Shown here: in pieces, positions 1-64,000 of the stretch
Layout: each line of letters starts with the position of its first letter
Position numbering within the stretch: the stretch's first letter is position 1
NCBI GenBank assembly: GCA_903813345.2
Contig: CAIIXF020000004.1
Span: forward strand, 7,831,525 to 7,895,524
DNA from: Owenia fusiformis
Lineage: Eukaryota; Annelida; Polychaeta; Sabellida; Oweniidae
Direction: 5' to 3'
Length of the DNA stretch: 64,000 nucleotides
Notes under the pieces: model-generated
What the model saw: only the letters and a program-made list of their open reading frames with translations
What the model was told of the DNA's origin: nothing
Database searches by the model: none
Program-made: the position numbers and the translations under genes

Positions 1-1303
1 ATTCTTATTTCACCATACTTCATTTATAATTTAAACGTTTTTGAATTAACATTAGTAAAACCCTGCAGTAAGCAGGGAGGTTTATGAACATGTATTATCA
101 TATTCTATTTTATTGCTATTACATAAAGCATTTGACTGTTATTTTGGCAAAATGCTATAAAAACAGGGTATGCTCCTGCTGGTATATTATACACTATTTA
201 AAGGCTTATTGTTAACTCCTCCCACTAACAATATCTAGGAAATATTTCAGATGACAGATTTCTCTAGATCACGATAAATTTAATTTTTGGGGTTTTAGTT
301 TCATTTTGATTGAGATTAACTTAACAGCCACAGCAGATCATGTCAGCTATGGATTAGTAATAACTGTATTAATTCTTAACTCAAATAAAATTTTGGTGAA
401 GGATATGCCAGGAAATAACTGTCCTTTGGCTGTTTGAATTTGATTAACCACACTTGATTTAATATAGAGATTAGTTCAATGGACCATAAGATATGCACGT
501 TGCTTAGTACGTATTATAAATATCCCCAAGCAATAGAAACCACAATATAGTTGTCTCACATGAAATATCACTCCGGATCAATCAAGGTTTTTCATGATGG
601 CTCAGACAGTGCAATTGAACTTCTAAATAGGCTTATTAGTACATGTAGAAACCAGTTACAGATTTTAGAATTAAAGTCACATTTTCACATGTTTATAAAA
701 GTTGTTTTTATCTTTATGTATTCGGACATCTGCATTGCTTTAATCTAGGAGGCTTCCAAGATTTTCCAGTTGATTTGAAAATGTCATATTTTGGCCAAAT
801 ATGAATTGAGGAGAGTCAAGCTATAATTTAATGTTTGCAAAATAGAACAAAAACATATGACAGTAAAACCTCAAGTATGCGACAAGCTTGGTTTGATAAT
901 TATAAATTGTGACAAAACAGAGTTTCCTCCCCTTATCTGTCTACTTTACCACGTCTGAAAAATCAGAACTTGTCATTTGAATATTTGGGAGATTTAACAA
1001 GTACCTGAATGGGTCTCATTGTTTACTCATTGTGAACTAAACATGTCTAGTTTTTGTCTACTATCACAAGTTCACTATATGTAGTTGTAAGGATATCCTC
1101 AGATAACTGTTCATATATTTTAAAATTGACATTTCTGTTTGGGATTTGAACAAGGATTTTGTTTGTTAACATAGTTCTGGTATTCTTATAAGAACCACTG
1201 TTTGGTTTCAATTATAAGTTCAAATCGTGGTCTGTTTTCAGAGAAACCTCCAAGTAGGCTTCCACAGAGGCGTAATACATGAACAGTTATAAGTAATTTT
1301 CTA
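1..1303. other. Non-coding sequence, no gene recognised
   Basis: AT-rich sequence with no open frame resembling a known protein. It probably belongs to the first intron or the 5' flank of the LRCH-type gene, whose first recognised exon begins at 11895. A short acceptor-like site near 1241 is discussed among the rejected items. Confidence 0.5.
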
Positions 1304-2009
1304 TTAACCTTCTGCACTCTGACTTATTTCAGCAAATATATCCCACGCATCTGACTTATTTTTCAAAAATGATATGCCTGGACTAAATAATTAATATCTC
1401 AATAACTACTGAATGAATCTGGATAAAATTTTCACAAAGGGAAGATACACTAGCCTGGCTCATGAGAAAAATGTTCTCATGAATTTTTTTCGTACATAAA
1501 CACGACTGGGCATAAATATACCATGAATACTCCTCTGGAATCCGCCGTTTCGCCCCTGGGGAGATTCAACGTCTGGTCAGAATCCAAAACTGAATTTGCA
1601 GCAATCGAATGTTCTTCTTTTCAGTTCAGAAAATATTCTAGTTTCTTTTTTCGATGACCATTATCGGCTTCCAAAAGCCTAAAGAGCTCGAAATCGCAAT
1701 CCATTTCCTCCACATTTTCGTTGTGATCGTATTTGGCCGTCATTTTGTACGATTTGTTCACTAAAAACGACTTAAACACTGTTTAAATTGTTGAATTGAG
1801 AAATATTTTTCGAAACATCGCCATTTCTAGGTCAACAGGAAGTCACCTACTAAGGACTGAATAAATCTGGCAATCTAATTGGATCTTAAGAACGGCGGGA
1901 AAAAGTAAAGTTTTCAAAAGTTAGATTTGTGTCGTCCGGATCCGCCGGTGGATTCTGGCGGTAATTTTGAATGGGCGGACGCGGTCGCCGGTGGTCTGCT
2001 AAAGGTTAA
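1304..2009 (-). mobile_element. piggyBac-like non-autonomous element, copy A
   Basis: The element is bounded by TTAA at both ends, with inward termini reading TTAACCTT. It matches the element at 60812-61513 in opposite orientation along its whole ~700 bp. TTAA target sites with TTAACC-type ends are typical of the piggyBac superfamily. Read on the minus strand, it holds a short acidic coding remnant beginning ATG (MTAKYDHNENVEE, about 1741-1727 and below) that ends after some 32 codons. This is consistent with the N-terminal stub of a deleted transposase, but that reading is inference. Confidence 0.75.
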
Positions 2010-2549
2010 TATATGTGATTATAGACACATATTGTGACAAAATTACTCTGGTATTTCCTTGTGCATCTATTACTACTATTGGCTATAGAGCAAGTATGGG
2101 AGGGGGATGCTATTGTCAAAATAAGGGCCGGAAGCTATGTCGGATTTCCCTATTCCCTAAATGTTGCTTATTTCTGTAGGTTGGATGTTCACCAGTTCCT
2201 TATGTTCCAGGTTGAATATCCCACATCATATTGTCTCAATCATACATGTACTTGAAAAATAAATGAAATCTTCCCATAGAGAAACACTGGCCATTTTGAC
2301 ACATATTAATTTATTCTTAGAGGTTTACAACAAACTGACCCCTAAATGGATGTAGTATCACCACATGGGATTATTCATCTCCAGTACCCTGGTTCCTCAC
2401 CAGACAACAATTCTACCCTCTGACTAACATAATCATTTCACTGTTTGAAGCTGATATAATCTCAATGAACTTTAATGAAAATTTTCATATATATTAACAT
2501 GCAGAAATTGTAGTGTTATGGTTTTCTGACGAAAGCCCCAGTCTCATTT

Positions 2550-2815
2550 GCTCCATGGCAGCCGTAGCTTCACAACATCGATATAGAAAATCTGCATTGT
2601 ACTGCTTATCCCTATTACCTATATTTTATGCTGCTGCATATTTCAAAATCATACAGTTTTCTGAGCACTTTTCTAGTGATTTTTGGCTATTTTTAGGCCA
2701 AAGTTGTTAAAAGCGAACTCTCCCGCCACCTGGTCATTTCCCCCTGGCCATGGGCCTATGCTGTATGGTTGCCATAGATCAAATGTACTGTAACTGAGGC
2801 TTAAGCATTCTGATT
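2550..2815 (+). repeat. Dispersed repeat interrupted by a decayed MITE
   Basis: The segment about 2550-2645 (GCCGTAGCTTCACAA, then TATAGAAAATCTGCAT) and the segment about 2760-2815 (TAGATCAAATGT, then AACTGAGGC) match adjoining parts of 26716-26860. Between them, about 2645-2755, lies sequence like a reverse-oriented, decayed member of the CCCGTAGCCAGG family (TTTTGGCTATTTTTAGGCC, then CCTGGCCATGGGCC). The second copy lacks this insert, so the MITE probably landed inside an older repeat. Confidence 0.5.
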
Positions 2816-3377
2816 CAATATGCAATTTAAGGCAAATATGAAATGATTGTCTCTAATTTAAGAGATTGGATTTAGTACAGTCTAGCAAAGGGTATGGATT
2901 ATTGATCTCTAGCCTCATTGCATCCTGTCTGGACCAGCTGTTTATAGTCTCACATCATATTACTGTGGCATAAATCTCAGTGTAATCTTCAGGCCTTTAC
3001 ATTTTGACAGTGCACCTTTTTGTTTAATTTGGTAGAGTTGACCAGATTTTCATATTTCTGAGTCTTATATGAAAATGAAAAATTATACTCTTGTTTGTGT
3101 CAAGCATATTTTTCAAATCTCAGCTGCCTATAGAGACGAATTAAAGTTCAAATGTATCCCTGGTTGGGAAACATCTTGAAGAGTGATTGTATATCTTTCA
3201 TTTGCAGTTATGATCCTTCATGCTGTCTTGTCACAGCATCTGTGAAAATTGAATTACAATTAGAACCTTAATGCATTATACATGAAATTGGTAATTCAGC
3301 ATCTCAATGGAAGGTTGTGCTGGAAATTTGATTTGAATATCAGCTATATATAGTTTTGCCTAGAGCCCTCTCGACTC

Positions 3378-3413
3378 ACCACCCCCCCCACCCCCCCCCC
3401 CCCCAACCACCCC
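3378..3413. repeat. Poly-C tract
   Basis: Nearly pure run of C with a few A interruptions; simple low-complexity sequence. Confidence 0.9.
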
Positions 3414-3517
3414 CTTCCGCCCTACCATACCTCACCTATGCAACTCAAATTCTTGATAAAAGAAAATGTCATTTCTCCTCTCGAGATTTTTCCTTGAGTG
3501 GATGTAAACTTTCATTT

Positions 3518-3725
3518 TCAGAATTCTGACCAAAGCCCAAAATATGCCAAGGGGATGCAGTTCTTGCTTTTCATGATTTTTCTAATCATGTGTTTATAAC
3601 TAAGAGGCTTGATATGGGAAAATGCAATAGGTACAACATTTTCAGAATTCTGACCAAATTTCCTTAAAATATGCCGATGAGATGCAGAGTTTAAGTCCAT
3701 GATTTTTCTTATCATATGGTTGTGT
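3518..3725. repeat. Tandem duplication, two copies of ~85 bp
   Basis: Two diverged copies (about 3518-3600 and 3640-3725) share TTTTCAGAATTCTGACCAAA, AAAATATGCC, GATGCAG and CATGATTTTTCT in the same order, about 120 bp apart. No coding signal. Confidence 0.65.
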
Positions 3726-4681
3726 CTATCATTGGTGTTATTAAAGAATTAACTACAGTAATTATGACTTCCTTGGTGTTAGGTAGCCTTTGGTGTTGAT
3801 TTGTTCCTAGCTTTAATCTTTTTATTCTAAGGAGGTCAGTACTCAGGTGTCAGATTTACCCTCCTGTGTCAAAGGAGGGTAACTCCCAGGTATCAGTGGA
3901 ATATATGATATGATGTCTTTAATACATCAATGATCTCTAACATGTAAAATATGAATAAATTTTAGCTAGTTACCAGACAAAATTTGACTAATAACATTCA
4001 TACAAAAATGAAAAAAATTGAAAATAATTATTTTGACAAAAACTCAAAATGTAGATTTGTTTCTTGAACCTTTCTTATGTTCCATAGCTGAGTTTTATTA
4101 ACTTACTGTATAATTTAATAACTTATCTCATCGCCTTACGAAAACAGCACAGGCAGACACCTTATTAGCGAGATCAATAGTGCAAATAAACAGGGAAATA
4201 GTTCATTCATGGAACGAAGCGTGAAACTTTCCATATATCTTCCATATACATTCATCTTTGATTTAAGAGCATGAGACATTTTTTTGGTCCACTAGAACGA
4301 CCAAAATTATTATAAATGCCCCCTCCCACCAAAGCCTGGGGGGTGGGGGAGAGAGAATTTATTTTTTATTTTTAAAAATGTGTTTAAATATGCTCATATT
4401 GCAGATTTAGCATGTTTCTTTCATAGTTAAGACAGATTGGCATTATAATAAGGTGATTTCTCATGATTTAACATTCTTAAAGCCTGACCGAGGTTGACAC
4501 CCACTTTTCTTATATGGAATATATTCATTTAATCAGATCTCCATTTTCGGTCTAAGAAATAATTGCTATTCACCTTTCAGCTGGATAACATCAGATTCAT
4601 TTCTTAATTATGATCTTAGGTGTTGCAATTAATCTAAGAGTTATATTGCTTAAGGTTTCGGGGTAGTTATCAGAAATTTAC

Positions 4682-5187
4682 ACCAAACAGGAAATGAAAA
4701 AAACATGTGGATTTTAGAATTGTTTGAACTAAGATACAGAGTTCTGCTTTAACCTTCTATCAGTTTTACTACTCCCATATATTATTTACATGACCAGGAT
4801 CATAATGGCCATTGTCAAAATGACCCTTACCATGCTGAAATAGCTTTTTCAGCCCTCTGAAATTGTGACTGAAAAAAGTTAAAAGTTAGCACTTACGAAA
4901 GGTCACTGAACAGAATATATTGAATTTTTCAGAAAATGTGCCCATTATATTATTCTGTTCACTGACCTTTTAGAAACACTAACATTTTACTATTTTCAGT
5001 CACATTTTCAGAGTACTGAAAGGGCTATTTCTGCATGGAAAAGGTCATTTTGACCATGACCATTGTGATCCTGGCAATGTAAACGATATATGGGAGTAGT
5101 ACAACTGACTGAAGATCAAAGCAGAACTCTGTTATCTTACTTCAAAAAATTCTAAAATCCACATTATTTTTTCATTTTCTGTTTGGT
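4682..5187. mobile_element. Nested foldback (palindromic) MITE, ~506 bp
   Basis: The two halves are inverted copies of each other. Blocks on the left (GTGGATTTTAGAATT, ACTCCCATATAT, TGAACAGAATA) recur reverse-complemented on the right up to GTTTGGT at 5187; the left end begins ACCAAAC. No coding capacity. It sits between the left terminal repeat and the decayed gene of the larger element, so it inserted later or is an internal structure of it. Confidence 0.7.
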
Positions 5188-5293
5188 TAAAGCCTTTATG
5201 TCATATTTTTTTTATTGTTAGAAGGAATGGATGAGAACAAGATGCAAGCTTTTAAATATCCTTTAAGTCTTATAAGCAGATTCCTTCCTGAAA

Positions 5294-6705
5294 GTGACAC
5301 ACTTTAACCAGAACCAGAAGGGCCACAGAGTGACAGTTTCAGTACATTCATCTGAAGAAACCTATGCTACATATACATCTGTTGAGAATCTTGACAATGG
5401 AATACCTAAAGAGTTTGATGATTGGTGTAATGCCCAACAGCATGTACCAGTTTTTAAGTTTTGGTTTCTAGTTATTAAAATTGAACTCCTCTGCCTTAAC
5501 TATGTGAGGGCTATCGGAAAACTTCCCCTTTACCTCCAATCAATAAGCAAGCTTCTCCCCTGTTTTTTCATTTTTGACCACTCCAACTATGCTCGATGGG
5601 TTCCAGTACATCTAAGGGATATGGTACAACTACAAGAAAAACACCCAGAGATCTATGAAGCCTTCCTGAAGGGCCACTTCACTGTGAGTAAATTGAGACG
5701 AAGCTTTTCTGCCACAGCCATAGCAATCGATCAAGCCCATGAGAAGAAAAACAATCTCGTTAAATCAGATGATTTGGAAATCAACAAGTTGAGTGCCCAC
5801 AGGTAGAGGCATTGTTCCTTGATGGTGCAGCCATTGTGCACCTTTTGAAACTCCAACAGGCCAAAATATTCCAACAGTACTCAGATCATGTGTTCAATGA
5901 ATAGAAAACGATATTTCTTCCCAGTTAGCAAAAGTGGAACGACTAGACATTGTGTGGGATCAGTAGCTGGAAAACAGTTTAAAACTATCAACCAGACAGA
6001 AAGGAGGAAAAGGCAAACAACGCCTAGTAGAACCAAATTCACAATCTCAAAAAATGGATAGCTTTTGGGAATGGGAAAAATTATCCAACCCATGAAGTGG
6101 CATACTTCCCTTGGACTTAACATTAGGCCACTTGTCTCCCCTTATTTCATGCCCTCACTGGTTAAGACACCACATCTTAATTCCATGGTAAATTCAAAAC
6201 AACAGCATGGAAACAATGGAATGCTTATCCCGAATTGACAAATGCCCAATTTTGGCTGAGGATCCAAATAAGTTAGCCATAGTTATGCCAATCATTGAAC
6301 CTTTCATTGTTATTTTATACAATACAGAAAGCAACAAAACAACTATAAATGCTGCAAGACAAGAAATGTTCATGAAGAAAACCACACAAATTGAGAACAT
6401 TTCCCCAACATTAGATGCTTTAGAGCAGCATATTAAGTGTGTCATTTACCAGGCAGTATATGTATGGGGGCAGTCCACTATAGCCATCCCAGTCATTCCA
6501 TCACCCTCACAATGGGGTTGGGAATCAATCAACACCAAGACTGGAAAAATGATTTGGGTTCTAATGTGGAAGACACTACCCCAAGCCTCAGATGCTTTTA
6601 AAATGCATTTGGAAGCAACAATGTTCAACTAAGCCCTGCAAGTGCTTTAAAGCCAATCTTCAATGTACCACCCAGCATTTGTGTAATGGGGAATGTGAAC
6701 ATTAA
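5294..6705 (+). pseudogene. Decayed multicopy (transposon-associated) gene, function unknown
   Basis: Pieces of one protein appear in changing frames. An opening block holds HSNYARWVPVHLRDMV and EAFLKGHFTVSKLRRSFSA, then IDQAHEKKNNLVK (about 5570-5770). A block around 5815-5900 reads FLDGAAIVHLLKLQQAKIFQ. Further pieces are LFHALTG (about 6145), then VLYNTESNKTTINAARQEMF and IYQAVYVWGQ (about 6325-6480), and finally a Cys-rich tail CSTKPCKCFKANLQC with its stop at 6703-6705. From memory, this order matches a large family of uncharacterised proteins in many copies in cnidarian, mollusc and fish genomes; I cannot check this here. Frameshifts and stops between the blocks show that it is dead. 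It lies inside the terminal inverted repeats of 4166-7339, which suggests that the element carried it. Confidence 0.65.
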
Positions 6706-7339
6706 TTGATAATGGCATATATAATACTTGAGTGCATACAGGTACTTAATAAAGTAACTGATCAACTAGTCAGAGACTGCTTTCATTAAAACAGAATCAA
6801 TTTATATTTGTGATTAATACATTATATCTTAATCACTAAAAGTGGGCGTGGCCAATAACAAGCCTTTAACAATAGAATTGTCTTTCTTATAGCATATATT
6901 ATATAAATATCATACTGATTTATCCTTATCCATTTTGTTCAGCTAAACTAGGTTACTTTCCTATTCATAACCAGAAGATTCACTAACTTGCATACTTAAC
7001 TTGTTGATAATATGGGCGTCGCCCCTAGTCAGACTTTAACAATGGATATCCATGAGAAATGCTTATGTAATCTTAGTTATTATTTTGAGCATACTAAAAG
7101 CATACTAAAACTGCAATATGAGTATATTCAAACATATTTTTAAAAAGAAAAAAAATTCTCTCACCCCCACCCCCAGGATTTGGTGGGGGGAGGGGATAAC
7201 TGTAATTTTTTTTATTGTTCTAGTGGACCAAAAAAATGTCTCATGCTCTTAAATCAAAGATAAATGTATACTGATGATATATGGAATGTTTCACGCTTCG
7301 TTCCAAGAATGAACTATTTTGACACTATTTATCTCGCTA

Positions 7340-7850
7340 TATCACATGATAAAAAATCATAAAAACTGTTAAATATCATTGGAAATGACAAAACATTACA
7401 TTAGTTTTTATTTCAAGAGCATAAACATGTTAGTGAAATGTGATTACATGTTTATCAGCAGTGTCAGATAATATAAAGTACCACTTTAGTTTGACCCAGT
7501 TTCTTTTAAACATTCAGCTGTTAAGGGCTCTGTAGGTTAGGAGCCATTCATTTTGAATCGTAGGGGTCATTTTAATGAAGAAATGTTGCTATAAAGGACT
7601 TAGTTAAATTCATTGAGAATTATGTGTAATATTTCATGAAAATAAAAGAAATCAGTTTCAGTTTTGGTTTGGACAAAATAGTAATTTGTCTGGTTTAATC
7701 TCACCAGGAAATATTTAGGGTGTGGTGCAAACATCTTCCGCATTATCGTTCAATCATAATAAATCATATTTATATTTTATTATTTTTACATGCTATTATT
7801 GTATACTCAGTCAAGTTTAGACTGGGAGCAATCATGATTTGCCAATAGGT
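7340..7850. other. Intergenic or intronic sequence, nothing recognised
   Basis: AT-rich sequence between the large element and a minisatellite; no convincing coding or repeat structure. Confidence 0.4.
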
Positions 7851-7852
7851 TG

Positions 7853-8526
7853 TGGTGTGCACCAAATAAACTGGTGCTGCACCAATAGACTGGTGCTGCA
7901 CCAATAGACTGGTGCTGTACCAATAGACTGGTACTGCACCAAATAAACTGGTGCTGCACCAAATAAACTGGTGCTGCACCAAATAAACTGGTGCTGCACC
8001 AAATAAACTGGTGCTGCACCAAATAAACTGGTGCTGCACCAAATAAACTGTTGTGCTGCACCAAATAGACTGTGATGCTGCACCAAATAGACTGTGGTGT
8101 TGCACCAAATAGACTGAGGTGTTGCACCAAATACTTGCAAATAGACCGTGGTGCTGCACCAAATAGACTGTGGTGTTGCACCAAATAGACTGTGGTGTTG
8201 CACCAAATACTTGCAAATAGACTGTGGTGCTGCACCAAATAGACTGTGGTGTTGCACCAAATACTTGCAAATAGACTGGTGCTGCACCAAATAGACTGTG
8301 GTGCTGCACCAAATAGACTGTGATGCTGCACCAAATAGACTGTGATGCTGCACCAAATAGACTTTGGTGTTGCACCAAATAGACTGTGGTGTTGTACCAA
8401 ATACTTGCAAATAGACTGTGGTACTGCACCAAATAGACTGTGGTGTTGCACCAAATAGACTTTGGTGTTGCACCAAATACTTGCAAATAGACTGTGGTGC
8501 TGCACCAAATAGACTGTGGTGCTGCC
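7853..8526. repeat. Minisatellite, ~20-22 bp unit, about 30 copies
   Basis: Repeats of CACCAAATAGACTGTGGTG plus CTG, with a shorter variant (CACCAAATAAACTGGTGCTG) at the left end and interspersed TACTTGCAAATAGACT variants to the right. The unit lacks stop codons on the minus strand in several frames, giving long spurious open frames of repeated VYLVQHHSLFGA-type residues. I do not call these genes. Confidence 0.9.
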
Positions 8527-8879
8527 ACAGTCTAAAAGCCTGGCAAAAGCTCTGCCATAATGGTACTCTTTCTAATGGTTTTATTTGAACCTCTTTATCA
8601 TTTTGAATCACATGTTCGATCATATCTGCTGCATTGGAGATGCAATGAATACCATCTTATCATCAGATCTTCCGTCTGTTTTCCAAATTTGTGTTTATGT
8701 TTGAATTGAATGAGGGAGGGGGGGGGGGGCAACAGAGGGATTGGATATAAGACTATGTTGCCCCGTGTTGGTATTTCTGTTTATATCTTCATTTCCCCCA
8801 AAACAGCAGTTTTAGATGTGCAGTGTCATGTCCACCTGCCAGATACCAAAACCGCAAGATAAACATCATGAGAGTTATG

Positions 8880-9013
8880 TTTTAAAATGTAAAATAAAGT
8901 GAAAAGGAGTGGAATTAGCAAGGAATAAAGTAAACAGGCATGTAGTCAAGACTCTGAATTATAAGGAAATGCAAGAAAATTAGACAGTTTATTCATATTT
9001 TAGAGAGAAATAT
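8880..9013 (+). repeat. Dispersed ~135 bp repeat family, copy 1
   Basis: Shares AAATAAAGTGAAAAGGAGTG, CAAGGAATAAAGTAAACAGG, CATGTAGT and CAGTTTATTCA with the copies at 9150-9290, 13248-13385, 15215-15352 and 16725-16860, and in part 29735-29795. Class (SINE or MITE) is not determined. Confidence 0.7.
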
Positions 9014-9149
9014 GTTGAATTAGAGTGAGCAGACGGACATTTTGGGGTCTGGAATCCTCTTCCATTTCCCACCATGTAAGATGAAGCAAGTTTCTTGCAT
9101 GTGATTGAACCATTTAATGAAATACCATGAAGTCACGGTTAATCCTCTA

Positions 9150-9290
9150 ATTTCTCTCTAAAATTTGAATAAACTCCCTAATTTTCTCTTATTTCCATAT
9201 AATTTAGAGTATTGACCACATTCCTGTTATGTTCATTCTTTGCCAAATCCAGTCATTTTCTTCCCTTTTCACTTTTTAAGCTCAATGTGA
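9150..9290 (-). repeat. Dispersed ~135 bp repeat family, copy 2 (inverted)
   Basis: Reverse-complement copy of 8880-9013 (TTTCTCTCTAAAATTTGAAT, then ATATAATTTAGAGT, then CCCTTTTCACTTTTTAA). With copy 1 it forms an inverted pair about 140 bp apart, possibly the two ends of one element. Confidence 0.65.
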
Positions 9291-9913
9291 AATTTTATTT
9301 CTGGTTATCCATTCCTAACATAACATGGCCTAAGATATGCTATGGACCTCCTTAATGTGAAATACTATTTAGAATATTGTGAAAAGCAAGGAATAAAAGA
9401 GGAATAACATAACTTTAAAGGAAGTTTAACTCTTATTTGTAAATGATTGATGTTCAATGTAAAATAGGGAATTGAAGTCGAATACTGATCAAAACCAGGA
9501 GTCAATTTTCAGAACTTGCTCGTACCTCTCCAAAAAATATAAATATCTACTTCTTATAGAATTGCCTCTTGTTCGCTTATTATACAAAGCTATATGTCCT
9601 GGAGAATTGAGTCTTGATCAGGAGGGCATTTTGGATCCAAGGTCAATATTTTTTATGTTCATGTATCATGCCACTGTTTCAATCCAGTCAAATTTTAAAA
9701 TACATGTACTATTTATTTTCTATATTAATGATGTGATATCTTGAGCATGGAAATGTCATTTCTTTGCCTGAGGCAAATCTCATATATTAAAAGTTTGAAT
9801 TGAAATTAAAGGTTTTTATGCAAGGAAAGAATGTGCTATACAGTATACATACTCAGGTTCAAGTTTAGAATAACAGGTTTCTGTTTATGAAATCCATATG
9901 TAATTTGTATATA

Positions 9914-10132
9914 CACTCCCCTCCAAAAGTTTAGCATCTAAAAGTCTCCTTCGAACTTGAGGTTAAAGCCTGTTTATGGTCGTGGCAGTTTTAACAAATT
10001 CATAATTTGTCTTTAATTTTGAACCTTTTGTAATCTATGAACAAAACCAAGATTCAAACGTATGAATGGTTTCCAGTCTGTCCAATGAAGAATTTTTGGG
10101 AATTTTGGTTGCCAAACCTAAGGAGGGGGGTG
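9914..10132. mobile_element. Short MITE with TA flanks, ~219 bp
   Basis: Terminal inverted repeat CACTCCCCTCC (left) against GGAGGGGGGTG (right, one mismatch), directly flanked by TA at 9912-9913 and 10133-10134. A TA target site is typical of Tc1/mariner-type elements. No coding capacity. Confidence 0.6.
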
Positions 10133-10272
10133 TATGCTCTTAACTTGTTTATATGGTTCAGATTGTTTTACTCAATAGTGTATATACTGTTATAGATTGT
10201 TAATACCCTTGATCCAGAAAAGAACAGTATCTATACTGGAAAAACAAATGTAGCAACGAAATCCAGGCTGTT

Positions 10273-10390
10273 CAGGCCCGAAGCCAGGATTTGTCAAGGG
10301 GTTCACTTTTTAAAAAAACTCTGGGGGGTTCACTTTTGAGAACTTTGGCCCAGAAATAAACCCCCCACCCTCTCTCTCTACAGGCCTACT
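10273..10390 (+). mobile_element. CAGGCCCGTAGCCAGG-family MITE, internally deleted copy
   Basis: Starts CAGGCCCGAAGCCAGGATTT, contains GGGGGGTTCACTTTTGAGAA and ends CTACAGGCCT. The middle present in full copies (14036-14241, 47942-48141) is missing. Confidence 0.65.
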
Positions 10391-11894
10391 GTTATGGCTC
10401 ATAGTGAGTCATATTTTGAAAAAATAAGACCCTGGCAACAGTCAAAGTTATATTCAATAGGTTTGGATGGAGCTGAATGTATTAAAGCCTATACTTTGAG
10501 AGGCTTGTATTGTGAGCTGCTCTTATTTCTGTATGTTGAAGTAATTGGAACTCCTACTTATTTTTGAGACTCACTCCTTAACCGCTTGTGAAATTGTAAA
10601 TCAATATGGTCATATTGTAAGTGACTTTTTAACTTCATAGATGTCATGTTGACTTTTTAATTCACTAGAATTCTGAGTCAGTTTCCTCTGGAGTTCTTCA
10701 CCAGTTCAATTTATTGTATCAATATAAACCACTTGAAAGTTGACTTGAATAAAAGTAGTATGTGGGGCTTTGTGTGAACCCATTTCAGGACAAATCATAA
10801 TTTATTTACAATGAGTTTTGATTGATACAATTTGATAGTTCAGATTATAGAAATCTGAATGAACAAGAAGTCTTACTCTGAATTCATTTGGGTTCATTAA
10901 TTGTGTTACTGTAAAACATGTGCAATTGAATTTTTTGATGATTTTAATTTTGATCGTAAGTAAATAGCGATAAGAAATATAACTATGATCATTAAAAATA
11001 TGATGATATTTTATTTACATAAGAATGTTTTTATTTACTTTTTTATTTACATCAAATTATATTTTAAGTTGAATCAAAAAATAAAATTGTCCAAAAGTTT
11101 TTACAGTAAACAGGTTTTACAGTATAAGGTGAAGATTGATGTAAACCTCTACATAGGTGTACTGTGTTTATACATATAGTAGCAACATTCATTATTTTCT
11201 CCTAATTGCTTCCTATGTTTTTACTACATGCTAGCAACTAAAATGTGTACCCTAAACAAGCACTATGCCTGAACTCTAAGATCTCTCCCATGAAGTTAGT
11301 TAATCTAATTAAAAGTACAAATAGTATACAGGGGTAGATTTAGGAATTGATAATGGAAATAAAATTGCTTTCAGGTTTTTTGCTCTTGATTTGAAAGTTC
11401 AATTTCAATAGTTTAATTTCACTTAAAAGAGAGCTTCGTCGGTACTTACTACAAGTCCTTATATAAGAATAGAGAAAATGTTCTATTATCAACACCATTG
11501 GAACGGACCAGCTTAAAGTGTTTGAATTAGATGTTCACTTTTCAAGGTTTGTTTATGATGGGAGTCCGTAGGAGATTATAAAAATGGGGCAGAGAAAAAA
11601 TGATCACATTGAGAGGAGGTGTTCGGATCGGAGAGGTGTTGGGATTTGCAGTTGAGAGATGTTTGGATTAAAGAGGTGTTCAGATATATGTGTTACTTTT
11701 TTTATAGAGATGTCACGGAACGAAAAAAAATCGGAACGGTTTGGTTCGGAACATTTTGCTTCTCAATTTGTGTTCCGTGTTCTGTTCCGAGGGCATAATT
11801 CCGCAGATCTGAACAAAATCGGGTATCTGTGACACCTCTAGTATTTTACATCATTATTTTACATTTATTTTACATAAAATCTTTTTATTTGCAG

Positions 11895-12039
11895 ATATAT
11901 CAAAGAACAGGTTCACCGAGATTCCTGAACAAGTTTGTGAATTCTGTTCCATGGAAAATCTAAACTGCTATCATAATGTTATAAGATGTATCCCAGAAGC
12001 TATAGTGCAACTGCAAGCACTGACGCACCTTAATTTAAG
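11895..12039 (+). CDS. LRCH: LRCH exon: first LRR block in window
   Basis: Acceptor TTTGCAG precedes 11895 and donor GTAGGT follows 12039. The exon opens after one base of a codon supplied upstream and closes with two bases (AG). It encodes ISKNRFTEIPEQVCEF, then MENLNCYHNVIRCIPEA and IVQLQALTHLNL, two canonical LxxLxL-type repeats matching the LRCH N-terminus. The last ~80 bp and the donor are repeated six more times just downstream (12064-12690). Reading past the donor gives an immediate in-frame TAG, so retention of this intron would truncate the protein. Confidence 0.88.
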
Positions 12040-15000
12040 GTAGGTGGTCTCTTTGTGAATAAGTGTAAACTGCTATCATAATGTTATAAGATGTATCCCA
12101 GAAGCTATAGTGCAACTTCAAGCACTGACGCACCTTAATTTAAGGTATGTGGTCTCTTTATAAATAGTGTAAACTGCTAACATAATGTTATAAGATGTAT
12201 CCCAGAAGCTATAGTGCAACTTCAAGCACTGACGCACCTTAATTTAAGGTAGGTGGTCTCTTTATAAATAGTGTAAACTGCTAACATAATGTTATAAGAT
12301 GTATCCCAGAAGCAATAGTGCAACTTCAAGCACTGACGCACCTTAATTTAAGGTAGGTGGTCTCTTTGTAAATAAGTGTAAACTGCTATCATAATGTTAT
12401 AAGATGTATCCCAGAAGCTATAGTGCAACTTCAAGCACTGACGCACCTTAATTTAAGGTAGGTGGTCTCTTTGTGAATAAGTCTAAACTGCTATCATAAT
12501 GTTATAAGATGTATCCCAGAAGCTATAGTGCAACTTCAAGCACTGACGCATCTTAATTTAAGGTAGGTGGTCTCTTTGTAAATAGTGTAAACTGCTACCA
12601 TAATGTTATAAGATGTATCCCAGAAGCTATAGTGCAACTTCAAGCACTGACGCATCTTAATTTAAGGTAGGTGGTCTCTGTGAATTAGACTTGCATCAAA
12701 GGTAGTTACCCCTTACCATTTCCTGACCAATGGTAAGACAACGGGGCAACAAAAAGGAAGAAAATTAGTCATATTGGGACATGTTAATATAGAAATTATA
12801 CTCCTAAAATGTTTAAACCACCACCCCCATCCTTGACAGCATGATATGATGATGTTTTTAATTCTATCCAAAATAATGATTTTTGATGATATTTATTTAT
12901 AAGTATTTTTCTGTAGAAAATTTGTAATATTTAGAAAACTACATGTAAACACAAATAGTTCAAAAAACAATTTTCCATCTTTAGTAGCTATGTAAATATT
13001 GAGTTAATAAAAGATATACTGTATGAACATGAATATGAAACACACATTATATTATTTATAGCCCCTTATATTAGCTAGGGGGATGGGGAATCCTATCTTT
13101 TAAAAGAACAATTGCATTAGTCTCTTGGGTTGTCTATGTAATTTACAGGAGATTATTATCATGAATAAATTATATGATTCATTCATGTAGAGTTGAATGA
13201 GTGCATTTTTGGATGAAAAAACCTCACAGTTGTCATGTCTTTTTCATTGTTTTTCTCTCTAAAATTTGAATGAAGTGTCTGATTTTTTAGCATTTCTATA
13301 CAATTTAGAGTGTTGGCTACATTCATGTATATTTTATTTCTTGTTGTTTCCTTTCTTTTCTCATGTATTTTTCATTTCAAAACATGATCCCTCTTTTTCT
13401 TAGGGACCCTGATTGGCCTGATATTGAGTGAGATATGATACATAATATTGATCTTGTATATGTACACATTAGGAAAAATCCTGGTGCAAATGCATTATAA
13501 CAATGGCAATTATAGTTTTTTGTGAATCTTGGAATCAAGAACAATGCATCCTATCTACCAAATTAGATATCAGTCATTCTGATACTCATAACATCTTTCT
13601 GTTTCACCAGAAACATCTTAGGGCTGAGAAGAAATGACATGCCATGGATTATCATGATGGATATCAGTGTCTACTTATGGTACTTCATCAATAAAGTTTT
13701 GTTTATCATTTTCAATTTTCATTGATGGTCAATCTGAATATGAAGTTAATCTCCCACCAGTAATAGCCACATTGATTTTAATAATTTGTGCAAATTATAG
13801 GGGGAATTTAAATTGATGTTTCACAAAACAATATTTTCTAGGAAAATATCAAGCCCCCCTTCCCCGTTCTCTTGCTACCCTGTTAAACACATTGCATAAA
13901 AAGGCAAAAACATTAATACATTGGAAAGCATACATTCCCTGCACTATATCTCTTGTCAAGGTCACTTAGATAAATAGAAATGAACCAGACTTGATGCATA
14001 GCAGAACCTATCAGACCCCACAATGCCATCAAATACAGGCCCGTAGCCAGGATTTGCCAAGGGGGGTTCACTTTTTGAAAATTTCCAGGGGGGGTTCACT
14101 TTTGACAACTTTGGTCCAAAAATGGCCAAAATCACTTAAAATATGTTCAGAATGATGAAAACTGCATGATTTTGAAAGAATTTTTGGCCAGGGGGGGGGG
14201 GTTCGATCAAACCCATCGAACCTCCCCTGGCTACGGGTCTGAAATATAAAAACATTATTAGGAGCCTACATTTTTCTCTGCTTTTTATGTCAAGGTCGTG
14301 ATGAATAGAAAAGAACCATCCTTGATACATCTACATCGCAGAATTAAATATCTATCTGATCTCACACTGGCATCCATCAAATATAAAAATTCTTTGTTAG
14401 GAAATTATATTTTCCCCTGCATTCTATGTCAAGGTTAAGATAAATGAAATGAACCAGACGTGATGCAATGCAGAACTGAATAATCTATCAGACTCCACAA
14501 TGGCCTCCATCAAATATAAAAATTCTTTGTTGAAAAAAGAAGCCAGTCCTATAATTAAAGTACACCAGACATGAGGAATGGTTTTGAGGAAGTCATGGTG
14601 CCTTTCTGTATTCTTAATATGATCAACAGACTTGTTAATGTTCTGCAATTGCCTGAGATCAATATCTCTGTGGGACCAGTATGTCTAGTGTAATGAATGT
14701 TAGACTGGTGTTCCTTTAGAACTGGGGGGGGGGGGTTACAGTGATCTCCAGTTAGTGCCTTTCTGTATTCTTAATATGATCAACAGACTTGTTAATATTC
14801 TGCATTTGCCTGAGATCAATATCTCTGTGGGACTAGTATGTCTAGTGTAATGTATTTGAGGCTGGTGTTCCTTTAGAACTGGGAGGGGGGGGGGTGCTCT
14901 TCATGTTTTTTTCAACATGGGTACTAAATCTGATTTTTTATCCTTAGTTTGATGATTATGTTATGGAAGATTATTGGTCAAAATTTTCAGAAATCACTCA

Positions 15001-18000
15001 AAATTAGCTTGTTGAGCCAAAGTCTTACATTTTTACCAACACTCGTATATAAACTGACATGGGACATTCACAATTATACGAAACATTAAATGAAGTTATT
15101 TCTCATAGGAATTCAATCATAACAGGTTCTACATTCTAACCTCTCTAATGTTATATAGAAGATAAGTGATCAGATGGATATGTTAATCCCAGAGGAAAAT
15201 ACCATAGGGGTCATTTTTAAAATGCAAAATACAGTGAAAAAGAGTGAAATCATCAAGGAATAAAATAAACAGGCATGTAGTGAACACTCTAAATTGTATA
15301 GAAATATAAGAAAATCAAACAGTTTATTCAAATTTTGAGGAGAAAAATGTGAAATAGGCATGACAGCAATAGACATAATCTCAGAGTTATTCGCAGACTA
15401 TAATAGAGATTCCTCTATAATCAATACAGCTTGGAGTCAGATACTAATAATAGACATAACGTCACAATAACAGAAAACCTATTTTGATTTTGAAAGCTTC
15501 TTCTCAATAGCTAATTCTCTACTGGCAAATTCCAGATTGCAGATTGTCTGATGATGGCTGATAATTCAGTGGCGGTTGGTCTTGATATACAAGGGATTCC
15601 AGGGGGGGGGGGGGGGGGTTAAAAGAGGTGGATGGCTCCATAGGTAGAATTGAAACGCTGTTGCATATAATTGTATCTTGTCACTTTTGAATTGGGTTGA
15701 AACGAGCATTGTCTTAATCATCATGCTATTCAACTTCCTAAAATCAGATATTATTTCTTGCTTCAAAAAGTTCAAAGTTAAAGTGAGTGTAATTGAAGTG
15801 AGTGGTCCATATTTTGTTGATCAAATACATTGAACTAGTTTTACATATATGAGATATAATATCCTATAAGAGGGAAGGAATGGGCAAAGGTCCTTATTCT
15901 TCAAGTCTTATACAGTGTTATAAAGTCTCTTATCTTGCCCCAACATTGTTCACTTAGAATAGGTTTTACTGTATATCTACCGAATCCCACTCCAATAAGA
16001 GTTAACTGGTCAGTCTGACCTGGAAAAGATAATAGGAAAGATAATATGAGCAAGGATTCAGCAGATTCAATTAGCCCATCATCATTCCTTTGGGCATAAA
16101 TAATTCCCCAATCTTCTGCCTAACATAATCTAATCTCACTTTTCTTGTTTCCTGGTTTTATTCGTATAACATGCAATTTGGGATTATATCTTTTGTATGA
16201 AATTCCTTGGCATTTTCTTGATCTTGATTGAATTCTCCATTAAAAGGAGACACCGTCAGCCCACCTTTTTCCTCCGAAGGGCTAGATTTTGAAATGCTTG
16301 TATTCCACAGTCCTTACCAGTTTTTATTTTTCATATTTTTGTTATTTCTTGAATATCTTTGGTTTGAGGTTCTACTCAAGTTTTTGGCAGTGTCTTGGTT
16401 TTAATGGTATTTACCATGAAAATGTAGACATTTATCAGACTATGAGGAAATGAAGATATATCATCTTTCAAAATATTTTATTCTTGAATTTCATGATAAA
16501 CGAATTATAAGATTCCTTCTGTATAAATCACAGGATCTTTTTGGATATGTTAGGACATTTTTTTTCATAGATTTACTCTCTAATTTCTCTCAATTAGGGG
16601 AAAACAGAGAAAATATGATGTATGTCATTTTTGACTTAAGAGTTAAGATGAAATATCAGGTTTGGATGTTGTAGGCTGTAGGGGAACCAAGCCTGAAGAT
16701 TTCTATATGGTCATGCCTATTCCACTCTATTTCTCTCTAAAATTTGAATAAACTATCTGTTTTTCTTGCATTTCTATACAATTTAGCGTGTCAACTACAT
16801 GCCTGTTTACTTTATTCCTTGCTAATTCCTCTCATTTTTACTCTATTTTCTAATTTAAAACTTGACCATCTTAGATTTCTATCCCAGGGTTGAGCAATCA
16901 ATAACGGTCTTGTTCAGTTATACCTGGTTACCTGCAATTACAGCAGACGTTAAGTCATGCTTCAATAAAATATGTAGTTAGTAGTCTTTCCATCAATCTT
17001 CTGCCTTGCACTTTATTATCTATTACCTAAGCTTGTGTTATAGAGCTGAAGGGGGGGGGGGTCATGTTGAGAGGGGAGTAACGGGTGAACTGTAGTTATA
17101 CATGGGCACTTAGCACTAAAATCATTCTGTGGGAATAAAATATGTAGTTAGAAGTCTTCCATCAATCTTCTACCTTGAACTGTATGATCTATTACCTCAA
17201 CTTAGAGCTGACAAGGTGTGGATGGAAGGGGGGGGGGGGTGCATGGTGAAAGTGGAAAAACAGGTTAACTTGGGTGTTTAAACATTCATTGGAAGTCATG
17301 CTTCCATTGTGAAGTAATATAATAATAAGTAATATTCTTCCATCAATCATATGTCCCTCCCCCAACTACACTCTCTTTTTCCAAAACTTGTGCATCAAGC
17401 CAAGAAAACAGGTAATAAATAAGTTTTGGCATTCTATTGTGATGTGGAATTCTATATATATAATTGAGACTGGACATATGTATATTGCATTTGTATCAAT
17501 TCATCTCAGAACATATATTTTTCATTTTCATAAAGAAAATATAGCTTTTGATAAAGGCATATTAACCTCTGTATTGCTGCTATATAAAGTTCATGATTTT
17601 ATTGACCAGACCCAATATCAGTGCTTATGTCTACAATTTCCCTTTCAATTAATGGGCACTTTGGTTTATCCTTGGTATTGGTGAAAGAGCCTTTTACTTT
17701 CTCGGTTATATGTAATATAGATGAATAACTGTGCCATTCAGACTGCTTCTTCAGATTAAATCAACTTTCTACCATTTTATCTGTGATCTGGTCTGAACAC
17801 CTCTTGATGCGAAAACTTTTTCAGTGCCATTTTTGATATGCCATAAATTAACATGTTAATCATGTGAAAACACTTTTAAGTGGGATTAGCTGCCAATCTG
17901 AACACTTTTGGCTTGTCCTAGAGCTGTTTGTATTAGGTGTTCGAACTGTTATGTGTTCTCTCACAGGATATTTTTCATTTCATTTGGGCAGGGGATTCAT

Positions 18001-21000
18001 TAGTTGCTAGTAAGGATTTTCTTACATGTTTTCCTGAATTGTATTTTGTTTCTGTTTCCATGTTAACATTATTAAAGTTACTATTTTCATTCATTTTGTG
18101 TGTTGTTAGGAATTATTATAATGAAACCCCAGACAGAGTAAGAAATATTCAAAATTTGTAAAAAAAGTCTGTTATTCTTCAACTTGGTATAGGAAGTCTC
18201 TAATTCTACAACACAGTCTCTAATTCTTGGGTTCTCAGAAGTCAGTTGCTTCAATGCCAGATCACTGACATATAACCTATTACTGAAATGAAACCCCTAT
18301 AAACCATTAATCACTGGAATGTGTAAATTGCATATTATTTTAAAGGCAATTTATAAAACGGGGATTAATATTTTCAGACTTTTGATCAAAGGGTCAATCA
18401 GAGTGGCAATTACAAGAACAATTTGATTGAAACCCATTAGCCCTTAATAATAAATGGAATCTTGATCTATTGAAAGTGGAAATTATTTTTCAGAATTGGT
18501 ACGTTGAGTAAGATATCAATAATTGTACAGTAAAACTTGTATTTGTTAACATTCTCTGAAGTGAATAGCCTCAATGTTCACTTTAGACAGGTTATATTCA
18601 ATGATCAGTCATCACCAATCATTGAAAGCCAGCATTAAATATTTTGGTTAGCTGAATCTTTCAATGTGAACACCTTTGCCTGATCACTGCAGACATGTTT
18701 TATTATGTAGTGAGACCTGTATATTCGAACACCTTTCTAATCTGAACACCTATCAGTCTGAACACTTTTTTCAGTCCCAAACTGGTTTACTCCAATTGAT
18801 TCACCTGTTTGAAAAATCTGAAATCTGAAGAATTTTGACTGGCCTCAGTTGTATTTTGATTATTGTTTTACTGTATTTCTGGATTGAAATATGGCATATT
18901 CTTAATATCCAATGTTCAAGTTGAATCGGCCAGATATTATCAATGGTTATTAATAGCTTAACTGCAAATTGCTTCTGTTCTCTGTTCTGGTTACTGCTGT
19001 CTTATTAACCCCTTGACTCCCCAGAGTGACAAGAAAATGAGACACAGAATCTCTCACCAAAGTGGCTAAAACTATATTTATCAGATTCAAACATTTTTTG
19101 TTTATTTCATTGTCTAAAACTGATTTTTCAGATTCCTTCAAATGATTTGTTCATTTTTATCTTTCAGTCGTAATCAGATGTCTAAATATTCCTCCCTTCA
19201 TTTATGATACACCATAAAACAGCAACCGTTTTTTGTTAATTGCAGCATTGGTCAAAAGTCTTCAACAATTTAAAATATTCCTTCAAATTATTTTCAGTCG
19301 CAATCAGATGTCTAAATATTCCTCCATTCATTTATGACACATCATAAAACAGCAACTGATTTTTGTTAATTGCAGCATTGGTCAAAAGTCTTCAAGATTT
19401 TAAAATATTATTTATTCGTTTCTATTTTTCAGTCGCAATCAGCTGTCAACAATTCCTCCTTTTATATACAAGCTGCAAGCTTTAGAAGTACTTCTTGCAC
19501 AAAACAACAAACTCGTCTCTTTACCAGAGGAATTGGGACGTCTAGAAAAGCTTATGGAATTGGTAAGTTTCTTGTTTTATTTGATAAATCAGTATTAACT
19601 GGTGGTCACCCCAGACTTTTTTCAAAAATGGATGCATCTTTTTACTTTCACACTTCTTTCAAAAATTGGTCAAAAATATGAGATATTAATTATTTTTCTC
19701 AATTTTTAAGTACGGTATGTACAATAATAACAGGTGTTGATGAAATAATGTTCTAAAAATTCATTTCTTTTAATGTTATGGAAATTACTCTATTATGAAT
19801 GACAGTATACAAATAGTGACTGCCATTGAGGGCAATAGTATAAATTATTTCCCCCGGTGAATATCCTCTAAAATGTACTATTCCCGAAGCCGCAATACAG
19901 AATATCTCGAGCAGAATATATTCTGTATTGCACTTCAAATCATTCAATAACTTATAGTGTTAAACTTTGTATTATTCTTTCTTACACAATGTAACATAGT
20001 GTTACACTTTATATTATCATGTGTTACAGGATGTAACATAATGTTACACTTTGTATTATCATGTATTATTCTTTCTTACACAATGTAACATAGTGTTAAA
20101 CTTTGTATTATTCTTTCTTACACAATGTAACATAGTGTTAAACTTTGTATTATTCTTTCTTACACAATGTAACATAGTGTTACACTTTGTATTCTTATGT
20201 GTTACAGGATGTAAGCTGTAATGAGATCAATCATCTTCCTGTACAGATCGGAGACATCGAATCTCTAAAAGTTTTGAATGTCAGAAAAAATTTACTTGTG
20301 GAACTACCTGAAGGTAAGTGCATGTGTACTTAATCAGCTTCACAGGCTTTGGGTTGAGTTTATAGTCTTGCTTCAAGTCTCTGAACCCATCTTGATTCTC
20401 AAGGTTTTAGTTGCTCTTACTCAAAGTATTATAATCACTTGTAATTTGAAGATGCTCTGAACCACCCTTTTTATCTTCCTCACCACCTTGTAGAGAGCTC
20501 TTATAAAGTGGGGGGAGGGGGTGGGGGGGGGGTCACAAAGGCTTTAGCAAGACTATTGAGTTTATTGCATATTCTGGTATATCTTCATACAGGGAAAACC
20601 TGTGCATTGTGTAATGTGTATTGTGACTTACTGAATACAATAAAATGAAATTAATCAATGTAGAGCTGACACATAAAGCACATACGGTGAATCCTCAGCT
20701 TATTCAGATTCAAGTTGGTGAAGAAATAAATATTTCCAAGCAAAGAGAAGTAGATTATTCAAGCTTCTTTGAGCTGTTGAAATAGTCCTATTTGCGATGA
20801 TTTGATGAAGTAGAGTTATTTCACAGATGTGAGATTTGGGGTTAAACAAAATAGAACATATCTAAGTTAATCTCAGTAACATCCATTGATCAAAACAAGT
20901 GGAATCATTATCTAGTACTTGCACATGTACTGATTTCTTTTTAGAAAAACTGATCTAAATTACTTGCGAGATACTGTTCTATGCTAGAAAATGTTGAAGG

Positions 21001-24000
21001 ATCCAGTGCTAATAGATCATAAGTATAGAGGGGTTTACTCTATAGTTAAAGCTAAATAACACGGTAAAACCTGTGTATAGTGAACACCTATGAAACTACA
21101 AAAATATGATCACTCTAGGTGCAGTGATCTCCCCAGCATTAAAGCAAGTGGGTGCACCTATAACAGGCTTGCACCCACCTGCAGATATATTTACACCTAC
21201 TTCAAAATGACAAGAATGATGAAAAACTGGAATATTTTGACCAGTTTCCATCTGATTTCTGATGAGAATTTTGCACCTAGTATTGCAATCCTTTGGAGAA
21301 ACACTAAGACAAGTGTTCATTACAGATAGGATGATTTGTACTGAAGTCAGTAGAGTATGTGCAGAGGAAGGGTGTCTACTGGGGACAGGTGTTCACTAGA
21401 GAGGGGTGTTCACTAAGACTGGGTTTTCTGTGCATAGAATAAAGGAGATAGGGGGAAGGATGTAAAGGGATTTGAAGCAATACTATTTTAATAGTGCTTG
21501 TATTGTACGAATTTTATTCAGATTCGAAAAAAATCTTGTGAGAATACACTAAACAGTGAGTGATCTCCCAGCATTAAATCAAGTGGGCGTAGCACCCACC
21601 TAAGATTTTAAGAACAGGCTTATACCTACCTGAAAATCCATTTGCACCCACTTGAAAATGAGAAAATCATGAAAAATGGGCATATTTTGGCCAGTTTCGG
21701 TCCGAATTGTGAAAATGAGAATTTTACAACCACTTGAGAAAAAATCCTGTGGAGACAATTAAATTTGACACTTGTTTATCCTTTAAATCTTTTTGAACGA
21801 GGTTGACATTTATGTGTGTAGTAAATGTATGAAGTATTTGTAGAGGGTTTGCAAACATTTGTGAACCTAACAAAGTACAATACAACATTGTCAAATAACC
21901 CAAAGACAAATACAGTTTGTTATGATGTGGTTAACATGAGCCTTTAAAATATGGGGAGTCAGCGATCTCCTTACCAAGACCCTGAGCCCCCTTATTTACT
22001 AAACAACAGTTGTTAAAGAAGATGGGGGATAAGGGGAGGGAAGGGGGGGGGGGGGTTCAGGGTCTCGAGGCAAGGCTATGATCTCCTCAGTATTGAGGCA
22101 ATCAAATTGTTAACCATTAACATCTACATGTATATGAAAATGGGGATAATCATGTTATTTGGTATCTTTTGACCAACTTCAGACAGTTGAAATAAATTTT
22201 TTGTTAAATATTGGAGAAAAATCCACAGAGGAAATCTAAGGAAGAATCCTGCCCTGATGGTATGGGGGGGTGGGGTGACCCTGAGGTTTTTCAGCAAGAG
22301 ATGGTATATCCCTTCAAAAATCATTATTTCGCAAACAATTGAAGAAATTAAGATCTAGTTTCAGAGTTTTGCTGATGACAACCTCCATTATCAAATGAGT
22401 TTTTAAGAATTATCCCAGTTTAACATCAACTCTTTGGCTGCCAAATAATACAATAGAGTTTATTTAAGAAAGAAGGAAAAAAATTTTGAGATAGATTTAC
22501 AGAAGTGTCAAATTGCAGTTTATAATAAACACTTTTTGGTATGTTCTATGACCTTAAGACATCATATTTCAACATTGACTTCCTATAGAGAATCAACACC
22601 ACATTCTTACAGGGTGTGCCAAAAGTAACAGGACTGGTGCTGGAATTTTGTTTGTTAATACTGCCTGTATCATGTTCAGATTTTCACAAAATGTACTTTG
22701 AAGTATTGGAACTCGAAGAACAGAGACTGATGATATATTTCACTGGGGAGTATCGTGATGCAACAACACCGTGTTGTTGCATCAAGATGGCCAGACTTCC
22801 GGTGATAGATTTTCGTACGATATTTTGTTTCCCCAATTAAACCCATTTCTAGGACGAGTTGCTCAATAACCATACACGTGCAATTAGCGCACGATCTATA
22901 TTTAAAGAAACTGTCATTAGTATACATGTACCATCACCAAGAAGCAATAAGTTCACGGTTTTAGTTCCTCACTATTGATGCAACAACACCAAACCGAAGA
23001 TGCAACAACACCCCTCTAGATTTGAGCAATGATGCAGCAACACCAATTAATAGTATAATTTCAGAACACCATAAATCTCGAGAGGAACAGATTTTTAAAT
23101 GCTACTATTGCAACGTTACCAATTAGCCTACCCATATTTGCGTTCTTCTCAAGGCATTCAAAATACACGTCCTGCGGGCGAAGATCCTTTATATGTATTT
23201 TCAAAAATGTATACTTTTACATATTATAATGTACTGGACGTTGTTCTATAACATAGTTCAATCGCCTTTAACATGGCAAGCTTTAGTAACCCAATCTATT
23301 TTCATAAACCATTGTTCCATAGCTTGATGACCCTGACTCCAGTCAGTATCATTCAAAATGGTGGACAAACATCTTTCGTTCTCGGTAAACATGATGAGCT
23401 ATTGGATATTATCATGATATTATCTGTAATCCATCCTTGGAACAGTGATAAACTAGAAGATGTACGTTACCACTGTTTATCAAATTATAACTAAAACAGC
23501 TTAACTGTGACATTCGTGAGTTTATGTTGATGGGATGATTGCTTCATCTATGATATAATATGATATGATTCTTTATTTCCTCCAATTTGGAGAGCCAACG
23601 TGTAAAAATGTCTAATTGACTTTATTAGAGAGGCCGCTTAGTTACACGTAAATGGAAATCTTGCACGACGCACATGTAGAATTATTGCTCTCTTTGGATT
23701 CCTTCTCTCCGACTGAGTAAAAAGGTAAACAAAAGTGAACAAAAAGATTTAGGGCCCAAAAAGGTAAATTGATAGGGGTACAGTTATCCCAGATATCCCG
23801 GGCCCTCGGGAAATATCATATTGTCTCTCGAAATAAAACCAATATTGAATCCCTCTCAGTAAATAACCTTTATATAATAGCATTGTATAACTGCAATGTC
23901 ACTAAACCAACACTCATCCTATACTTGAGAACGATGTACAACTCCTGGATAGCGTAAACTCCTGAGCAGCGTATACAACTCTTCAGCTTGATATATGACA

Positions 24001-27000
24001 TCATACTTTGGGTGGGATAACAAAGGATATACAATATACAATTGTAGACCTCTCTTGAGGTCAACTGGCAAAATTGTATACCGATACTGTAATCCTTGAA
24101 AGTTCGGAGGTCGAGGTCAACAGTACTCTCAGGGTTTACTGTTGAGGTATACACTTTGGCCAGTTGACCGAATAGAGAAGTTAACAATTATTTGTTAGTC
24201 CGAAGAATATAATAATTTGAAAGGTCAACTGGCAAAATTGTATACCGATACTGTAAACCTTGAAAGTACTGTTGATCAAGACCAGAGGTCGAGGACACTT
24301 TTGCCAGTTGACCGAAAAGAGAGGTTAACAATTGTTCTGTTAGTCCAAATAATATAATAATTGGACGAATATATAATCGAATATCACGTGAACATATTTG
24401 ATAAAGGTATCATATTTTAGAAAAAAAATCCCCAAACCGTCGAATACTTGTAATTTTTTACACAACTTATTTTTTCAAAATTAAAGAAATTTCAACATTA
24501 AAAAAACAATTTTTCAAAAATAAGGGTCAACAGTACCTAGTAGTGGTCAACAGTTTACAATTGTTGACCTCCCCAGAGGCCAACCGGCAAAATTGTATAC
24601 CGAGACTGTAAACCGAAAAACTACTGTTGACAGAGACCGAAGGTTTACAGTCGAGGTATATGATTTTGACGGTTGATCGAATGGAGAGGTCTACAATTGT
24701 TTTGTTAGTCCGAGTAAACTAATAATACATATATACGAGAGACGACAATCATCAATCTTCATTTCACAACCTTTTCTCCGAACCACGTTAGCAATATTTC
24801 TTTTAGAATATATGGAGACAGTGCAAGTAGCTTAACTCTGTATTTGGCACATCACGGCGTACTCGTTAGTGAATTTATGTTAATTTTAAGTTTCTATTTG
24901 TATTTTTGCCTATACTTGTCGCCTAGTAAAGTCATTTTCATCAACGTTTACAAAATGTCCGTCATCCATCCATGTTTTTTGTGACGTCATGAAACTTTTT
25001 TTCAGAAGTAGCGGTCAACAGTACCTAGTAGCGGTCAACAGTACATAATTTTGACCGCTAATCACCCAATCAGAATCGAATATTTCAGTGAATTGAGTAT
25101 TTCAATTGAGGTACTAACAACACAAAATGACTGATATCTGTTGTCTTTCCAAAATTATATTAGTTATTTGTAAGCAATTTCCATACGGTAAATCAAGGGT
25201 ATTTAATTTAGAAAATGTATAATCTTTATTTTCAGATACAATATCAATGAGATTGCCTCCCGGGGATTCTGTACTCTATTTAGTTTGCCTTGTATATCCT
25301 TTTAACTTTGATATAGACAAAGAAACCAAACAAAATACGTTTCGTTCATGGACCACTGACTCACGCGTTTTATTCATGTCCCGACCTACACCTGTAAACA
25401 GAACATAAAATAGTTTCTCTTGTTGTTCAATGATACATTATATTGGCGTTTTTGCATCAGCACATTGGTGTTGTTGCATCATCGATAAGAAACAGAGTGG
25501 TGTTGTTGCATCAATAGTGAGGAATTAAAACCACGAATTTATCGCTTCTTGATGATGCTACATGTATACCAATGACAGTTTTTTTAAATATAGATCATGC
25601 GCTAACTGCATGTGTATGATTATTGAGCAACTCGTCCTAGAAATGGGTTTAAATTGGGAAAACAAAACATCGTACGAAAATCTATCACCGGAAGTCTGGC
25701 CATCTTGATGCAACAACACGGTGTTGTTGCATCACGATACCCCCCAGTGATATTTGGTGCTTTCCTGAAAATCTAAACATGAACGGAACACTTGACCTAG
25801 TCCTGGACTAGGTGACTGATTTTATGTAACTTTTAACAACTGATGATATATTTGGTGCTTTCCTGAAAATCTTTTGGGGTACCCTGTATACAAACAATTC
25901 TTCTTTGACAAGACTTGAAAAATTGTTTGAGTCACACCAGTACACTTCTTAGCTCTGCTGGTCTTTCTCAAAAACTTCCTTGATAGAGGGAATGGGGGGG
26001 GGGGGATAGGAGGGGATGTAAGAATTAAAAAATTGGTATTTCCAGAGAACTCAAAGCAAAAGTATTTGTAACTTTGGGAAATGTTGTTAAATTCAATACT
26101 AGGTGCAAATAGAATTTCAAATGGGTGCAAAGGATTTTCACCTGGTTGCAAAATGATAAATTATTACCCGGGGAAAAAAATTATTTTCAAGTGAGCATAA
26201 AATGCCATTGTTTTTTTTTTAATAGTATCAATTGTTAAAAACAAATTCAAGCCAGAAAATTAAAATTTTATTAAGGGAACTCAAAAGTGACCTCCCAGAG
26301 CCTGTTTTGTTTACCATACAAATGCACTGGCAGCATTGATTGGCCTTTCATTTCAACAGATGATTTTTATTAGGTTTGTTTTGAACAAAATTGCTTGTTG
26401 AATCCTGCAACCGTTTCTATGTAAAATTTGTAATTTTCACTAATTTTGCCTTTTTGTTTCATTCATTCATATTTTGCTTGTAGTTAGAAATTCTAATGAA
26501 ACAATACTAATATACTTAGGGCCATGATTCATCGAATATTCGTAGAACAACATTAACTTCACATGGCAAAACCAAAACAATATGAGCTTCTATAAATAAA
26601 ATGTGATGTTTGACATATCAACAAGATGTTTACAAAACTCTCTCTTTCTGTCAGTTGGATAAAGGGTTAATTACCATATTTATGGAGCTGTCACATTTAC
26701 GCATTTGGTCTATGGCGGCCGTACAGTGGCCGTAGCTTCACAAAATTGATATAGAAAATCTACATCGTAGCCTTTTTTTATACTTGTATTTTATGCTGCA
26801 TATTTGTCTCAGTTATGACCGCTGTCCGGTTGCTGTAGATCAAATGTGACTGAGGCATTACTGGTGATCCACTCGATTACGCCGGTTACCGAAACGGTTC
26901 GTTTTGGTAATAAAATGTCGGAATGTCGAAGGTACGAACGTGTGAAATAAGGAAAAAGAAAAATCGTACCTTCGACGTCCCGACATTTTGTTACCAAAAC

Positions 27001-30000
27001 GAACCATTTCGGTAACCAGCGTAATCGAGTGGATCACCAGTGTGTAGTCTCACCATTCACCACTGTGTGAATACTTTTGGGCAGACGGCAGGGCACGGCA
27101 TGGACACACAATGGGCAAAACAATTAGTTTTCCAGCAATACAATATACCCCATTACAAAAATTTAAAAATTAATTAATTAAAAAAACGCCGCTAAAAATT
27201 GGCCACACGATGGCAAACAGTGAACCCACACGGCTAATAGTCCATAATGTGAAAGCTACTTTAAACACAAAGTTATGTATTTCTGATGGCTTTTAGCAAT
27301 CGATTTAAGCTACTTGAGGAGAATCTCAGATGTCAGACCTCCTTGAGGGTAGTACAGAAGTATATTACCCTTTGTTTTTTTAAAAAAGACACCCATAGAA
27401 ACAAGGTCAAATTGACTCATATTCGCACATGAATAGAATTACAGACATTGTAAAAGTAGAAATCATAAGTACATCTACTTATGCATTTTAACATCAGGCC
27501 ATATAATGAAAACATGTTGTAAAAAGGTGTTGGCGGTTGTGTTATACAATGTCTCATTTTGAAGCATATATCATGTTTCAACGAAAGTTTAAGTCCAATT
27601 TGTTAAGTCATTATTAGTTAGTTTGAACCATACTTCCACTATGTTACATCAAGATAATTAAAAATGTATGCTTTGTAAATTTGTACATTACAATAACTGT
27701 TCTAACATGACATGCTTTATGTATAACAAATTTTATTTTTTCAAAACATGGAATCCATACACCCCTCGGGGTGTCCTTTTCATATCACTTGTAAATTAAT
27801 ATTGTATGAAAACTAGAATTGAATAATAATAATAAATTGAATAAATTGAATTGAATATGTATATATGACGTGTTGTATCCTTTGAATTTATTGAATTATA
27901 TGGCACTTGATTGAAAATATGCTTGCAGCCTGTCAAAAGGTCTGTAATCTTGTCTGTAATCTTGTCCAGTTCATATGTTATCATTTAGGGGTGTAAATCT
28001 GTAATCTTGTTTAATACATGTGTAATATTGTCAAGTACATATATAATCATGTGGGGCATGACTGTAATCTTGTCTCGTACATGTGTAATCATGTGGGACA
28101 TATCTGTAATATTGACCAGTTTATATATTATCATGTAGAGGTGTAAATCTGTAATTTTGTCCAGTTCATGTGTAATCATGTGGGGAAAATCTGTAATATT
28201 GTCCAGTACATATATAATCATGTAGGGAATATCTGTAATCTTGTCTAGTACATGTGTAATCATGTGGGACATATCTGTAATATTAACCAGTACATGTGTA
28301 GTCATGTGGGGCATATCTGTAATCTTGTCCAGTACATATGTAATCATGTAGGGAAAATCTGTAATATTGTCCAGTACATATATAATCGTGTGGCATATCT
28401 GTAATCTTGTCTAGTACATTTGTAATCATGTGGGACATATCTGTAATTTTTTCCAGTACATGTGTAGTCATGTGGGGCATATCTGTAATCTTGTCCAGTA
28501 CATGTGCAATCATGTGGGAAAAATCTGTAATCTTGTCCAGTACATATGTAATCATGTGGGGCATATCTGTAATATTGTCAAGTATATGTGTAATCATGTA
28601 AGTTATATCTGTAATCTTGCCTAGTATACATGTAATCATGCAGGGTATACCTGTAATCTTGTCCAGTACATGTGTAATGTGGGGTATACCTGCAACCTTG
28701 TCTACTACCTGTGTAATCACATTAAATCAATGTGTAATCATACTTAACACATGTCTCATCATAATTTCAGAATTAGGTCAACTCCGCCTGAAGAGATTGG
28801 ATATCTCAAATAACAAAATACAGAAGATCCCTTCTTCATACAAGAATATAGATACACTAGAGGAACTGATTGTGGAGAACAACCCTCTAACTTGCCCACC
28901 AGCCCATGTATGTATAACTAGTTCAGTATATTTAAAATGCCCATCAGCCCATATATGTATAACGAGATCAGTATATGTTAAATGACCTCCAGCCTTTGAA
29001 TAACTTGTCTAATATATTTAATGTAAAGGTTTCTAATGTAAAGAACAAATCTGTAACTCCCATCCATCCCTATTATGTATAACTAGTTCAATATATTTTC
29101 TCAAAATGTTATCAATGTTTATATCAGAATAACACTTCCTTTAACTTTTTGCATTAACTTGTTTTATGAAAGAAGATAGAATTCTAAAAATGACAGTGAA
29201 GTATGGCCTGAAACGTATAAGGAAAAAAACTGATCTGTACTGAAATCATAATCAACAAGCATAACTTTGTAATACAACGTCAATGAATGTTATACACGAT
29301 TGAATGAAAAAACAGATATATTTTACACCAAGACCCAAGATGAGGAAATCAATATATTCAGATGTAATGAGTCATTGCTTTGCTGTTTATTTTGCTCTAG
29401 CTACGATAACATGAATCATAGCGGTCTCAATATGTTGAGTTCTATGTTTCCCAGACCATGTTTAATCCATGTAATTTGAATTGAAGTGAATGTCTTGATT
29501 CCTGTCACATGATTTAGAGGGTAGTTGTCATGATACATAATTGCTTACTCTGTTTTTTGTCTACTTAGAAATCATTATTTTTCAAAAATTTAGCCCTATT
29601 TCTTCAAGGCCCAGACAGCTAAATGTTATCTAATTTTAAATCTGTGATTTTAAAGATTTTTCTTTGAATGAAATAATAGATATATACTTGTGGGAAAATG
29701 TCACAATGGTCTGTTATAATGTATTCATATATTGAATACAGTGGAAAAGGGTGGAATCCGCCAGGAATCAAGCAAACAGCCCAGATTCCTTATGTAATAA
29801 GGTCAGAGAAAAGATAACATAATCTGCCTTCCTTTATTTGGCAGTTGAATGGCTTGTTAGGGTTAGCTACTGTAAAATAAAAAGATAAGTGTTATGCCAG
29901 TATGGCAATTTTGCATGGAAGCAGTCTCCAGTCTAGACTGTGTAGGATGAATGAGAAAAAGATCAATACTAAGTTGTCTTTTGAAATAAATTAAGGTACA

Positions 30001-33000
30001 CCTGTTATAAGATAGGAAGGGCTGGATATGGGTTTAATCCTGAGGGAAGATATCATATCACGAAGGAAAACTAATTTACAATCCCTACAATTAAATGACC
30101 AATTTGGTGAAAAATTATATTTTCCTCAGGATAAACACCATATCCTGCACCTGCTATGAGATATTATTTATATCCTAGGTTTGCAGTAAAGGTAAAGAAC
30201 ACCTAATGAAGTATCTCACCATAGAAGCCATTAAAGAAGACAGAAGGAGGGGTGTAATGAATGACAATGAACCACCAAGACATTATAGGAAACCTAGGTC
30301 AATTTATCAAGTGTGAGTGAAAGTTTCATTTATTCGGGGGGGGGGGGGGGTGTAATGAATGACAATGAACCACCAAGACATTATAGGAAATCTAGGTCAA
30401 TATATCAAGTGTGAGTCAAAGTTTCATTTATTCGGGGGGGGGGGGGGGTGTAATGAATGACAATGAACCACCAAGACATTATAGGAAACCTAGGTCAATA
30501 TATCAAGTGTGAGTGAAAGTTTCATTTATTCGGGGGGGGGGTGTAATGAATGACAATGAACCACCAAGACATTATAGGAAACCTAGGTCAATATGTCAAG
30601 CGTGAGTCAAAGTTTCATTTATTCGGGGGGGGGGGGTGTAATGAATGACAATGAACCACCAAGACATTATAGGAAACCTAGGTCAATATGTCAAGCGTGA
30701 GTGAATGTTTCATTTATTTATTCGGGGGGGGGGTGTAATGAATGACAATGAACCACCAAGACATTATAGGAAATCTAGGTCAATATATCAAGTGTGAGTC
30801 AAAGTTTCATTTATTTATTCGGGGGGGGATGTAATGAATGACAATGAACCACCAAGACATTAAAGGAAACCTAGGTCAATATATCAAGTGTGAGTGAAAG
30901 TTTCATTTATTCGGGGGGGGGGTGTAATGAATGACAATGAACCACCAAGACATTATAGGAAACCTAGGTCAATATGTCAAGCGTGAGTCAAAGTTTCATT
31001 TATTCGGGGAGGGGGTGTAATGAATGACAATGAACCACCAAGACATTATAGGAAACCTAGGTCAATATGTCAAGCGTGAGTGAATGTTTCATTTATTTAT
31101 TCGGGGGGGAGGATGTAATGAATGACAATGAACCACCAAGACATTATAGGAAACCTAGGTCAATATATCAAGTGTGAGTGAAAGTTTAATTTATTCGGGG
31201 GGGCGGTGTAATGAATGACAATGAACCACCAAGACATTATAGGAAACCTAGGTCAATATATCAAGTGTGAGTGAAAGTTTCATTTATTCGGGGGGGGGGG
31301 GTGTAATGAATGACAATGAACCACCAAGACATTATAGGAAATCTAGGTCAATATATCAAGTATGAGTCAAAGTTTCATTTATTTTGAGTTTGAAGGTGTT
31401 ATATATGAAAATGAAAGTCTAAGACAATTTAATGAGCCTTGGTCAATTATCAAATGTACGTTAAAGTTTTATTTATTTGGGAGGGATGGTGTAATGAATG
31501 AAAATGAACTTAAACCATGCATTTTAAGAAGCCTTGATAAATATTATCACTTGTGAGTAAAATAATTTCATTTATTTTTTGGGTGTAATAATTGACAATG
31601 AACTACCAAGCATTTTAAGAAACTAGGGTCAATAGTTTTATCTATTTTGGGGGGTGTATCATCATTTTCTATTCAGAATGAGGAACTATTTCCTGTTTTT
31701 AATTATCTTTAAAGGCTCACATTTGACTCCACATCTTGTTTAACAGGATTTACATTGTACATTACAGTATTAACAAATAACAGTTTTGTTTTAAGTTTCA
31801 AGCAAATACGAGGGGTGATCCAAAAGTCTTGGACGCCCCGCTCTAACTTTGCTATTTTTTAATATAACTACATGAAACTTTCAGATAATAAAGATCAACA
31901 TCTTAACAATTTTATGTATAAGTTTCAACAGAAAGTAATATATTTTAGCCACTTTTCTACATATCTTTTAATACCGGGTCACTGCCACCCGGAACGGTAT
32001 ATGAATATAGCAAATCACGTCACAACTGTTATAATATGGCAACTACTTTAGGTGCAGGTGCACAACCTAACACCAGCCATGATATGAGAGAATTTTCGAT
32101 TTTCAATCTGAGTGTCATCTGCCATCATCATCTTCACATATTAAGACATACTTTTCAACATATTTTCCACGAATTTGAACACATTTTTCATACCACTTTA
32201 CCAATGAATGGAAGGCATTTATGAAACCGTCATAGCTTCTGTGATACAAATGCTGCTGGAGTGCTACTCTAAACCTCATTCAATGAGTAAAAAAAATTTT
32301 CTTTCAACCATCCTTTCAACTTGGAGAAAAGGAAGAAAATTACATGGAGCCATAGATAGACTGTATCGTGCATATGGTAGCTGCTCAAGGTCAATAATAG
32401 TGAAAATATCTTGTAGTATCATTTGTTCCACTTTGATTTCTTTCATGTTCTGCCTTTCAGCAACCATCTTGGAGCAAAAATGATACCAGAATGAGGGTTG
32501 CTTGTCTGATGATATTTTCTTAGAATTTGACACGTGCGGCCATTGCCATATGTGACATTATAATTAAAACACAATTAATTGGTTGCCTAGTAACAAACGA
32601 AGTAAATTAACATGGTTTAACATAGAAAATTCAAAGAAATATAGTGGTCAAGACTTGCGAAACAAGTGAAATGGCGGTAACATTTAAGGCTGAAAGTTGC
32701 CATGTGCGAATACCGTTCCGGGTGGCAGGGTCCCTGTATTACAAACTATCTAGAAAACTATACAAAATATATCATTTCTCCATGAAATTAATACACAACG
32801 TAGTTAGGTTGTTGGTCTTTATTATTGGAAAGTTAAAAGTAATTTTATCAAATACCAACAAAAATAGAGCAGGGCGTCCAAGACTTTTGGATCACCCCTC
32901 GTAAAAAAGATCAGTTTCTCCACAACTTTTGATTGATTGATAAAACTTCCACAAGTGTAATTTTGCCACTTTTCCTATCTTCCAACATTTTTCATGGAAA

Positions 33001-36000
33001 ATCCAGCATACATGTATGCACATTTAATTTTGGGTATTTTCTATAGGAATTCTATGGAATCTAATGGTATTGTCGAACCACAGAGCAAAAATGACAAAAA
33101 CAGACGCTATGTCAGTGGGGATTCTGGGTATAATACTACGGAAAATCTTCATGAGGTGAACGGGGATGCTAAAAAATGGTCACCCGAGGTAAGTCATAAT
33201 ATAGTATATTTTTATTTTTCCAAATTTATTTAAATCCGATGAATTTCTTTTGAATTGATAACAGCCATGCAGAAGTTGAAATTATTGTTTTATTGGCATA
33301 TTTACTTTTAATAGAAAGTTCATCTTTTAACTATATATTTTTTTTTCTTTATTCACTAGTTCAGCATAATACTCAATTTTAAAATAGAGGATATTATTAT
33401 TTTTATATAACATAATTTCCATATTGTTTGTTAGTTCATTTGTAATTTTGTTTGTTTATTTTGTTTATTTTTTTAAATATATCTTAAATATTGTAAATGT
33501 TGCTTGTCACATAGATCCAGCAGCCGAACAAGAAATTTTTGCATGTTCATTTTTTCAATGTTTTGTATGTATTGCGCAGCTTTATATTTTGTCCACCATC
33601 AAGATTTATTTAATTATTTATTTACTTTGCAAACATGAAAATCAATTTCTCCATATTAAACATGAAGTATGATATTTAATTATTTTTACCATCTCATTCA
33701 ACTAACTCACTATTCATTCACATAATATGTTTTAATTCATGAAACTTTATACTCATTAATTTTGCTCAATCAAAATTCCATACATCTTTGATCCTAAGGG
33801 CGGTGTTCGCCTAATCCTAAATGGGTTTTGATCAACGAAAATCGTTAATCAAGATGTATTCCCATATTCCTTTATTCTGAAAAGGTAAAAAGTTGAGGCT
33901 TGTTTTATTTAGTTGTGGCATCATCGAGAATCGTGTCCTCCGGGTATTTTAAGTCAAGCTATCAGCAAACTCTCACACAGGATCTCTGAGACATTTCACG
34001 ATGTAAGTGAAGGAGGTGTCAAACCCACACTGCTTTTCTGTAAGACTGGGGTATCTGGGAATTTCGTCCTTCTCTGATTGAAAGAGGTGTGATGCCAATC
34101 TGCTTTCTGTAGGGCAGGGACAGCTGGGAATTTCATCCTCCTCTAAGTGAAAGAGGTGTCATACTCAGCTGTCTTTCTGTATTACTGGGGCTTCTGGGAA
34201 CTTCATCCTTCTCTGAATGAAGGAGGTGTCATACCCATGTGCCTTTCTGTAATACTGGGGCTTCTTGGAACTTCATCCTCCTCTGAGTGAAGGAGGTGTC
34301 ATACCCAGCTGTCTTTCTGTAATACTGGGGCTTCTGGGAACTTCATCCTCCTCTGAATGAAGGAGGTGTTATACCCAGCTGCCTTTCTGGGCAAGGAAAC
34401 TCCCAAGTGCCCCAGACTCTATAGTCTAGACTTACTGAGGTTTCTGGGAAGACACACTCCTTTTGTACGAAAAGGCTCTTTTAAGGGCCATATTCCATGG
34501 TTGCAGTGCTGGCTTTCGGAGCACGAGCACTGATATTATTCAAATACCTGGTTCAAACAATACTATGAAAGCTTAGTCTTGCTTCAAGCCCCTGTGACCC
34601 ACCCCCTCCCCCTTGATACACACCTTACCTTAATTCAAAGAGAAGCACATGTATTGGGAAGGGGGGGTACAGAGACTTGATGCGAGACTATGAATGCTAG
34701 TTAGGCGTATGAAACACACATGAGCATACTCATGAAATTTTTGATCTGAGAATCTTGAACTCTATTTGTTGAGATTGATATATTTTGTGTGCTAAATATA
34801 TCCTGCTGTCATGTGTGTTTGTGTGTAATATATGCTGTTATCTGTGTATATCATGAATTGTGTGTGATTTATGTCTATTTTTTTTTTGTATGTTGAAATT
34901 GTCCTGTTTGCGTGCATGTATGTGGATATATTGTGAAAATTTAGAATAAAATATACGCTGTGATTTGTAATTGTGGTGTCGCAAGTTGCTTTGAAATTGT
35001 ATATACGTGATGGATGTGAAATGTTTGCTTGAATGGCAAGATTGAAGCATGTTTCATATACTGATATAATCATTTGATTTGTTTTATCTCATGTTCCAGA
35101 ATGTTAATTATCAATTTTCAGCTTTGGGGTCAGATTTGTGTAGATTTTAGAAATTAGAAATATTCCAATCTTTAAATCATCAAGAATTGCAAATTTGATG
35201 TCTTAAATCAATGATTGAAGATTTTTCAGGGAGGGGAGGGGGGGTGGGCTGAAGAATTAGCCTAACAGAATGTAAGTTATGAGAATACACAGCCTAGAAT
35301 TATATATAATGTGAACAGTTTTCCAGACCCTGTAAATCATATACAGTAAACAGTGAATTTAAACAATGCTGATAGTGAAATTCATCCATTTGATGAACAC
35401 TTTTCAGATTCCGATGACAAATTGACTTTATGTTAATGGAGCTATGTTAGTGGAACAGTGAACACCTTGCAAGTGGAACACTTTTAGAGATGCCAAATGT
35501 GTTCTACTTACACAGGTTACCGTTTCGCTGTACCATTTTTAAGACCAAAAATACCAATATGAACAGATTATCAGTATATGAAACATGAGTGTAGTATATA
35601 ATGTATTGAACCAGGTATTACATGCACATATTATTGCTTTGGTGTTGGATTTGAGCTTATACTAGATTTACTTAGTTAAAAAATCATTCCATCCTTCTCA
35701 GTACCATACAACACTAAAGTTCAGTTTTAATTTTGTTATATCATCCAACAATGTTGGATTTGAGCTTATACTAGATTTACTCAGTTAAAAAATCATTCAA
35801 TCCTTTTCTGTACCATACAACACTAAAGTTCAGTTTTAATTTTGTTATATCATCCAACAATGTTGGATTTGAGCTTATACTAGATTTACTCAGTTAAAAA
35901 ATCATTCAATCCTTTTCTGTACCATACAACACTAAAGTTCAGTTTTAATTTTGTTATATCATCCAACAATGTTGGATTTGAGCTTATACTAGATTTACTC

Positions 36001-39000
36001 AGTTAAAAAATCATTCAATCCTTCTCTGTACCATACAACACTAAAGTTCAGTTTTGATTTTGTTATACCATCCAACTATGTTGGATTTGAGCTTATACTA
36101 GATTTACATAGTTAAAGAATCATTCCATCCTTCTCTGTACCATACAACACTAAAGTTCAGTTTTGATTTTGTTATACCATCCAACAATGCTGGATTTGAG
36201 CTTATACTAGATTTACTTAGTTAAAGAATCATTCCATCCTTCTCTGTCCATATTCCATACAACACATTATATAACTTCAGTTTAGATTTTATTTCCAAGT
36301 TATCAAGTCTATATTTTTGGACATTTGTTATTGTTCTGTATTTATCATAAATGATTCAAACTTTAATTGATATTTCTGTTATTAAGCTATTTAAGTACTG
36401 AGGACTTGTCTCTATACGGGCCTGGTATATATGATGATGCCTTTTAGTATGGCAACCACATAGTTAATATGAAATATCTTTGGATTTATACGCTTGCGAT
36501 CAGCTGCTTCCAGTCGTACTAATATGATATGCACTATTTGCCTATCTATGACTTCTTTCTACAAAATTTACTAATTCACAAGTTGATTTCGATGAATTTA
36601 GAATAATTAAAATATAATTGGTAAAAGTATTTAAGGCAATATTAATTCAGTGCCTCTTTGATGTAAGATTGTTCTAAAAATTAATTTACATTTTAAGCTT
36701 GTTCCTTTAATACATTCACCTTTCTGACCCCTGATAGTTTAATTGCAAATTATTCATTACATTTGATTACCACTTTTTCAATTCAAAGTTGCTTAATCAA
36801 AAAGTTCACTTGTAATCCCTTAAATTGGCAATCTAATATAAAATGGAGTAGCTTGATTTATTAAAGGTAGAATCAGACATAAATTGAAACCATTGTCAAA
36901 ATTGTTTCAATTTCATAAATTTCTAGTGTCGTGCATCTGAAAGAAATCTACCATTTGGTATATCAGATGCTGGCACACTTTTGCCGGAAGTTTGCAAGAA
37001 GTAACTTTTGGCAATATAGTATGTTAGAGTAACCTAGTAGGTGTAAGAAAATATAAGGTGATGGGCTTTAAAGTGGTAAAAACAATTTTCACAGCCGAAT
37101 TGGACTTCAATTCCTTCTATTTCAGGGGGTACTATAATATTATTTCATAACATAAAGGATATATTTGCTATTGTTCTGCTTTCTACTGCACACATTACTA
37201 GTCCAGAGATGAATAATATCCTAAAGTTATAGGCCGAGATCTGTATTAGTCTCAGAAATATTGCAATTAATAGGAAAAAAATATGCAATTTTATTCATTT
37301 TTAAGTCTCACCTATTTTATATTTGTAGCTTCCAGCAAAAGATGGCAGCTTAAATAGCTCAAAATTGTTTTCTTAAAACTAGTTCAAGCTTTGTTTGATA
37401 TTGTAATACAACTATAATAATGATAATGTACTATTTATGATTTTTAATGTGACTTTATAGTACCCTACCCCTGGAAAGTGGGCGTGGTCGATGTTATCAT
37501 TTTGCAGCATACTATTAAAAATTTGCTTCAATAGAAAGCGAATCAATGCATTTCAAACATCTTCAATTGTTACTTGACATTGTAATTCATTTATTACTAG
37601 AATATAGGACTCTACATTTTTTATATATACATTTTCAATTTAGTACAATGTTTTATAATGAAACCTAATAGGCTGTTTCAATTTACCAACTTTTTCTCGG
37701 ATCACTCTTACCTTTTGACAAAATGATCTACTATATGACCAATAGCCACAAAAAAGAACTGATCAACATTTAAACTGCCCCCTCTACCCCAATGTTTGTT
37801 TTGTATGGGGTCCGCCACAATGCAACAAGTCCATTTTCAGTGCTTACTATCACATGAAATATAAGTCACAATGTTTCCACAATACCCTGGCAATGAGATA
37901 GTGCCATTAAGAATACATATGCACAGATTCAAGATCATAATGTAAATACTTGCCGATCTATCGGCTTTCAAAAATGAGGAAAGCTGTCTCGAGTGCTGTT
38001 TCAGCTAATTTTGAATTAAAACTGCTACTTATGCATTCTTTTCTCAACATCTGTGATTTGGTAAGACTCCCAAACACAGGATATCAGGACATAGTGCTAC
38101 CAAATTCTGGTATTGAAAATTTCAGAGCTCTAGATCAAGTATTCATATCTGCATGGACTCTTAGAAAGACCCAAAAGACAAAAAATGCAGTCAGATATCG
38201 CGAAGAATGTGATAAAATGCCCTATTCAGAACAATTTATCTGTTAAATTTTACTTTTATTTACCATAATTTCTGATTCTGCCTCTAGTTAGTGATACCAA
38301 TAATACATATGAGTAGACTTAAGGTCATAGTAAGTGTAGTTACAGGTTTTATTTAGAACTGAAACTTTTAGTACTTTCTCAGAGTTACATCTAGTTATTA
38401 TTTATTAAGTGACTTCAACATCCGAATTGATAAATTCACTGATATGCTTAAGACCAAAAACCTATTAAGAATGTTATTATTGAATACTGAGAATACATTG
38501 TTTTTGCATTACGGAGCTTAATATTTCTACCTGAAAGTATTTTGGAACATATCTCTTGCTTAAATATTTTATGCAATGTTACTTTCCAAAACTTTCCAAG
38601 AACAATAAGTCCATCCTATACTTTCACATGTTATTCTCCATTTCATTTTCAAGTGGGAGCTTTAAAGTCTATAAAATAAGAGCTTAATACCAATTATACC
38701 ATGCACCCTCTTTGCCCTCCGTCGCTTTTTCTTAGGATGGACAATCATATTTCGAATTGAATTGAGTAAAGTCAGTTAAAGTGATATATAGCTGTATATA
38801 ACAAAGTATCTTTCACTTGATACTGTGATGTCAAGCTTAAGCATTCAAACAGTGTATTTTGTCCCAATATACAATAAAGTACTGATTTCATTTATTTATC
38901 AATTCAGATGCCTTGGAATTAAAGTAAATACTTGGTATATATTACCAATATTATTTTTACTTATTATTGGTAGTGCAATGACCGGGTTTCCTTTCATGTC

Positions 39001-42000
39001 TTTGGTCTTACGGTGCAGTTTGTAAAAAGAAAATCCAGAAAGTTGCAGTCTTAGATGAAAAACTGGTGAAAATCATATTTGCTACAGCTTTTCCCATTTT
39101 CAGAAGCCAATAGATCTGTAACTCCACTTACTATGACGTTAAGTCTTCTCATATGTATTATTGGTGGTACTAACTGGAGGCAGAATCAGAAATTATGTCA
39201 AATAAAAGTAACATTTAAGAGATAAATTGTTCTGAATAGTGCATCTTTCATATTTTTCTCGATATCTGACAGGTTTTTGTCCTTTTGGGTCTTTTTAAAA
39301 GTACATGCAGAAGTGAATATTTGATCTAGAGCTCTGAAACTTCCAAAATCAGAACTTGGTAGCATTATGTCTTAGTATCCTATGTTTGGGGTCCAAAAAA
39401 GTCACAGATGTTGAGAAAAATATTCATTACGTAGCAGTTTCAGTTCAAAATTAGTTAAAACTGCACTCACGACAGATTTGTCTATTGTTGAACGCCGATA
39501 GATCGGTAAGTATTAGTATTAGTACCTTGAATCTTCTCATATTATGTAGTCTTTGTGGTACTTTCTCATTGCCAAGGCAATTCGGAAACACTGTGACTTA
39601 CATTTCATGTGTTAGTGAACACTGAAAATGAAACAGCCTATTAGATTTCATTATTATACATTGTACAAAATTGAAAACGTATATATGAAATATGTAGAGT
39701 CATATATTTTAGTAATAAATGAATTACATTGTCAAGTAACAAGTGAAGATGTTTTAAATGCACTGATTTGCTTTCTATCAATACAAGTTTTTAACTGCAT
39801 GCTGCAAAATGATAACATTGGCCACGCCCACTTTCCAGGGGTAGGGTACTTTAAAGTCATATTAAAAATCATAAATAGTACATTATCATTATTATAATTG
39901 TATTACAATAACAAACAAAGCTTGAATTAGTTTTTAGAAAACAAACTTGAGCTGTTTAAGCTGCCATCTTTTGCTGGAAGCTACAAATATAAAATAGGTG
40001 AGACTTAAAAATGACTAAAATTTGCATATTTTTTCCTATTAATTGCAATATTTCTGAGACTTATACAGATATCATCCTATAACTTTAGGATATTATTCAT
40101 CTCTGGACTAATAATGTGTGCAGTAGAAAGCAGAACAATAGCAAATATATCCTTTATGTTATGAAATAATATTATAGTACCCCCTGAAATCGTAGGAATT
40201 GAAGTCCAATTCGGCTGTGAAAATTGTTTTTACCACTTTAAAGCCCATCACCTTATATTTTCTTACACCTACTAGGTTACTCTAACATACTATATTGCCA
40301 AAAGTTACTTCTTCCAAACTTCCGGCAAAAGTGTGCCAGCATCTGATATATGGTATATCATTGATCTTTTTAGAATTTTGTCAATCTCTCAATATAGATT
40401 CTACCTTTAAACTTGTTATTTTGGCTTATGTTGTTCTTACTAAGTTGCATATATTGAACTAGTTGATATTGTACATCAGGGTGGACAGGATGCTCAACAG
40501 GTGGAGACACTGGTGCTTCAATCGGGAGAATCTGTCAAAGAAAAACGTCAAGAACGGGAAAACGAGTTACAACGTAGAATCTCGGAGCAAGCGCGAGAGT
40601 CGATTCGTGAAGCTGATTTAAGGACTCATGGGAGATCTGCTGATGGATTATGGGACAATACAACTTCGGTGCAATTGGTACGTCGCCCTTCTAGTGCAAC
40701 AGGAAGTGGACAGTCAAGCGGTGTTGGTGGCAGTAGTGGTGGTGGCGGGAAAATAGTAAATAAGACATCGGTGCCCTCTAGTGGGAGATCTACACCAGGA
40801 CGTACAACACCATCTTTACAGAGACGTGTATCGGGAGATTTAATGCCAAATATGGGCGTATCGGATACCAACGGGGATGCTTCAGACAGTTCGGAATTCC
40901 AGTCACAGATGAATCTTGAAGATGAATTTACAAGGGTTGGTTTTAAGATTTATTTTAAACAGATGTGTTGTTATAGTAAGGGGTCTGCATGATTAAAAAT
41001 AAAGACCCCTTACAAACAACACAAATCTATGGTCAATTTAAAATTTGCTTAAAGTTGCTTTTTATTTTGTTTTGCTTTGGTCATACATACTTACAAGAAA
41101 TAATTTCTAAGGTAATATTTGAATTTTTTTTCAAGTTATTCTCAAAATTCTTAGAAATAGTTCCCTATATAGAAGCTTTAAATGTAATTTGACTATGTTT
41201 ACCATATATGGGTGTGTAAAAACTAACTCTTGCTTTCTTTGTTTACACGTTTTTCAAAGCTAATAGATTCAAAAAGAGTGGAATCAGGCTTGTAATAGTA
41301 GTTACACGCTGTGTGGGAATATGGTATATTGTTTCCACATCTGGAAAAAAACTCTGAACATATCTTTTGATACCAATGAAATGATTCAGTCGTACCACTG
41401 CTGACAAAAAATCTCAGAACTAAATGTTCTTAAAAATCGAAACAAGGCCTTTTCTAGTTTACCTACATAAAAAAATATGTTTCACTCAATGTGGATCAAA
41501 ATATGAAAAAAGTCAATAATATGAAAACATATTTTTCAATTTCAACATAAAAATATTTGACGCTTAGTCGCTTACAGAGAATCTCCTCCTTTTGACAGTC
41601 CATTCATGCTGAGTCTTATTTGAGCAAGAATTTTGCGTGAATAATATAGACAAAAATGATACGAGAATTTTAACATTTTACGTGCCCATATATGGTTATC
41701 ATTTGCATGGAATCCCCACATTTCATGTATATTAATGCTGGTACATGGATTTTATATTTCTTACATCCATCATGTAAATAAAGTCAAAAAAGGGGGGAGG
41801 GGGAGAGGTTTGACCCACAATTCAAATATGAATCTATTGCAGAATAAAGATCAATCTGTAGGTAATCTTTACATAAAGATTGGTTCTTTGAATTCTGGGT
41901 AAATCCCTCTCTCAGTGAAACATCTGAAAACATCTTTCATCAGTTCTCTGCATCCCCCTTCTCCACCCCCCCCCCCTGCTCCACAAGCGTGTGGCTAGGG

Positions 42001-45000
42001 AGAAATCGAGCAAGGGGGAGGGGCAGAGGAATGCAATACTCAAAATTGGTGAACTTGTTTGAATTTTGATAATGACAATTTTGATTGTGTTTTTGTATTG
42101 ATATGGCTATGGGCTTTTATATGGACTTGGGTATGGCTGCTAAGTTTAGGCTTTTTATGTGGAAATGATAACACAGGAGCTTCATAGACGTTTCCAATAC
42201 ACCCTGTCAACGTTTGGTACATCAAAGAGCTATGATATGTTGCCTAGATTAATGATGTCAAAGGCTGTACTTAACAATAGTCTGTAGTCAGTCATTTTAC
42301 TGCATGGACAGATTGCTACCTACAACCAATGACATCATCAATTTAGCCAATTTATCATAGCTTCTTTGATGTATCGTAAGGTGGAAGGGTTTATTGGAAA
42401 GCCTTTTTCAGGTCAGCTGTCAGCAAGATTTGCATCTGGGCTGATGAATTCAAATAATCAAACCTTCCTTTAAGTACTTATATACAGTGTTCTCTCCATT
42501 AGTCAATCAACTACATGTAGGTGGTGCACCCCATTGAGAATGTGTAAATCACAAAGTTAAAAATCAGTGACCAAATTGAAAAGTTGGAATATCATCAAAA
42601 ATTTTAATAATTTTTCTTTAAATGGATATTTATACCCCTTGGCCAAAAATTTCTTTCGAAATCATGCAGTTTTTCAACAATTTGAGCACTTTTCAAGTGA
42701 TTTTGGATCAAAATTGTCAAATTTGAAAACCTCCTGAAAGTTTTTAAAACCTGAAAAACTGATATTGGCAAAAGCTGGCTGTAGGCCTGATGTTTTCACC
42801 CTGTTTGATCACATTTCTTTGGGAGAACACTAGTGTAACTTTAGGGCTGATTGGTAATCACATGAATTCACCAATCCAGACCAGGAGCAGATTAAAAAAA
42901 GAAAAAAGTCCTGATTTTTATATTTTACTATGGGGATCTGTATTTATATTTATAGGAGCTGAACAGGCAAAAGGCTCAGTATGATGCTAAGAAAAAACAA
43001 GCAGAACAACTCCGTCTGCAACAACTGCAGGTCAGTCAGAATACAGTGTTTTTATGTCACCGCCACGCGTGTTTACATATTGTTACAGTCTCCAACTTTT
43101 TTATGGACAATGTTCGGGAGATGGTGTTCCATGGTTGGTGTTTGGCATTTGGCAGTCAGTGTCTTTAACAAATGGCAGGTGGTGACATTTTCCATGTTAA
43201 TGTCTTGTTAGTCTTTATTCTGGCAGATTCATAAGAAAATATATCAATAACAAGTCTAGTTTGTCCCTGGACTACTGCATATATGTTAATTCATACCACA
43301 CTGTTTCTCATATCCCATGGGGCACATTATCCGTCCCAAAAATAAGACAGCCCCGCTGTTTTTCTCCCGGATGAAATACAAAAATGGACGATCAATGAAA
43401 AAGTTTCCTGGTACAATGGCCCTATTGCTAGAAGCAGTTGCCGCAGCTGCTGTTGTCCCGACTTCATCCACGTTGACGTAAGCTTTGTGTTGGAAAGCAG
43501 ATACCCATAAGTCTTGTCTTCCATCTATCCCTGAAAATATTGAAAAATGACCTTATAGTACAGATCGTAGATATAGCCTAATACATAAATGGCAAGTGGT
43601 GACAGTTTGCATACTTAAATGCCTTGTTTAAAGTATAATTAGTAAAAATGATTAAGTAGACAGCTGCTTCTAATTCTAATCTGTTTTCATTGGAAAAGAT
43701 CTTGACGTGTTGATCCCATGCTTTTGTAATTATCTTTTCGTTGATATACATTTTACCGTCATTATGATTAAAATCCTGTTAAAGGTTAAGCTATGTCATG
43801 TGTTCTAAAATAACACAAAGACATAAAATTTTTGTCATGCGATACAATATTGACCAATGAGAGAGAAGCATGTCAGTGATACCTGAGAGGTCAGCTGCAG
43901 GGGTGAAAAGGTCACGCAATCCCATTGAGGTCAAGGTCGGTTTAAGGTCATAAGCAGCAGCCATGTTGTACTTTGGTAGTCGTAAATCAACAGTTGTGTT
44001 ACGCATCCTCTTAAATGCAATCTCTAAAATTGTTGTATTCTTTAACCCCATCTCTACTTTTTTAAGCCCGTTAATTTCATTTGGTAAGATTACATACATC
44101 GCAGTTTGGTTGCCAGAGTAGGGGAGTTCTACGATTTTACAGTCAAGTTCTGGGATCATTCCAAACCTTAAAATTAAAGAAAGTAGATGTAGGAGAAAAA
44201 AGTATCTAATTCAAATAAAGATGGCATACTTTTCATTGGTTTCACAATGAGGAAAAGAAAAACTGATTATGAAGGATCTTATTTATTTAATTCAAATAAT
44301 AGAAATCGCATGATCCAGATATTTCTGATTTTTTGATCATTTCTTACATTTCATTTTAAACAATAAACAATGAAATTTGATATTATTTTTTAAATTTTTG
44401 TTCAACTTGGATACATCTTCTTAATTAAAAGGGGAATTACCCAGAATTCATAGATGAACTTATCTTCATATGAAAATGAACCTCTTCATCTTTGAATTCT
44501 GGGCAATATCCTCTTTTGTTTATTCAGAAATAAATTAAAACGAATTTACCATAAATGAGTCTTCATAGACATCACAGTTGCATTTACTTTAGCTTTTGGG
44601 TCTCCCATGAGATGAAAGGTGGCGTTAGTTGTCTTTGTTTTATTGAACCGGTACATCCAGTTACCTTGGAAATAGATGGCGTTGGTCAGGACTAGTTTTG
44701 TAAATGGAACAATACTGCCCTCTGGTAACAAGTTCTGGAAACACACATTGAGAAGCACTTGTAAAATAATGATAGTGGATGGTTGTTAAAATTAATAAAA
44801 TATATAGAAAATTGGCCTACTTCGACAAACTTTTGTTTGAATTGTAGAAAGTGATAAAAGGATTTCTCATCAATTTGATTTAACAAAATCCTACTGGCAG
44901 CACTATTTCCAACACATTCCAAGAATATATTGAAATTATTGAACAAGAAGTATTCACTCATGTGTAATTTCAAATATTGTGTTATTTGACATAATTGGCT

Positions 45001-48000
45001 GGCAATGTAGTAAACCACAATTCAGAATTATGTTACCACCGAAAGTTGTGACATGTTGTTATAGTGACCATCTTTTTGTGGGTTGTATTCAGTGGTTGGC
45101 ATTTGGCAGTTAGCGTTCGATGTCTGTAATAAATGGCAAGTAGTGACATTTTGCATGTTAATGCCTTGTTCATTATTTTGCCAAGATAACTGCCCAGACT
45201 AGCTTTACTACGTAATGTCTTACTCTTTATACCTTTATTTTATCCTCAGTCTGTTTTTCAACCCATTTGTTGATAAATTCTCTTGAAGCATCTGGTTTGT
45301 GTTTGAAGTCTAGTTGTTGGAGAGAAGCATTATAGAAGAATTTACTTTGCTTGAGGTATTTTGGTAGAAAGCCAAATCTGAAATCAGTCAAAAAATTTTT
45401 TTGGAGAGAAGCATTATAGAAGGATTCACTTTGCTTGAGGTATTTTGGTAGAAAGCCAAATCTGAAATCAGGCAAAAAAATGTTTGGGAGAGAAGCATTA
45501 TAGAAGGATTCACTTTGCTTGAGGTATTTTGGTAGAAAGCCAAATCTGAAATCAGGCAAAAAAATGTTTGGGAGAGAAGCATTATAGAAGGATTCACTTT
45601 GCTTGAGGTATTTTGGTAGAGAGCCAAATCTGAAATAGGACAAGAAATATGAGACCATAAAATTATCTATATCTTAGGTTTGGACTTTACATAGGCATGG
45701 TTTATATCATTAAAGAGTTCATAATTCTAAAATGTCATGACTTAGACTTTGTTAAATCACCAAAATTCCATATTTACAAATAATTCTACTTACCAAATAT
45801 CACGGGGTACCATCGAATAATTTTGGCAACGTACCGGAGAACGACAATTTACTAAGAAATGGCAATAATTTAGCACAATATATTTTTTAACTAGAGTTCT
45901 ATTTTGATTTTGACAAAAGTAAGTATTCCATGCAATAACTATTTCATTCATGAGTTTGTAGGAATTCTGTTGGAACCCAGTTCTGATCAAGTACGAAGTT
46001 ATTGAAATCGGCGCAGACGGACTTTACTCCGAAAGATGGTTTTTCGATTATAACTTTTCACAACATTTAAGTATAGACTTTTGAATAAAGTACAGAATAG
46101 TCCTTATACTTTTGAATAATTCTGTTATTTCTGATTCCCACGACTCTGATTTGTTTAATTAAAAAAAAGTTTTAAAAATATTACTTAGGAACGTAACCGG
46201 AGCTGGGAACGTAACCGGAGCAGATCAGTTGAATTATTTAATCAAAAAATTAAAATCTATGATTTAAAGCACATATACTAATTTAAAAACATACGGGATT
46301 GTTGGAATGCGTATTTATTACATTTTATTTAAAGAAAAAAATTTATCCATTGTGAAAAAATAAATTTGGTATTTACCATGCATAAGTGCACTTACCTTAG
46401 AAAGGCTATCAAACATAGAACAATCATTGTAGGGAGAATGAAGTGATTAAATGTAGTAAGCAAATAATTCCATTTGATTTCACCCATTGTATTTGTTCAG
46501 CGAACTATTAGAACCCACTCTGTTATACTAATTTCTAATTAATTTCTAATTTATATACTAATTGCCATGCATTGATTTTCCTGTAAGTGAATGGTAATAA
46601 ATGCTCATTTTAACATTCACAGGTGTTTGTGAATAATATATATGCTTTAAATCATATATTTTATTTTTTTAAATTATATAATTCAACTTATCTGCTCCGG
46701 TTACGGTCCCAGCTCCGGTTACGTTCCTAAGTAATATTTTTAAACTTTTTTTTTTAATTAAACAAATCAGAGTCGTGTGAAGCAGAAATAACAGAATTAT
46801 TCAAAAGTATAAGGACTATTCTGTACTTTTTTCAAAAGTCTATACTTCAATGTTGTGAAAAGTTATAATCGAAAAACAATCTTTCGGAGTAAAGTCCGTC
46901 TGCGCCGATTTCAATAACTTCGTACTTGATCAGAACTGGGTTCCAACAGAATTCCTACAAACTCATGAATGAAATAGCCATTGCATGGAATACTTACTTT
47001 TGTCAAAATCAAAGTAGAACTCTAGTTAAAAAATATATTGTGCTAGATTATTGCCATTTCTTAGTAAAATGTCGTTCTCCGGTACGTTGCCAAAATTATT
47101 CGATGGTACCCCGTGAATATGGTAATTTAAATATGTCGAAAATCAAATTGATATTACAATGAAATATCAAATAAATCTAGTTAAAAAAATATGACATTTA
47201 CCCTTCCTGGCCGAACATTCTATTGGCTGTTTTCAGTGTAATGTTCTTATTGGATTTCTCCAGCGATGCCCCCAACATCCTGTAGGCCTCATGAGTGGCT
47301 CCCCCTAGTGATTGCAAATGCAGCGCATTTGTCATCTGATTTGCTGTGTTATTCCTAGCTCCCAATAAGGTCATCGAAAGCACGGTCGATATACTGATCG
47401 GGGATATGAAAATATTTGGTGTTTTATCCAATGCAGTTAAATGGCAATAAAAATCAAAGGCAAAATCCGATGTGCTTTTTCCAAGAATTTGAAGCGGATT
47501 TTGATACATTGCCGAAGTTGTTGATATATAAACTATGACAAATACTCCGACCCCTATCCCCTTCATTTCAATACGCGCCATTTTATTCTGAATTTCAAGT
47601 TCAGTGTGAGTATTTATAAGACCAGCTAATATAAAGACAGAGCCTTGAATGTCAGTTATGACCAATTGTAAGCTAAATAGGGATACATGTTAAACATGTT
47701 TATACTTATCATTTTCTCATATCTGAAGGGGCCTTGTCCGATATTCACTAGAGGTAGACAACCGCTGATTTGTTTTGTTCTTTTTACCAAAATCAACCAT
47801 TGTATGAAGAAATTTTTTGACTTTTTGCATGTTACATTTAAATCCCAATTATTGTGCCTTTTGTTGGAAATTTATGAACTCTGGTATCATTTTCGAATTA
47901 ACTAATCATTTAGGGGGTAGGCAAGAGTGGGGGGGGGGGGGCAGGCCCGTAGCAAGGATTTGCCAAGGGGGGTTCACTTTTTGGAAAATTCCAGGGGGGG

Positions 48001-51000
48001 CTCACTTTTGACAATCTTGGACCAAAAATGGCCAAAATCACTTAAAATGTGCTCAGAATGGTGAAAAACTGTATGATTTTGAAAGAATTTTTGGTCAGGG
48101 GGGAGGGGTTCACTCCAACCCCCCCTATGGCTACGGGCCTGGGAGGGGGAGTTGTTTGTGAAAATAAATGAAAATTGAGTCAGAGTAATACTACTTTTCA
48201 TTGTTTCATCATGTTTAAGAAATTTGGTGAAAAGAGGGCAATATAAGCCTTCCTTGATAGCTTCACATAAAGCATTTGAATTATGACATGCTCCCTTATC
48301 AATTCAAAGTTGTGTCTTTCAGATAACTAAGACAATCTCATTGTTTTGCTTTGTTTGGTTATCTCCTGTTTATGTTATTGAATCTAACTGTTTGACCCCC
48401 TCCACTGATACCCTCATATGGCCTATGTTACCAGCAAGATATGTTACCAGTGAGATATGTTACCAGTGAGAAAAATGACCTTGCCTATAATTTTAAAACA
48501 AAATTCTATGTTTTTTTTTTATAATTTTCTATGTTGTATAGTAAAAACTGCAATTTTCTTACAATACTTTTTCTTGAATTTTAGTTCCACCCCTTCTGCA
48601 CTTTTTCAGTAACTTCTGAAAGGGGGAAGGGCATAGAAATGCAAAAAAGTTGAAAACAACTTATCCTATGTTGTTATTTTCCCATCTGTAAAACTCAGTC
48701 ATCACTTTCAGCCTAATTTTGGTAACTTCCAAATTTGGGTTTTAATCTAAGATGTCTTCTTGTATAATATATCTATGCAATAAAAAGAGGAAAACAAGAT
48801 CATTTTTAAGAAAATAAGTCAGATATTTGAAAAATGTGTTGAGGTAGGGTCCTAATCCATGGTTTTCGGGAGAGACAAATTGATACTGTTATAAATCAAT
48901 GAAATATATTGATGAGATGTTGAATTTATGGTGGGAAAATACTCAAGGTCAAAGATATGACTTAAATCATTTGTCCAACCATACCTGGTCCCTTTAGAAA
49001 TATACTCCATAATGAAATATTGATCATAAAAGTATAAACCACTTTCATATTGACATAAATCTTATTTTATTTATGATTTTAAAAATACACTTCCCAATAA
49101 AAAAAATATTGATATCAAGTATTAAGAGAGTGGTGTTTACTTAAACTATTACGCTTGTGATAGATTTTTCCCTTTTAAAGTTGAAATCATATCTATAAGT
49201 ACAATATATCTTTGCATTCAAAATAATGAAAAGGCCTGCCTTTTTGGTAAAAATTGGTTCATAATTTGGGAAAATGAGTGATAAGGGGTGGATTAGTGAC
49301 AACTTAAGAAATAATCTAATCGACTTTATTAAAATTCTAGTGTCCCTTACTGAAGATAACACATGGGACTAACAACTAGACCTATTTGTTTTTATGGTCA
49401 CCAAATTCTTAGAACTTAAGGTATAGCTGTCTGAAAAAGCTTGCAATATGCCTCCAGCTCCTTTGAGAAATGGGCAGATTTTTCTATTGTTGAAATCTTA
49501 GGCCAGTGAAGGTCTTACACAATGCAGATTAGTTAAACTTTGTATTTGTACACCATACTGCTTTTGGAGTTGATATTTCAACTTCGTTTAGTCAATCTTG
49601 TTCCATATAGCTTTAATTATCCCAATGAACGAAGTTCGGTAGGGATATAGTGAAGCCCTCCGTCCGTCCGTCAGTTCGTCAGTCCGTCCGTCCGTCCGTC
49701 CGTCCGTCTGTCCGTCCGGAAGATAACTCAAATATTAGTCGACGGATTTTCTTCATATTTGGTGGAAAGATGTATATTGATAAATAGTTTTAGGCAAGAT
49801 GGCCGCCGCTTTAAAAATGACAGGACTTTTTCGTAAAAATCATAAATTTTTCATTCTAAACCAAAGTTATCAATATTATTGTTTGAAATTTTGGTAGTAT
49901 ATTTGCAACATCTATCTATTTCAGATATATTCTGTGTTTTTCATCCTGACCCCCAGGGGCCGTGTATGGGGGGTCAGGAAAACAGAAATTTTCGCTAATT
50001 TTTAGATCTTTCTGAAGTATAGTTTTATTATACTCAAATGAAAGGCAATTAAGAATAGATTGCAAATATTGTATCTTTTTCTGATTCGAGCCTCGTAAAA
50101 TTCAAAATGGCCGTCTAATGTACGATTTCGCAATAATTTTTCGATCCCTTCAAAGTATGGCTGTATTATACTCAAATTGAAGGATTTTTGGAGTAGATCA
50201 CAATTATGGTATTATTTGTCAGATTTGTACCTCAGAAAATTCAAAATGGCTGCTTTGCTGGAATTCGCAATTCTAAAATCTAAATTTTTCGATTTTAACC
50301 AAAGTAATGAGTATAATTGATTGATATTTTGTTCGTTGGGATTTGCTACTCCGCGGAGTTGCCATTATCTTTTTTTTATTGATTTTATTGTCAAAATATG
50401 ACAGCATTCAGTTTATAATGTATATTGACAACATTAGCTGCAGAGATTTGTTAATTTTATTGCTGTTTACATATATTGCTGATGCTAACTGGAGATTTTT
50501 TACGCTTTATTCATCAGTCAATATCACAGTTAGACCATGTAGTCATAGAACTTGCTATGCTTAATAAAATGCAACAAAAAAAGGACATACAAGTTGTATA
50601 TTGGTCATACTTACTGGAAGTTAGTAGCATTGAATTAATCAGGAATTTAATATAACTAAGTGTAGACTCTGTGGTCCGAGTACAGTATGCTTAAAAAAAT
50701 GCAACAGAAAGGGACAATACTTTGTTTTGTTTTACTCACGGTTGGATTATATGTAATACTCAGCAGATATGTTTGGGTGATTAACAGCGATACCCACAAA
50801 ATGAAGATGTATCAAATGGATGAAAGAGATAGGATTGTACAGTTGAAATATCAAAGTGAATCTATTGTACAGTTGAAATATCAAAGTGAATCTACCGGCA
50901 AAGTGACTGTTCAACCCATTGGCAAACATAGTGGCAAACTTACTGGCAAACCAAAAGGGGTTTACTTTCTGAAAGTGCATAAATGCGGAAGTACAACCCT

Positions 51001-54000
51001 ACAGACTATTCTGTTGCGTTATGGACTTCTCTACAACATGACCATAGGCATGCCATGTTCGCATCCACAAAGTGTACGACAAATCATGGGAATTCCCGAA
51101 CCTTTGAAATCTGAACATATAATGCCATTATCGACAGGTTTAACACACTATGACCTGATTGCACAACATACTCGATACAGTATAGACGTTAAGCAAATTA
51201 TGATGCCTGGTACCCCATTTGTGGCCATACTTCGTGACCCGATTACACACTTTAAGTCTTTGTTCAGCTTTTTCAAAGTATACATAACTTATAGGAAACA
51301 TATTTCACTTCCGAATAACGCAACTGTTCGAGAAAAGTTTAAATATTTCGTGGATAGGATAAAAGACATGCCAGAGTTGACTATCTCTCCTCCAGATGGT
51401 TTACCTGCGAGGAATCCACAATTGTATACTTTTGGATTGACTGACCACCAGACTAAAAATCTTGACTTCGTTCAAGATTCATTAAAACAGTTCGAATCTG
51501 ACTTTGATTTAGTGATGCTTGTCGAACATTTTGACGAGAGTTTAGTTTTGTTACGGAATATTCTTAACTGTGATTTGCGTGATTTGATTTCACTTAAATC
51601 ATCTTATGTTTCTCCTGATAAAGGAGCTACTAAGCTAACAACAAAACAAAAACAAAATATATTAGAATGGAACGCTGGAGATAAAATACTGTATGATCAT
51701 TTTAACAAAACATTTTGGAAGAAAGTCGAACAATATGGTTTTGATAGGATGTCTGAAGATGTCGCCAAACTACAAGAACTGGCTAGGATTGAAAAAGAAT
51801 CCTGCCATGCTATTGGCAAAATTATTGGGGCATTTGAAGTGGGGCTGGAAACACAGCGATGTAAACTTTATAATGCAGATATATGGAACCTTGAGCGTTT
51901 TGTCAGATCAAGAATGACAAAAAGTGGTATTTATAATGTATCATTGGCTCAAAGGACCTGTAAACATCCACCAACACTGGATGGTCAATGAACACTTGAT
52001 GATTAATGAACACTGGATTGTCAATGAACACTGGATGATCAATGAACACAGGATAATCAATGAACACTGGAAGGTCAGTGAACATTGGATGGTCAATGAA
52101 CACTGGATTGTCAATGAACACTGGATGATCAATGAACACTGGATCGTCAATAAACACTGGATGATCAATGAACACTAGATTGTCAATGAACACTGGATGA
52201 TCAATAAACACTGGATCGGAATGAACACTGGATTGGAATGAACACTGGAAGGTCAATGAACACTAGATAATAAATGAACACTGGAAGGTCAATGAACACT
52301 AGATAATAAATGAACACTGGAAGGTCAATGAACACTAGATAATAAATGAACACTGGAAGGTCAATGAACACTACATGGTCAATGAACACTACATGGTCAC
52401 TGAACACAGTCAATGAACACTAGATTTCAATGAACATGTGAAAATAGTAGTAGCATACTTGGGAGACTTAACAAGAATTAATAGATATGTTAGAATTAAA
52501 ATAATTAGACTATGAATAAATGGGACCAAAATGTAAATAAAAATTTGTCTCTTGACAACTATATTTCAATGTACTACCAAAACACGGCAGTAATGCACAA
52601 ATAATTGAAGGCCAATGTTGTTCTTCAATTAATTTCTCATTCAGGATAAGATAGAACAGCAGTAGTGATGGGCTCTCAGCCCTTAGCTAGGATACTTGGT
52701 GGGTTTGAGTGACACCCCCCCCCCCCGGACATAAATTCTTTCAAAATCATGCAGTTTTTCATCATTCTGAGCACATCAAGTGATTTTGGCCATTTTTGGG
52801 CCATAGTTGTCAAAAGTGACCCCCCAGGATTCTTTTAAAAAGTGAACCCCCTTGGCAAATCCTGGCTACAGGCCTTCTCTGATTATTATGTCACCATAAA
52901 GTGGTGACATTATGTTGTTTTTTATGAGCCTGGGGGCCATTAACAGAAACTTCGTAAAGTTAAGAATTCATAAAGTCCATTGTTCTCTAACTGTGATGTC
53001 ATTATATCCATGGTAACAATAATTAATTTACGAATTCATAATTTTACGAGTTTTTTTTAATGACCCCCTTGTTTATCTTATATGACAATTCTGTAAAAGA
53101 ATAGTAATCTTCAAGGTGTGACGAAACACTAATGAAGTCATGGAAGTCATGAGAGTCATGGGAGTCATGAGAGTCATGGGAGTCATGAGAGTTTTGAGCG
53201 TAAGGAGAGAATCAGAGACTAGGAGACTTGTTTTGATATTGAAGTTCCTGTTTAATTTATGTAATCTATTTAATATATATGTACATATACATATTTTCTA
53301 TCCTTTTTATGTAGGATGAGACAGACCGTCAAAGGAGACCCTCGTATAAGACCCCTGAAGAACAAAAAGTTCAAAATGACGAGGTTGAACGTCAACGACG
53401 TGTGGCGTATAAAGTACAAGAAGAACAGAAGGCCTTGATTGAGAGACAGCGTGAAGAAGCCAGAAATAAACCTGAAAGTAACAGGTAAATTGTACATTTT
53501 ATTAACAGGACTGGTCGGTGGATTTGAGAATTTAATCTACATGTACTATGAAGTTTTGATTCAGTTATGTGATTTCATTCCTTAAATGGGATTTTTATTG
53601 ATATGGGTGTTCAAAAATATTTGAGAAATTTTAGGTGTAAAATATTATTGGTAAATGTATTTCAATATAATAATTTGAAGATAAGTTGAAAAATGAATGA
53701 AATGTTTTTCTCATAGTTTATTGGACACCCTTTACATTGGGAAAAAATATAACATTATTTTAGCGTGGATACCCTGTATATTGAGGACCATCTATAGAAT
53801 CAAGCATGTATCATTCATGCATGCTGTTCAACTAACACTGTAATTCTGTATAGATATATGCACTAACAATGATAAACAGTAAACCCTGTTTTTAGACCCA
53901 CCCCCTCCCTGTTATATTATAACTTGTAGAAAATGTATTTTACACCTTAATGAATTGAAAGTGTGAATGATAATGGAGATTTATAATCTGTTGCACTTTT

Positions 54001-57000
54001 ATTTTTATGAATGCAGAAATGAAAAATGGGGATTTCGGGAAAATGTGTTTTATAACATTTTATGGTGATCCTAGAGGGATGATTAGTTGAGGATTCAGGA
54101 TTGATTCATTAGGTTTATCAGTCAAATTGATATTCTACTTTTCTTGAGTAGTTTTTTTTTCTTTGTGAATTGAAGTGGAAGTTAGCTGTAGATACATTTT
54201 TTTAGACCAAAGACAAAAATATTTTTATTTCAAAAATACCCTTTTCATCCCCGATATAGGATTTACTGTATTATACCATGCATTCCATTTTCATATGACA
54301 TCATAGCCTCATTTTGACATTTCTCGATCATCTAGCACAATTAGGAGAGCCGTGATTCCACGTCCACGTAGATTGACAATTGACAACTGCTACAGGTAGT
54401 GGTAGCTCCGCACTGAATATTGTAACAGGACCGCACTGAATATTGTAACAAGACCGCACTGAATATTTGTCTGTTTCCTATTGGCCAGTGGCTTTATGTA
54501 TTATCATCACAAGAGGTGTTAAATAACAGTTCACATATTTATCTACATTTTTTTTAATAGTTTAATTTCGCATCTTCAAGGAAGTTGCATTCACAAATTC
54601 AACTGCCAGCTGCTGGTTTGATCTACTATTCTATGACCAACTTATTTAAATATGAATGGTACCAATCAGATTAGGCCGATCAAAAGTATGTTACCTAATC
54701 AAAATGTAAAGTATTTTTATGGTCATTTAATAAAAGCACATTCAACGAAATAAATTGATATACATGTATATAAATTTTTTTTTAAAAATATGTGCACTGT
54801 AATTTGTCACTTTTTTCATCCTTGGTCATCCTTGATAAATAAAATGTCATTCTGATCAAATGGTGGTATATATATTTATCGTATGATCTGTTAAATGAAG
54901 CCCTCTGATTGGTCAGTTGGTCAGTTCTTCTGCTATACCAATCTGTATTGCTACTGAGATTGTCCCCATTGATCATCTCCGTCGCAATACAGAAAATATT
55001 GGTACGGAGGGGACAATCTCAGTAGCAATACAGAGGATCACACGATAAAAACGTTATTGAATGATTTGAGATGCAATACAGGATATATTCTGTCTCGATA
55101 TTCTGTATTGGCACTCGACTTCATCTCTTTCCAATACGGAGTTTCTGGAGCAGAATACATCCTGTATTGCACTTCAAATCATTCAATAACTTATTATATG
55201 TGATCATCATAAACTTTTGATTATCATAAGCCCTTGTGCAAAACCCCGCTCCTCCCAAAAAACATACATACCAATGAAAGGGTATAAAATTGTACCGTGA
55301 ATCCTGTAAATTGGAACACCTCTAGAAGTATAACACTTTTCAGAGGCCCAAGACCAACTGTCTAAATGTTAAATGAACACCTCCCAAGTAGATAACTTAA
55401 GAGGTACCATAGGTGTTCCACTTACACAGGTGCTACTGTAAGTAGGGGGCAGTAGATGCTTTTATTAAATACAAAGTAATTAATTTTATAAAATCTAAAT
55501 TAAAATCATTATAACATGCCAAATCAGAGTGACATTTCATTTGTGTTTGATTCTCACATTGTTTTCATGTATTTGTTGTGGGGTGGTATGGCTTAAAGGC
55601 AGAATCTGATCTATAGGGGGTGACAAAATTACAAGCAACGTGCATAATTGACCTACCAATCTATTTCTTACAATATCAAATACAATATCTCCCAAAAGAT
55701 TCACAATATGTTATAAATTGGTGAAGTTATTAATCATTCAAAGTGCAAAAATGGGTGAAATATGTTTAAATTCTCCCAAATAATAAGAATGGTAACCATT
55801 CTTATAGAAAATAATACATTATTGTAAAAATCTTTCGTTTTCCTTGAATAAAGTATGCACTTTTGTGATTTTTAGAAAATAGACATGACAAGGAATGACA
55901 TGAGCCAAAAATATTCTAAAATTGAGACAATTTTTTGTTTAGCCTGCTCGCTATCTCTGATTCTCTCTTAAATATGATTAATTGTATAAAGTGATGTCAC
56001 TTTGGGAGCAAGGTGAAGCCCTTTGGCTGTGAATGTGACAAAAATGTAATGTAAAACGTTTGATAAATATGTATATATAACACTTACAGTAGAACTGATT
56101 TCATTTATTTTTCATGTAGTTCATAAAAAGTACTATATTTTTTGATATGCTAATTCTCTGAATTTTGTTGTAGTCTATAACTGACCACCGTTTTCTTATT
56201 GACTTTTAATGTCACCATCACTGCAAATGGTGACATATTGTTATAGTCTTTTTTGTGGACGATGTTCAGCAGGTCCTGTGGTTGGTATTCATCGTAGGTG
56301 TTTGGCTGTTGGTGTTTGGCTGTTGGTGTTTGGCATTTGGCAGTTGGTGTCTGTAAAATGGTACATGGTGACATTTTGCATGTCAATGCCCTTCTATTCT
56401 CACCCCTATAATGACCTAACTTACCTTTCCAGTGTAGGAATGTTGTTTGATTGTTATTCTGAAATCTTATTCTATGTTTTCTTTGGAGTTACTGACCATA
56501 AGCCCACATTTATTATGAATTTTGTGTCTGCGTACATAATGCACAAACCAATGTAATCTCACAATTAATTAATTAATGTTGGCTTACATAACAGAGAAAC
56601 CAGTGTTCATTCTACCAAAGCTTCCAGTGGCTTTTTTTATTGTTTTACATGTACACCTTGCTGTTATACCTTACTGTTCTACCTCACAGTAAACCTTGCT
56701 GTTATACCTTACTGTTCTACCTCACAGTAAACCTTGCTGTTATACCTCAGGCCTGTAGCCAGGGTGTATGGGGGCTCGAGCAAAATTCTTTCAAAATCAT
56801 GCAGTCTTTCACCATTTTGAGCACTTCAAGGGATTTTGGCCACTTTTGGGCTAATGTTGTCAAAAGTGAACCCCTCCTGGAATTTCTCAAAATGTGAACC
56901 CCCCTTTGTCAAATCCTGGCTACGGGCCTGTACCTTACTATTATACATTACTGTTATCCCTCCTATATCCATTTTGTCAATTTTTTATACTGTAAACCTT

Positions 57001-57497
57001 GGAAATTAATTAAAATTGTGCCATATTAAAGTGTTGTAACCTTTATTTTGTTCTCAATAGCTGGAAATTCATAGAATCACTTCCAATTGAATATTTCAAA
57101 GTTATCTTGGTTTACAGTATTCCTTTCACACTCATATACCATAATATATTTTGTATGTCACCGCCTGAAGTGGTGACATATTGTTAGAGTCTCTAATTTT
57201 TTGTGGACTGTGTTTGACGGTTGGAGTTTTGGGGTCAGTATCTGTAACAGATGGCAGGTGGTGACATTGTGCATGTTAATGTCTTGTTAATCTATGCGTT
57301 ATTTTTGATAGAATATGCAGGGTTTCTATAGCAACCTGTATGTGGAAAATGCTAAAACACTAACATTGTCATTTCCTCTGCAAAGTTTATAAAATAAAAA
57401 TCAAAGTAGTGATATTCCAAATATTTTGTTTTAGTTATATCAGCCAAAACAGTGCAGTAGCCTACAATCATGTCACTGAGGACTTCAATCAACCACG
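11895..57497 (+). CDS. LRCH: LRCH-type protein (leucine-rich repeat and calponin-homology family), partial gene with 12 exons in window
   Basis: Twelve plus-strand segments (join 11895-12039, 19433-19562, 20208-20313, 28771-28907, 30179-30312, 33047-33188, 33913-34002, 40480-40935, 42956-43030, 53315-53484, 54336-54395, 57435-57497) have GT-AG borders and compatible phases and encode about 570 residues. The first five form a leucine-rich repeat array whose order and wording match LRCH proteins: NRFTEIPEQVC, RCIPEAIVQLQALTHLNL, RNQLSTIP, NNKLVSLPEELG, LMELDVSCNEI, KNLLVELPE, NNPLTCPP, KGKEHLMKYL. Next comes a low-complexity Ser/Gly/Thr linker, then a charged, probably coiled-coil stretch rich in E, K, Q and R. 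LRCH proteins normally end in a single calponin-homology domain; they are thought to act near the plasma membrane and cytoskeleton and to bind DOCK-family regulators. That domain is not seen here and should lie downstream. The start is also missing: the first exon here begins in the second base of a codon. Two other genes are nested in the 43030-53315 intron. Confidence 0.88.
11961..12690 (+). repeat. Tandem array of exon 3' end plus splice donor, 7 copies of ~104 bp
   Basis: Each unit starts TAAACTGCTATCATAATG, runs through the exon's final codons (ATCCCAGAAGC, CTGACGCACCTTAATTTAAG) and includes the donor GTAGGTGGTCTCTTT plus ~20 bp of intron. Unit 1 is the real exon; units begin near 11961, 12066, 12170, 12273, 12379, 12483 and 12587 and differ by only a few bases (for example GACGCATCTT in the last two). 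The near identity indicates recent amplification. All seven donors are intact. Confidence 0.95.
13248..13385 (-). repeat. Dispersed ~135 bp repeat family, copy 3 (inverted)
   Basis: TTTCTCTCTAAAATTTGAAT, CTATACAATTTAGAGTGTTG, CATTCATGTATATTTTATTT: reverse complement of the 15215-15352 copy. Confidence 0.7.
13920..14560. repeat. Direct-repeat array (~130 bp unit, 3 copies) interrupted by a MITE
   Basis: Units share TGTCAAGGT, AATGAACCAGAC (or AAGAACCATCC), TTGATGCAT, TATCAGACCCCACAATG and CATCAAATATAAAAATTC. The first unit is split by the MITE at 14036-14241, which landed in the AAATA of CATCAAATATAAAA. Confidence 0.75.
14036..14241 (+). mobile_element. CAGGCCCGTAGCCAGG-family MITE, intact copy with 5-bp target duplication
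   Basis: Ends are CAGGCCCGTAGCCAGG and CCTGGCTACGGGTCTG. The host sequence AAATA is present on both sides (14031-14035 and 14242-14246), and the uninterrupted target is visible in neighbouring array units. The interior includes AAGGGGGGTTCACTTTTTGA and a G-run before TTCGATC. No coding capacity. Superfamily unassigned. Confidence 0.85.
14598..14897. repeat. Tandem duplication of ~150 bp, each ending in a G-run
   Basis: Both copies run from GTGCCTTTCTGTATTCTTAA through GATCAATATCTCTGTGGGAC to GTTCCTTTAGAACTGG followed by 9 or more G. Confidence 0.9.
15215..15352 (+). repeat. Dispersed ~135 bp repeat family, copy 4
   Basis: AAAATACAGTGAAAAAGAGT, AAGGAATAAAATAAACAGGC, ACTCTAAATTGTATAGAAAT, AACAGTTTATTCAAATTTTG; the clearest copy of the family. 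Confidence 0.75.
15601..15620 (+). repeat. Poly-G tract
   Basis: An uninterrupted run of about 18 G on the plus strand; candidate G-quadruplex or slippage site. Confidence 0.9.
16725..16860 (-). repeat. Dispersed ~135 bp repeat family, copy 5 (inverted)
   Basis: Matches the reverse complement of 15215-15352: ATTTCTCTCTAAAATTTGAA, then TCTATACAATTTAG, then GCCTGTTTACTTTATTCCTT. Confidence 0.75.
16970..17370. repeat. Imperfect direct repeat, ~175 bp unit, 2.5 copies with G-runs
   Basis: AATAAAATATGTAGTTAG, GTCTTTCCATCAATCTTCT, CTATTACCT and AGAGCTGA recur; each of the first two copies carries a 12-14 bp G-run. A third partial copy near 17330 keeps CTTCCATCAATCAT. Confidence 0.7.
19160..19432 (+). 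repeat. Two decayed copies of the next LRCH exon's acceptor region
   Basis: Acceptor-like TTTCAGTCG occurs at 19163-19170 and 19293-19300, each followed by AATCAGATGTCTAAATATTCC, a diverged copy of the true exon start at 19433. The copies are about 130 bp apart and also share flanking intron (AACAGCAAC, TTGCAGCATTGGTCAAAAGT). Splicing to either pseudo-acceptor would shift the frame and reach TGA within about 13 codons. Confidence 0.85.
19433..19562 (+). CDS. LRCH: LRCH exon: LRR block 2
   Basis: Acceptor CTATTTTTCAG, donor GTAAGT. With AG from the previous exon the first codon is Ser; the reading continues RNQLSTIPPFIYKLQALEV, LLAQNNKLVSLPEELGRL, EKLMEL and ends in phase 0. The wording closely follows vertebrate LRCH repeats. 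The third of three tandem acceptor copies, and the only one with an intact frame. Confidence 0.9.
19563..19957 (+). other. LRCH intron with a CAATACAG inverted motif
   Basis: No exon. At about 19891-19955 the sequence CAATACAGAATAT, CGAGCAGAATATATTCTGT, ATTGCACTTCAAATCATTCA resembles 55055-55195, suggesting a shared short repeat. Confidence 0.55.
19958..20207 (+). repeat. Tandem array (~55 bp unit) ending at a splice acceptor
   Basis: Units of TAGTGTTAAACTTTGTATTA and TTCTTTCTTACACAATGTAA repeat about five times up to the exon at 20208. One internal unit (about 20021-20037) also carries GTGTTACAGGATGTAA, that is, a copy of the real acceptor plus the first seven bases of the exon. Confidence 0.85.
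20208..20313 (+). CDS. LRCH: LRCH exon: LRR block 3
   Basis: Acceptor TGTGTTACAG, donor GTAAGT; starts in phase 0 and ends with one base of the next codon. It encodes DVSCNEINHLPVQIGDIES, then LKVLNVRKNLLVELPE, in line with LRCH repeats. An upstream decoy acceptor lies in the array at about 20030. Confidence 0.9.
21116..21750 (+). repeat. Two direct copies of a ~190 bp dispersed repeat
   Basis: Copies at about 21116-21300 and 21555-21750 share GTGATCTCCCAGCATTAAA, CAAGTGGG, GCACCCACCT, ATTTTGACCAGTTTC-type and AATGAGAATTTT sequence, and GGAGA at the end. A more diverged copy lies at about 22080-22240, and an inverted relic (GGTGCAAATAGAATTT, GGGTGCAAAGGATTTTCACC) at about 26040-26150. Confidence 0.6.
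22737..25752. mobile_element. ~3 kb element with ~300 bp inverted repeats
   Basis: The left arm (22737-23040) and right arm (about 25440-25752) are inverted copies. Both hold CACTGGGG, GTATCGTGATGCAACAACAC, GTGTTGTTGCATCAAGATGG, CCGGTGATAGATTTTCGTAC and TGAGCAACTCGTCCTAG. The motif GATGCAACAACACC recurs several times inside both arms. The middle contains palindromic repeats built on GGTCAACTGGCAAAATTGTA and GTCAACAGTACCTAGTAG (24050-25050). No transposase was recognised; small open frames inside show no similarity I know. Possibly it sits within a wider pair of ACAGGGT ends near 22612 and 25890. Confidence 0.7.
25750..25880. repeat. Short direct duplication beside the 3 kb element
   Basis: GATATTTGGTGCTTTCCTGA, AAATCT occurs at about 25749 and again about 98 bp later, with a GACCTAGTCCTGGACTAGGT palindrome between the copies. 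Confidence 0.6.
26716..26859 (+). repeat. Second copy of the 2550-2815 dispersed repeat
   Basis: GGCCGTAGCTTCACAAAATT, GATATAGAAAATCTACAT, GTATTTTATGCTGCATATTT, GTAGATCAAATGTGACTGAG match the first copy but without the inserted MITE. Confidence 0.6.
26860..27041. mobile_element. Foldback MITE, 182 bp with ~80 bp arms
   Basis: The left arm ACTGGTGATCCACTCGATTA, then CGGTTACCGAAACGGTTCGT, then AAATGTCGG is repeated inverted on the right, ending GGATCACCAGT, with only a few mismatches. The loop is ~20 bp. Such high arm identity suggests a young insertion and a transcript able to form a long hairpin. Confidence 0.8.
27935..28730. repeat. Minisatellite, ~42 bp unit, about 19 copies, abutting an LRCH acceptor
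   Basis: Consensus ATCTGTAATCTTGTCCAGTA, CATGTGTAATCATGTGGGGC, AT. The array ends about 40 bp before the exon at 28771. The unit length is near a multiple of three, which produces long spurious open frames on both strands. Confidence 0.95.
28771..28907 (+). CDS. LRCH: LRCH exon: LRR block 4
   Basis: Acceptor ATAATTTCAG, donor GTATGT. The first codon (Glu) joins G from the previous exon. It encodes ELGQLRLKRLDISNNKIQKI, PSSYKNIDTLEELIVENNP, LTCPPAH and ends in phase 0, matching the LRCH segment that precedes the KGK motif. The final ~15 bp and donor have two degenerate copies just downstream. Confidence 0.9.
28893..29100 (+). repeat. Degenerate copies of an exon end plus donor
   Basis: TGCCCACCAGCCCATGTATG, TATAACTAGTTCAGTATATT is followed by TGCCCATCAGCCCATATATG, TATAACGAGATCAGTATAT (28937-28978), and a looser copy CCCATCCATCCCTATTATGT, ATAACTAGTTCAATATAT near 29058-29098. 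The second copy has lost the GT of the donor (CATATATG). Confidence 0.75.
29100..30178 (+). other. LRCH intron, little structure
   Basis: No exon. A partial copy of the ~135 bp dispersed family lies at about 29735-29795 (AATACAGTGGAAAAGGGTGG, AATCAAGCAAACAGCC). Confidence 0.45.
30179..30312 (+). CDS. LRCH: LRCH exon: end of LRR region
   Basis: Acceptor TATCCTAG, donor GTGAGT; enters in phase 0, leaves with GT of a codon. It encodes VCSKGKEHLMKYLTIEAIKE, DRRRGVMNDNEPPRHYRKPR, SIYQ, equivalent to the conserved KGKxHxxKYLxxxA stretch that closes the LRR block in LRCH proteins. The last ~65 bp and the donor are amplified in the array that follows. Reading through the donor gives TGA at once. Confidence 0.9.
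30248..31650 (+). repeat. Tandem array of exon 3' end plus donor: 12 close copies and about 3 decayed ones, ~96 bp unit
   Basis: Each unit reads G-run, TGTAATGAATGACAATGAAC, CACCAAGACATTATAGGAAA, CCTAGGTCAATATATCAAGT, then the donor GTGAGT and AAGTTTCATTTATTCG. Unit 1 is the real exon; eleven near-identical intronic units start near 30350, 30449, 30541, 30636, 30734, 30829, 30922, 31016, 31114, 31207 and 31302, followed by decayed ones near 31395, 31487 and 31582. The G-run length varies from about 8 to 15. Some units have AAGCGTGAGT instead of AAGTGTGAGT, in blocks, suggesting duplication of multi-unit segments. Confidence 0.95.
31809..32901 (-). mobile_element. Decayed mariner-like element, 1.09 kb
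   Basis: The ~30 bp terminal inverted repeats start CGAGGGGTGATCCAAAAGTC on both sides and are flanked by TA (31807-31808 and 32902-32903). A subterminal inverted pair (CCACCCGGAACGGTAT against ATACCGTTCCGGGTGG) lies inside. On the minus strand, 32276-32533 encodes a fragment in which YSLSMAPCNFLPF resembles the YSPDxAPxDFxLFP region of mariner transposases; the aspartates are lost and the rest of the protein is missing. The element is therefore inactive. Confidence 0.8.
33047..33188 (+). CDS. LRCH: LRCH exon: linker after the LRRs
   Basis: Acceptor TTTTCTATAG, donor GTAAGT. The first base completes Val with GT from the previous exon; the exon then reads NSMESNGIVEPQSKNDKNRR, YVSGDSGYNTTENLHEVNGD, AKKWSPE and ends in phase 0. 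DSGYN followed by a Lys-Trp-Ser motif parallels the DSGFNS...KRWS segment of vertebrate LRCH proteins. Confidence 0.85.
33189..33912 (+). other. Short LRCH intron, very AT-rich
   Basis: No repeat or open frame of note; TTTATTTAG acceptor at the end. Confidence 0.5.
33913..34002 (+). CDS. LRCH: Probable LRCH exon, 90 nt
   Basis: Acceptor TTTTATTTAG, donor GTAAGT, length divisible by three and phase 0 on both sides, matching the phases of its neighbours. It encodes LWHHRESCPPGILSQAISKL, SHRISETFHD. I see no strong similarity to known LRCH sequence, but borders, phase and absence of stops support it. Being symmetrical, it could be skipped without frame change. Confidence 0.65.
34003..34400 (+). 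repeat. Tandem array (~61 bp unit, 6 copies) starting at a splice donor
   Basis: From the donor onward GTGAAGGAGGTGTCA, CCCA, CTGTCTTTCTGTAATACTGG, GGCTTCTGGGAACTTCATCC, TTCTCTGA repeats with modest divergence. Confidence 0.9.
34401..35640 (+). other. LRCH intron with simple sequence
   Basis: No exon. A TG-rich stretch lies at 34795-35000. A short segment near 35455-35525 (GTGGAACACTTTTAGAGATG, GTTCTACTTACACAGGT) resembles the MITE at 55295-55441. Confidence 0.45.
35640..36265. repeat. Tandem array, ~109 bp unit, 6 copies
   Basis: Units of TTGGATTTGAGCTTATACTA, GATTTACTCAGTTAAAAAAT, CATTCAATCCTT, CTGTACCATACAACACTAAA, GTTCAGTTTTAATTTTGTTA, TATCATCCAACAATG begin near 35646, 35753, 35862, 35971, 36079 and 36188. 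The middle units are almost identical. Confidence 0.95.
36957..40350. mobile_element. 3.4 kb imperfect palindrome (long-inverted-repeat element)
   Basis: Two long arms are inverted copies. The left runs from TATCAGATGCTGGCACAC (about 36957) to about 38360. The right runs from about 39120 to GTGTGCCAGCATCTGATA (about 40350). Matched blocks include GGTGTAAGAAAATATAAGGT, CCTGGAAAGTGGGCGTGG, CCGATCTATCGGC and ATAATTTCTGATTCTGCCTC. The left arm has ~145 bp (about 37682-37826) absent from the right. Only the central ~0.7 kb is unpaired. Small open frames in both arms show no recognised protein. TA flanks both ends. It ends ~130 bp before an LRCH exon. Confidence 0.85.
40480..40935 (+). CDS. LRCH: LRCH exon: large charged and Ser/Gly-rich linker exon
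   Basis: Acceptor GTACATCAG, donor GTTGGT (weak but in phase with the next exon); phase 0 on both sides, 152 codons. It opens with a charged helical stretch (SVKEKRQERENELQRRISEQ, ARESIREADLRTHGRSADGL), then a Ser/Gly/Thr-rich disordered segment (GSGQSSGVGGSSGGGG, SSGRSTPGRTTPSLQRR), and ends MNLEDEFTR. Joined to the next exon it reads DEFTRELNRQKAQYD, which supports the donor choice. Reading past the donor stays open to a TGA at 40990-40992. Confidence 0.85.
40936..42955 (+). other. LRCH intron
   Basis: No exon. A purine-rich tract lies at about 41790-41810, a poly-C tract at 41963-41977, and a decayed MITE at about 42625-42788. Confidence 0.5.
42625..42788 (-). mobile_element. CAGGCCCGTAGCCAGG-family MITE, decayed inverted copy
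   Basis: TTTCGAAATCATGCAGTTTT, TTTGAGCACTTTTCAAGTGA, TTTTGG and the end GGCTGTAGGCCTG correspond to reverse-oriented family members such as 56748-56930; the left end is eroded. Confidence 0.6.
42956..43030 (+). CDS. LRCH: LRCH exon: coiled-coil segment, 75 nt
   Basis: Acceptor TATTTATAG, donor GTCAGT; phase 0 on both sides. It encodes ELNRQKAQYDAKKKQAEQLR, LQQLQ, a highly charged heptad-like stretch. It continues the charged region of the neighbouring exons and corresponds to the ExxxxREQLxxxxRREAQ region of vertebrate LRCH proteins. Confidence 0.85.
43045..43235 (+). repeat. Dispersed SINE-like ~150 bp repeat, copy 1
   Basis: TTATGTCACCGCCACG, CATATTGTTACAGTCTC, TTGGTGTTTGGCATTTGGCA, GTGACATTTTCCATGTTAAT, GTCTTGTTA. 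Related copies are at 45030-45180, 56208-56400 and 57155-57295, with a fragment at 43590-43625. Confidence 0.75.
43214..43219 (-). terminator. Candidate polyadenylation signal of the serpin gene
   Basis: AATAAA on the minus strand about 67 bp after the serpin stop codon. It lies inside the dispersed repeat copy at 43045-43235, so the repeat may supply the 3' end. Inferred from position only. Confidence 0.45.
43286..43530 (-). CDS. Serpin exon 5: reactive-centre loop and C-terminus
   Basis: Acceptor AATATTTTCAG; two bases complete the Gly begun in exon 4. It encodes IDGRQDLWVSAFQHKAYVNV, then DEVGTTAAAATASSNRAIVP, then GNFFIDRPFLYFIREKNSGA and VLFLGRIMCPMGYEKQCGMN, then TAA. It contains the hinge, reactive loop, and s4B/s5B strands ending in the usual FxGR(I/V) motif, with an unusual ~12 residue tail holding two cysteines after it. 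Confidence 0.92.
43286..47581 (-). CDS. Secreted serpin (serine protease inhibitor family), five exons, nested in an LRCH intron
   Basis: Exons in transcript order: 47581-47202, 45377-45233, 44734-44550, 44166-43883 and 43530-43286, all with GT-AG borders and consistent phases; together 1239 nt, 412 residues and a stop, normal serpin size. The start MARIEMKGIG is followed by a hydrophobic signal peptide (GIGVGVFVIVYIS, likely cut after TTSA, residue ~24). Serpin landmarks: FDFYCHL, NIFISPISISTVLSM, NRMFGQEG, FINKWVEKQTEDKIK, LVLTNAIYFQGNW, VELPYSG, VILPNE, LRLPKYNM, MGLRDLFTPAADLSGI. The hinge EVGTTAAAATA (residues 354-364) is small and Ala-rich, as in inhibitory serpins, and FFIDRPFLYFI follows the reactive loop. 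Counting from the hinge, P1 is Ile370, with Arg368 as P3. The loop is a residue short, so the true P1 is uncertain. Exon 2 has four alternative acceptors. Confidence 0.92.
43535..43882. other. Serpin intron 4
   Basis: Contains a fragment (about 43590-43625, ATGGCAAGTGGTGACAGTTT) of the SINE-like repeat; nothing else recognised. Confidence 0.5.
43883..44166 (-). CDS. Serpin exon 4
   Basis: Acceptor TTTTAAG, donor GTATCA. Encodes FGMIPELDCKIVELPYSGNQ, TAMYVILPNEINGLKKVEMG, LKNTTILEIAFKRMRNTTVD, LRLPKYNMAAAYDLKPTLTS, MGLRDLFTPAADLS. The segments VxLPYxG, LPNE, LPKY and LxxMGLxDLF are diagnostic serpin strands. Asn-Gln-Thr, Asn-Thr-Thr (twice) are possible N-glycosylation sites, fitting a secreted protein. 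Confidence 0.93.
44550..44734 (-). CDS. Serpin exon 3
   Basis: Acceptor GTGTTTCCAG, donor GTAAAT. Encodes NLLPEGSIVPFTKLVLTNAI, YFQGNWMYRFNKTKTTNATF, HLMGDPKAKVNATVMSMKTH and L, ending with two bases of a Trp codon. LVLTNAIYFQGNW is the hallmark serpin s3A motif. Sequons NKT, NAT and NAT suggest glycosylation. Confidence 0.93.
45030..45180 (+). repeat. Dispersed SINE-like ~150 bp repeat, copy 2
   Basis: GTGACATGTTGTTATAGTGA, GTGGTTGGCATTTGGCAGTT, GTAATAAATGGCAAGTAGTG, ACATTTTGCATGTTAATGCC, TTGTT; about as diverged from copy 1 as the other copies are. It lies in serpin intron 2. Confidence 0.75.
45233..45377 (-). CDS. Serpin exon 2 (shortest form)
   Basis: The proximal acceptor (CTGATTTCAG on the minus strand) gives an exon that completes Gly from exon 1 and encodes FGFLPKYLKQSKFFYNASLQ, QLDFKHKPDASREFINKWVE, KQTEDKIK; donor GTATAA. 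This yields a standard-length serpin. Three more acceptors lie upstream at 45461, 45545 and 45629 (first exonic base), each in the same frame. Confidence 0.88.
45378..45629 (-). repeat. In-frame 84-bp tandem array of the serpin exon 2 acceptor and exon start (3 extra copies)
   Basis: Three units of exactly 84 bp precede the proximal acceptor. Each contains a pyrimidine-rich acceptor (CCTGATTTCAG or similar) and the exon start encoding FGFLPKYLKQSESFYNASLP, NIFLPDFR. There are no stops; the frame is open from before 45629 through the normal exon end. Use of a distal acceptor would add 28, 56 or 84 residues in the region after helix D/s2A. Whether this happens cannot be told from the sequence. 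Confidence 0.95.
45790..47125. mobile_element. 1.3 kb foldback element in serpin intron 1
   Basis: Arms of ~480 bp (45790-46290 and about 46630-47125) are highly similar inverted copies starting at TCACGGGGTACCATCGAATA, with a ~340 bp loop. Both arms contain a tandem pair of GGAACGTAACCGGAGC (with one variant) about 100 bp from the loop, and the palindromic-looking GTCCGTCTGCGCCGATTTCA. The same 66-codon open frame appears in both arms, which is expected from arm identity and is not evidence for a gene. Confidence 0.85.
47202..47581 (-). CDS. Serpin exon 1: signal peptide and N-terminal helices
   Basis: ATG at 47581-47579, donor GTAAAT after 47202, leaving two bases of Gly. Encodes MARIEMKGIGVGVFVIVYIS, TTSAMYQNPLQILGKSTSDF, AFDFYCHLTALDKTPNIFIS, PISISTVLSMTLLGARNNTA, and on to NRMFGQE. 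The frame is open 28 codons further upstream to another ATG at 47665, but MARIEM directly precedes a hydrophobic signal core, so I prefer it. Confidence 0.92.
47611..47618 (-). promoter_or_regulatory. Candidate TATA box of the serpin gene
   Basis: TATAAATA on the minus strand, 30-37 bp upstream of the preferred ATG. It would imply a very short leader; a second TATA-like site (TTATATTA) lies about 15-20 bp further upstream and would give a longer leader. Position-based inference. Confidence 0.35.
47942..48141 (+). mobile_element. CAGGCCCGTAGCCAGG-family MITE, intact copy
   Basis: From CAGGCCCGTAGCAAGG to TGGCTACGGGCCTG, about 200 bp, closely matching 14036-14241. Inserted beside a G-run, so the target duplication cannot be read unambiguously. 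Confidence 0.85.
48142..49618 (+). other. LRCH intron between the serpin and a TIR element, nothing recognised
   Basis: AT-rich sequence; a short imperfect repeat GATATGTTACCAGTGAGA at 48438-48470. No coding evidence. Confidence 0.45.
49619..50342. mobile_element. 724 bp element with 12-bp inverted ends and a CCGT microsatellite
   Basis: Ends are ATCCCAATGAAC and GTTCGTTGGGAT (one mismatch). Near the left end is a (CCGT)n run at about 49661-49720 interrupted by CAGTTCGTCAGT. Inside are three paragraph-like imperfect direct repeats each holding AAAATGGC, AATTTTTCGAT and GTATNATACTCAAAT. No coding frame; it looks like a non-autonomous element just upstream of the sulfotransferase gene. Confidence 0.65.
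50555..50590 (+). repeat. Relic copy of the sulfotransferase start region
   Basis: TATGCTTAATAAAATGCAAC, AAAAAAAGGACATAC resembles the gene start at 50686 (TATGCTTAAAAAAATGCAAC, AGAAAGGGACAATAC). It may be a local duplication ~130 bp upstream. Confidence 0.55.
50687..51991 (+). CDS. Galactose-3-O-sulfotransferase-like enzyme (Gal3ST family), single exon, nested in an LRCH intron
   Basis: A 434-residue open frame with the layout of a type II Golgi sulfotransferase: short basic cytoplasmic tail (MLKKMQQKG), one membrane anchor (about residues 10-27), stem, catalytic domain. The 5'-phosphosulfate loop is KVHKCGSTT (96-104) and the 3'-phosphate motif is AILRDPITHFKSLFSFF (180-196). LEWNAGDKILYDHFN (326-340) is a further conserved Gal3ST stretch. 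Family members move sulfate from PAPS to the 3-OH of galactose on glycolipids or glycoproteins; the acceptor here is unknown. Sequons at Asn117, Asn211, Asn340 and Asn417. The stem holds an exact 10-residue duplication (IVQLKYQSES, residues 50-59 and 60-69; 50834-50893). The absence of introns while the host gene has many is consistent with a retroposed or ancestrally intronless gene. The stop codon lies in a minisatellite, so the C-terminal end may vary between individuals. Confidence 0.92.
   Translation: MLKKMQQKGTILCFVLLTVGLYVILSRYVWVINSDTHKMKMYQMDERDRIVQLKYQSESIVQLKYQSESTGKVTVQPIGKHSGKLTGKPKGVYFLKVHKCGSTTLQTILLRYGLLYNMTIGMPCSHPQSVRQIMGIPEPLKSEHIMPLSTGLTHYDLIAQHTRYSIDVKQIMMPGTPFVAILRDPITHFKSLFSFFKVYITYRKHISLPNNATVREKFKYFVDRIKDMPELTISPPDGLPARNPQLYTFGLTDHQTKNLDFVQDSLKQFESDFDLVMLVEHFDESLVLLRNILNCDLRDLISLKSSYVSPDKGATKLTTKQKQNILEWNAGDKILYDHFNKTFWKKVEQYGFDRMSEDVAKLQELARIEKESCHAIGKIIGAFEVGLETQRCKLYNADIWNLERFVRSRMTKSGIYNVSLAQRTCKHPPTLDGQ
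50834..50893 (+). repeat. Exact 30-bp tandem duplication inside the sulfotransferase CDS
   Basis: ATTGTACAGTTGAAATATCA, AAGTGAATCT occurs twice without mismatch, adding ten residues to the stem between anchor and catalytic domain. In frame, likely recent and tolerated. Confidence 0.95.
51975..52430. repeat. Minisatellite (~18 bp unit, about 25 copies) that contains the sulfotransferase stop codon
   Basis: The unit TCAATGAACACTGGATGG starts within the last codons of the gene (CACTGGATGGTCAATGAACA); the TGA stop at 51989-51991 is the TGA of the unit. The array then runs through the presumed 3' UTR with variants such as AGATAATAAATGAACAC. Substitution in some units creates AATAAA (for example 52149-52154 and 52203-52208), possible polyadenylation signals. 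Antisense open frames here are artefacts. Confidence 0.95.
52677..52876 (-). mobile_element. CAGGCCCGTAGCCAGG-family MITE, inverted copy
   Basis: Starts CAGCCCTTAGCTAGGATACT, has a C-run, then TTCTTTCAAAATCATGCAGT, TTTTTCATCATTCTGAGCAC and CCCCCTTGGCAAATCCTGGC, and ends TACAGGCC. Confidence 0.75.
53138..53205. repeat. Short minisatellite, ~11-12 bp unit
   Basis: GTCATGAGA and GTCATGGGA alternate about six times, some 110 bp before an LRCH exon. Confidence 0.9.
53315..53484 (+). CDS. LRCH: LRCH exon: charged coiled-coil region
   Basis: Acceptor CTTTTTATGTAG, donor GTAAAT; enters in phase 0, leaves with AG of a codon. It encodes DETDRQRRPSYKTPEEQKVQ, NDEVERQRRVAYKVQEEQKA, LIERQREEARNKPESN, a strongly charged helical stretch continuing the 42956 exon. 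The intron before it holds the serpin and sulfotransferase genes. Confidence 0.88.
53485..54335 (+). other. LRCH intron, nothing recognised
   Basis: AT-rich, no repeat or open frame of note. Confidence 0.45.
54336..54395 (+). CDS. LRCH: Possible LRCH cassette exon, 60 nt
   Basis: Acceptor GATCATCTAG, donor GTAGTG. Entering with AG from the previous exon it reads STIRRAVIPRPRRLTIDNCY and leaves in the same phase. A length divisible by three with the same phase on both sides makes it skippable. No similarity recognised; supported only by borders and frame. Confidence 0.5.
54930..55195. repeat. Complex inverted repeat built on CAATACAG motifs
   Basis: CTGTATTGCTACTGAGATTG, TCCCC pairs with GGGGACAATCTCAGTAGCAA, TACAG about 65 bp later, and the right part contains GCAATACAGGATATATTCTG and GCAGAATACATCCTGTATTG. 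The end CACTTCAAATCATTCAATAA is shared with 19935-19952. Confidence 0.7.
55295..55441. mobile_element. Short MITE with GGAACACC-type ends
   Basis: Left TACCGTGAATCCTGTAAATT, GGAACACCTCT against right AGGTGTTCCACTTACACAGG, TGCTACTGTA: imperfect inverted ends of ~25 bp. Related pieces occur near 35455-35525 and possibly 18695-18780. Confidence 0.6.
56208..56400 (+). repeat. Dispersed SINE-like repeat, copy 3
   Basis: AATGTCACCATCACTGCAAA, TGGTGACATATTGTTATAGT, GTTTGGCATTTGGCAGTTGG, GTGACATTTTGCATGTCAAT, GCCC. It has an internal triplication of GTGTTTGGCTGTTG. Confidence 0.75.
56640..56960. repeat. 38-bp tandem array interrupted by a MITE
   Basis: CCTTGCTGTTATACCTTACT, GTTCTACCTCACAGTAAA repeats; the third unit is split by the MITE at 56748-56930, after which TACCTTACTATTATACATTA resumes. 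Confidence 0.8.
56748..56930 (-). mobile_element. CAGGCCCGTAGCCAGG-family MITE, intact inverted copy with TACCT duplication
   Basis: From CAGGCCTGTAGCCAGGGTGT to AAATCCTGGCTACGGGCCTG, flanked by TACCT on both sides (56743-56747 and 56931-56935). The 5-bp duplication agrees with the copy at 14036. Because the host array itself contains TACCT, this second case is weaker evidence. Confidence 0.85.
57155..57295 (+). repeat. Dispersed SINE-like repeat, copy 4
   Basis: TATGTCACCGCCTGAAGTGG, TGACATATTGTTAGAGTCTC, CAGATGGCAGGTGGTGACAT, GTGCATGTTAATGTCTTGTT. Ends ~140 bp before a candidate exon. Confidence 0.75.
57435..57497 (+). CDS. LRCH: Probable LRCH exon, 63 nt
   Basis: Acceptor ATTTTGTTTTAG, donor GTATGT. 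With AG from either upstream exon it reads SYISQNSAVAYNHVTEDFNQ, P, and leaves two bases (CG). It can be joined directly to 53484 or through the 60-nt exon, since both supply the same phase. No specific similarity recognised. It is the last LRCH exon I can support in the window. Confidence 0.6.
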
Positions 57498-59054
57498 GTA
57501 TGTTGTTTTTTTATGTTGTTTGTAGGCCCATCTCTATATACTGGATGAGCGTGGTGTAAAAGTGGTTTTGAAAAGTAGCAAATTTCTCTTCATATAGGTT
57601 ATTTGTGGTTTATTAATATACATTGATTCTGAAATCATTGGTGTCTAGTTTTTCAGCGTTTTGGAAATATTCAGATTTATACCCCCTGGTGTAATTTTAA
57701 AGGGGGTACTTGGAAAGCCATATATCATTCCTAGAATATAGAGCCAATCATCTTGATTTTTCCAGGTAATCATGTACTTATCATGTCCTACCATTATGAC
57801 AAGTTTCATTAAAGTTGATCAACTGGTTGCTATGGAAATGGAGATCATATGTTAAAAAGTACACATTTTTGTCAAAATGTAAGATACCCCATGGGACAAA
57901 ACACATATTATTTTCATGAAATTGGAAGGAATCACCATGAAACCATTTTAGAAAACTTATTCAAAGTATATTTGATAATATTAAATCAACTGCTGTTTTA
58001 TCTTATCCACACAGTGGAATCTATTGCTGATGATTATATGGCAATGCATGTAAATTCAGAAAGGGGATGTGGCACTTTTCCAAAGAATTCTTTATTTGTG
58101 TTCAACTTTTTGAAGAAAATAAGTAACCATTTGTCCTGAAATTAACAGATATTATTCACATCATTATGTTTGACTATCATGGAAAATTTCATCAGTGTTG
58201 GATAACTGGTTACTATGGTAAACAGATTTATACCCCATTGGTATTATTTTAAGGGGGGTACAATGAAAGCCATCTATAATTCCTAGAATATACAGCCATT
58301 CATCTTGATATTTACAGGTAATCATCTAGTTATAATGCACTACCACTATGACAAGTTTCATTAATGTTTAAATCTTGGTAGCTATGGTAACAGAAATAAT
58401 TTATTAAAAAGTACACATTAAGGAGATACTATGTATAATTCCTGGAATATTCAATTAATCATCTTGATATTTATGGGTAATCATCTGCTTATCATGTCTT
58501 ACCAGTATGACAAGTGCCATCAATGTTGGTCAATTGGTTGCTATGATAACAGAAATAATTTCTTAAAAATTGCACATCAAGGGGGTACTATGTATAATTC
58601 CCAGAATATTTAATCAATCATCTTGATATTTACAGGTAATCATCTGCTTATCATGTCCTACCAGTATGACAAGTGCCATCAATGTTGGTCAATTGGTTGC
58701 TCTGGTAACAGAAATAATTTGTTAAAAAGTGCACATTAAGGGGGTACTATGAAAGCCATGTATAATTCCTAGAATATTCAATCTATCATCTTGATATTTA
58801 CGGGTAATCATCCGTTTACATGTCCTACCAGTATAACAAGTGCCTCAATGTTGGTAATTTGGTTGCTATGGTAACAGAAATCATTTGTTAAAAGAGTAGT
58901 ACATTTTCGTAAAAATCTAAGACTCATGTAACCTTTGACATTAAGCACATAATATGTTCATCATTTTGGGAGAAATAAGCATGGAAACATTTCATAAAAC
59001 TTATCACATCTTATCAATCACAACAGTGGACGCTTTATTGCCATCACTGGTCAT

Positions 59055-60710
59055 CAACGTGTTACGCGGTAAACACGATACAAATATATGTCATATTCCG
59101 CAACGAATATGGCATATTCACTTGCGGTGTATGACAGATTCACCTGCGGTATATGGCATACACACTAACCAATGAGAACATGATACGGAAGTGCGCAATT
59201 GTCAATTGCATCGATTGAACGAATAAGTAAAACGTTATAAATTATTATAGTGATTACTGAATCAACAGTACTGTGTATCGAATATATTAACTAAGCAGAA
59301 GTATCAGTCACCAATCTCGCGTAATAAACTTACTCAATCAATCCAGGATTCATATATTAGTACTCGACGCACTAACTATATTGGTAATCCAACGTAGTTT
59401 TACATTTAGAGTCGATTCTCGCAACCAATCAAATCAAGGCTTTCTGTATCACGTTTTCACCTGCAGTATATGTCATATTCACCTGTGGTGTATGGCATAT
59501 TCCGCAAGTGAGTATGACATATTCCGCAAGTGAGTATCGGGTATTCACTGAAATCAATGTATCGCATATTCACTGCGGAATATTGCATACTCACCTGCGG
59601 AATATGCCATATCACGCCCGGTGATCGTGAATATGGGACGGAGGGGGGGAGCAGGCAATTCCTGCTAGGAAATTCAACAAATCTGGAAGATTTATTTTTT
59701 CAAGAAAAAGTTTACTATTGAATTGCTAAATGGATAGGCGCACGGTATGGTAGAATATGTTAGGTTTTCTGGGATTTTCTGAAACGATACGCATCTAAGG
59801 TATGAGATCTATTAAAAAAGGCGCAAGGCCATCAACAGGCACAAATCAACGTTTTTGCTATAAATCAAGCAACAATGGTCTGGACGACCTGTAATAAATA
59901 CTTGTAAGTGATGTTATCATAACTAAATTAATGTCATTGCTGAATTTATAAAATAAGTTTCCATATGTGAAATAAAAAATAATCGAAAATAATGAATTTG
60001 GGACGGAGGGGGGGGAGGGGACGGAGGGGGGGAGCAATATGTATATAAGACATGATTAGAGATGTTTTGCGACTTTAAGTCCTTTTAGTCCAAATGTCCC
60101 CATTTTTCAGTCTCCAGGGGTATATCATCCAGTTTCTTACTAAGTTAATGAGTTCATTTTTCAAATACAAGAATTTGTGTGAAGTTGTTTCACTTTATAG
60201 AATTATTACTCTCCCCTCCGTCCCCTCCCCCCCTCCGTCCCATTTTAATTATTTTCGATTATTTTTTATTTTACGTATGGAAACTTATTTTATAAATTCA
60301 GCAATGACATTAATTTAGTTATGATAACATCACTTACAAGTATTTATTACAGGTCGTGTAGTCCATTGTTGCTTGATTTATAGCAAAAACTTTGACTTTT
60401 GCACGTTGGTTGCGTTGCGCCTTTTTTAAAATATCTTATATCTTAAAAGAGTATCGGTTGAAAAATAATCCTAGAATACCTAACATATTTTATCATACCG
60501 TGCGCTTATTCAATTTGCAATTCAATCGTAAACTCTGTCTTAAAAAAATAATTTTACCAGATTTGTTGAATTTTCTAGCGGAAATTGCCTGCTCCCCCCT
60601 CCATCCCATTTTCACGATCACCGGGCGTGCATATACCGCAGGTGAGTATGGCATATTCACCCGTATCACAAATACCGCGTAACCATGAATGTATGCCATA
60701 TACTGGGTAA
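59055..60710. mobile_element. Inner palindromic element with CCGCAGGTGA motif clusters
   Basis: Left sequence near 59055-59625 holds many copies, in both orientations, of a motif like CATATTCACCTGCGGTATAT, GGCATA. The same motif closes the right end (ATACCGCAGGTGAGTATGGC at about 60634). A palindrome with ~480 bp arms (59600-60090 and 60140-60630) spans the middle; CACGCCCGGTGATCGTGA pairs with TCACGATCACCGGGCGTG, and GGGACGGAGGGGGGG runs pair with CCCCTCCGTCCC. No recognised protein. Confidence 0.75.
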
Positions 60711-60811
60711 CACAACGGACATGTTTTACACTCAGAGTAATACATGCTGTTGTTCTCAACTTTTTTTATGTCTGATGGTTTTTTTCAACTGTTCATTGTT
60801 TTTAGAATTCA

Positions 60812-61513
60812 TTAACCTTTAGCGTGCTGCCGGCGGACTCGTCCGCCGAGACTAAAATGTCTCTCACAACTGCCGGCGGACCCGTACGCCCGATTTCAAA
60901 CTTTTAAAAACTTTACTTTTTCGCGCCATTCGTATTGTCCAATTAGATTGCCCGATTTATTCAGTGCCTAACATGACTTCCTGTTGACCTAGAAATGGCG
61001 ATATTTCGAAAAATAATTCTCAATTCAACAATTTAAACAGTGTTTTAGTCGTTTTTAGTGAATGAATCGTACAAAATGGTGGACAAATACGATCACAACG
61101 AAAATGTGGAGGAAATAGATTACGATTTCGAGCTCTTTAGGCTCTTGGAAGCCGATAACGGTCATCGAAAATAGAAACTAGAATATTTTCTGAATTGAAA
61201 AATTGAACATTCGATCGCTGCAAATTCAGATTTGGATTCTGACCAGACGAAGAGGCGGAGCGGCGGATTCCGGAGGAGTATTCATGGTATATTTATGCCC
61301 AGTCGTGTTAATGTACGAAAAAATTCATGAGAACATTTTTTTCATGAGCCAGGCCACTGTATCTTCCCTTTGTGAAAATTTTATCCAGATTCATTCAGTA
61401 GTTATTGAGATATTAATTATTTAGTCCAGGTACATCATTTTTTGCACTCTTTGAAAAATAAGCCAGTTGCGTGGGATATATTTGCTGAAATAAGGCAGCA
61501 TGGTAAAGGTTAA
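60812..61513 (+). mobile_element. piggyBac-like non-autonomous element, copy B
   Basis: TTAACCTTTAGCGTGCTGCC at the left, GGTAAAGGTTAA at the right, TTAA at both borders. GCCGGCGGAC repeats sit near the left end. A 32-codon frame (MVDKYDHNENVEEIDYDFEL, then FRLLEADNGHRK and stop) at about 61077-61175 is also present in copy A with a few differences, suggesting a truncated transposase N-terminus. Inserted inside the 57541-63181 complex. Confidence 0.8.
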
Positions 61514-61840
61514 GAAGCATTTCCAGTATTTTTAATTGGGTGTAATAGTTGTATTTATCTCTTAGTTTGTTTATTACAAGTGACGTGGTAACTTGTTGAT
61601 GGCAAAATAGAGCCATTCCGCCTGATGATCTCATAGACATATATTCACATAAATATTGCAACAGATGCTTTGACAGAAGTAGACGTTGACAGATCTATGA
61701 ATGAGGATTTTGATGCAAATGATATAAAAGATGACTAAGTGAGATCAGCTCATAATTTACTATGTCCCTACGCATAATGTGACAGCCGCATTCTGCATAG
61801 TTTTATTATCATAAGCAAATACAATATATCAAATGGCCCA
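61514..61840 (+). other. Spacer with a possible short terminal exon
   Basis: After AATATTGCAACAG at about 61659 the sequence can be read GCTTTGACAGAAGTAGACGT as ALTEVDVDRSMNEDFDANDI, KDD, stop (to 61738). It is acidic and stop-terminated after a fair acceptor, but it does not match the LRCH C-terminus and its phase does not fit the 57497 donor. Kept only as a note. Confidence 0.2.
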
Positions 61841-63181
61841 GATGAAATATCCATTGATTAAATATTATCAGACATACTCAAAATAGGTTTTTAAAAATGT
61901 TTTCATGCTAATTCCTCCTAATTTGATGAAGATTTTCAATGTCTTAGGGTGTGTCTTAAAATTTTACGAAATGTGTACTTTTTTAACAAATAGATTTCTA
62001 CCCACATTTGACCCACATTGATGAAACTTGTCATCATGGTAGGACATGATAAGTAGTAGATTGTCTGTAAATATCGTAATGATTGTTTTGATATTTAAGG
62101 AATTATAAATGGCTTTCATAGTAAGTCCTAATGTGTACTTTTAAACAAATGATTTCTGTTACCATAGCAACTATTTGCCCCGCATTTATGAACTTTGTCA
62201 TAGTGGAAGAACATGGTGAGTAGATAACTACCTGCCAATAACAAGATGATTGGTTAGATATTCTATGAATTATATATGGCTTTCATAGTACCTCCCTTAA
62301 TGTGTACTTTTGAAAAAATGATTTATGTTTCCATAGCAACCAATTGATACACATTGATGAAAATTGTCATGGTTGTAAGACATGATATGTAGACGATTAC
62401 CTGTAAATATCAAGATGATTGGCTGTATATTCTAGGAATTATAGATGGCTTTCATTGTACCCCCATTAAAAATCATACCAAGGGGTATAAATCTGCATAG
62501 TATAGTAACCAGTAAACCAACACTGATGAAACTTTCCATGATAGTCAAACATAATGATGTGAAAAATATATGTAAATAACAGGACAATTGGTTATTTATT
62601 TTCTTCAAAAAATTGGACACAAGTTAAGAATTCTTTGGAAAAGTGCCACGTCCCCTTTCTAAATTAATTTGCATTGCCATATAATCATGAGCAATAGATT
62701 TCACTGTGTGGATAGGATAAAACACCACTTGATTTAATATTATCAAACATACTCTGAATAAGTTTTCTAAAATGTTTTTATGGTGTTTCTTTCCAATTTC
62801 ATTAAAATAATATCTGTTTTGTCTCATGGGGTGTCTTACATTTTGACGAAATTGTGTACTTTTTGACATATGATCTCCATTTCCATAGCAACCAGTTGAC
62901 TAACTTTGATGAAACTTATTACTTTTGTAGTACATGATAAGTACATGATTACGTGTAAATATCAAAATGATTGGTTGTAAATTCTAGGAATTTTACATGG
63001 CCTTCCTAGTTCCCCCCTCAAAATCAAACAAGGGGGGTATAAATCTGAATATTTCCAAAACGCTGAAAAACTAGACACCAGTATTTTCAGAATCAATGTA
63101 GAATCATAAACCACAAATTACCTACATAAAGAGAAATTTGCTATTTTTCAAAACCACTTTTACACCACGCTCATCCAGTAA

Positions 63182-64000
63182 TACCCCTTTAAGAAAACAA
63201 CCTCTTGGTAAATGCAAACACCTTTGAAAATAAGAAATCTTATATCATTAGGCGTGAAATGTGATTTAGATGAGAAGGGTGTTTGCTACTCGTTTTTCCT
63301 TATTATGAGTTTTCTTAAGGCATTCACATTTCCGTAACGACAATTGTTTTTATTTGATATTAATTTTGTATTTATTATTTTAGTTTCTGTTTACATGTAT
63401 ATTTAAATTTATCTTTAATAAATCTCTGGGAGTGAGAATTTTGTTGGTATGCTGACATTATATACCTAAGTAAAATCTTAAGGTTAAGGTATGTCTATTA
63501 AAGTCCCCGTCTAAAGTTTGAAAATATTTTTTTATCATTCATTTACTTTTTGTCAGGACTTAAAAAGTGATTTTAGAGATTTTTGAACAAAAAAAAAAAT
63601 GTTGAAAAAAAAGTTGTGAGCATTTCATTTCTCAAATATTCAAATTTCCCTCCATTTTTCAAAAAAAATTGAAATTTCTTAATCATCAAATATTTCTTAA
63701 TGCATTTCAAAAAAGATTATCTTTTTAACACCAATGCAAAGATTGAACAAAAGTCACACTATTTCAATAATAAAATGTCATATTTAATGGGCCACTTCAA
63801 TGTTTTAGCTTATCAAAAATATTTTGAAACATTAGTGATGTCACTAAGGTAACAAAAACTTTTTGAAAAAAATTGAATTTTTTTTTTCGATGTCAATCTT
63901 TTCTAAATATGCTAGACTTTCATAAAAAACCAATGTTGATTGTCTAACCAGGTTAAAAATAAGAATAAATTATGTTTTAGATATCATTGTACCATTGGTT
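63182..64000 (+). other. AT-rich tail of the window, no gene recognised
   Basis: Long A and T runs, no exon or repeat identified; probably LRCH intron continuing toward the missing calponin-homology exons. Confidence 0.45.

Follow-up and report, generated by a model that had tools for sequence, protein, structure and literature searches.

Tandem arrays across exon edges in the annelid Owenia fusiformis and their likeness to lancelet mirages

Introduction

A 64,000-nucleotide stretch of the Owenia fusiformis genome (contig CAIIXF020000004.1, positions 7,831,525 to 7,895,524; hereafter the window, with coordinates counted from its first letter) contains tandem arrays that repeatedly lie on exon borders and multiply the splice sites there. 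This raises the question of whether arrays meet exon edges more often than chance would allow and, if so, whether duplications are born there more frequently or are kept there for longer. The original prediction offered two explanations: something about exon edges promotes duplication, for example G runs or R-loops at donors, or retained duplicates are favoured there. Both were assessed in the window and in an independent genome sample.

Exon-edge arrays in the window

The exon-edge arrays of the window are real, and the observation was confirmed: TRF recovered all eight arrays of the original prediction, six of which enclose a splice border according to in-frame gene models. The host genes are an LRCH gene, whose ten-exon model keeps a single open frame throughout (the end of exon 7 being set at 34002 for this purpose), a serpin gene on the reverse strand, and a Gal-3-O-sulfotransferase gene that consists of one exon located within an LRCH intron. 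Pfam matches in the window comprise LRR_14 (E 6e-23), Serpin (E 6e-40) and Gal-3-O-sulfotransferase (E 1e-46).

On the forward strand, the LRCH exon at 11895–12039 (acceptor 11895, with LRR matches) carries at its end an array of 105 bp × 6.9 (11961–12679), the unit of which joins 79 nt of exon end to the GT donor and 24 nt of intron. Its first copy holds the functional donor after 12039, and GT is intact in all six extra copies; a query of positions 11895–12700 against the genome returned the self-match only. The acceptor at 19433 (exon 19433–19562) is overlain by an array of 130 bp × 2.4 (19140–19461) with the last copy functional, although TRF gave two rows here and this one scores lower; the higher-scoring row (19157–19409) ends before the exon. 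Over the acceptor at 20208 (exon 20208–20313) lies an array of 42 bp × 6.0 (19954–20214) that includes only 7 nt of exon and keeps AG in one of five extra copies, while the donor after 28907 (exon 28771–28907) falls within an array of 45 bp × 2.3 (28893–28994), from whose single aligned extra copy GT is gone. An array of 93 bp × 13.3 (30249–31509) covers the donor after 30312 (exon 30179–30312); its unit consists of 64 nt of exon end, the donor and intron sequence containing a G run, the first copy is functional, and GT is intact in 11 of 12 aligned extra copies. On the reverse strand, an array of 84 bp × 3.8 (45319–45636) lies over the serpin acceptor at 45377 (exon 45234–45377 by gene model and Pfam, low end approximate by 1 nt), and AG is intact in all three extra acceptors.

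The two other arrays, both on the forward strand, also behave as originally described. One (34006–34389, 70 bp × 5.5) starts 4 nt downstream of the LRCH exon 33913–34002 and adjoins the donor with a unit devoid of exon sequence, and the other (51973–52436, 18 bp × 26.2) is not at a splice border and contains the sulfotransferase stop codon (51989–51991). Units differ between arrays, splice sites are carried along, and the view of the arrays as separate events is upheld.

For tests of chance within the window, 28 borders and 18 arrays were considered with a margin of 5 nt, and a best-row rule gave five straddling arrays, or six when the array at 19140–19461 was added. A seed-based expectation was 0.73 (P(≥5) 4e-4; P(≥6) 3e-5). 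Circular shifts of whole arrays placed a mean of 2.0 arrays on a border (P(≥6) 0.0025), and the same shifts counted by borders hit a mean of 3.1 (P(≥6) 0.105). Borders held in arrays are more frequent in the window (5/28) than in the genome sample described below (22/468; Fisher P 0.013), as expected for a locus picked for its exon-edge arrays.

Border arrays in a genome sample

The independent sample was built outside the window on exons of the kinesin, Cpn60_TCP1, myosin and HECT families. At least 377 family matches (92, 144, 60 and 81) were obtained, with all 76 Cpn60_TCP1 and all 92 HECT candidates scored, together with 122 of 218 for kinesin and 65 of 210 for myosin. Before sampling, 46 matches were excluded: all but one of the 18 copies of one kinesin exon (17), 12 myosin exons in tandem and 17 identical HECT copies dispersed in the genome. 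This left 331 exons in 176 regions, and a random draw then took 151 of the regions, comprising 283 exons. These 151 loci span 271 kb, and 468 of up to 566 borders passed the splice-score cut, the borders being predicted rather than RNA-based.

A border was spanned by 22 of the 58 arrays in the sample, and 22 of 468 borders (4.7%, about 5%) were held in arrays; with a stricter splice-score cut the figure was 16 of 363. The border arrays were distributed over 18 bins of 60 kb and occurred in every family (kinesin 10/183, Cpn60_TCP1 7/89, myosin 3/104, HECT 2/92). Aligning their copies in register revealed repeated splice sites, mostly intact, beside real exons. Both the anatomy of the unit and the contiguity of the functional copy with its exon were shown. 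Border units were frequently long, with periods of at least 60 in 14/22 compared to 5/36 intron-only units. Duplications lying wholly inside exons were not seen in the sample. One example was found in a kinesin gene, where 18 copies of 159 bp, 15 of them distinct, carry AG in all 17 upstream copies, and the last copy alone is joined to the remainder of the exon. The rates at the two kinds of border were similar, with 9 of 228 donors and 13 of 240 acceptors hit (Fisher P 0.52).

Dependence of the excess on the null

The excess of border arrays depends on the null chosen. Permutation of whole-array positions, which the original prediction had proposed as a check, gave none: random placement put a mean of 24.8 arrays on borders compared to the 22 observed. 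By coverage, borders (4.7%) were below intron points 150–450 bp away (178/2787, 6.4%). Such a permutation allows a grown array to land on an exon and erase it, and was therefore rejected as the sole test. As units copy local DNA, only the seed needed to overlap the edge, and a footprint of one unit is preferred. A seed null derived from intron-only arrays predicted 2.6 border arrays (bootstrap 1.5–4.1), with rate ratios of 6.2, 8.2 and 7.1 in three period classes. Conditional on unit lengths, 6.8 of 57 arrays were expected (one of the 58, with a smallest period under 15, was dropped), and none of 200,000 draws attained 22. A copy-weighted control likewise gave 1.4% compared to 4.7% of borders. 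More arrays with exon-edge units were thus observed than the intron-only rate predicts, an excess of approximately 6–8-fold per base that appears only with footprints reduced to one unit, and for which the intron rate is anchored by few long-unit arrays (five with a period of at least 60 in the conditional test). The proposed over-representation at exon edges consequently holds under the seed null and disappears under whole-array permutation.

Fate of the extra splice sites

Extra splice sites decay as their surroundings do. GT or AG was intact in 93 of 109 extra copies from 27 arrays, where 92.4 would be expected from unit identity; uncorrected borders were used for this count, and no copies were obtained for one locus (L018), which held the first copy and not the functional one. 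The exon part of extra copies was 94.1% identical to the functional unit and the intron part 89.5%, as expected if constraint falls on the functional exon edge only. A switch to the neighbouring site would produce a frameshift or stop in 23 of 27 arrays, a test from which the serpin array was left out and for which the automatic borders of two loci (L019 and L071), which had fallen on a neighbouring copy, were corrected by hand; after correction, only 4 nt of exon remained in the L019 array, which is among the 22 border arrays of the sample. In L018, read in the correct frame, each unit contains a stop.

There is no sign that border arrays are older than intron arrays. Median identity was 95 for border arrays compared to 90 for intron arrays (P 0.014), and 95 compared to 92 when periods of at least 30 were considered (P 0.195). 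Compared with their identity to the functional unit, identity among extra copies was higher in 8 and lower in 10 of 21 arrays (P 0.98).

Origin of the arrays

The arrays are most probably exon-edge minisatellites of the mirage type, born by tandem duplication across the edge, with the exon-joined copy functional and the rest drifting. A local tandem duplication that reaches from the exon into the adjacent intron would copy the exon edge together with its splice site, after which the copies may multiply into an array, possibly through unequal exchange or conversion. The copy still joined to the exon remainder would stay functional, and the remaining copies, now intronic, would drift like intron DNA. 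The exon-proximal site is presumably the one used in RNA, as would follow from exon definition, the pairing of nearest acceptor and donor. The excess may reflect a higher birth rate of exon-touching duplications, those wholly inside exons being purged and those across an edge surviving, and more births at exons is the cause we favour.

One alternative is chance, in which arrays covering a few per cent of the genome meet exon edges randomly and the window is a lucky cluster. The whole-array mean (24.8), the intron coverage (6.4%) and the border-wise count in the window (3.1 expected) all agree with it, but the first of these lets full-grown arrays erase exons, and neither the seed footprint (2.6 to 6.8 expected) nor the copy-weighted control (1.4%) accounts for the 22 observed; we consider this explanation unlikely. 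A slightly less improbable one is that border arrays are born at an equal rate and live longer, either since deletion of a whole array would remove the exon edge or since copies stay recognisable through their frozen exon part. The closer match of the exon part to the functional unit (94.1% compared to 89.5%) would fit, although longer life predicts older and more diverged arrays, and those at borders are equally or more uniform, while identity among extra copies is unaffected by the frozen exon part. Retention instead of birth is therefore disfavoured as the cause (P 0.195 for periods of at least 30).

The similar donor and acceptor rates, the neutral decay and the unusable neighbouring sites together give no support to a donor-specific cause, such as the G runs or R-loops named in the original prediction, or to its proposal that retained duplicates are favoured, including by selection for spare sites. 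DNA fragility at donors through G runs and R-loops is suggested by the G runs in the 30249–31509 array and by runs of four G or C in 6/22 border units compared to 4/36 intron-only units, yet acceptors were hit as often as donors and 16/22 border units have no such run. A donor-specific cause was rejected, and fragility of this kind has a very low probability. Hardly more credible is selection for extra splice sites, as redundancy or for regulation by decoys: perfect sites do occur in many copies, including 15/15 extra acceptors in one array (L056) and 17/17 in the kinesin array, but the 93 sites kept match the 92.4 expected, and most neighbouring sites (23/27) are unusable in frame. Tandem arrays are prone to mis-assembly, but an assembly artefact is extremely unlikely, as substitutions separate the copies (in the kinesin array, 15 of the 18 are distinct), different genes have different units and nothing in mis-assembly would make it prefer exon edges. 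Exon methylation as a cause is also unsupported, 5mC in O. fusiformis being reported as higher in introns than in coding exons (PMC11292947).

Implications

Should the excess prove to hold across the whole genome, tandem duplication in the O. fusiformis lineage would not be blind to gene structure. In that case, the origin of new splice sites and introns would become testable with existing data, as would the choice of the spliceosome among up to 18 near-identical acceptors. More tentatively, and with somewhat less than even confidence, exons could be a general germline hotspot of tandem duplication in some animal lineages (in the annelid approximately 6–8-fold per base over introns), where mirages at about one in 20 borders, in the annelid as in lancelets, would supply splice sites from which introns could be gained, exons extended and whole exons amplified. 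Were this hotspot reading true, the 18-copy acceptor-exon array of the kinesin gene would exemplify whole-exon amplification, and a myosin gene with alternative exons in tandem would perhaps be another case.

Comparison with known systems

The original prediction knew of no described mechanism, but the phenomenon itself has been published as mirages, minisatellites at exon–intron borders in four lancelet (amphioxus) gene families (PMC3087553, PMC3902484). As those reports describe mirages, the annelid arrays share with them a unit that spans the border, occurrence at both 5' and 3' borders (donors and acceptors alike), unit lengths ranging between tens of bases and about 160 bp, AG or GT retained in many, not all, copies, unrelated units in different genes, and a functional copy adjoining the exon remainder. 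In amphioxus, normal splicing was seen by RT-PCR and array length varied between haplotypes and in somatic cells (PMC3087553, PMC3902484), whereas the annelid arrays are known from one assembly; concerted evolution is described there as homogenising the inner copies and leaving out the functional boundary unit, of which the 21 annelid arrays compared gave no clear sign.

Intron gain by tandem genomic duplication, the Rogers model illustrated by a potato RdRp gene (PMC4974935), is likewise local and carries AG and GT. In that model, however, duplication inside coding DNA creates a new intron, whereas in the annelid both the border that is copied and the intron that receives the copies were already there. 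Ordinary intronic minisatellites and VNTRs similarly show tandem copies, variable number and decay of edge copies, but the annelid border units contain coding sequence as well as a splice site and in most cases exceed them in length. In the genome examined, the annelid linker family PF16915 gave three matches over the cut-off, and COX1 gave no match. The reported host range of mirages, which is not a structural criterion, is so far cephalochordate in these publications, and the amphioxus reports concern single genes of a chordate, whereas the annelid sample provides a frequency (22/468) and a measured excess. What is new compared to amphioxus mirages is thus the taxon, the frequency of about 5% of borders and the measured excess, and the presence of the mirage structure in an annelid suggests that mirages are more widespread than the lancelet reports imply.

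Exon-edge arrays and other repeats in the window

All eight tandem arrays of the original prediction were recovered by TRF, and six window arrays contain a splice border, as it had stated. Ten LRCH exons (11895-53484) share a single open frame throughout when the end of exon 7 is set to 34002, and LRR, serpin and Gal-3-O-sulfotransferase domains were confirmed in the window genes. The functional copy is the first in donor arrays and the last in acceptor arrays, joined in each case to the remainder of the exon. The array at 34006 begins just 3' of a donor. The stop codon of the Gal-3-O-sulfotransferase gene, a single exon (50738-51991) lying within an LRCH intron on the same strand, falls inside the 18-bp array at 51973.

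Other repeats were also noticed. In the first serpin intron, near-identical open stretches on opposite strands (45793-46023 and 46893-47159) form a long inverted repeat that resembles a foldback element, and two tandem arrays of approximately 160 bp units (58275-58898 and 62008-62469) are apparently mutual reverse complements. By eye, an LRCH intron contains another long inverted repeat (approximately 36900-37900 and 39400-40350), with motifs common to both strands, and a G-rich dispersed repeat (GTAGCCAGGATTTG...GGGGTTCACTTTT) occurs in both orientations at 14020-14250, 47940-48140, 52690-52890 and 56740-56930.

Border arrays in a genome sample

The genome searched (G000) was a 498-Mb assembly of 525 contigs, twelve of which, each 32 to 62 Mb long, make up approximately 477 Mb; the window lies at G000:C4:7831525-7895524. 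Three above-threshold matches to the erythrocruorin linker family, which is specific to annelids, point to an annelid, whereas a search for COX1 found no match. An independent test was set out before the sample was drawn: the Pfam profiles for myosin head, kinesin, Cpn60_TCP1 and HECT were searched against this genome to collect exons, and 283 of 331, taken at random after exclusions with 500 bp on either side, gave 151 loci (270,897 bp). Borders were called from reading frame and splice-site weights, arrays by TRF (score at least 100, period at least 15), and spanning meant overlapping a border by at least 8 nt.

The 151 loci held 58 arrays, 22 of which span one of 468 predicted borders, a count that stayed at 22 across TRF score cut-offs from 50 to 200; none of those observed covered two borders. 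One of the 22 (locus L019) includes just 4 nt of exon after the correct copy was chosen. Register print-outs showed splice sites recurring in register, as in a 53-bp donor unit with 10 extra copies at locus L054 and 15 extra acceptors at L056. The sharpest example is a kinesin array (G000:C2:23266359-23269174; loci L152 and L018) with 18 copies, in 15 distinct sequences, of a 159-bp unit comprising an acceptor and 122 nt of exon; AG is intact in all 18, including 17 of 17 upstream, and only the last is joined to the exon remainder. The Owenia fusiformis arrays are real and recur in other genes of the same genome.

Two further features were seen. A myosin heavy chain gene (G000:C9:37986009-37994334; L153) has 12 tandem diverged exons encoding the same stretch of approximately 50 residues, probably mutually exclusive exons. 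Seventeen partial HECT-profile matches, spread over many contigs (e.g. C1:25257117-25257257), agree in score and in frame length; they likely represent a mobile element that carries some HECT-like sequence, or a gene fragment scattered through the genome.

Excess and proposed origin of border arrays

An excess of arrays at exon edges was measured, but it depends on the null chosen. In present-day coordinates, 22 of 468 borders (4.7%) lie in arrays compared to 178 of 2787 intron points (6.4%), and the permutation of array positions suggested with the original prediction, placing whole arrays at random within loci, revealed no excess in the sample (24.8 expected, 22 observed). Seed-based nulls are preferred, since an array expands from a single unit of local sequence, the only part that had to overlap the edge. 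Under these nulls, whose estimates are too low if the flanks hold unseen exons, copy-number-weighted controls, border arrays themselves included, gave 1.4%, or 6.6 borders, against the 22 observed (Poisson P 2e-6). Given the unit length of each array, 6.8 of the 57 were expected to straddle a border, and none of 200,000 draws reached the 22 observed. For periods below 60 the count was 8, with 1.55 expected; of the 19 arrays with longer periods 14 straddled a border, with 5.2 expected. The intron-only array rate predicts 2.6 (1.5-4.1) border arrays instead of 22; split into three classes by period, the border to intron-only rate ratio is 6.2, 8.2 and 7.1.

The suggestion that retained duplicates are favoured at exon edges was not supported, as GT or AG is intact in 93 of 109 extra copies compared to 92.4 expected from overall unit identity; the extra splice sites experience neither constraint nor purge. 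Extra copies differ from the functional unit by 5.9% in the exon part and 10.5% in the intron part (paired test over arrays, P 0.0017), approximately the factor of two expected if the functional exon edge alone is frozen. Among 27 arrays, switching to the next site would shift the reading frame in 15 and introduce a stop in 8, while in 4 the insertion would stay open. The simplest reading of these sequences is that the exon-proximal site is used, as exon definition predicts, the remaining copies being intron.

A donor-specific cause, also proposed originally, is unlikely, since donors and acceptors are affected at similar rates. Median identity is 95 in border arrays and 90 in intron arrays (P 0.014), or 95 and 92 for periods of at least 30 (P 0.195), although concerted evolution blurs array ages. 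Border arrays thus appear no older than intron arrays, which speaks for more births over longer life; the favoured reading is that duplications touching exons would arise at a raised rate, with wholly exonic ones purged.

Comparison with amphioxus mirages

Tandem repeats across exon-intron boundaries were described in amphioxus globin genes and named mirages (PMC3087553), with Adh3 cited there from earlier work; troponin C and PGBD5 are further cases (PMC3902484). Their units measure 10-160 bp, many but not all with AG/GT, and splicing is apparently unaffected; the mechanism was called unclear, and mirages were suggested as an intron source (PMC3087553). Among the titles listed in searches of an open-licence library, there was no report of mirage-like arrays from another phylum. 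The Owenia fusiformis arrays are of this known kind, in a new taxon.
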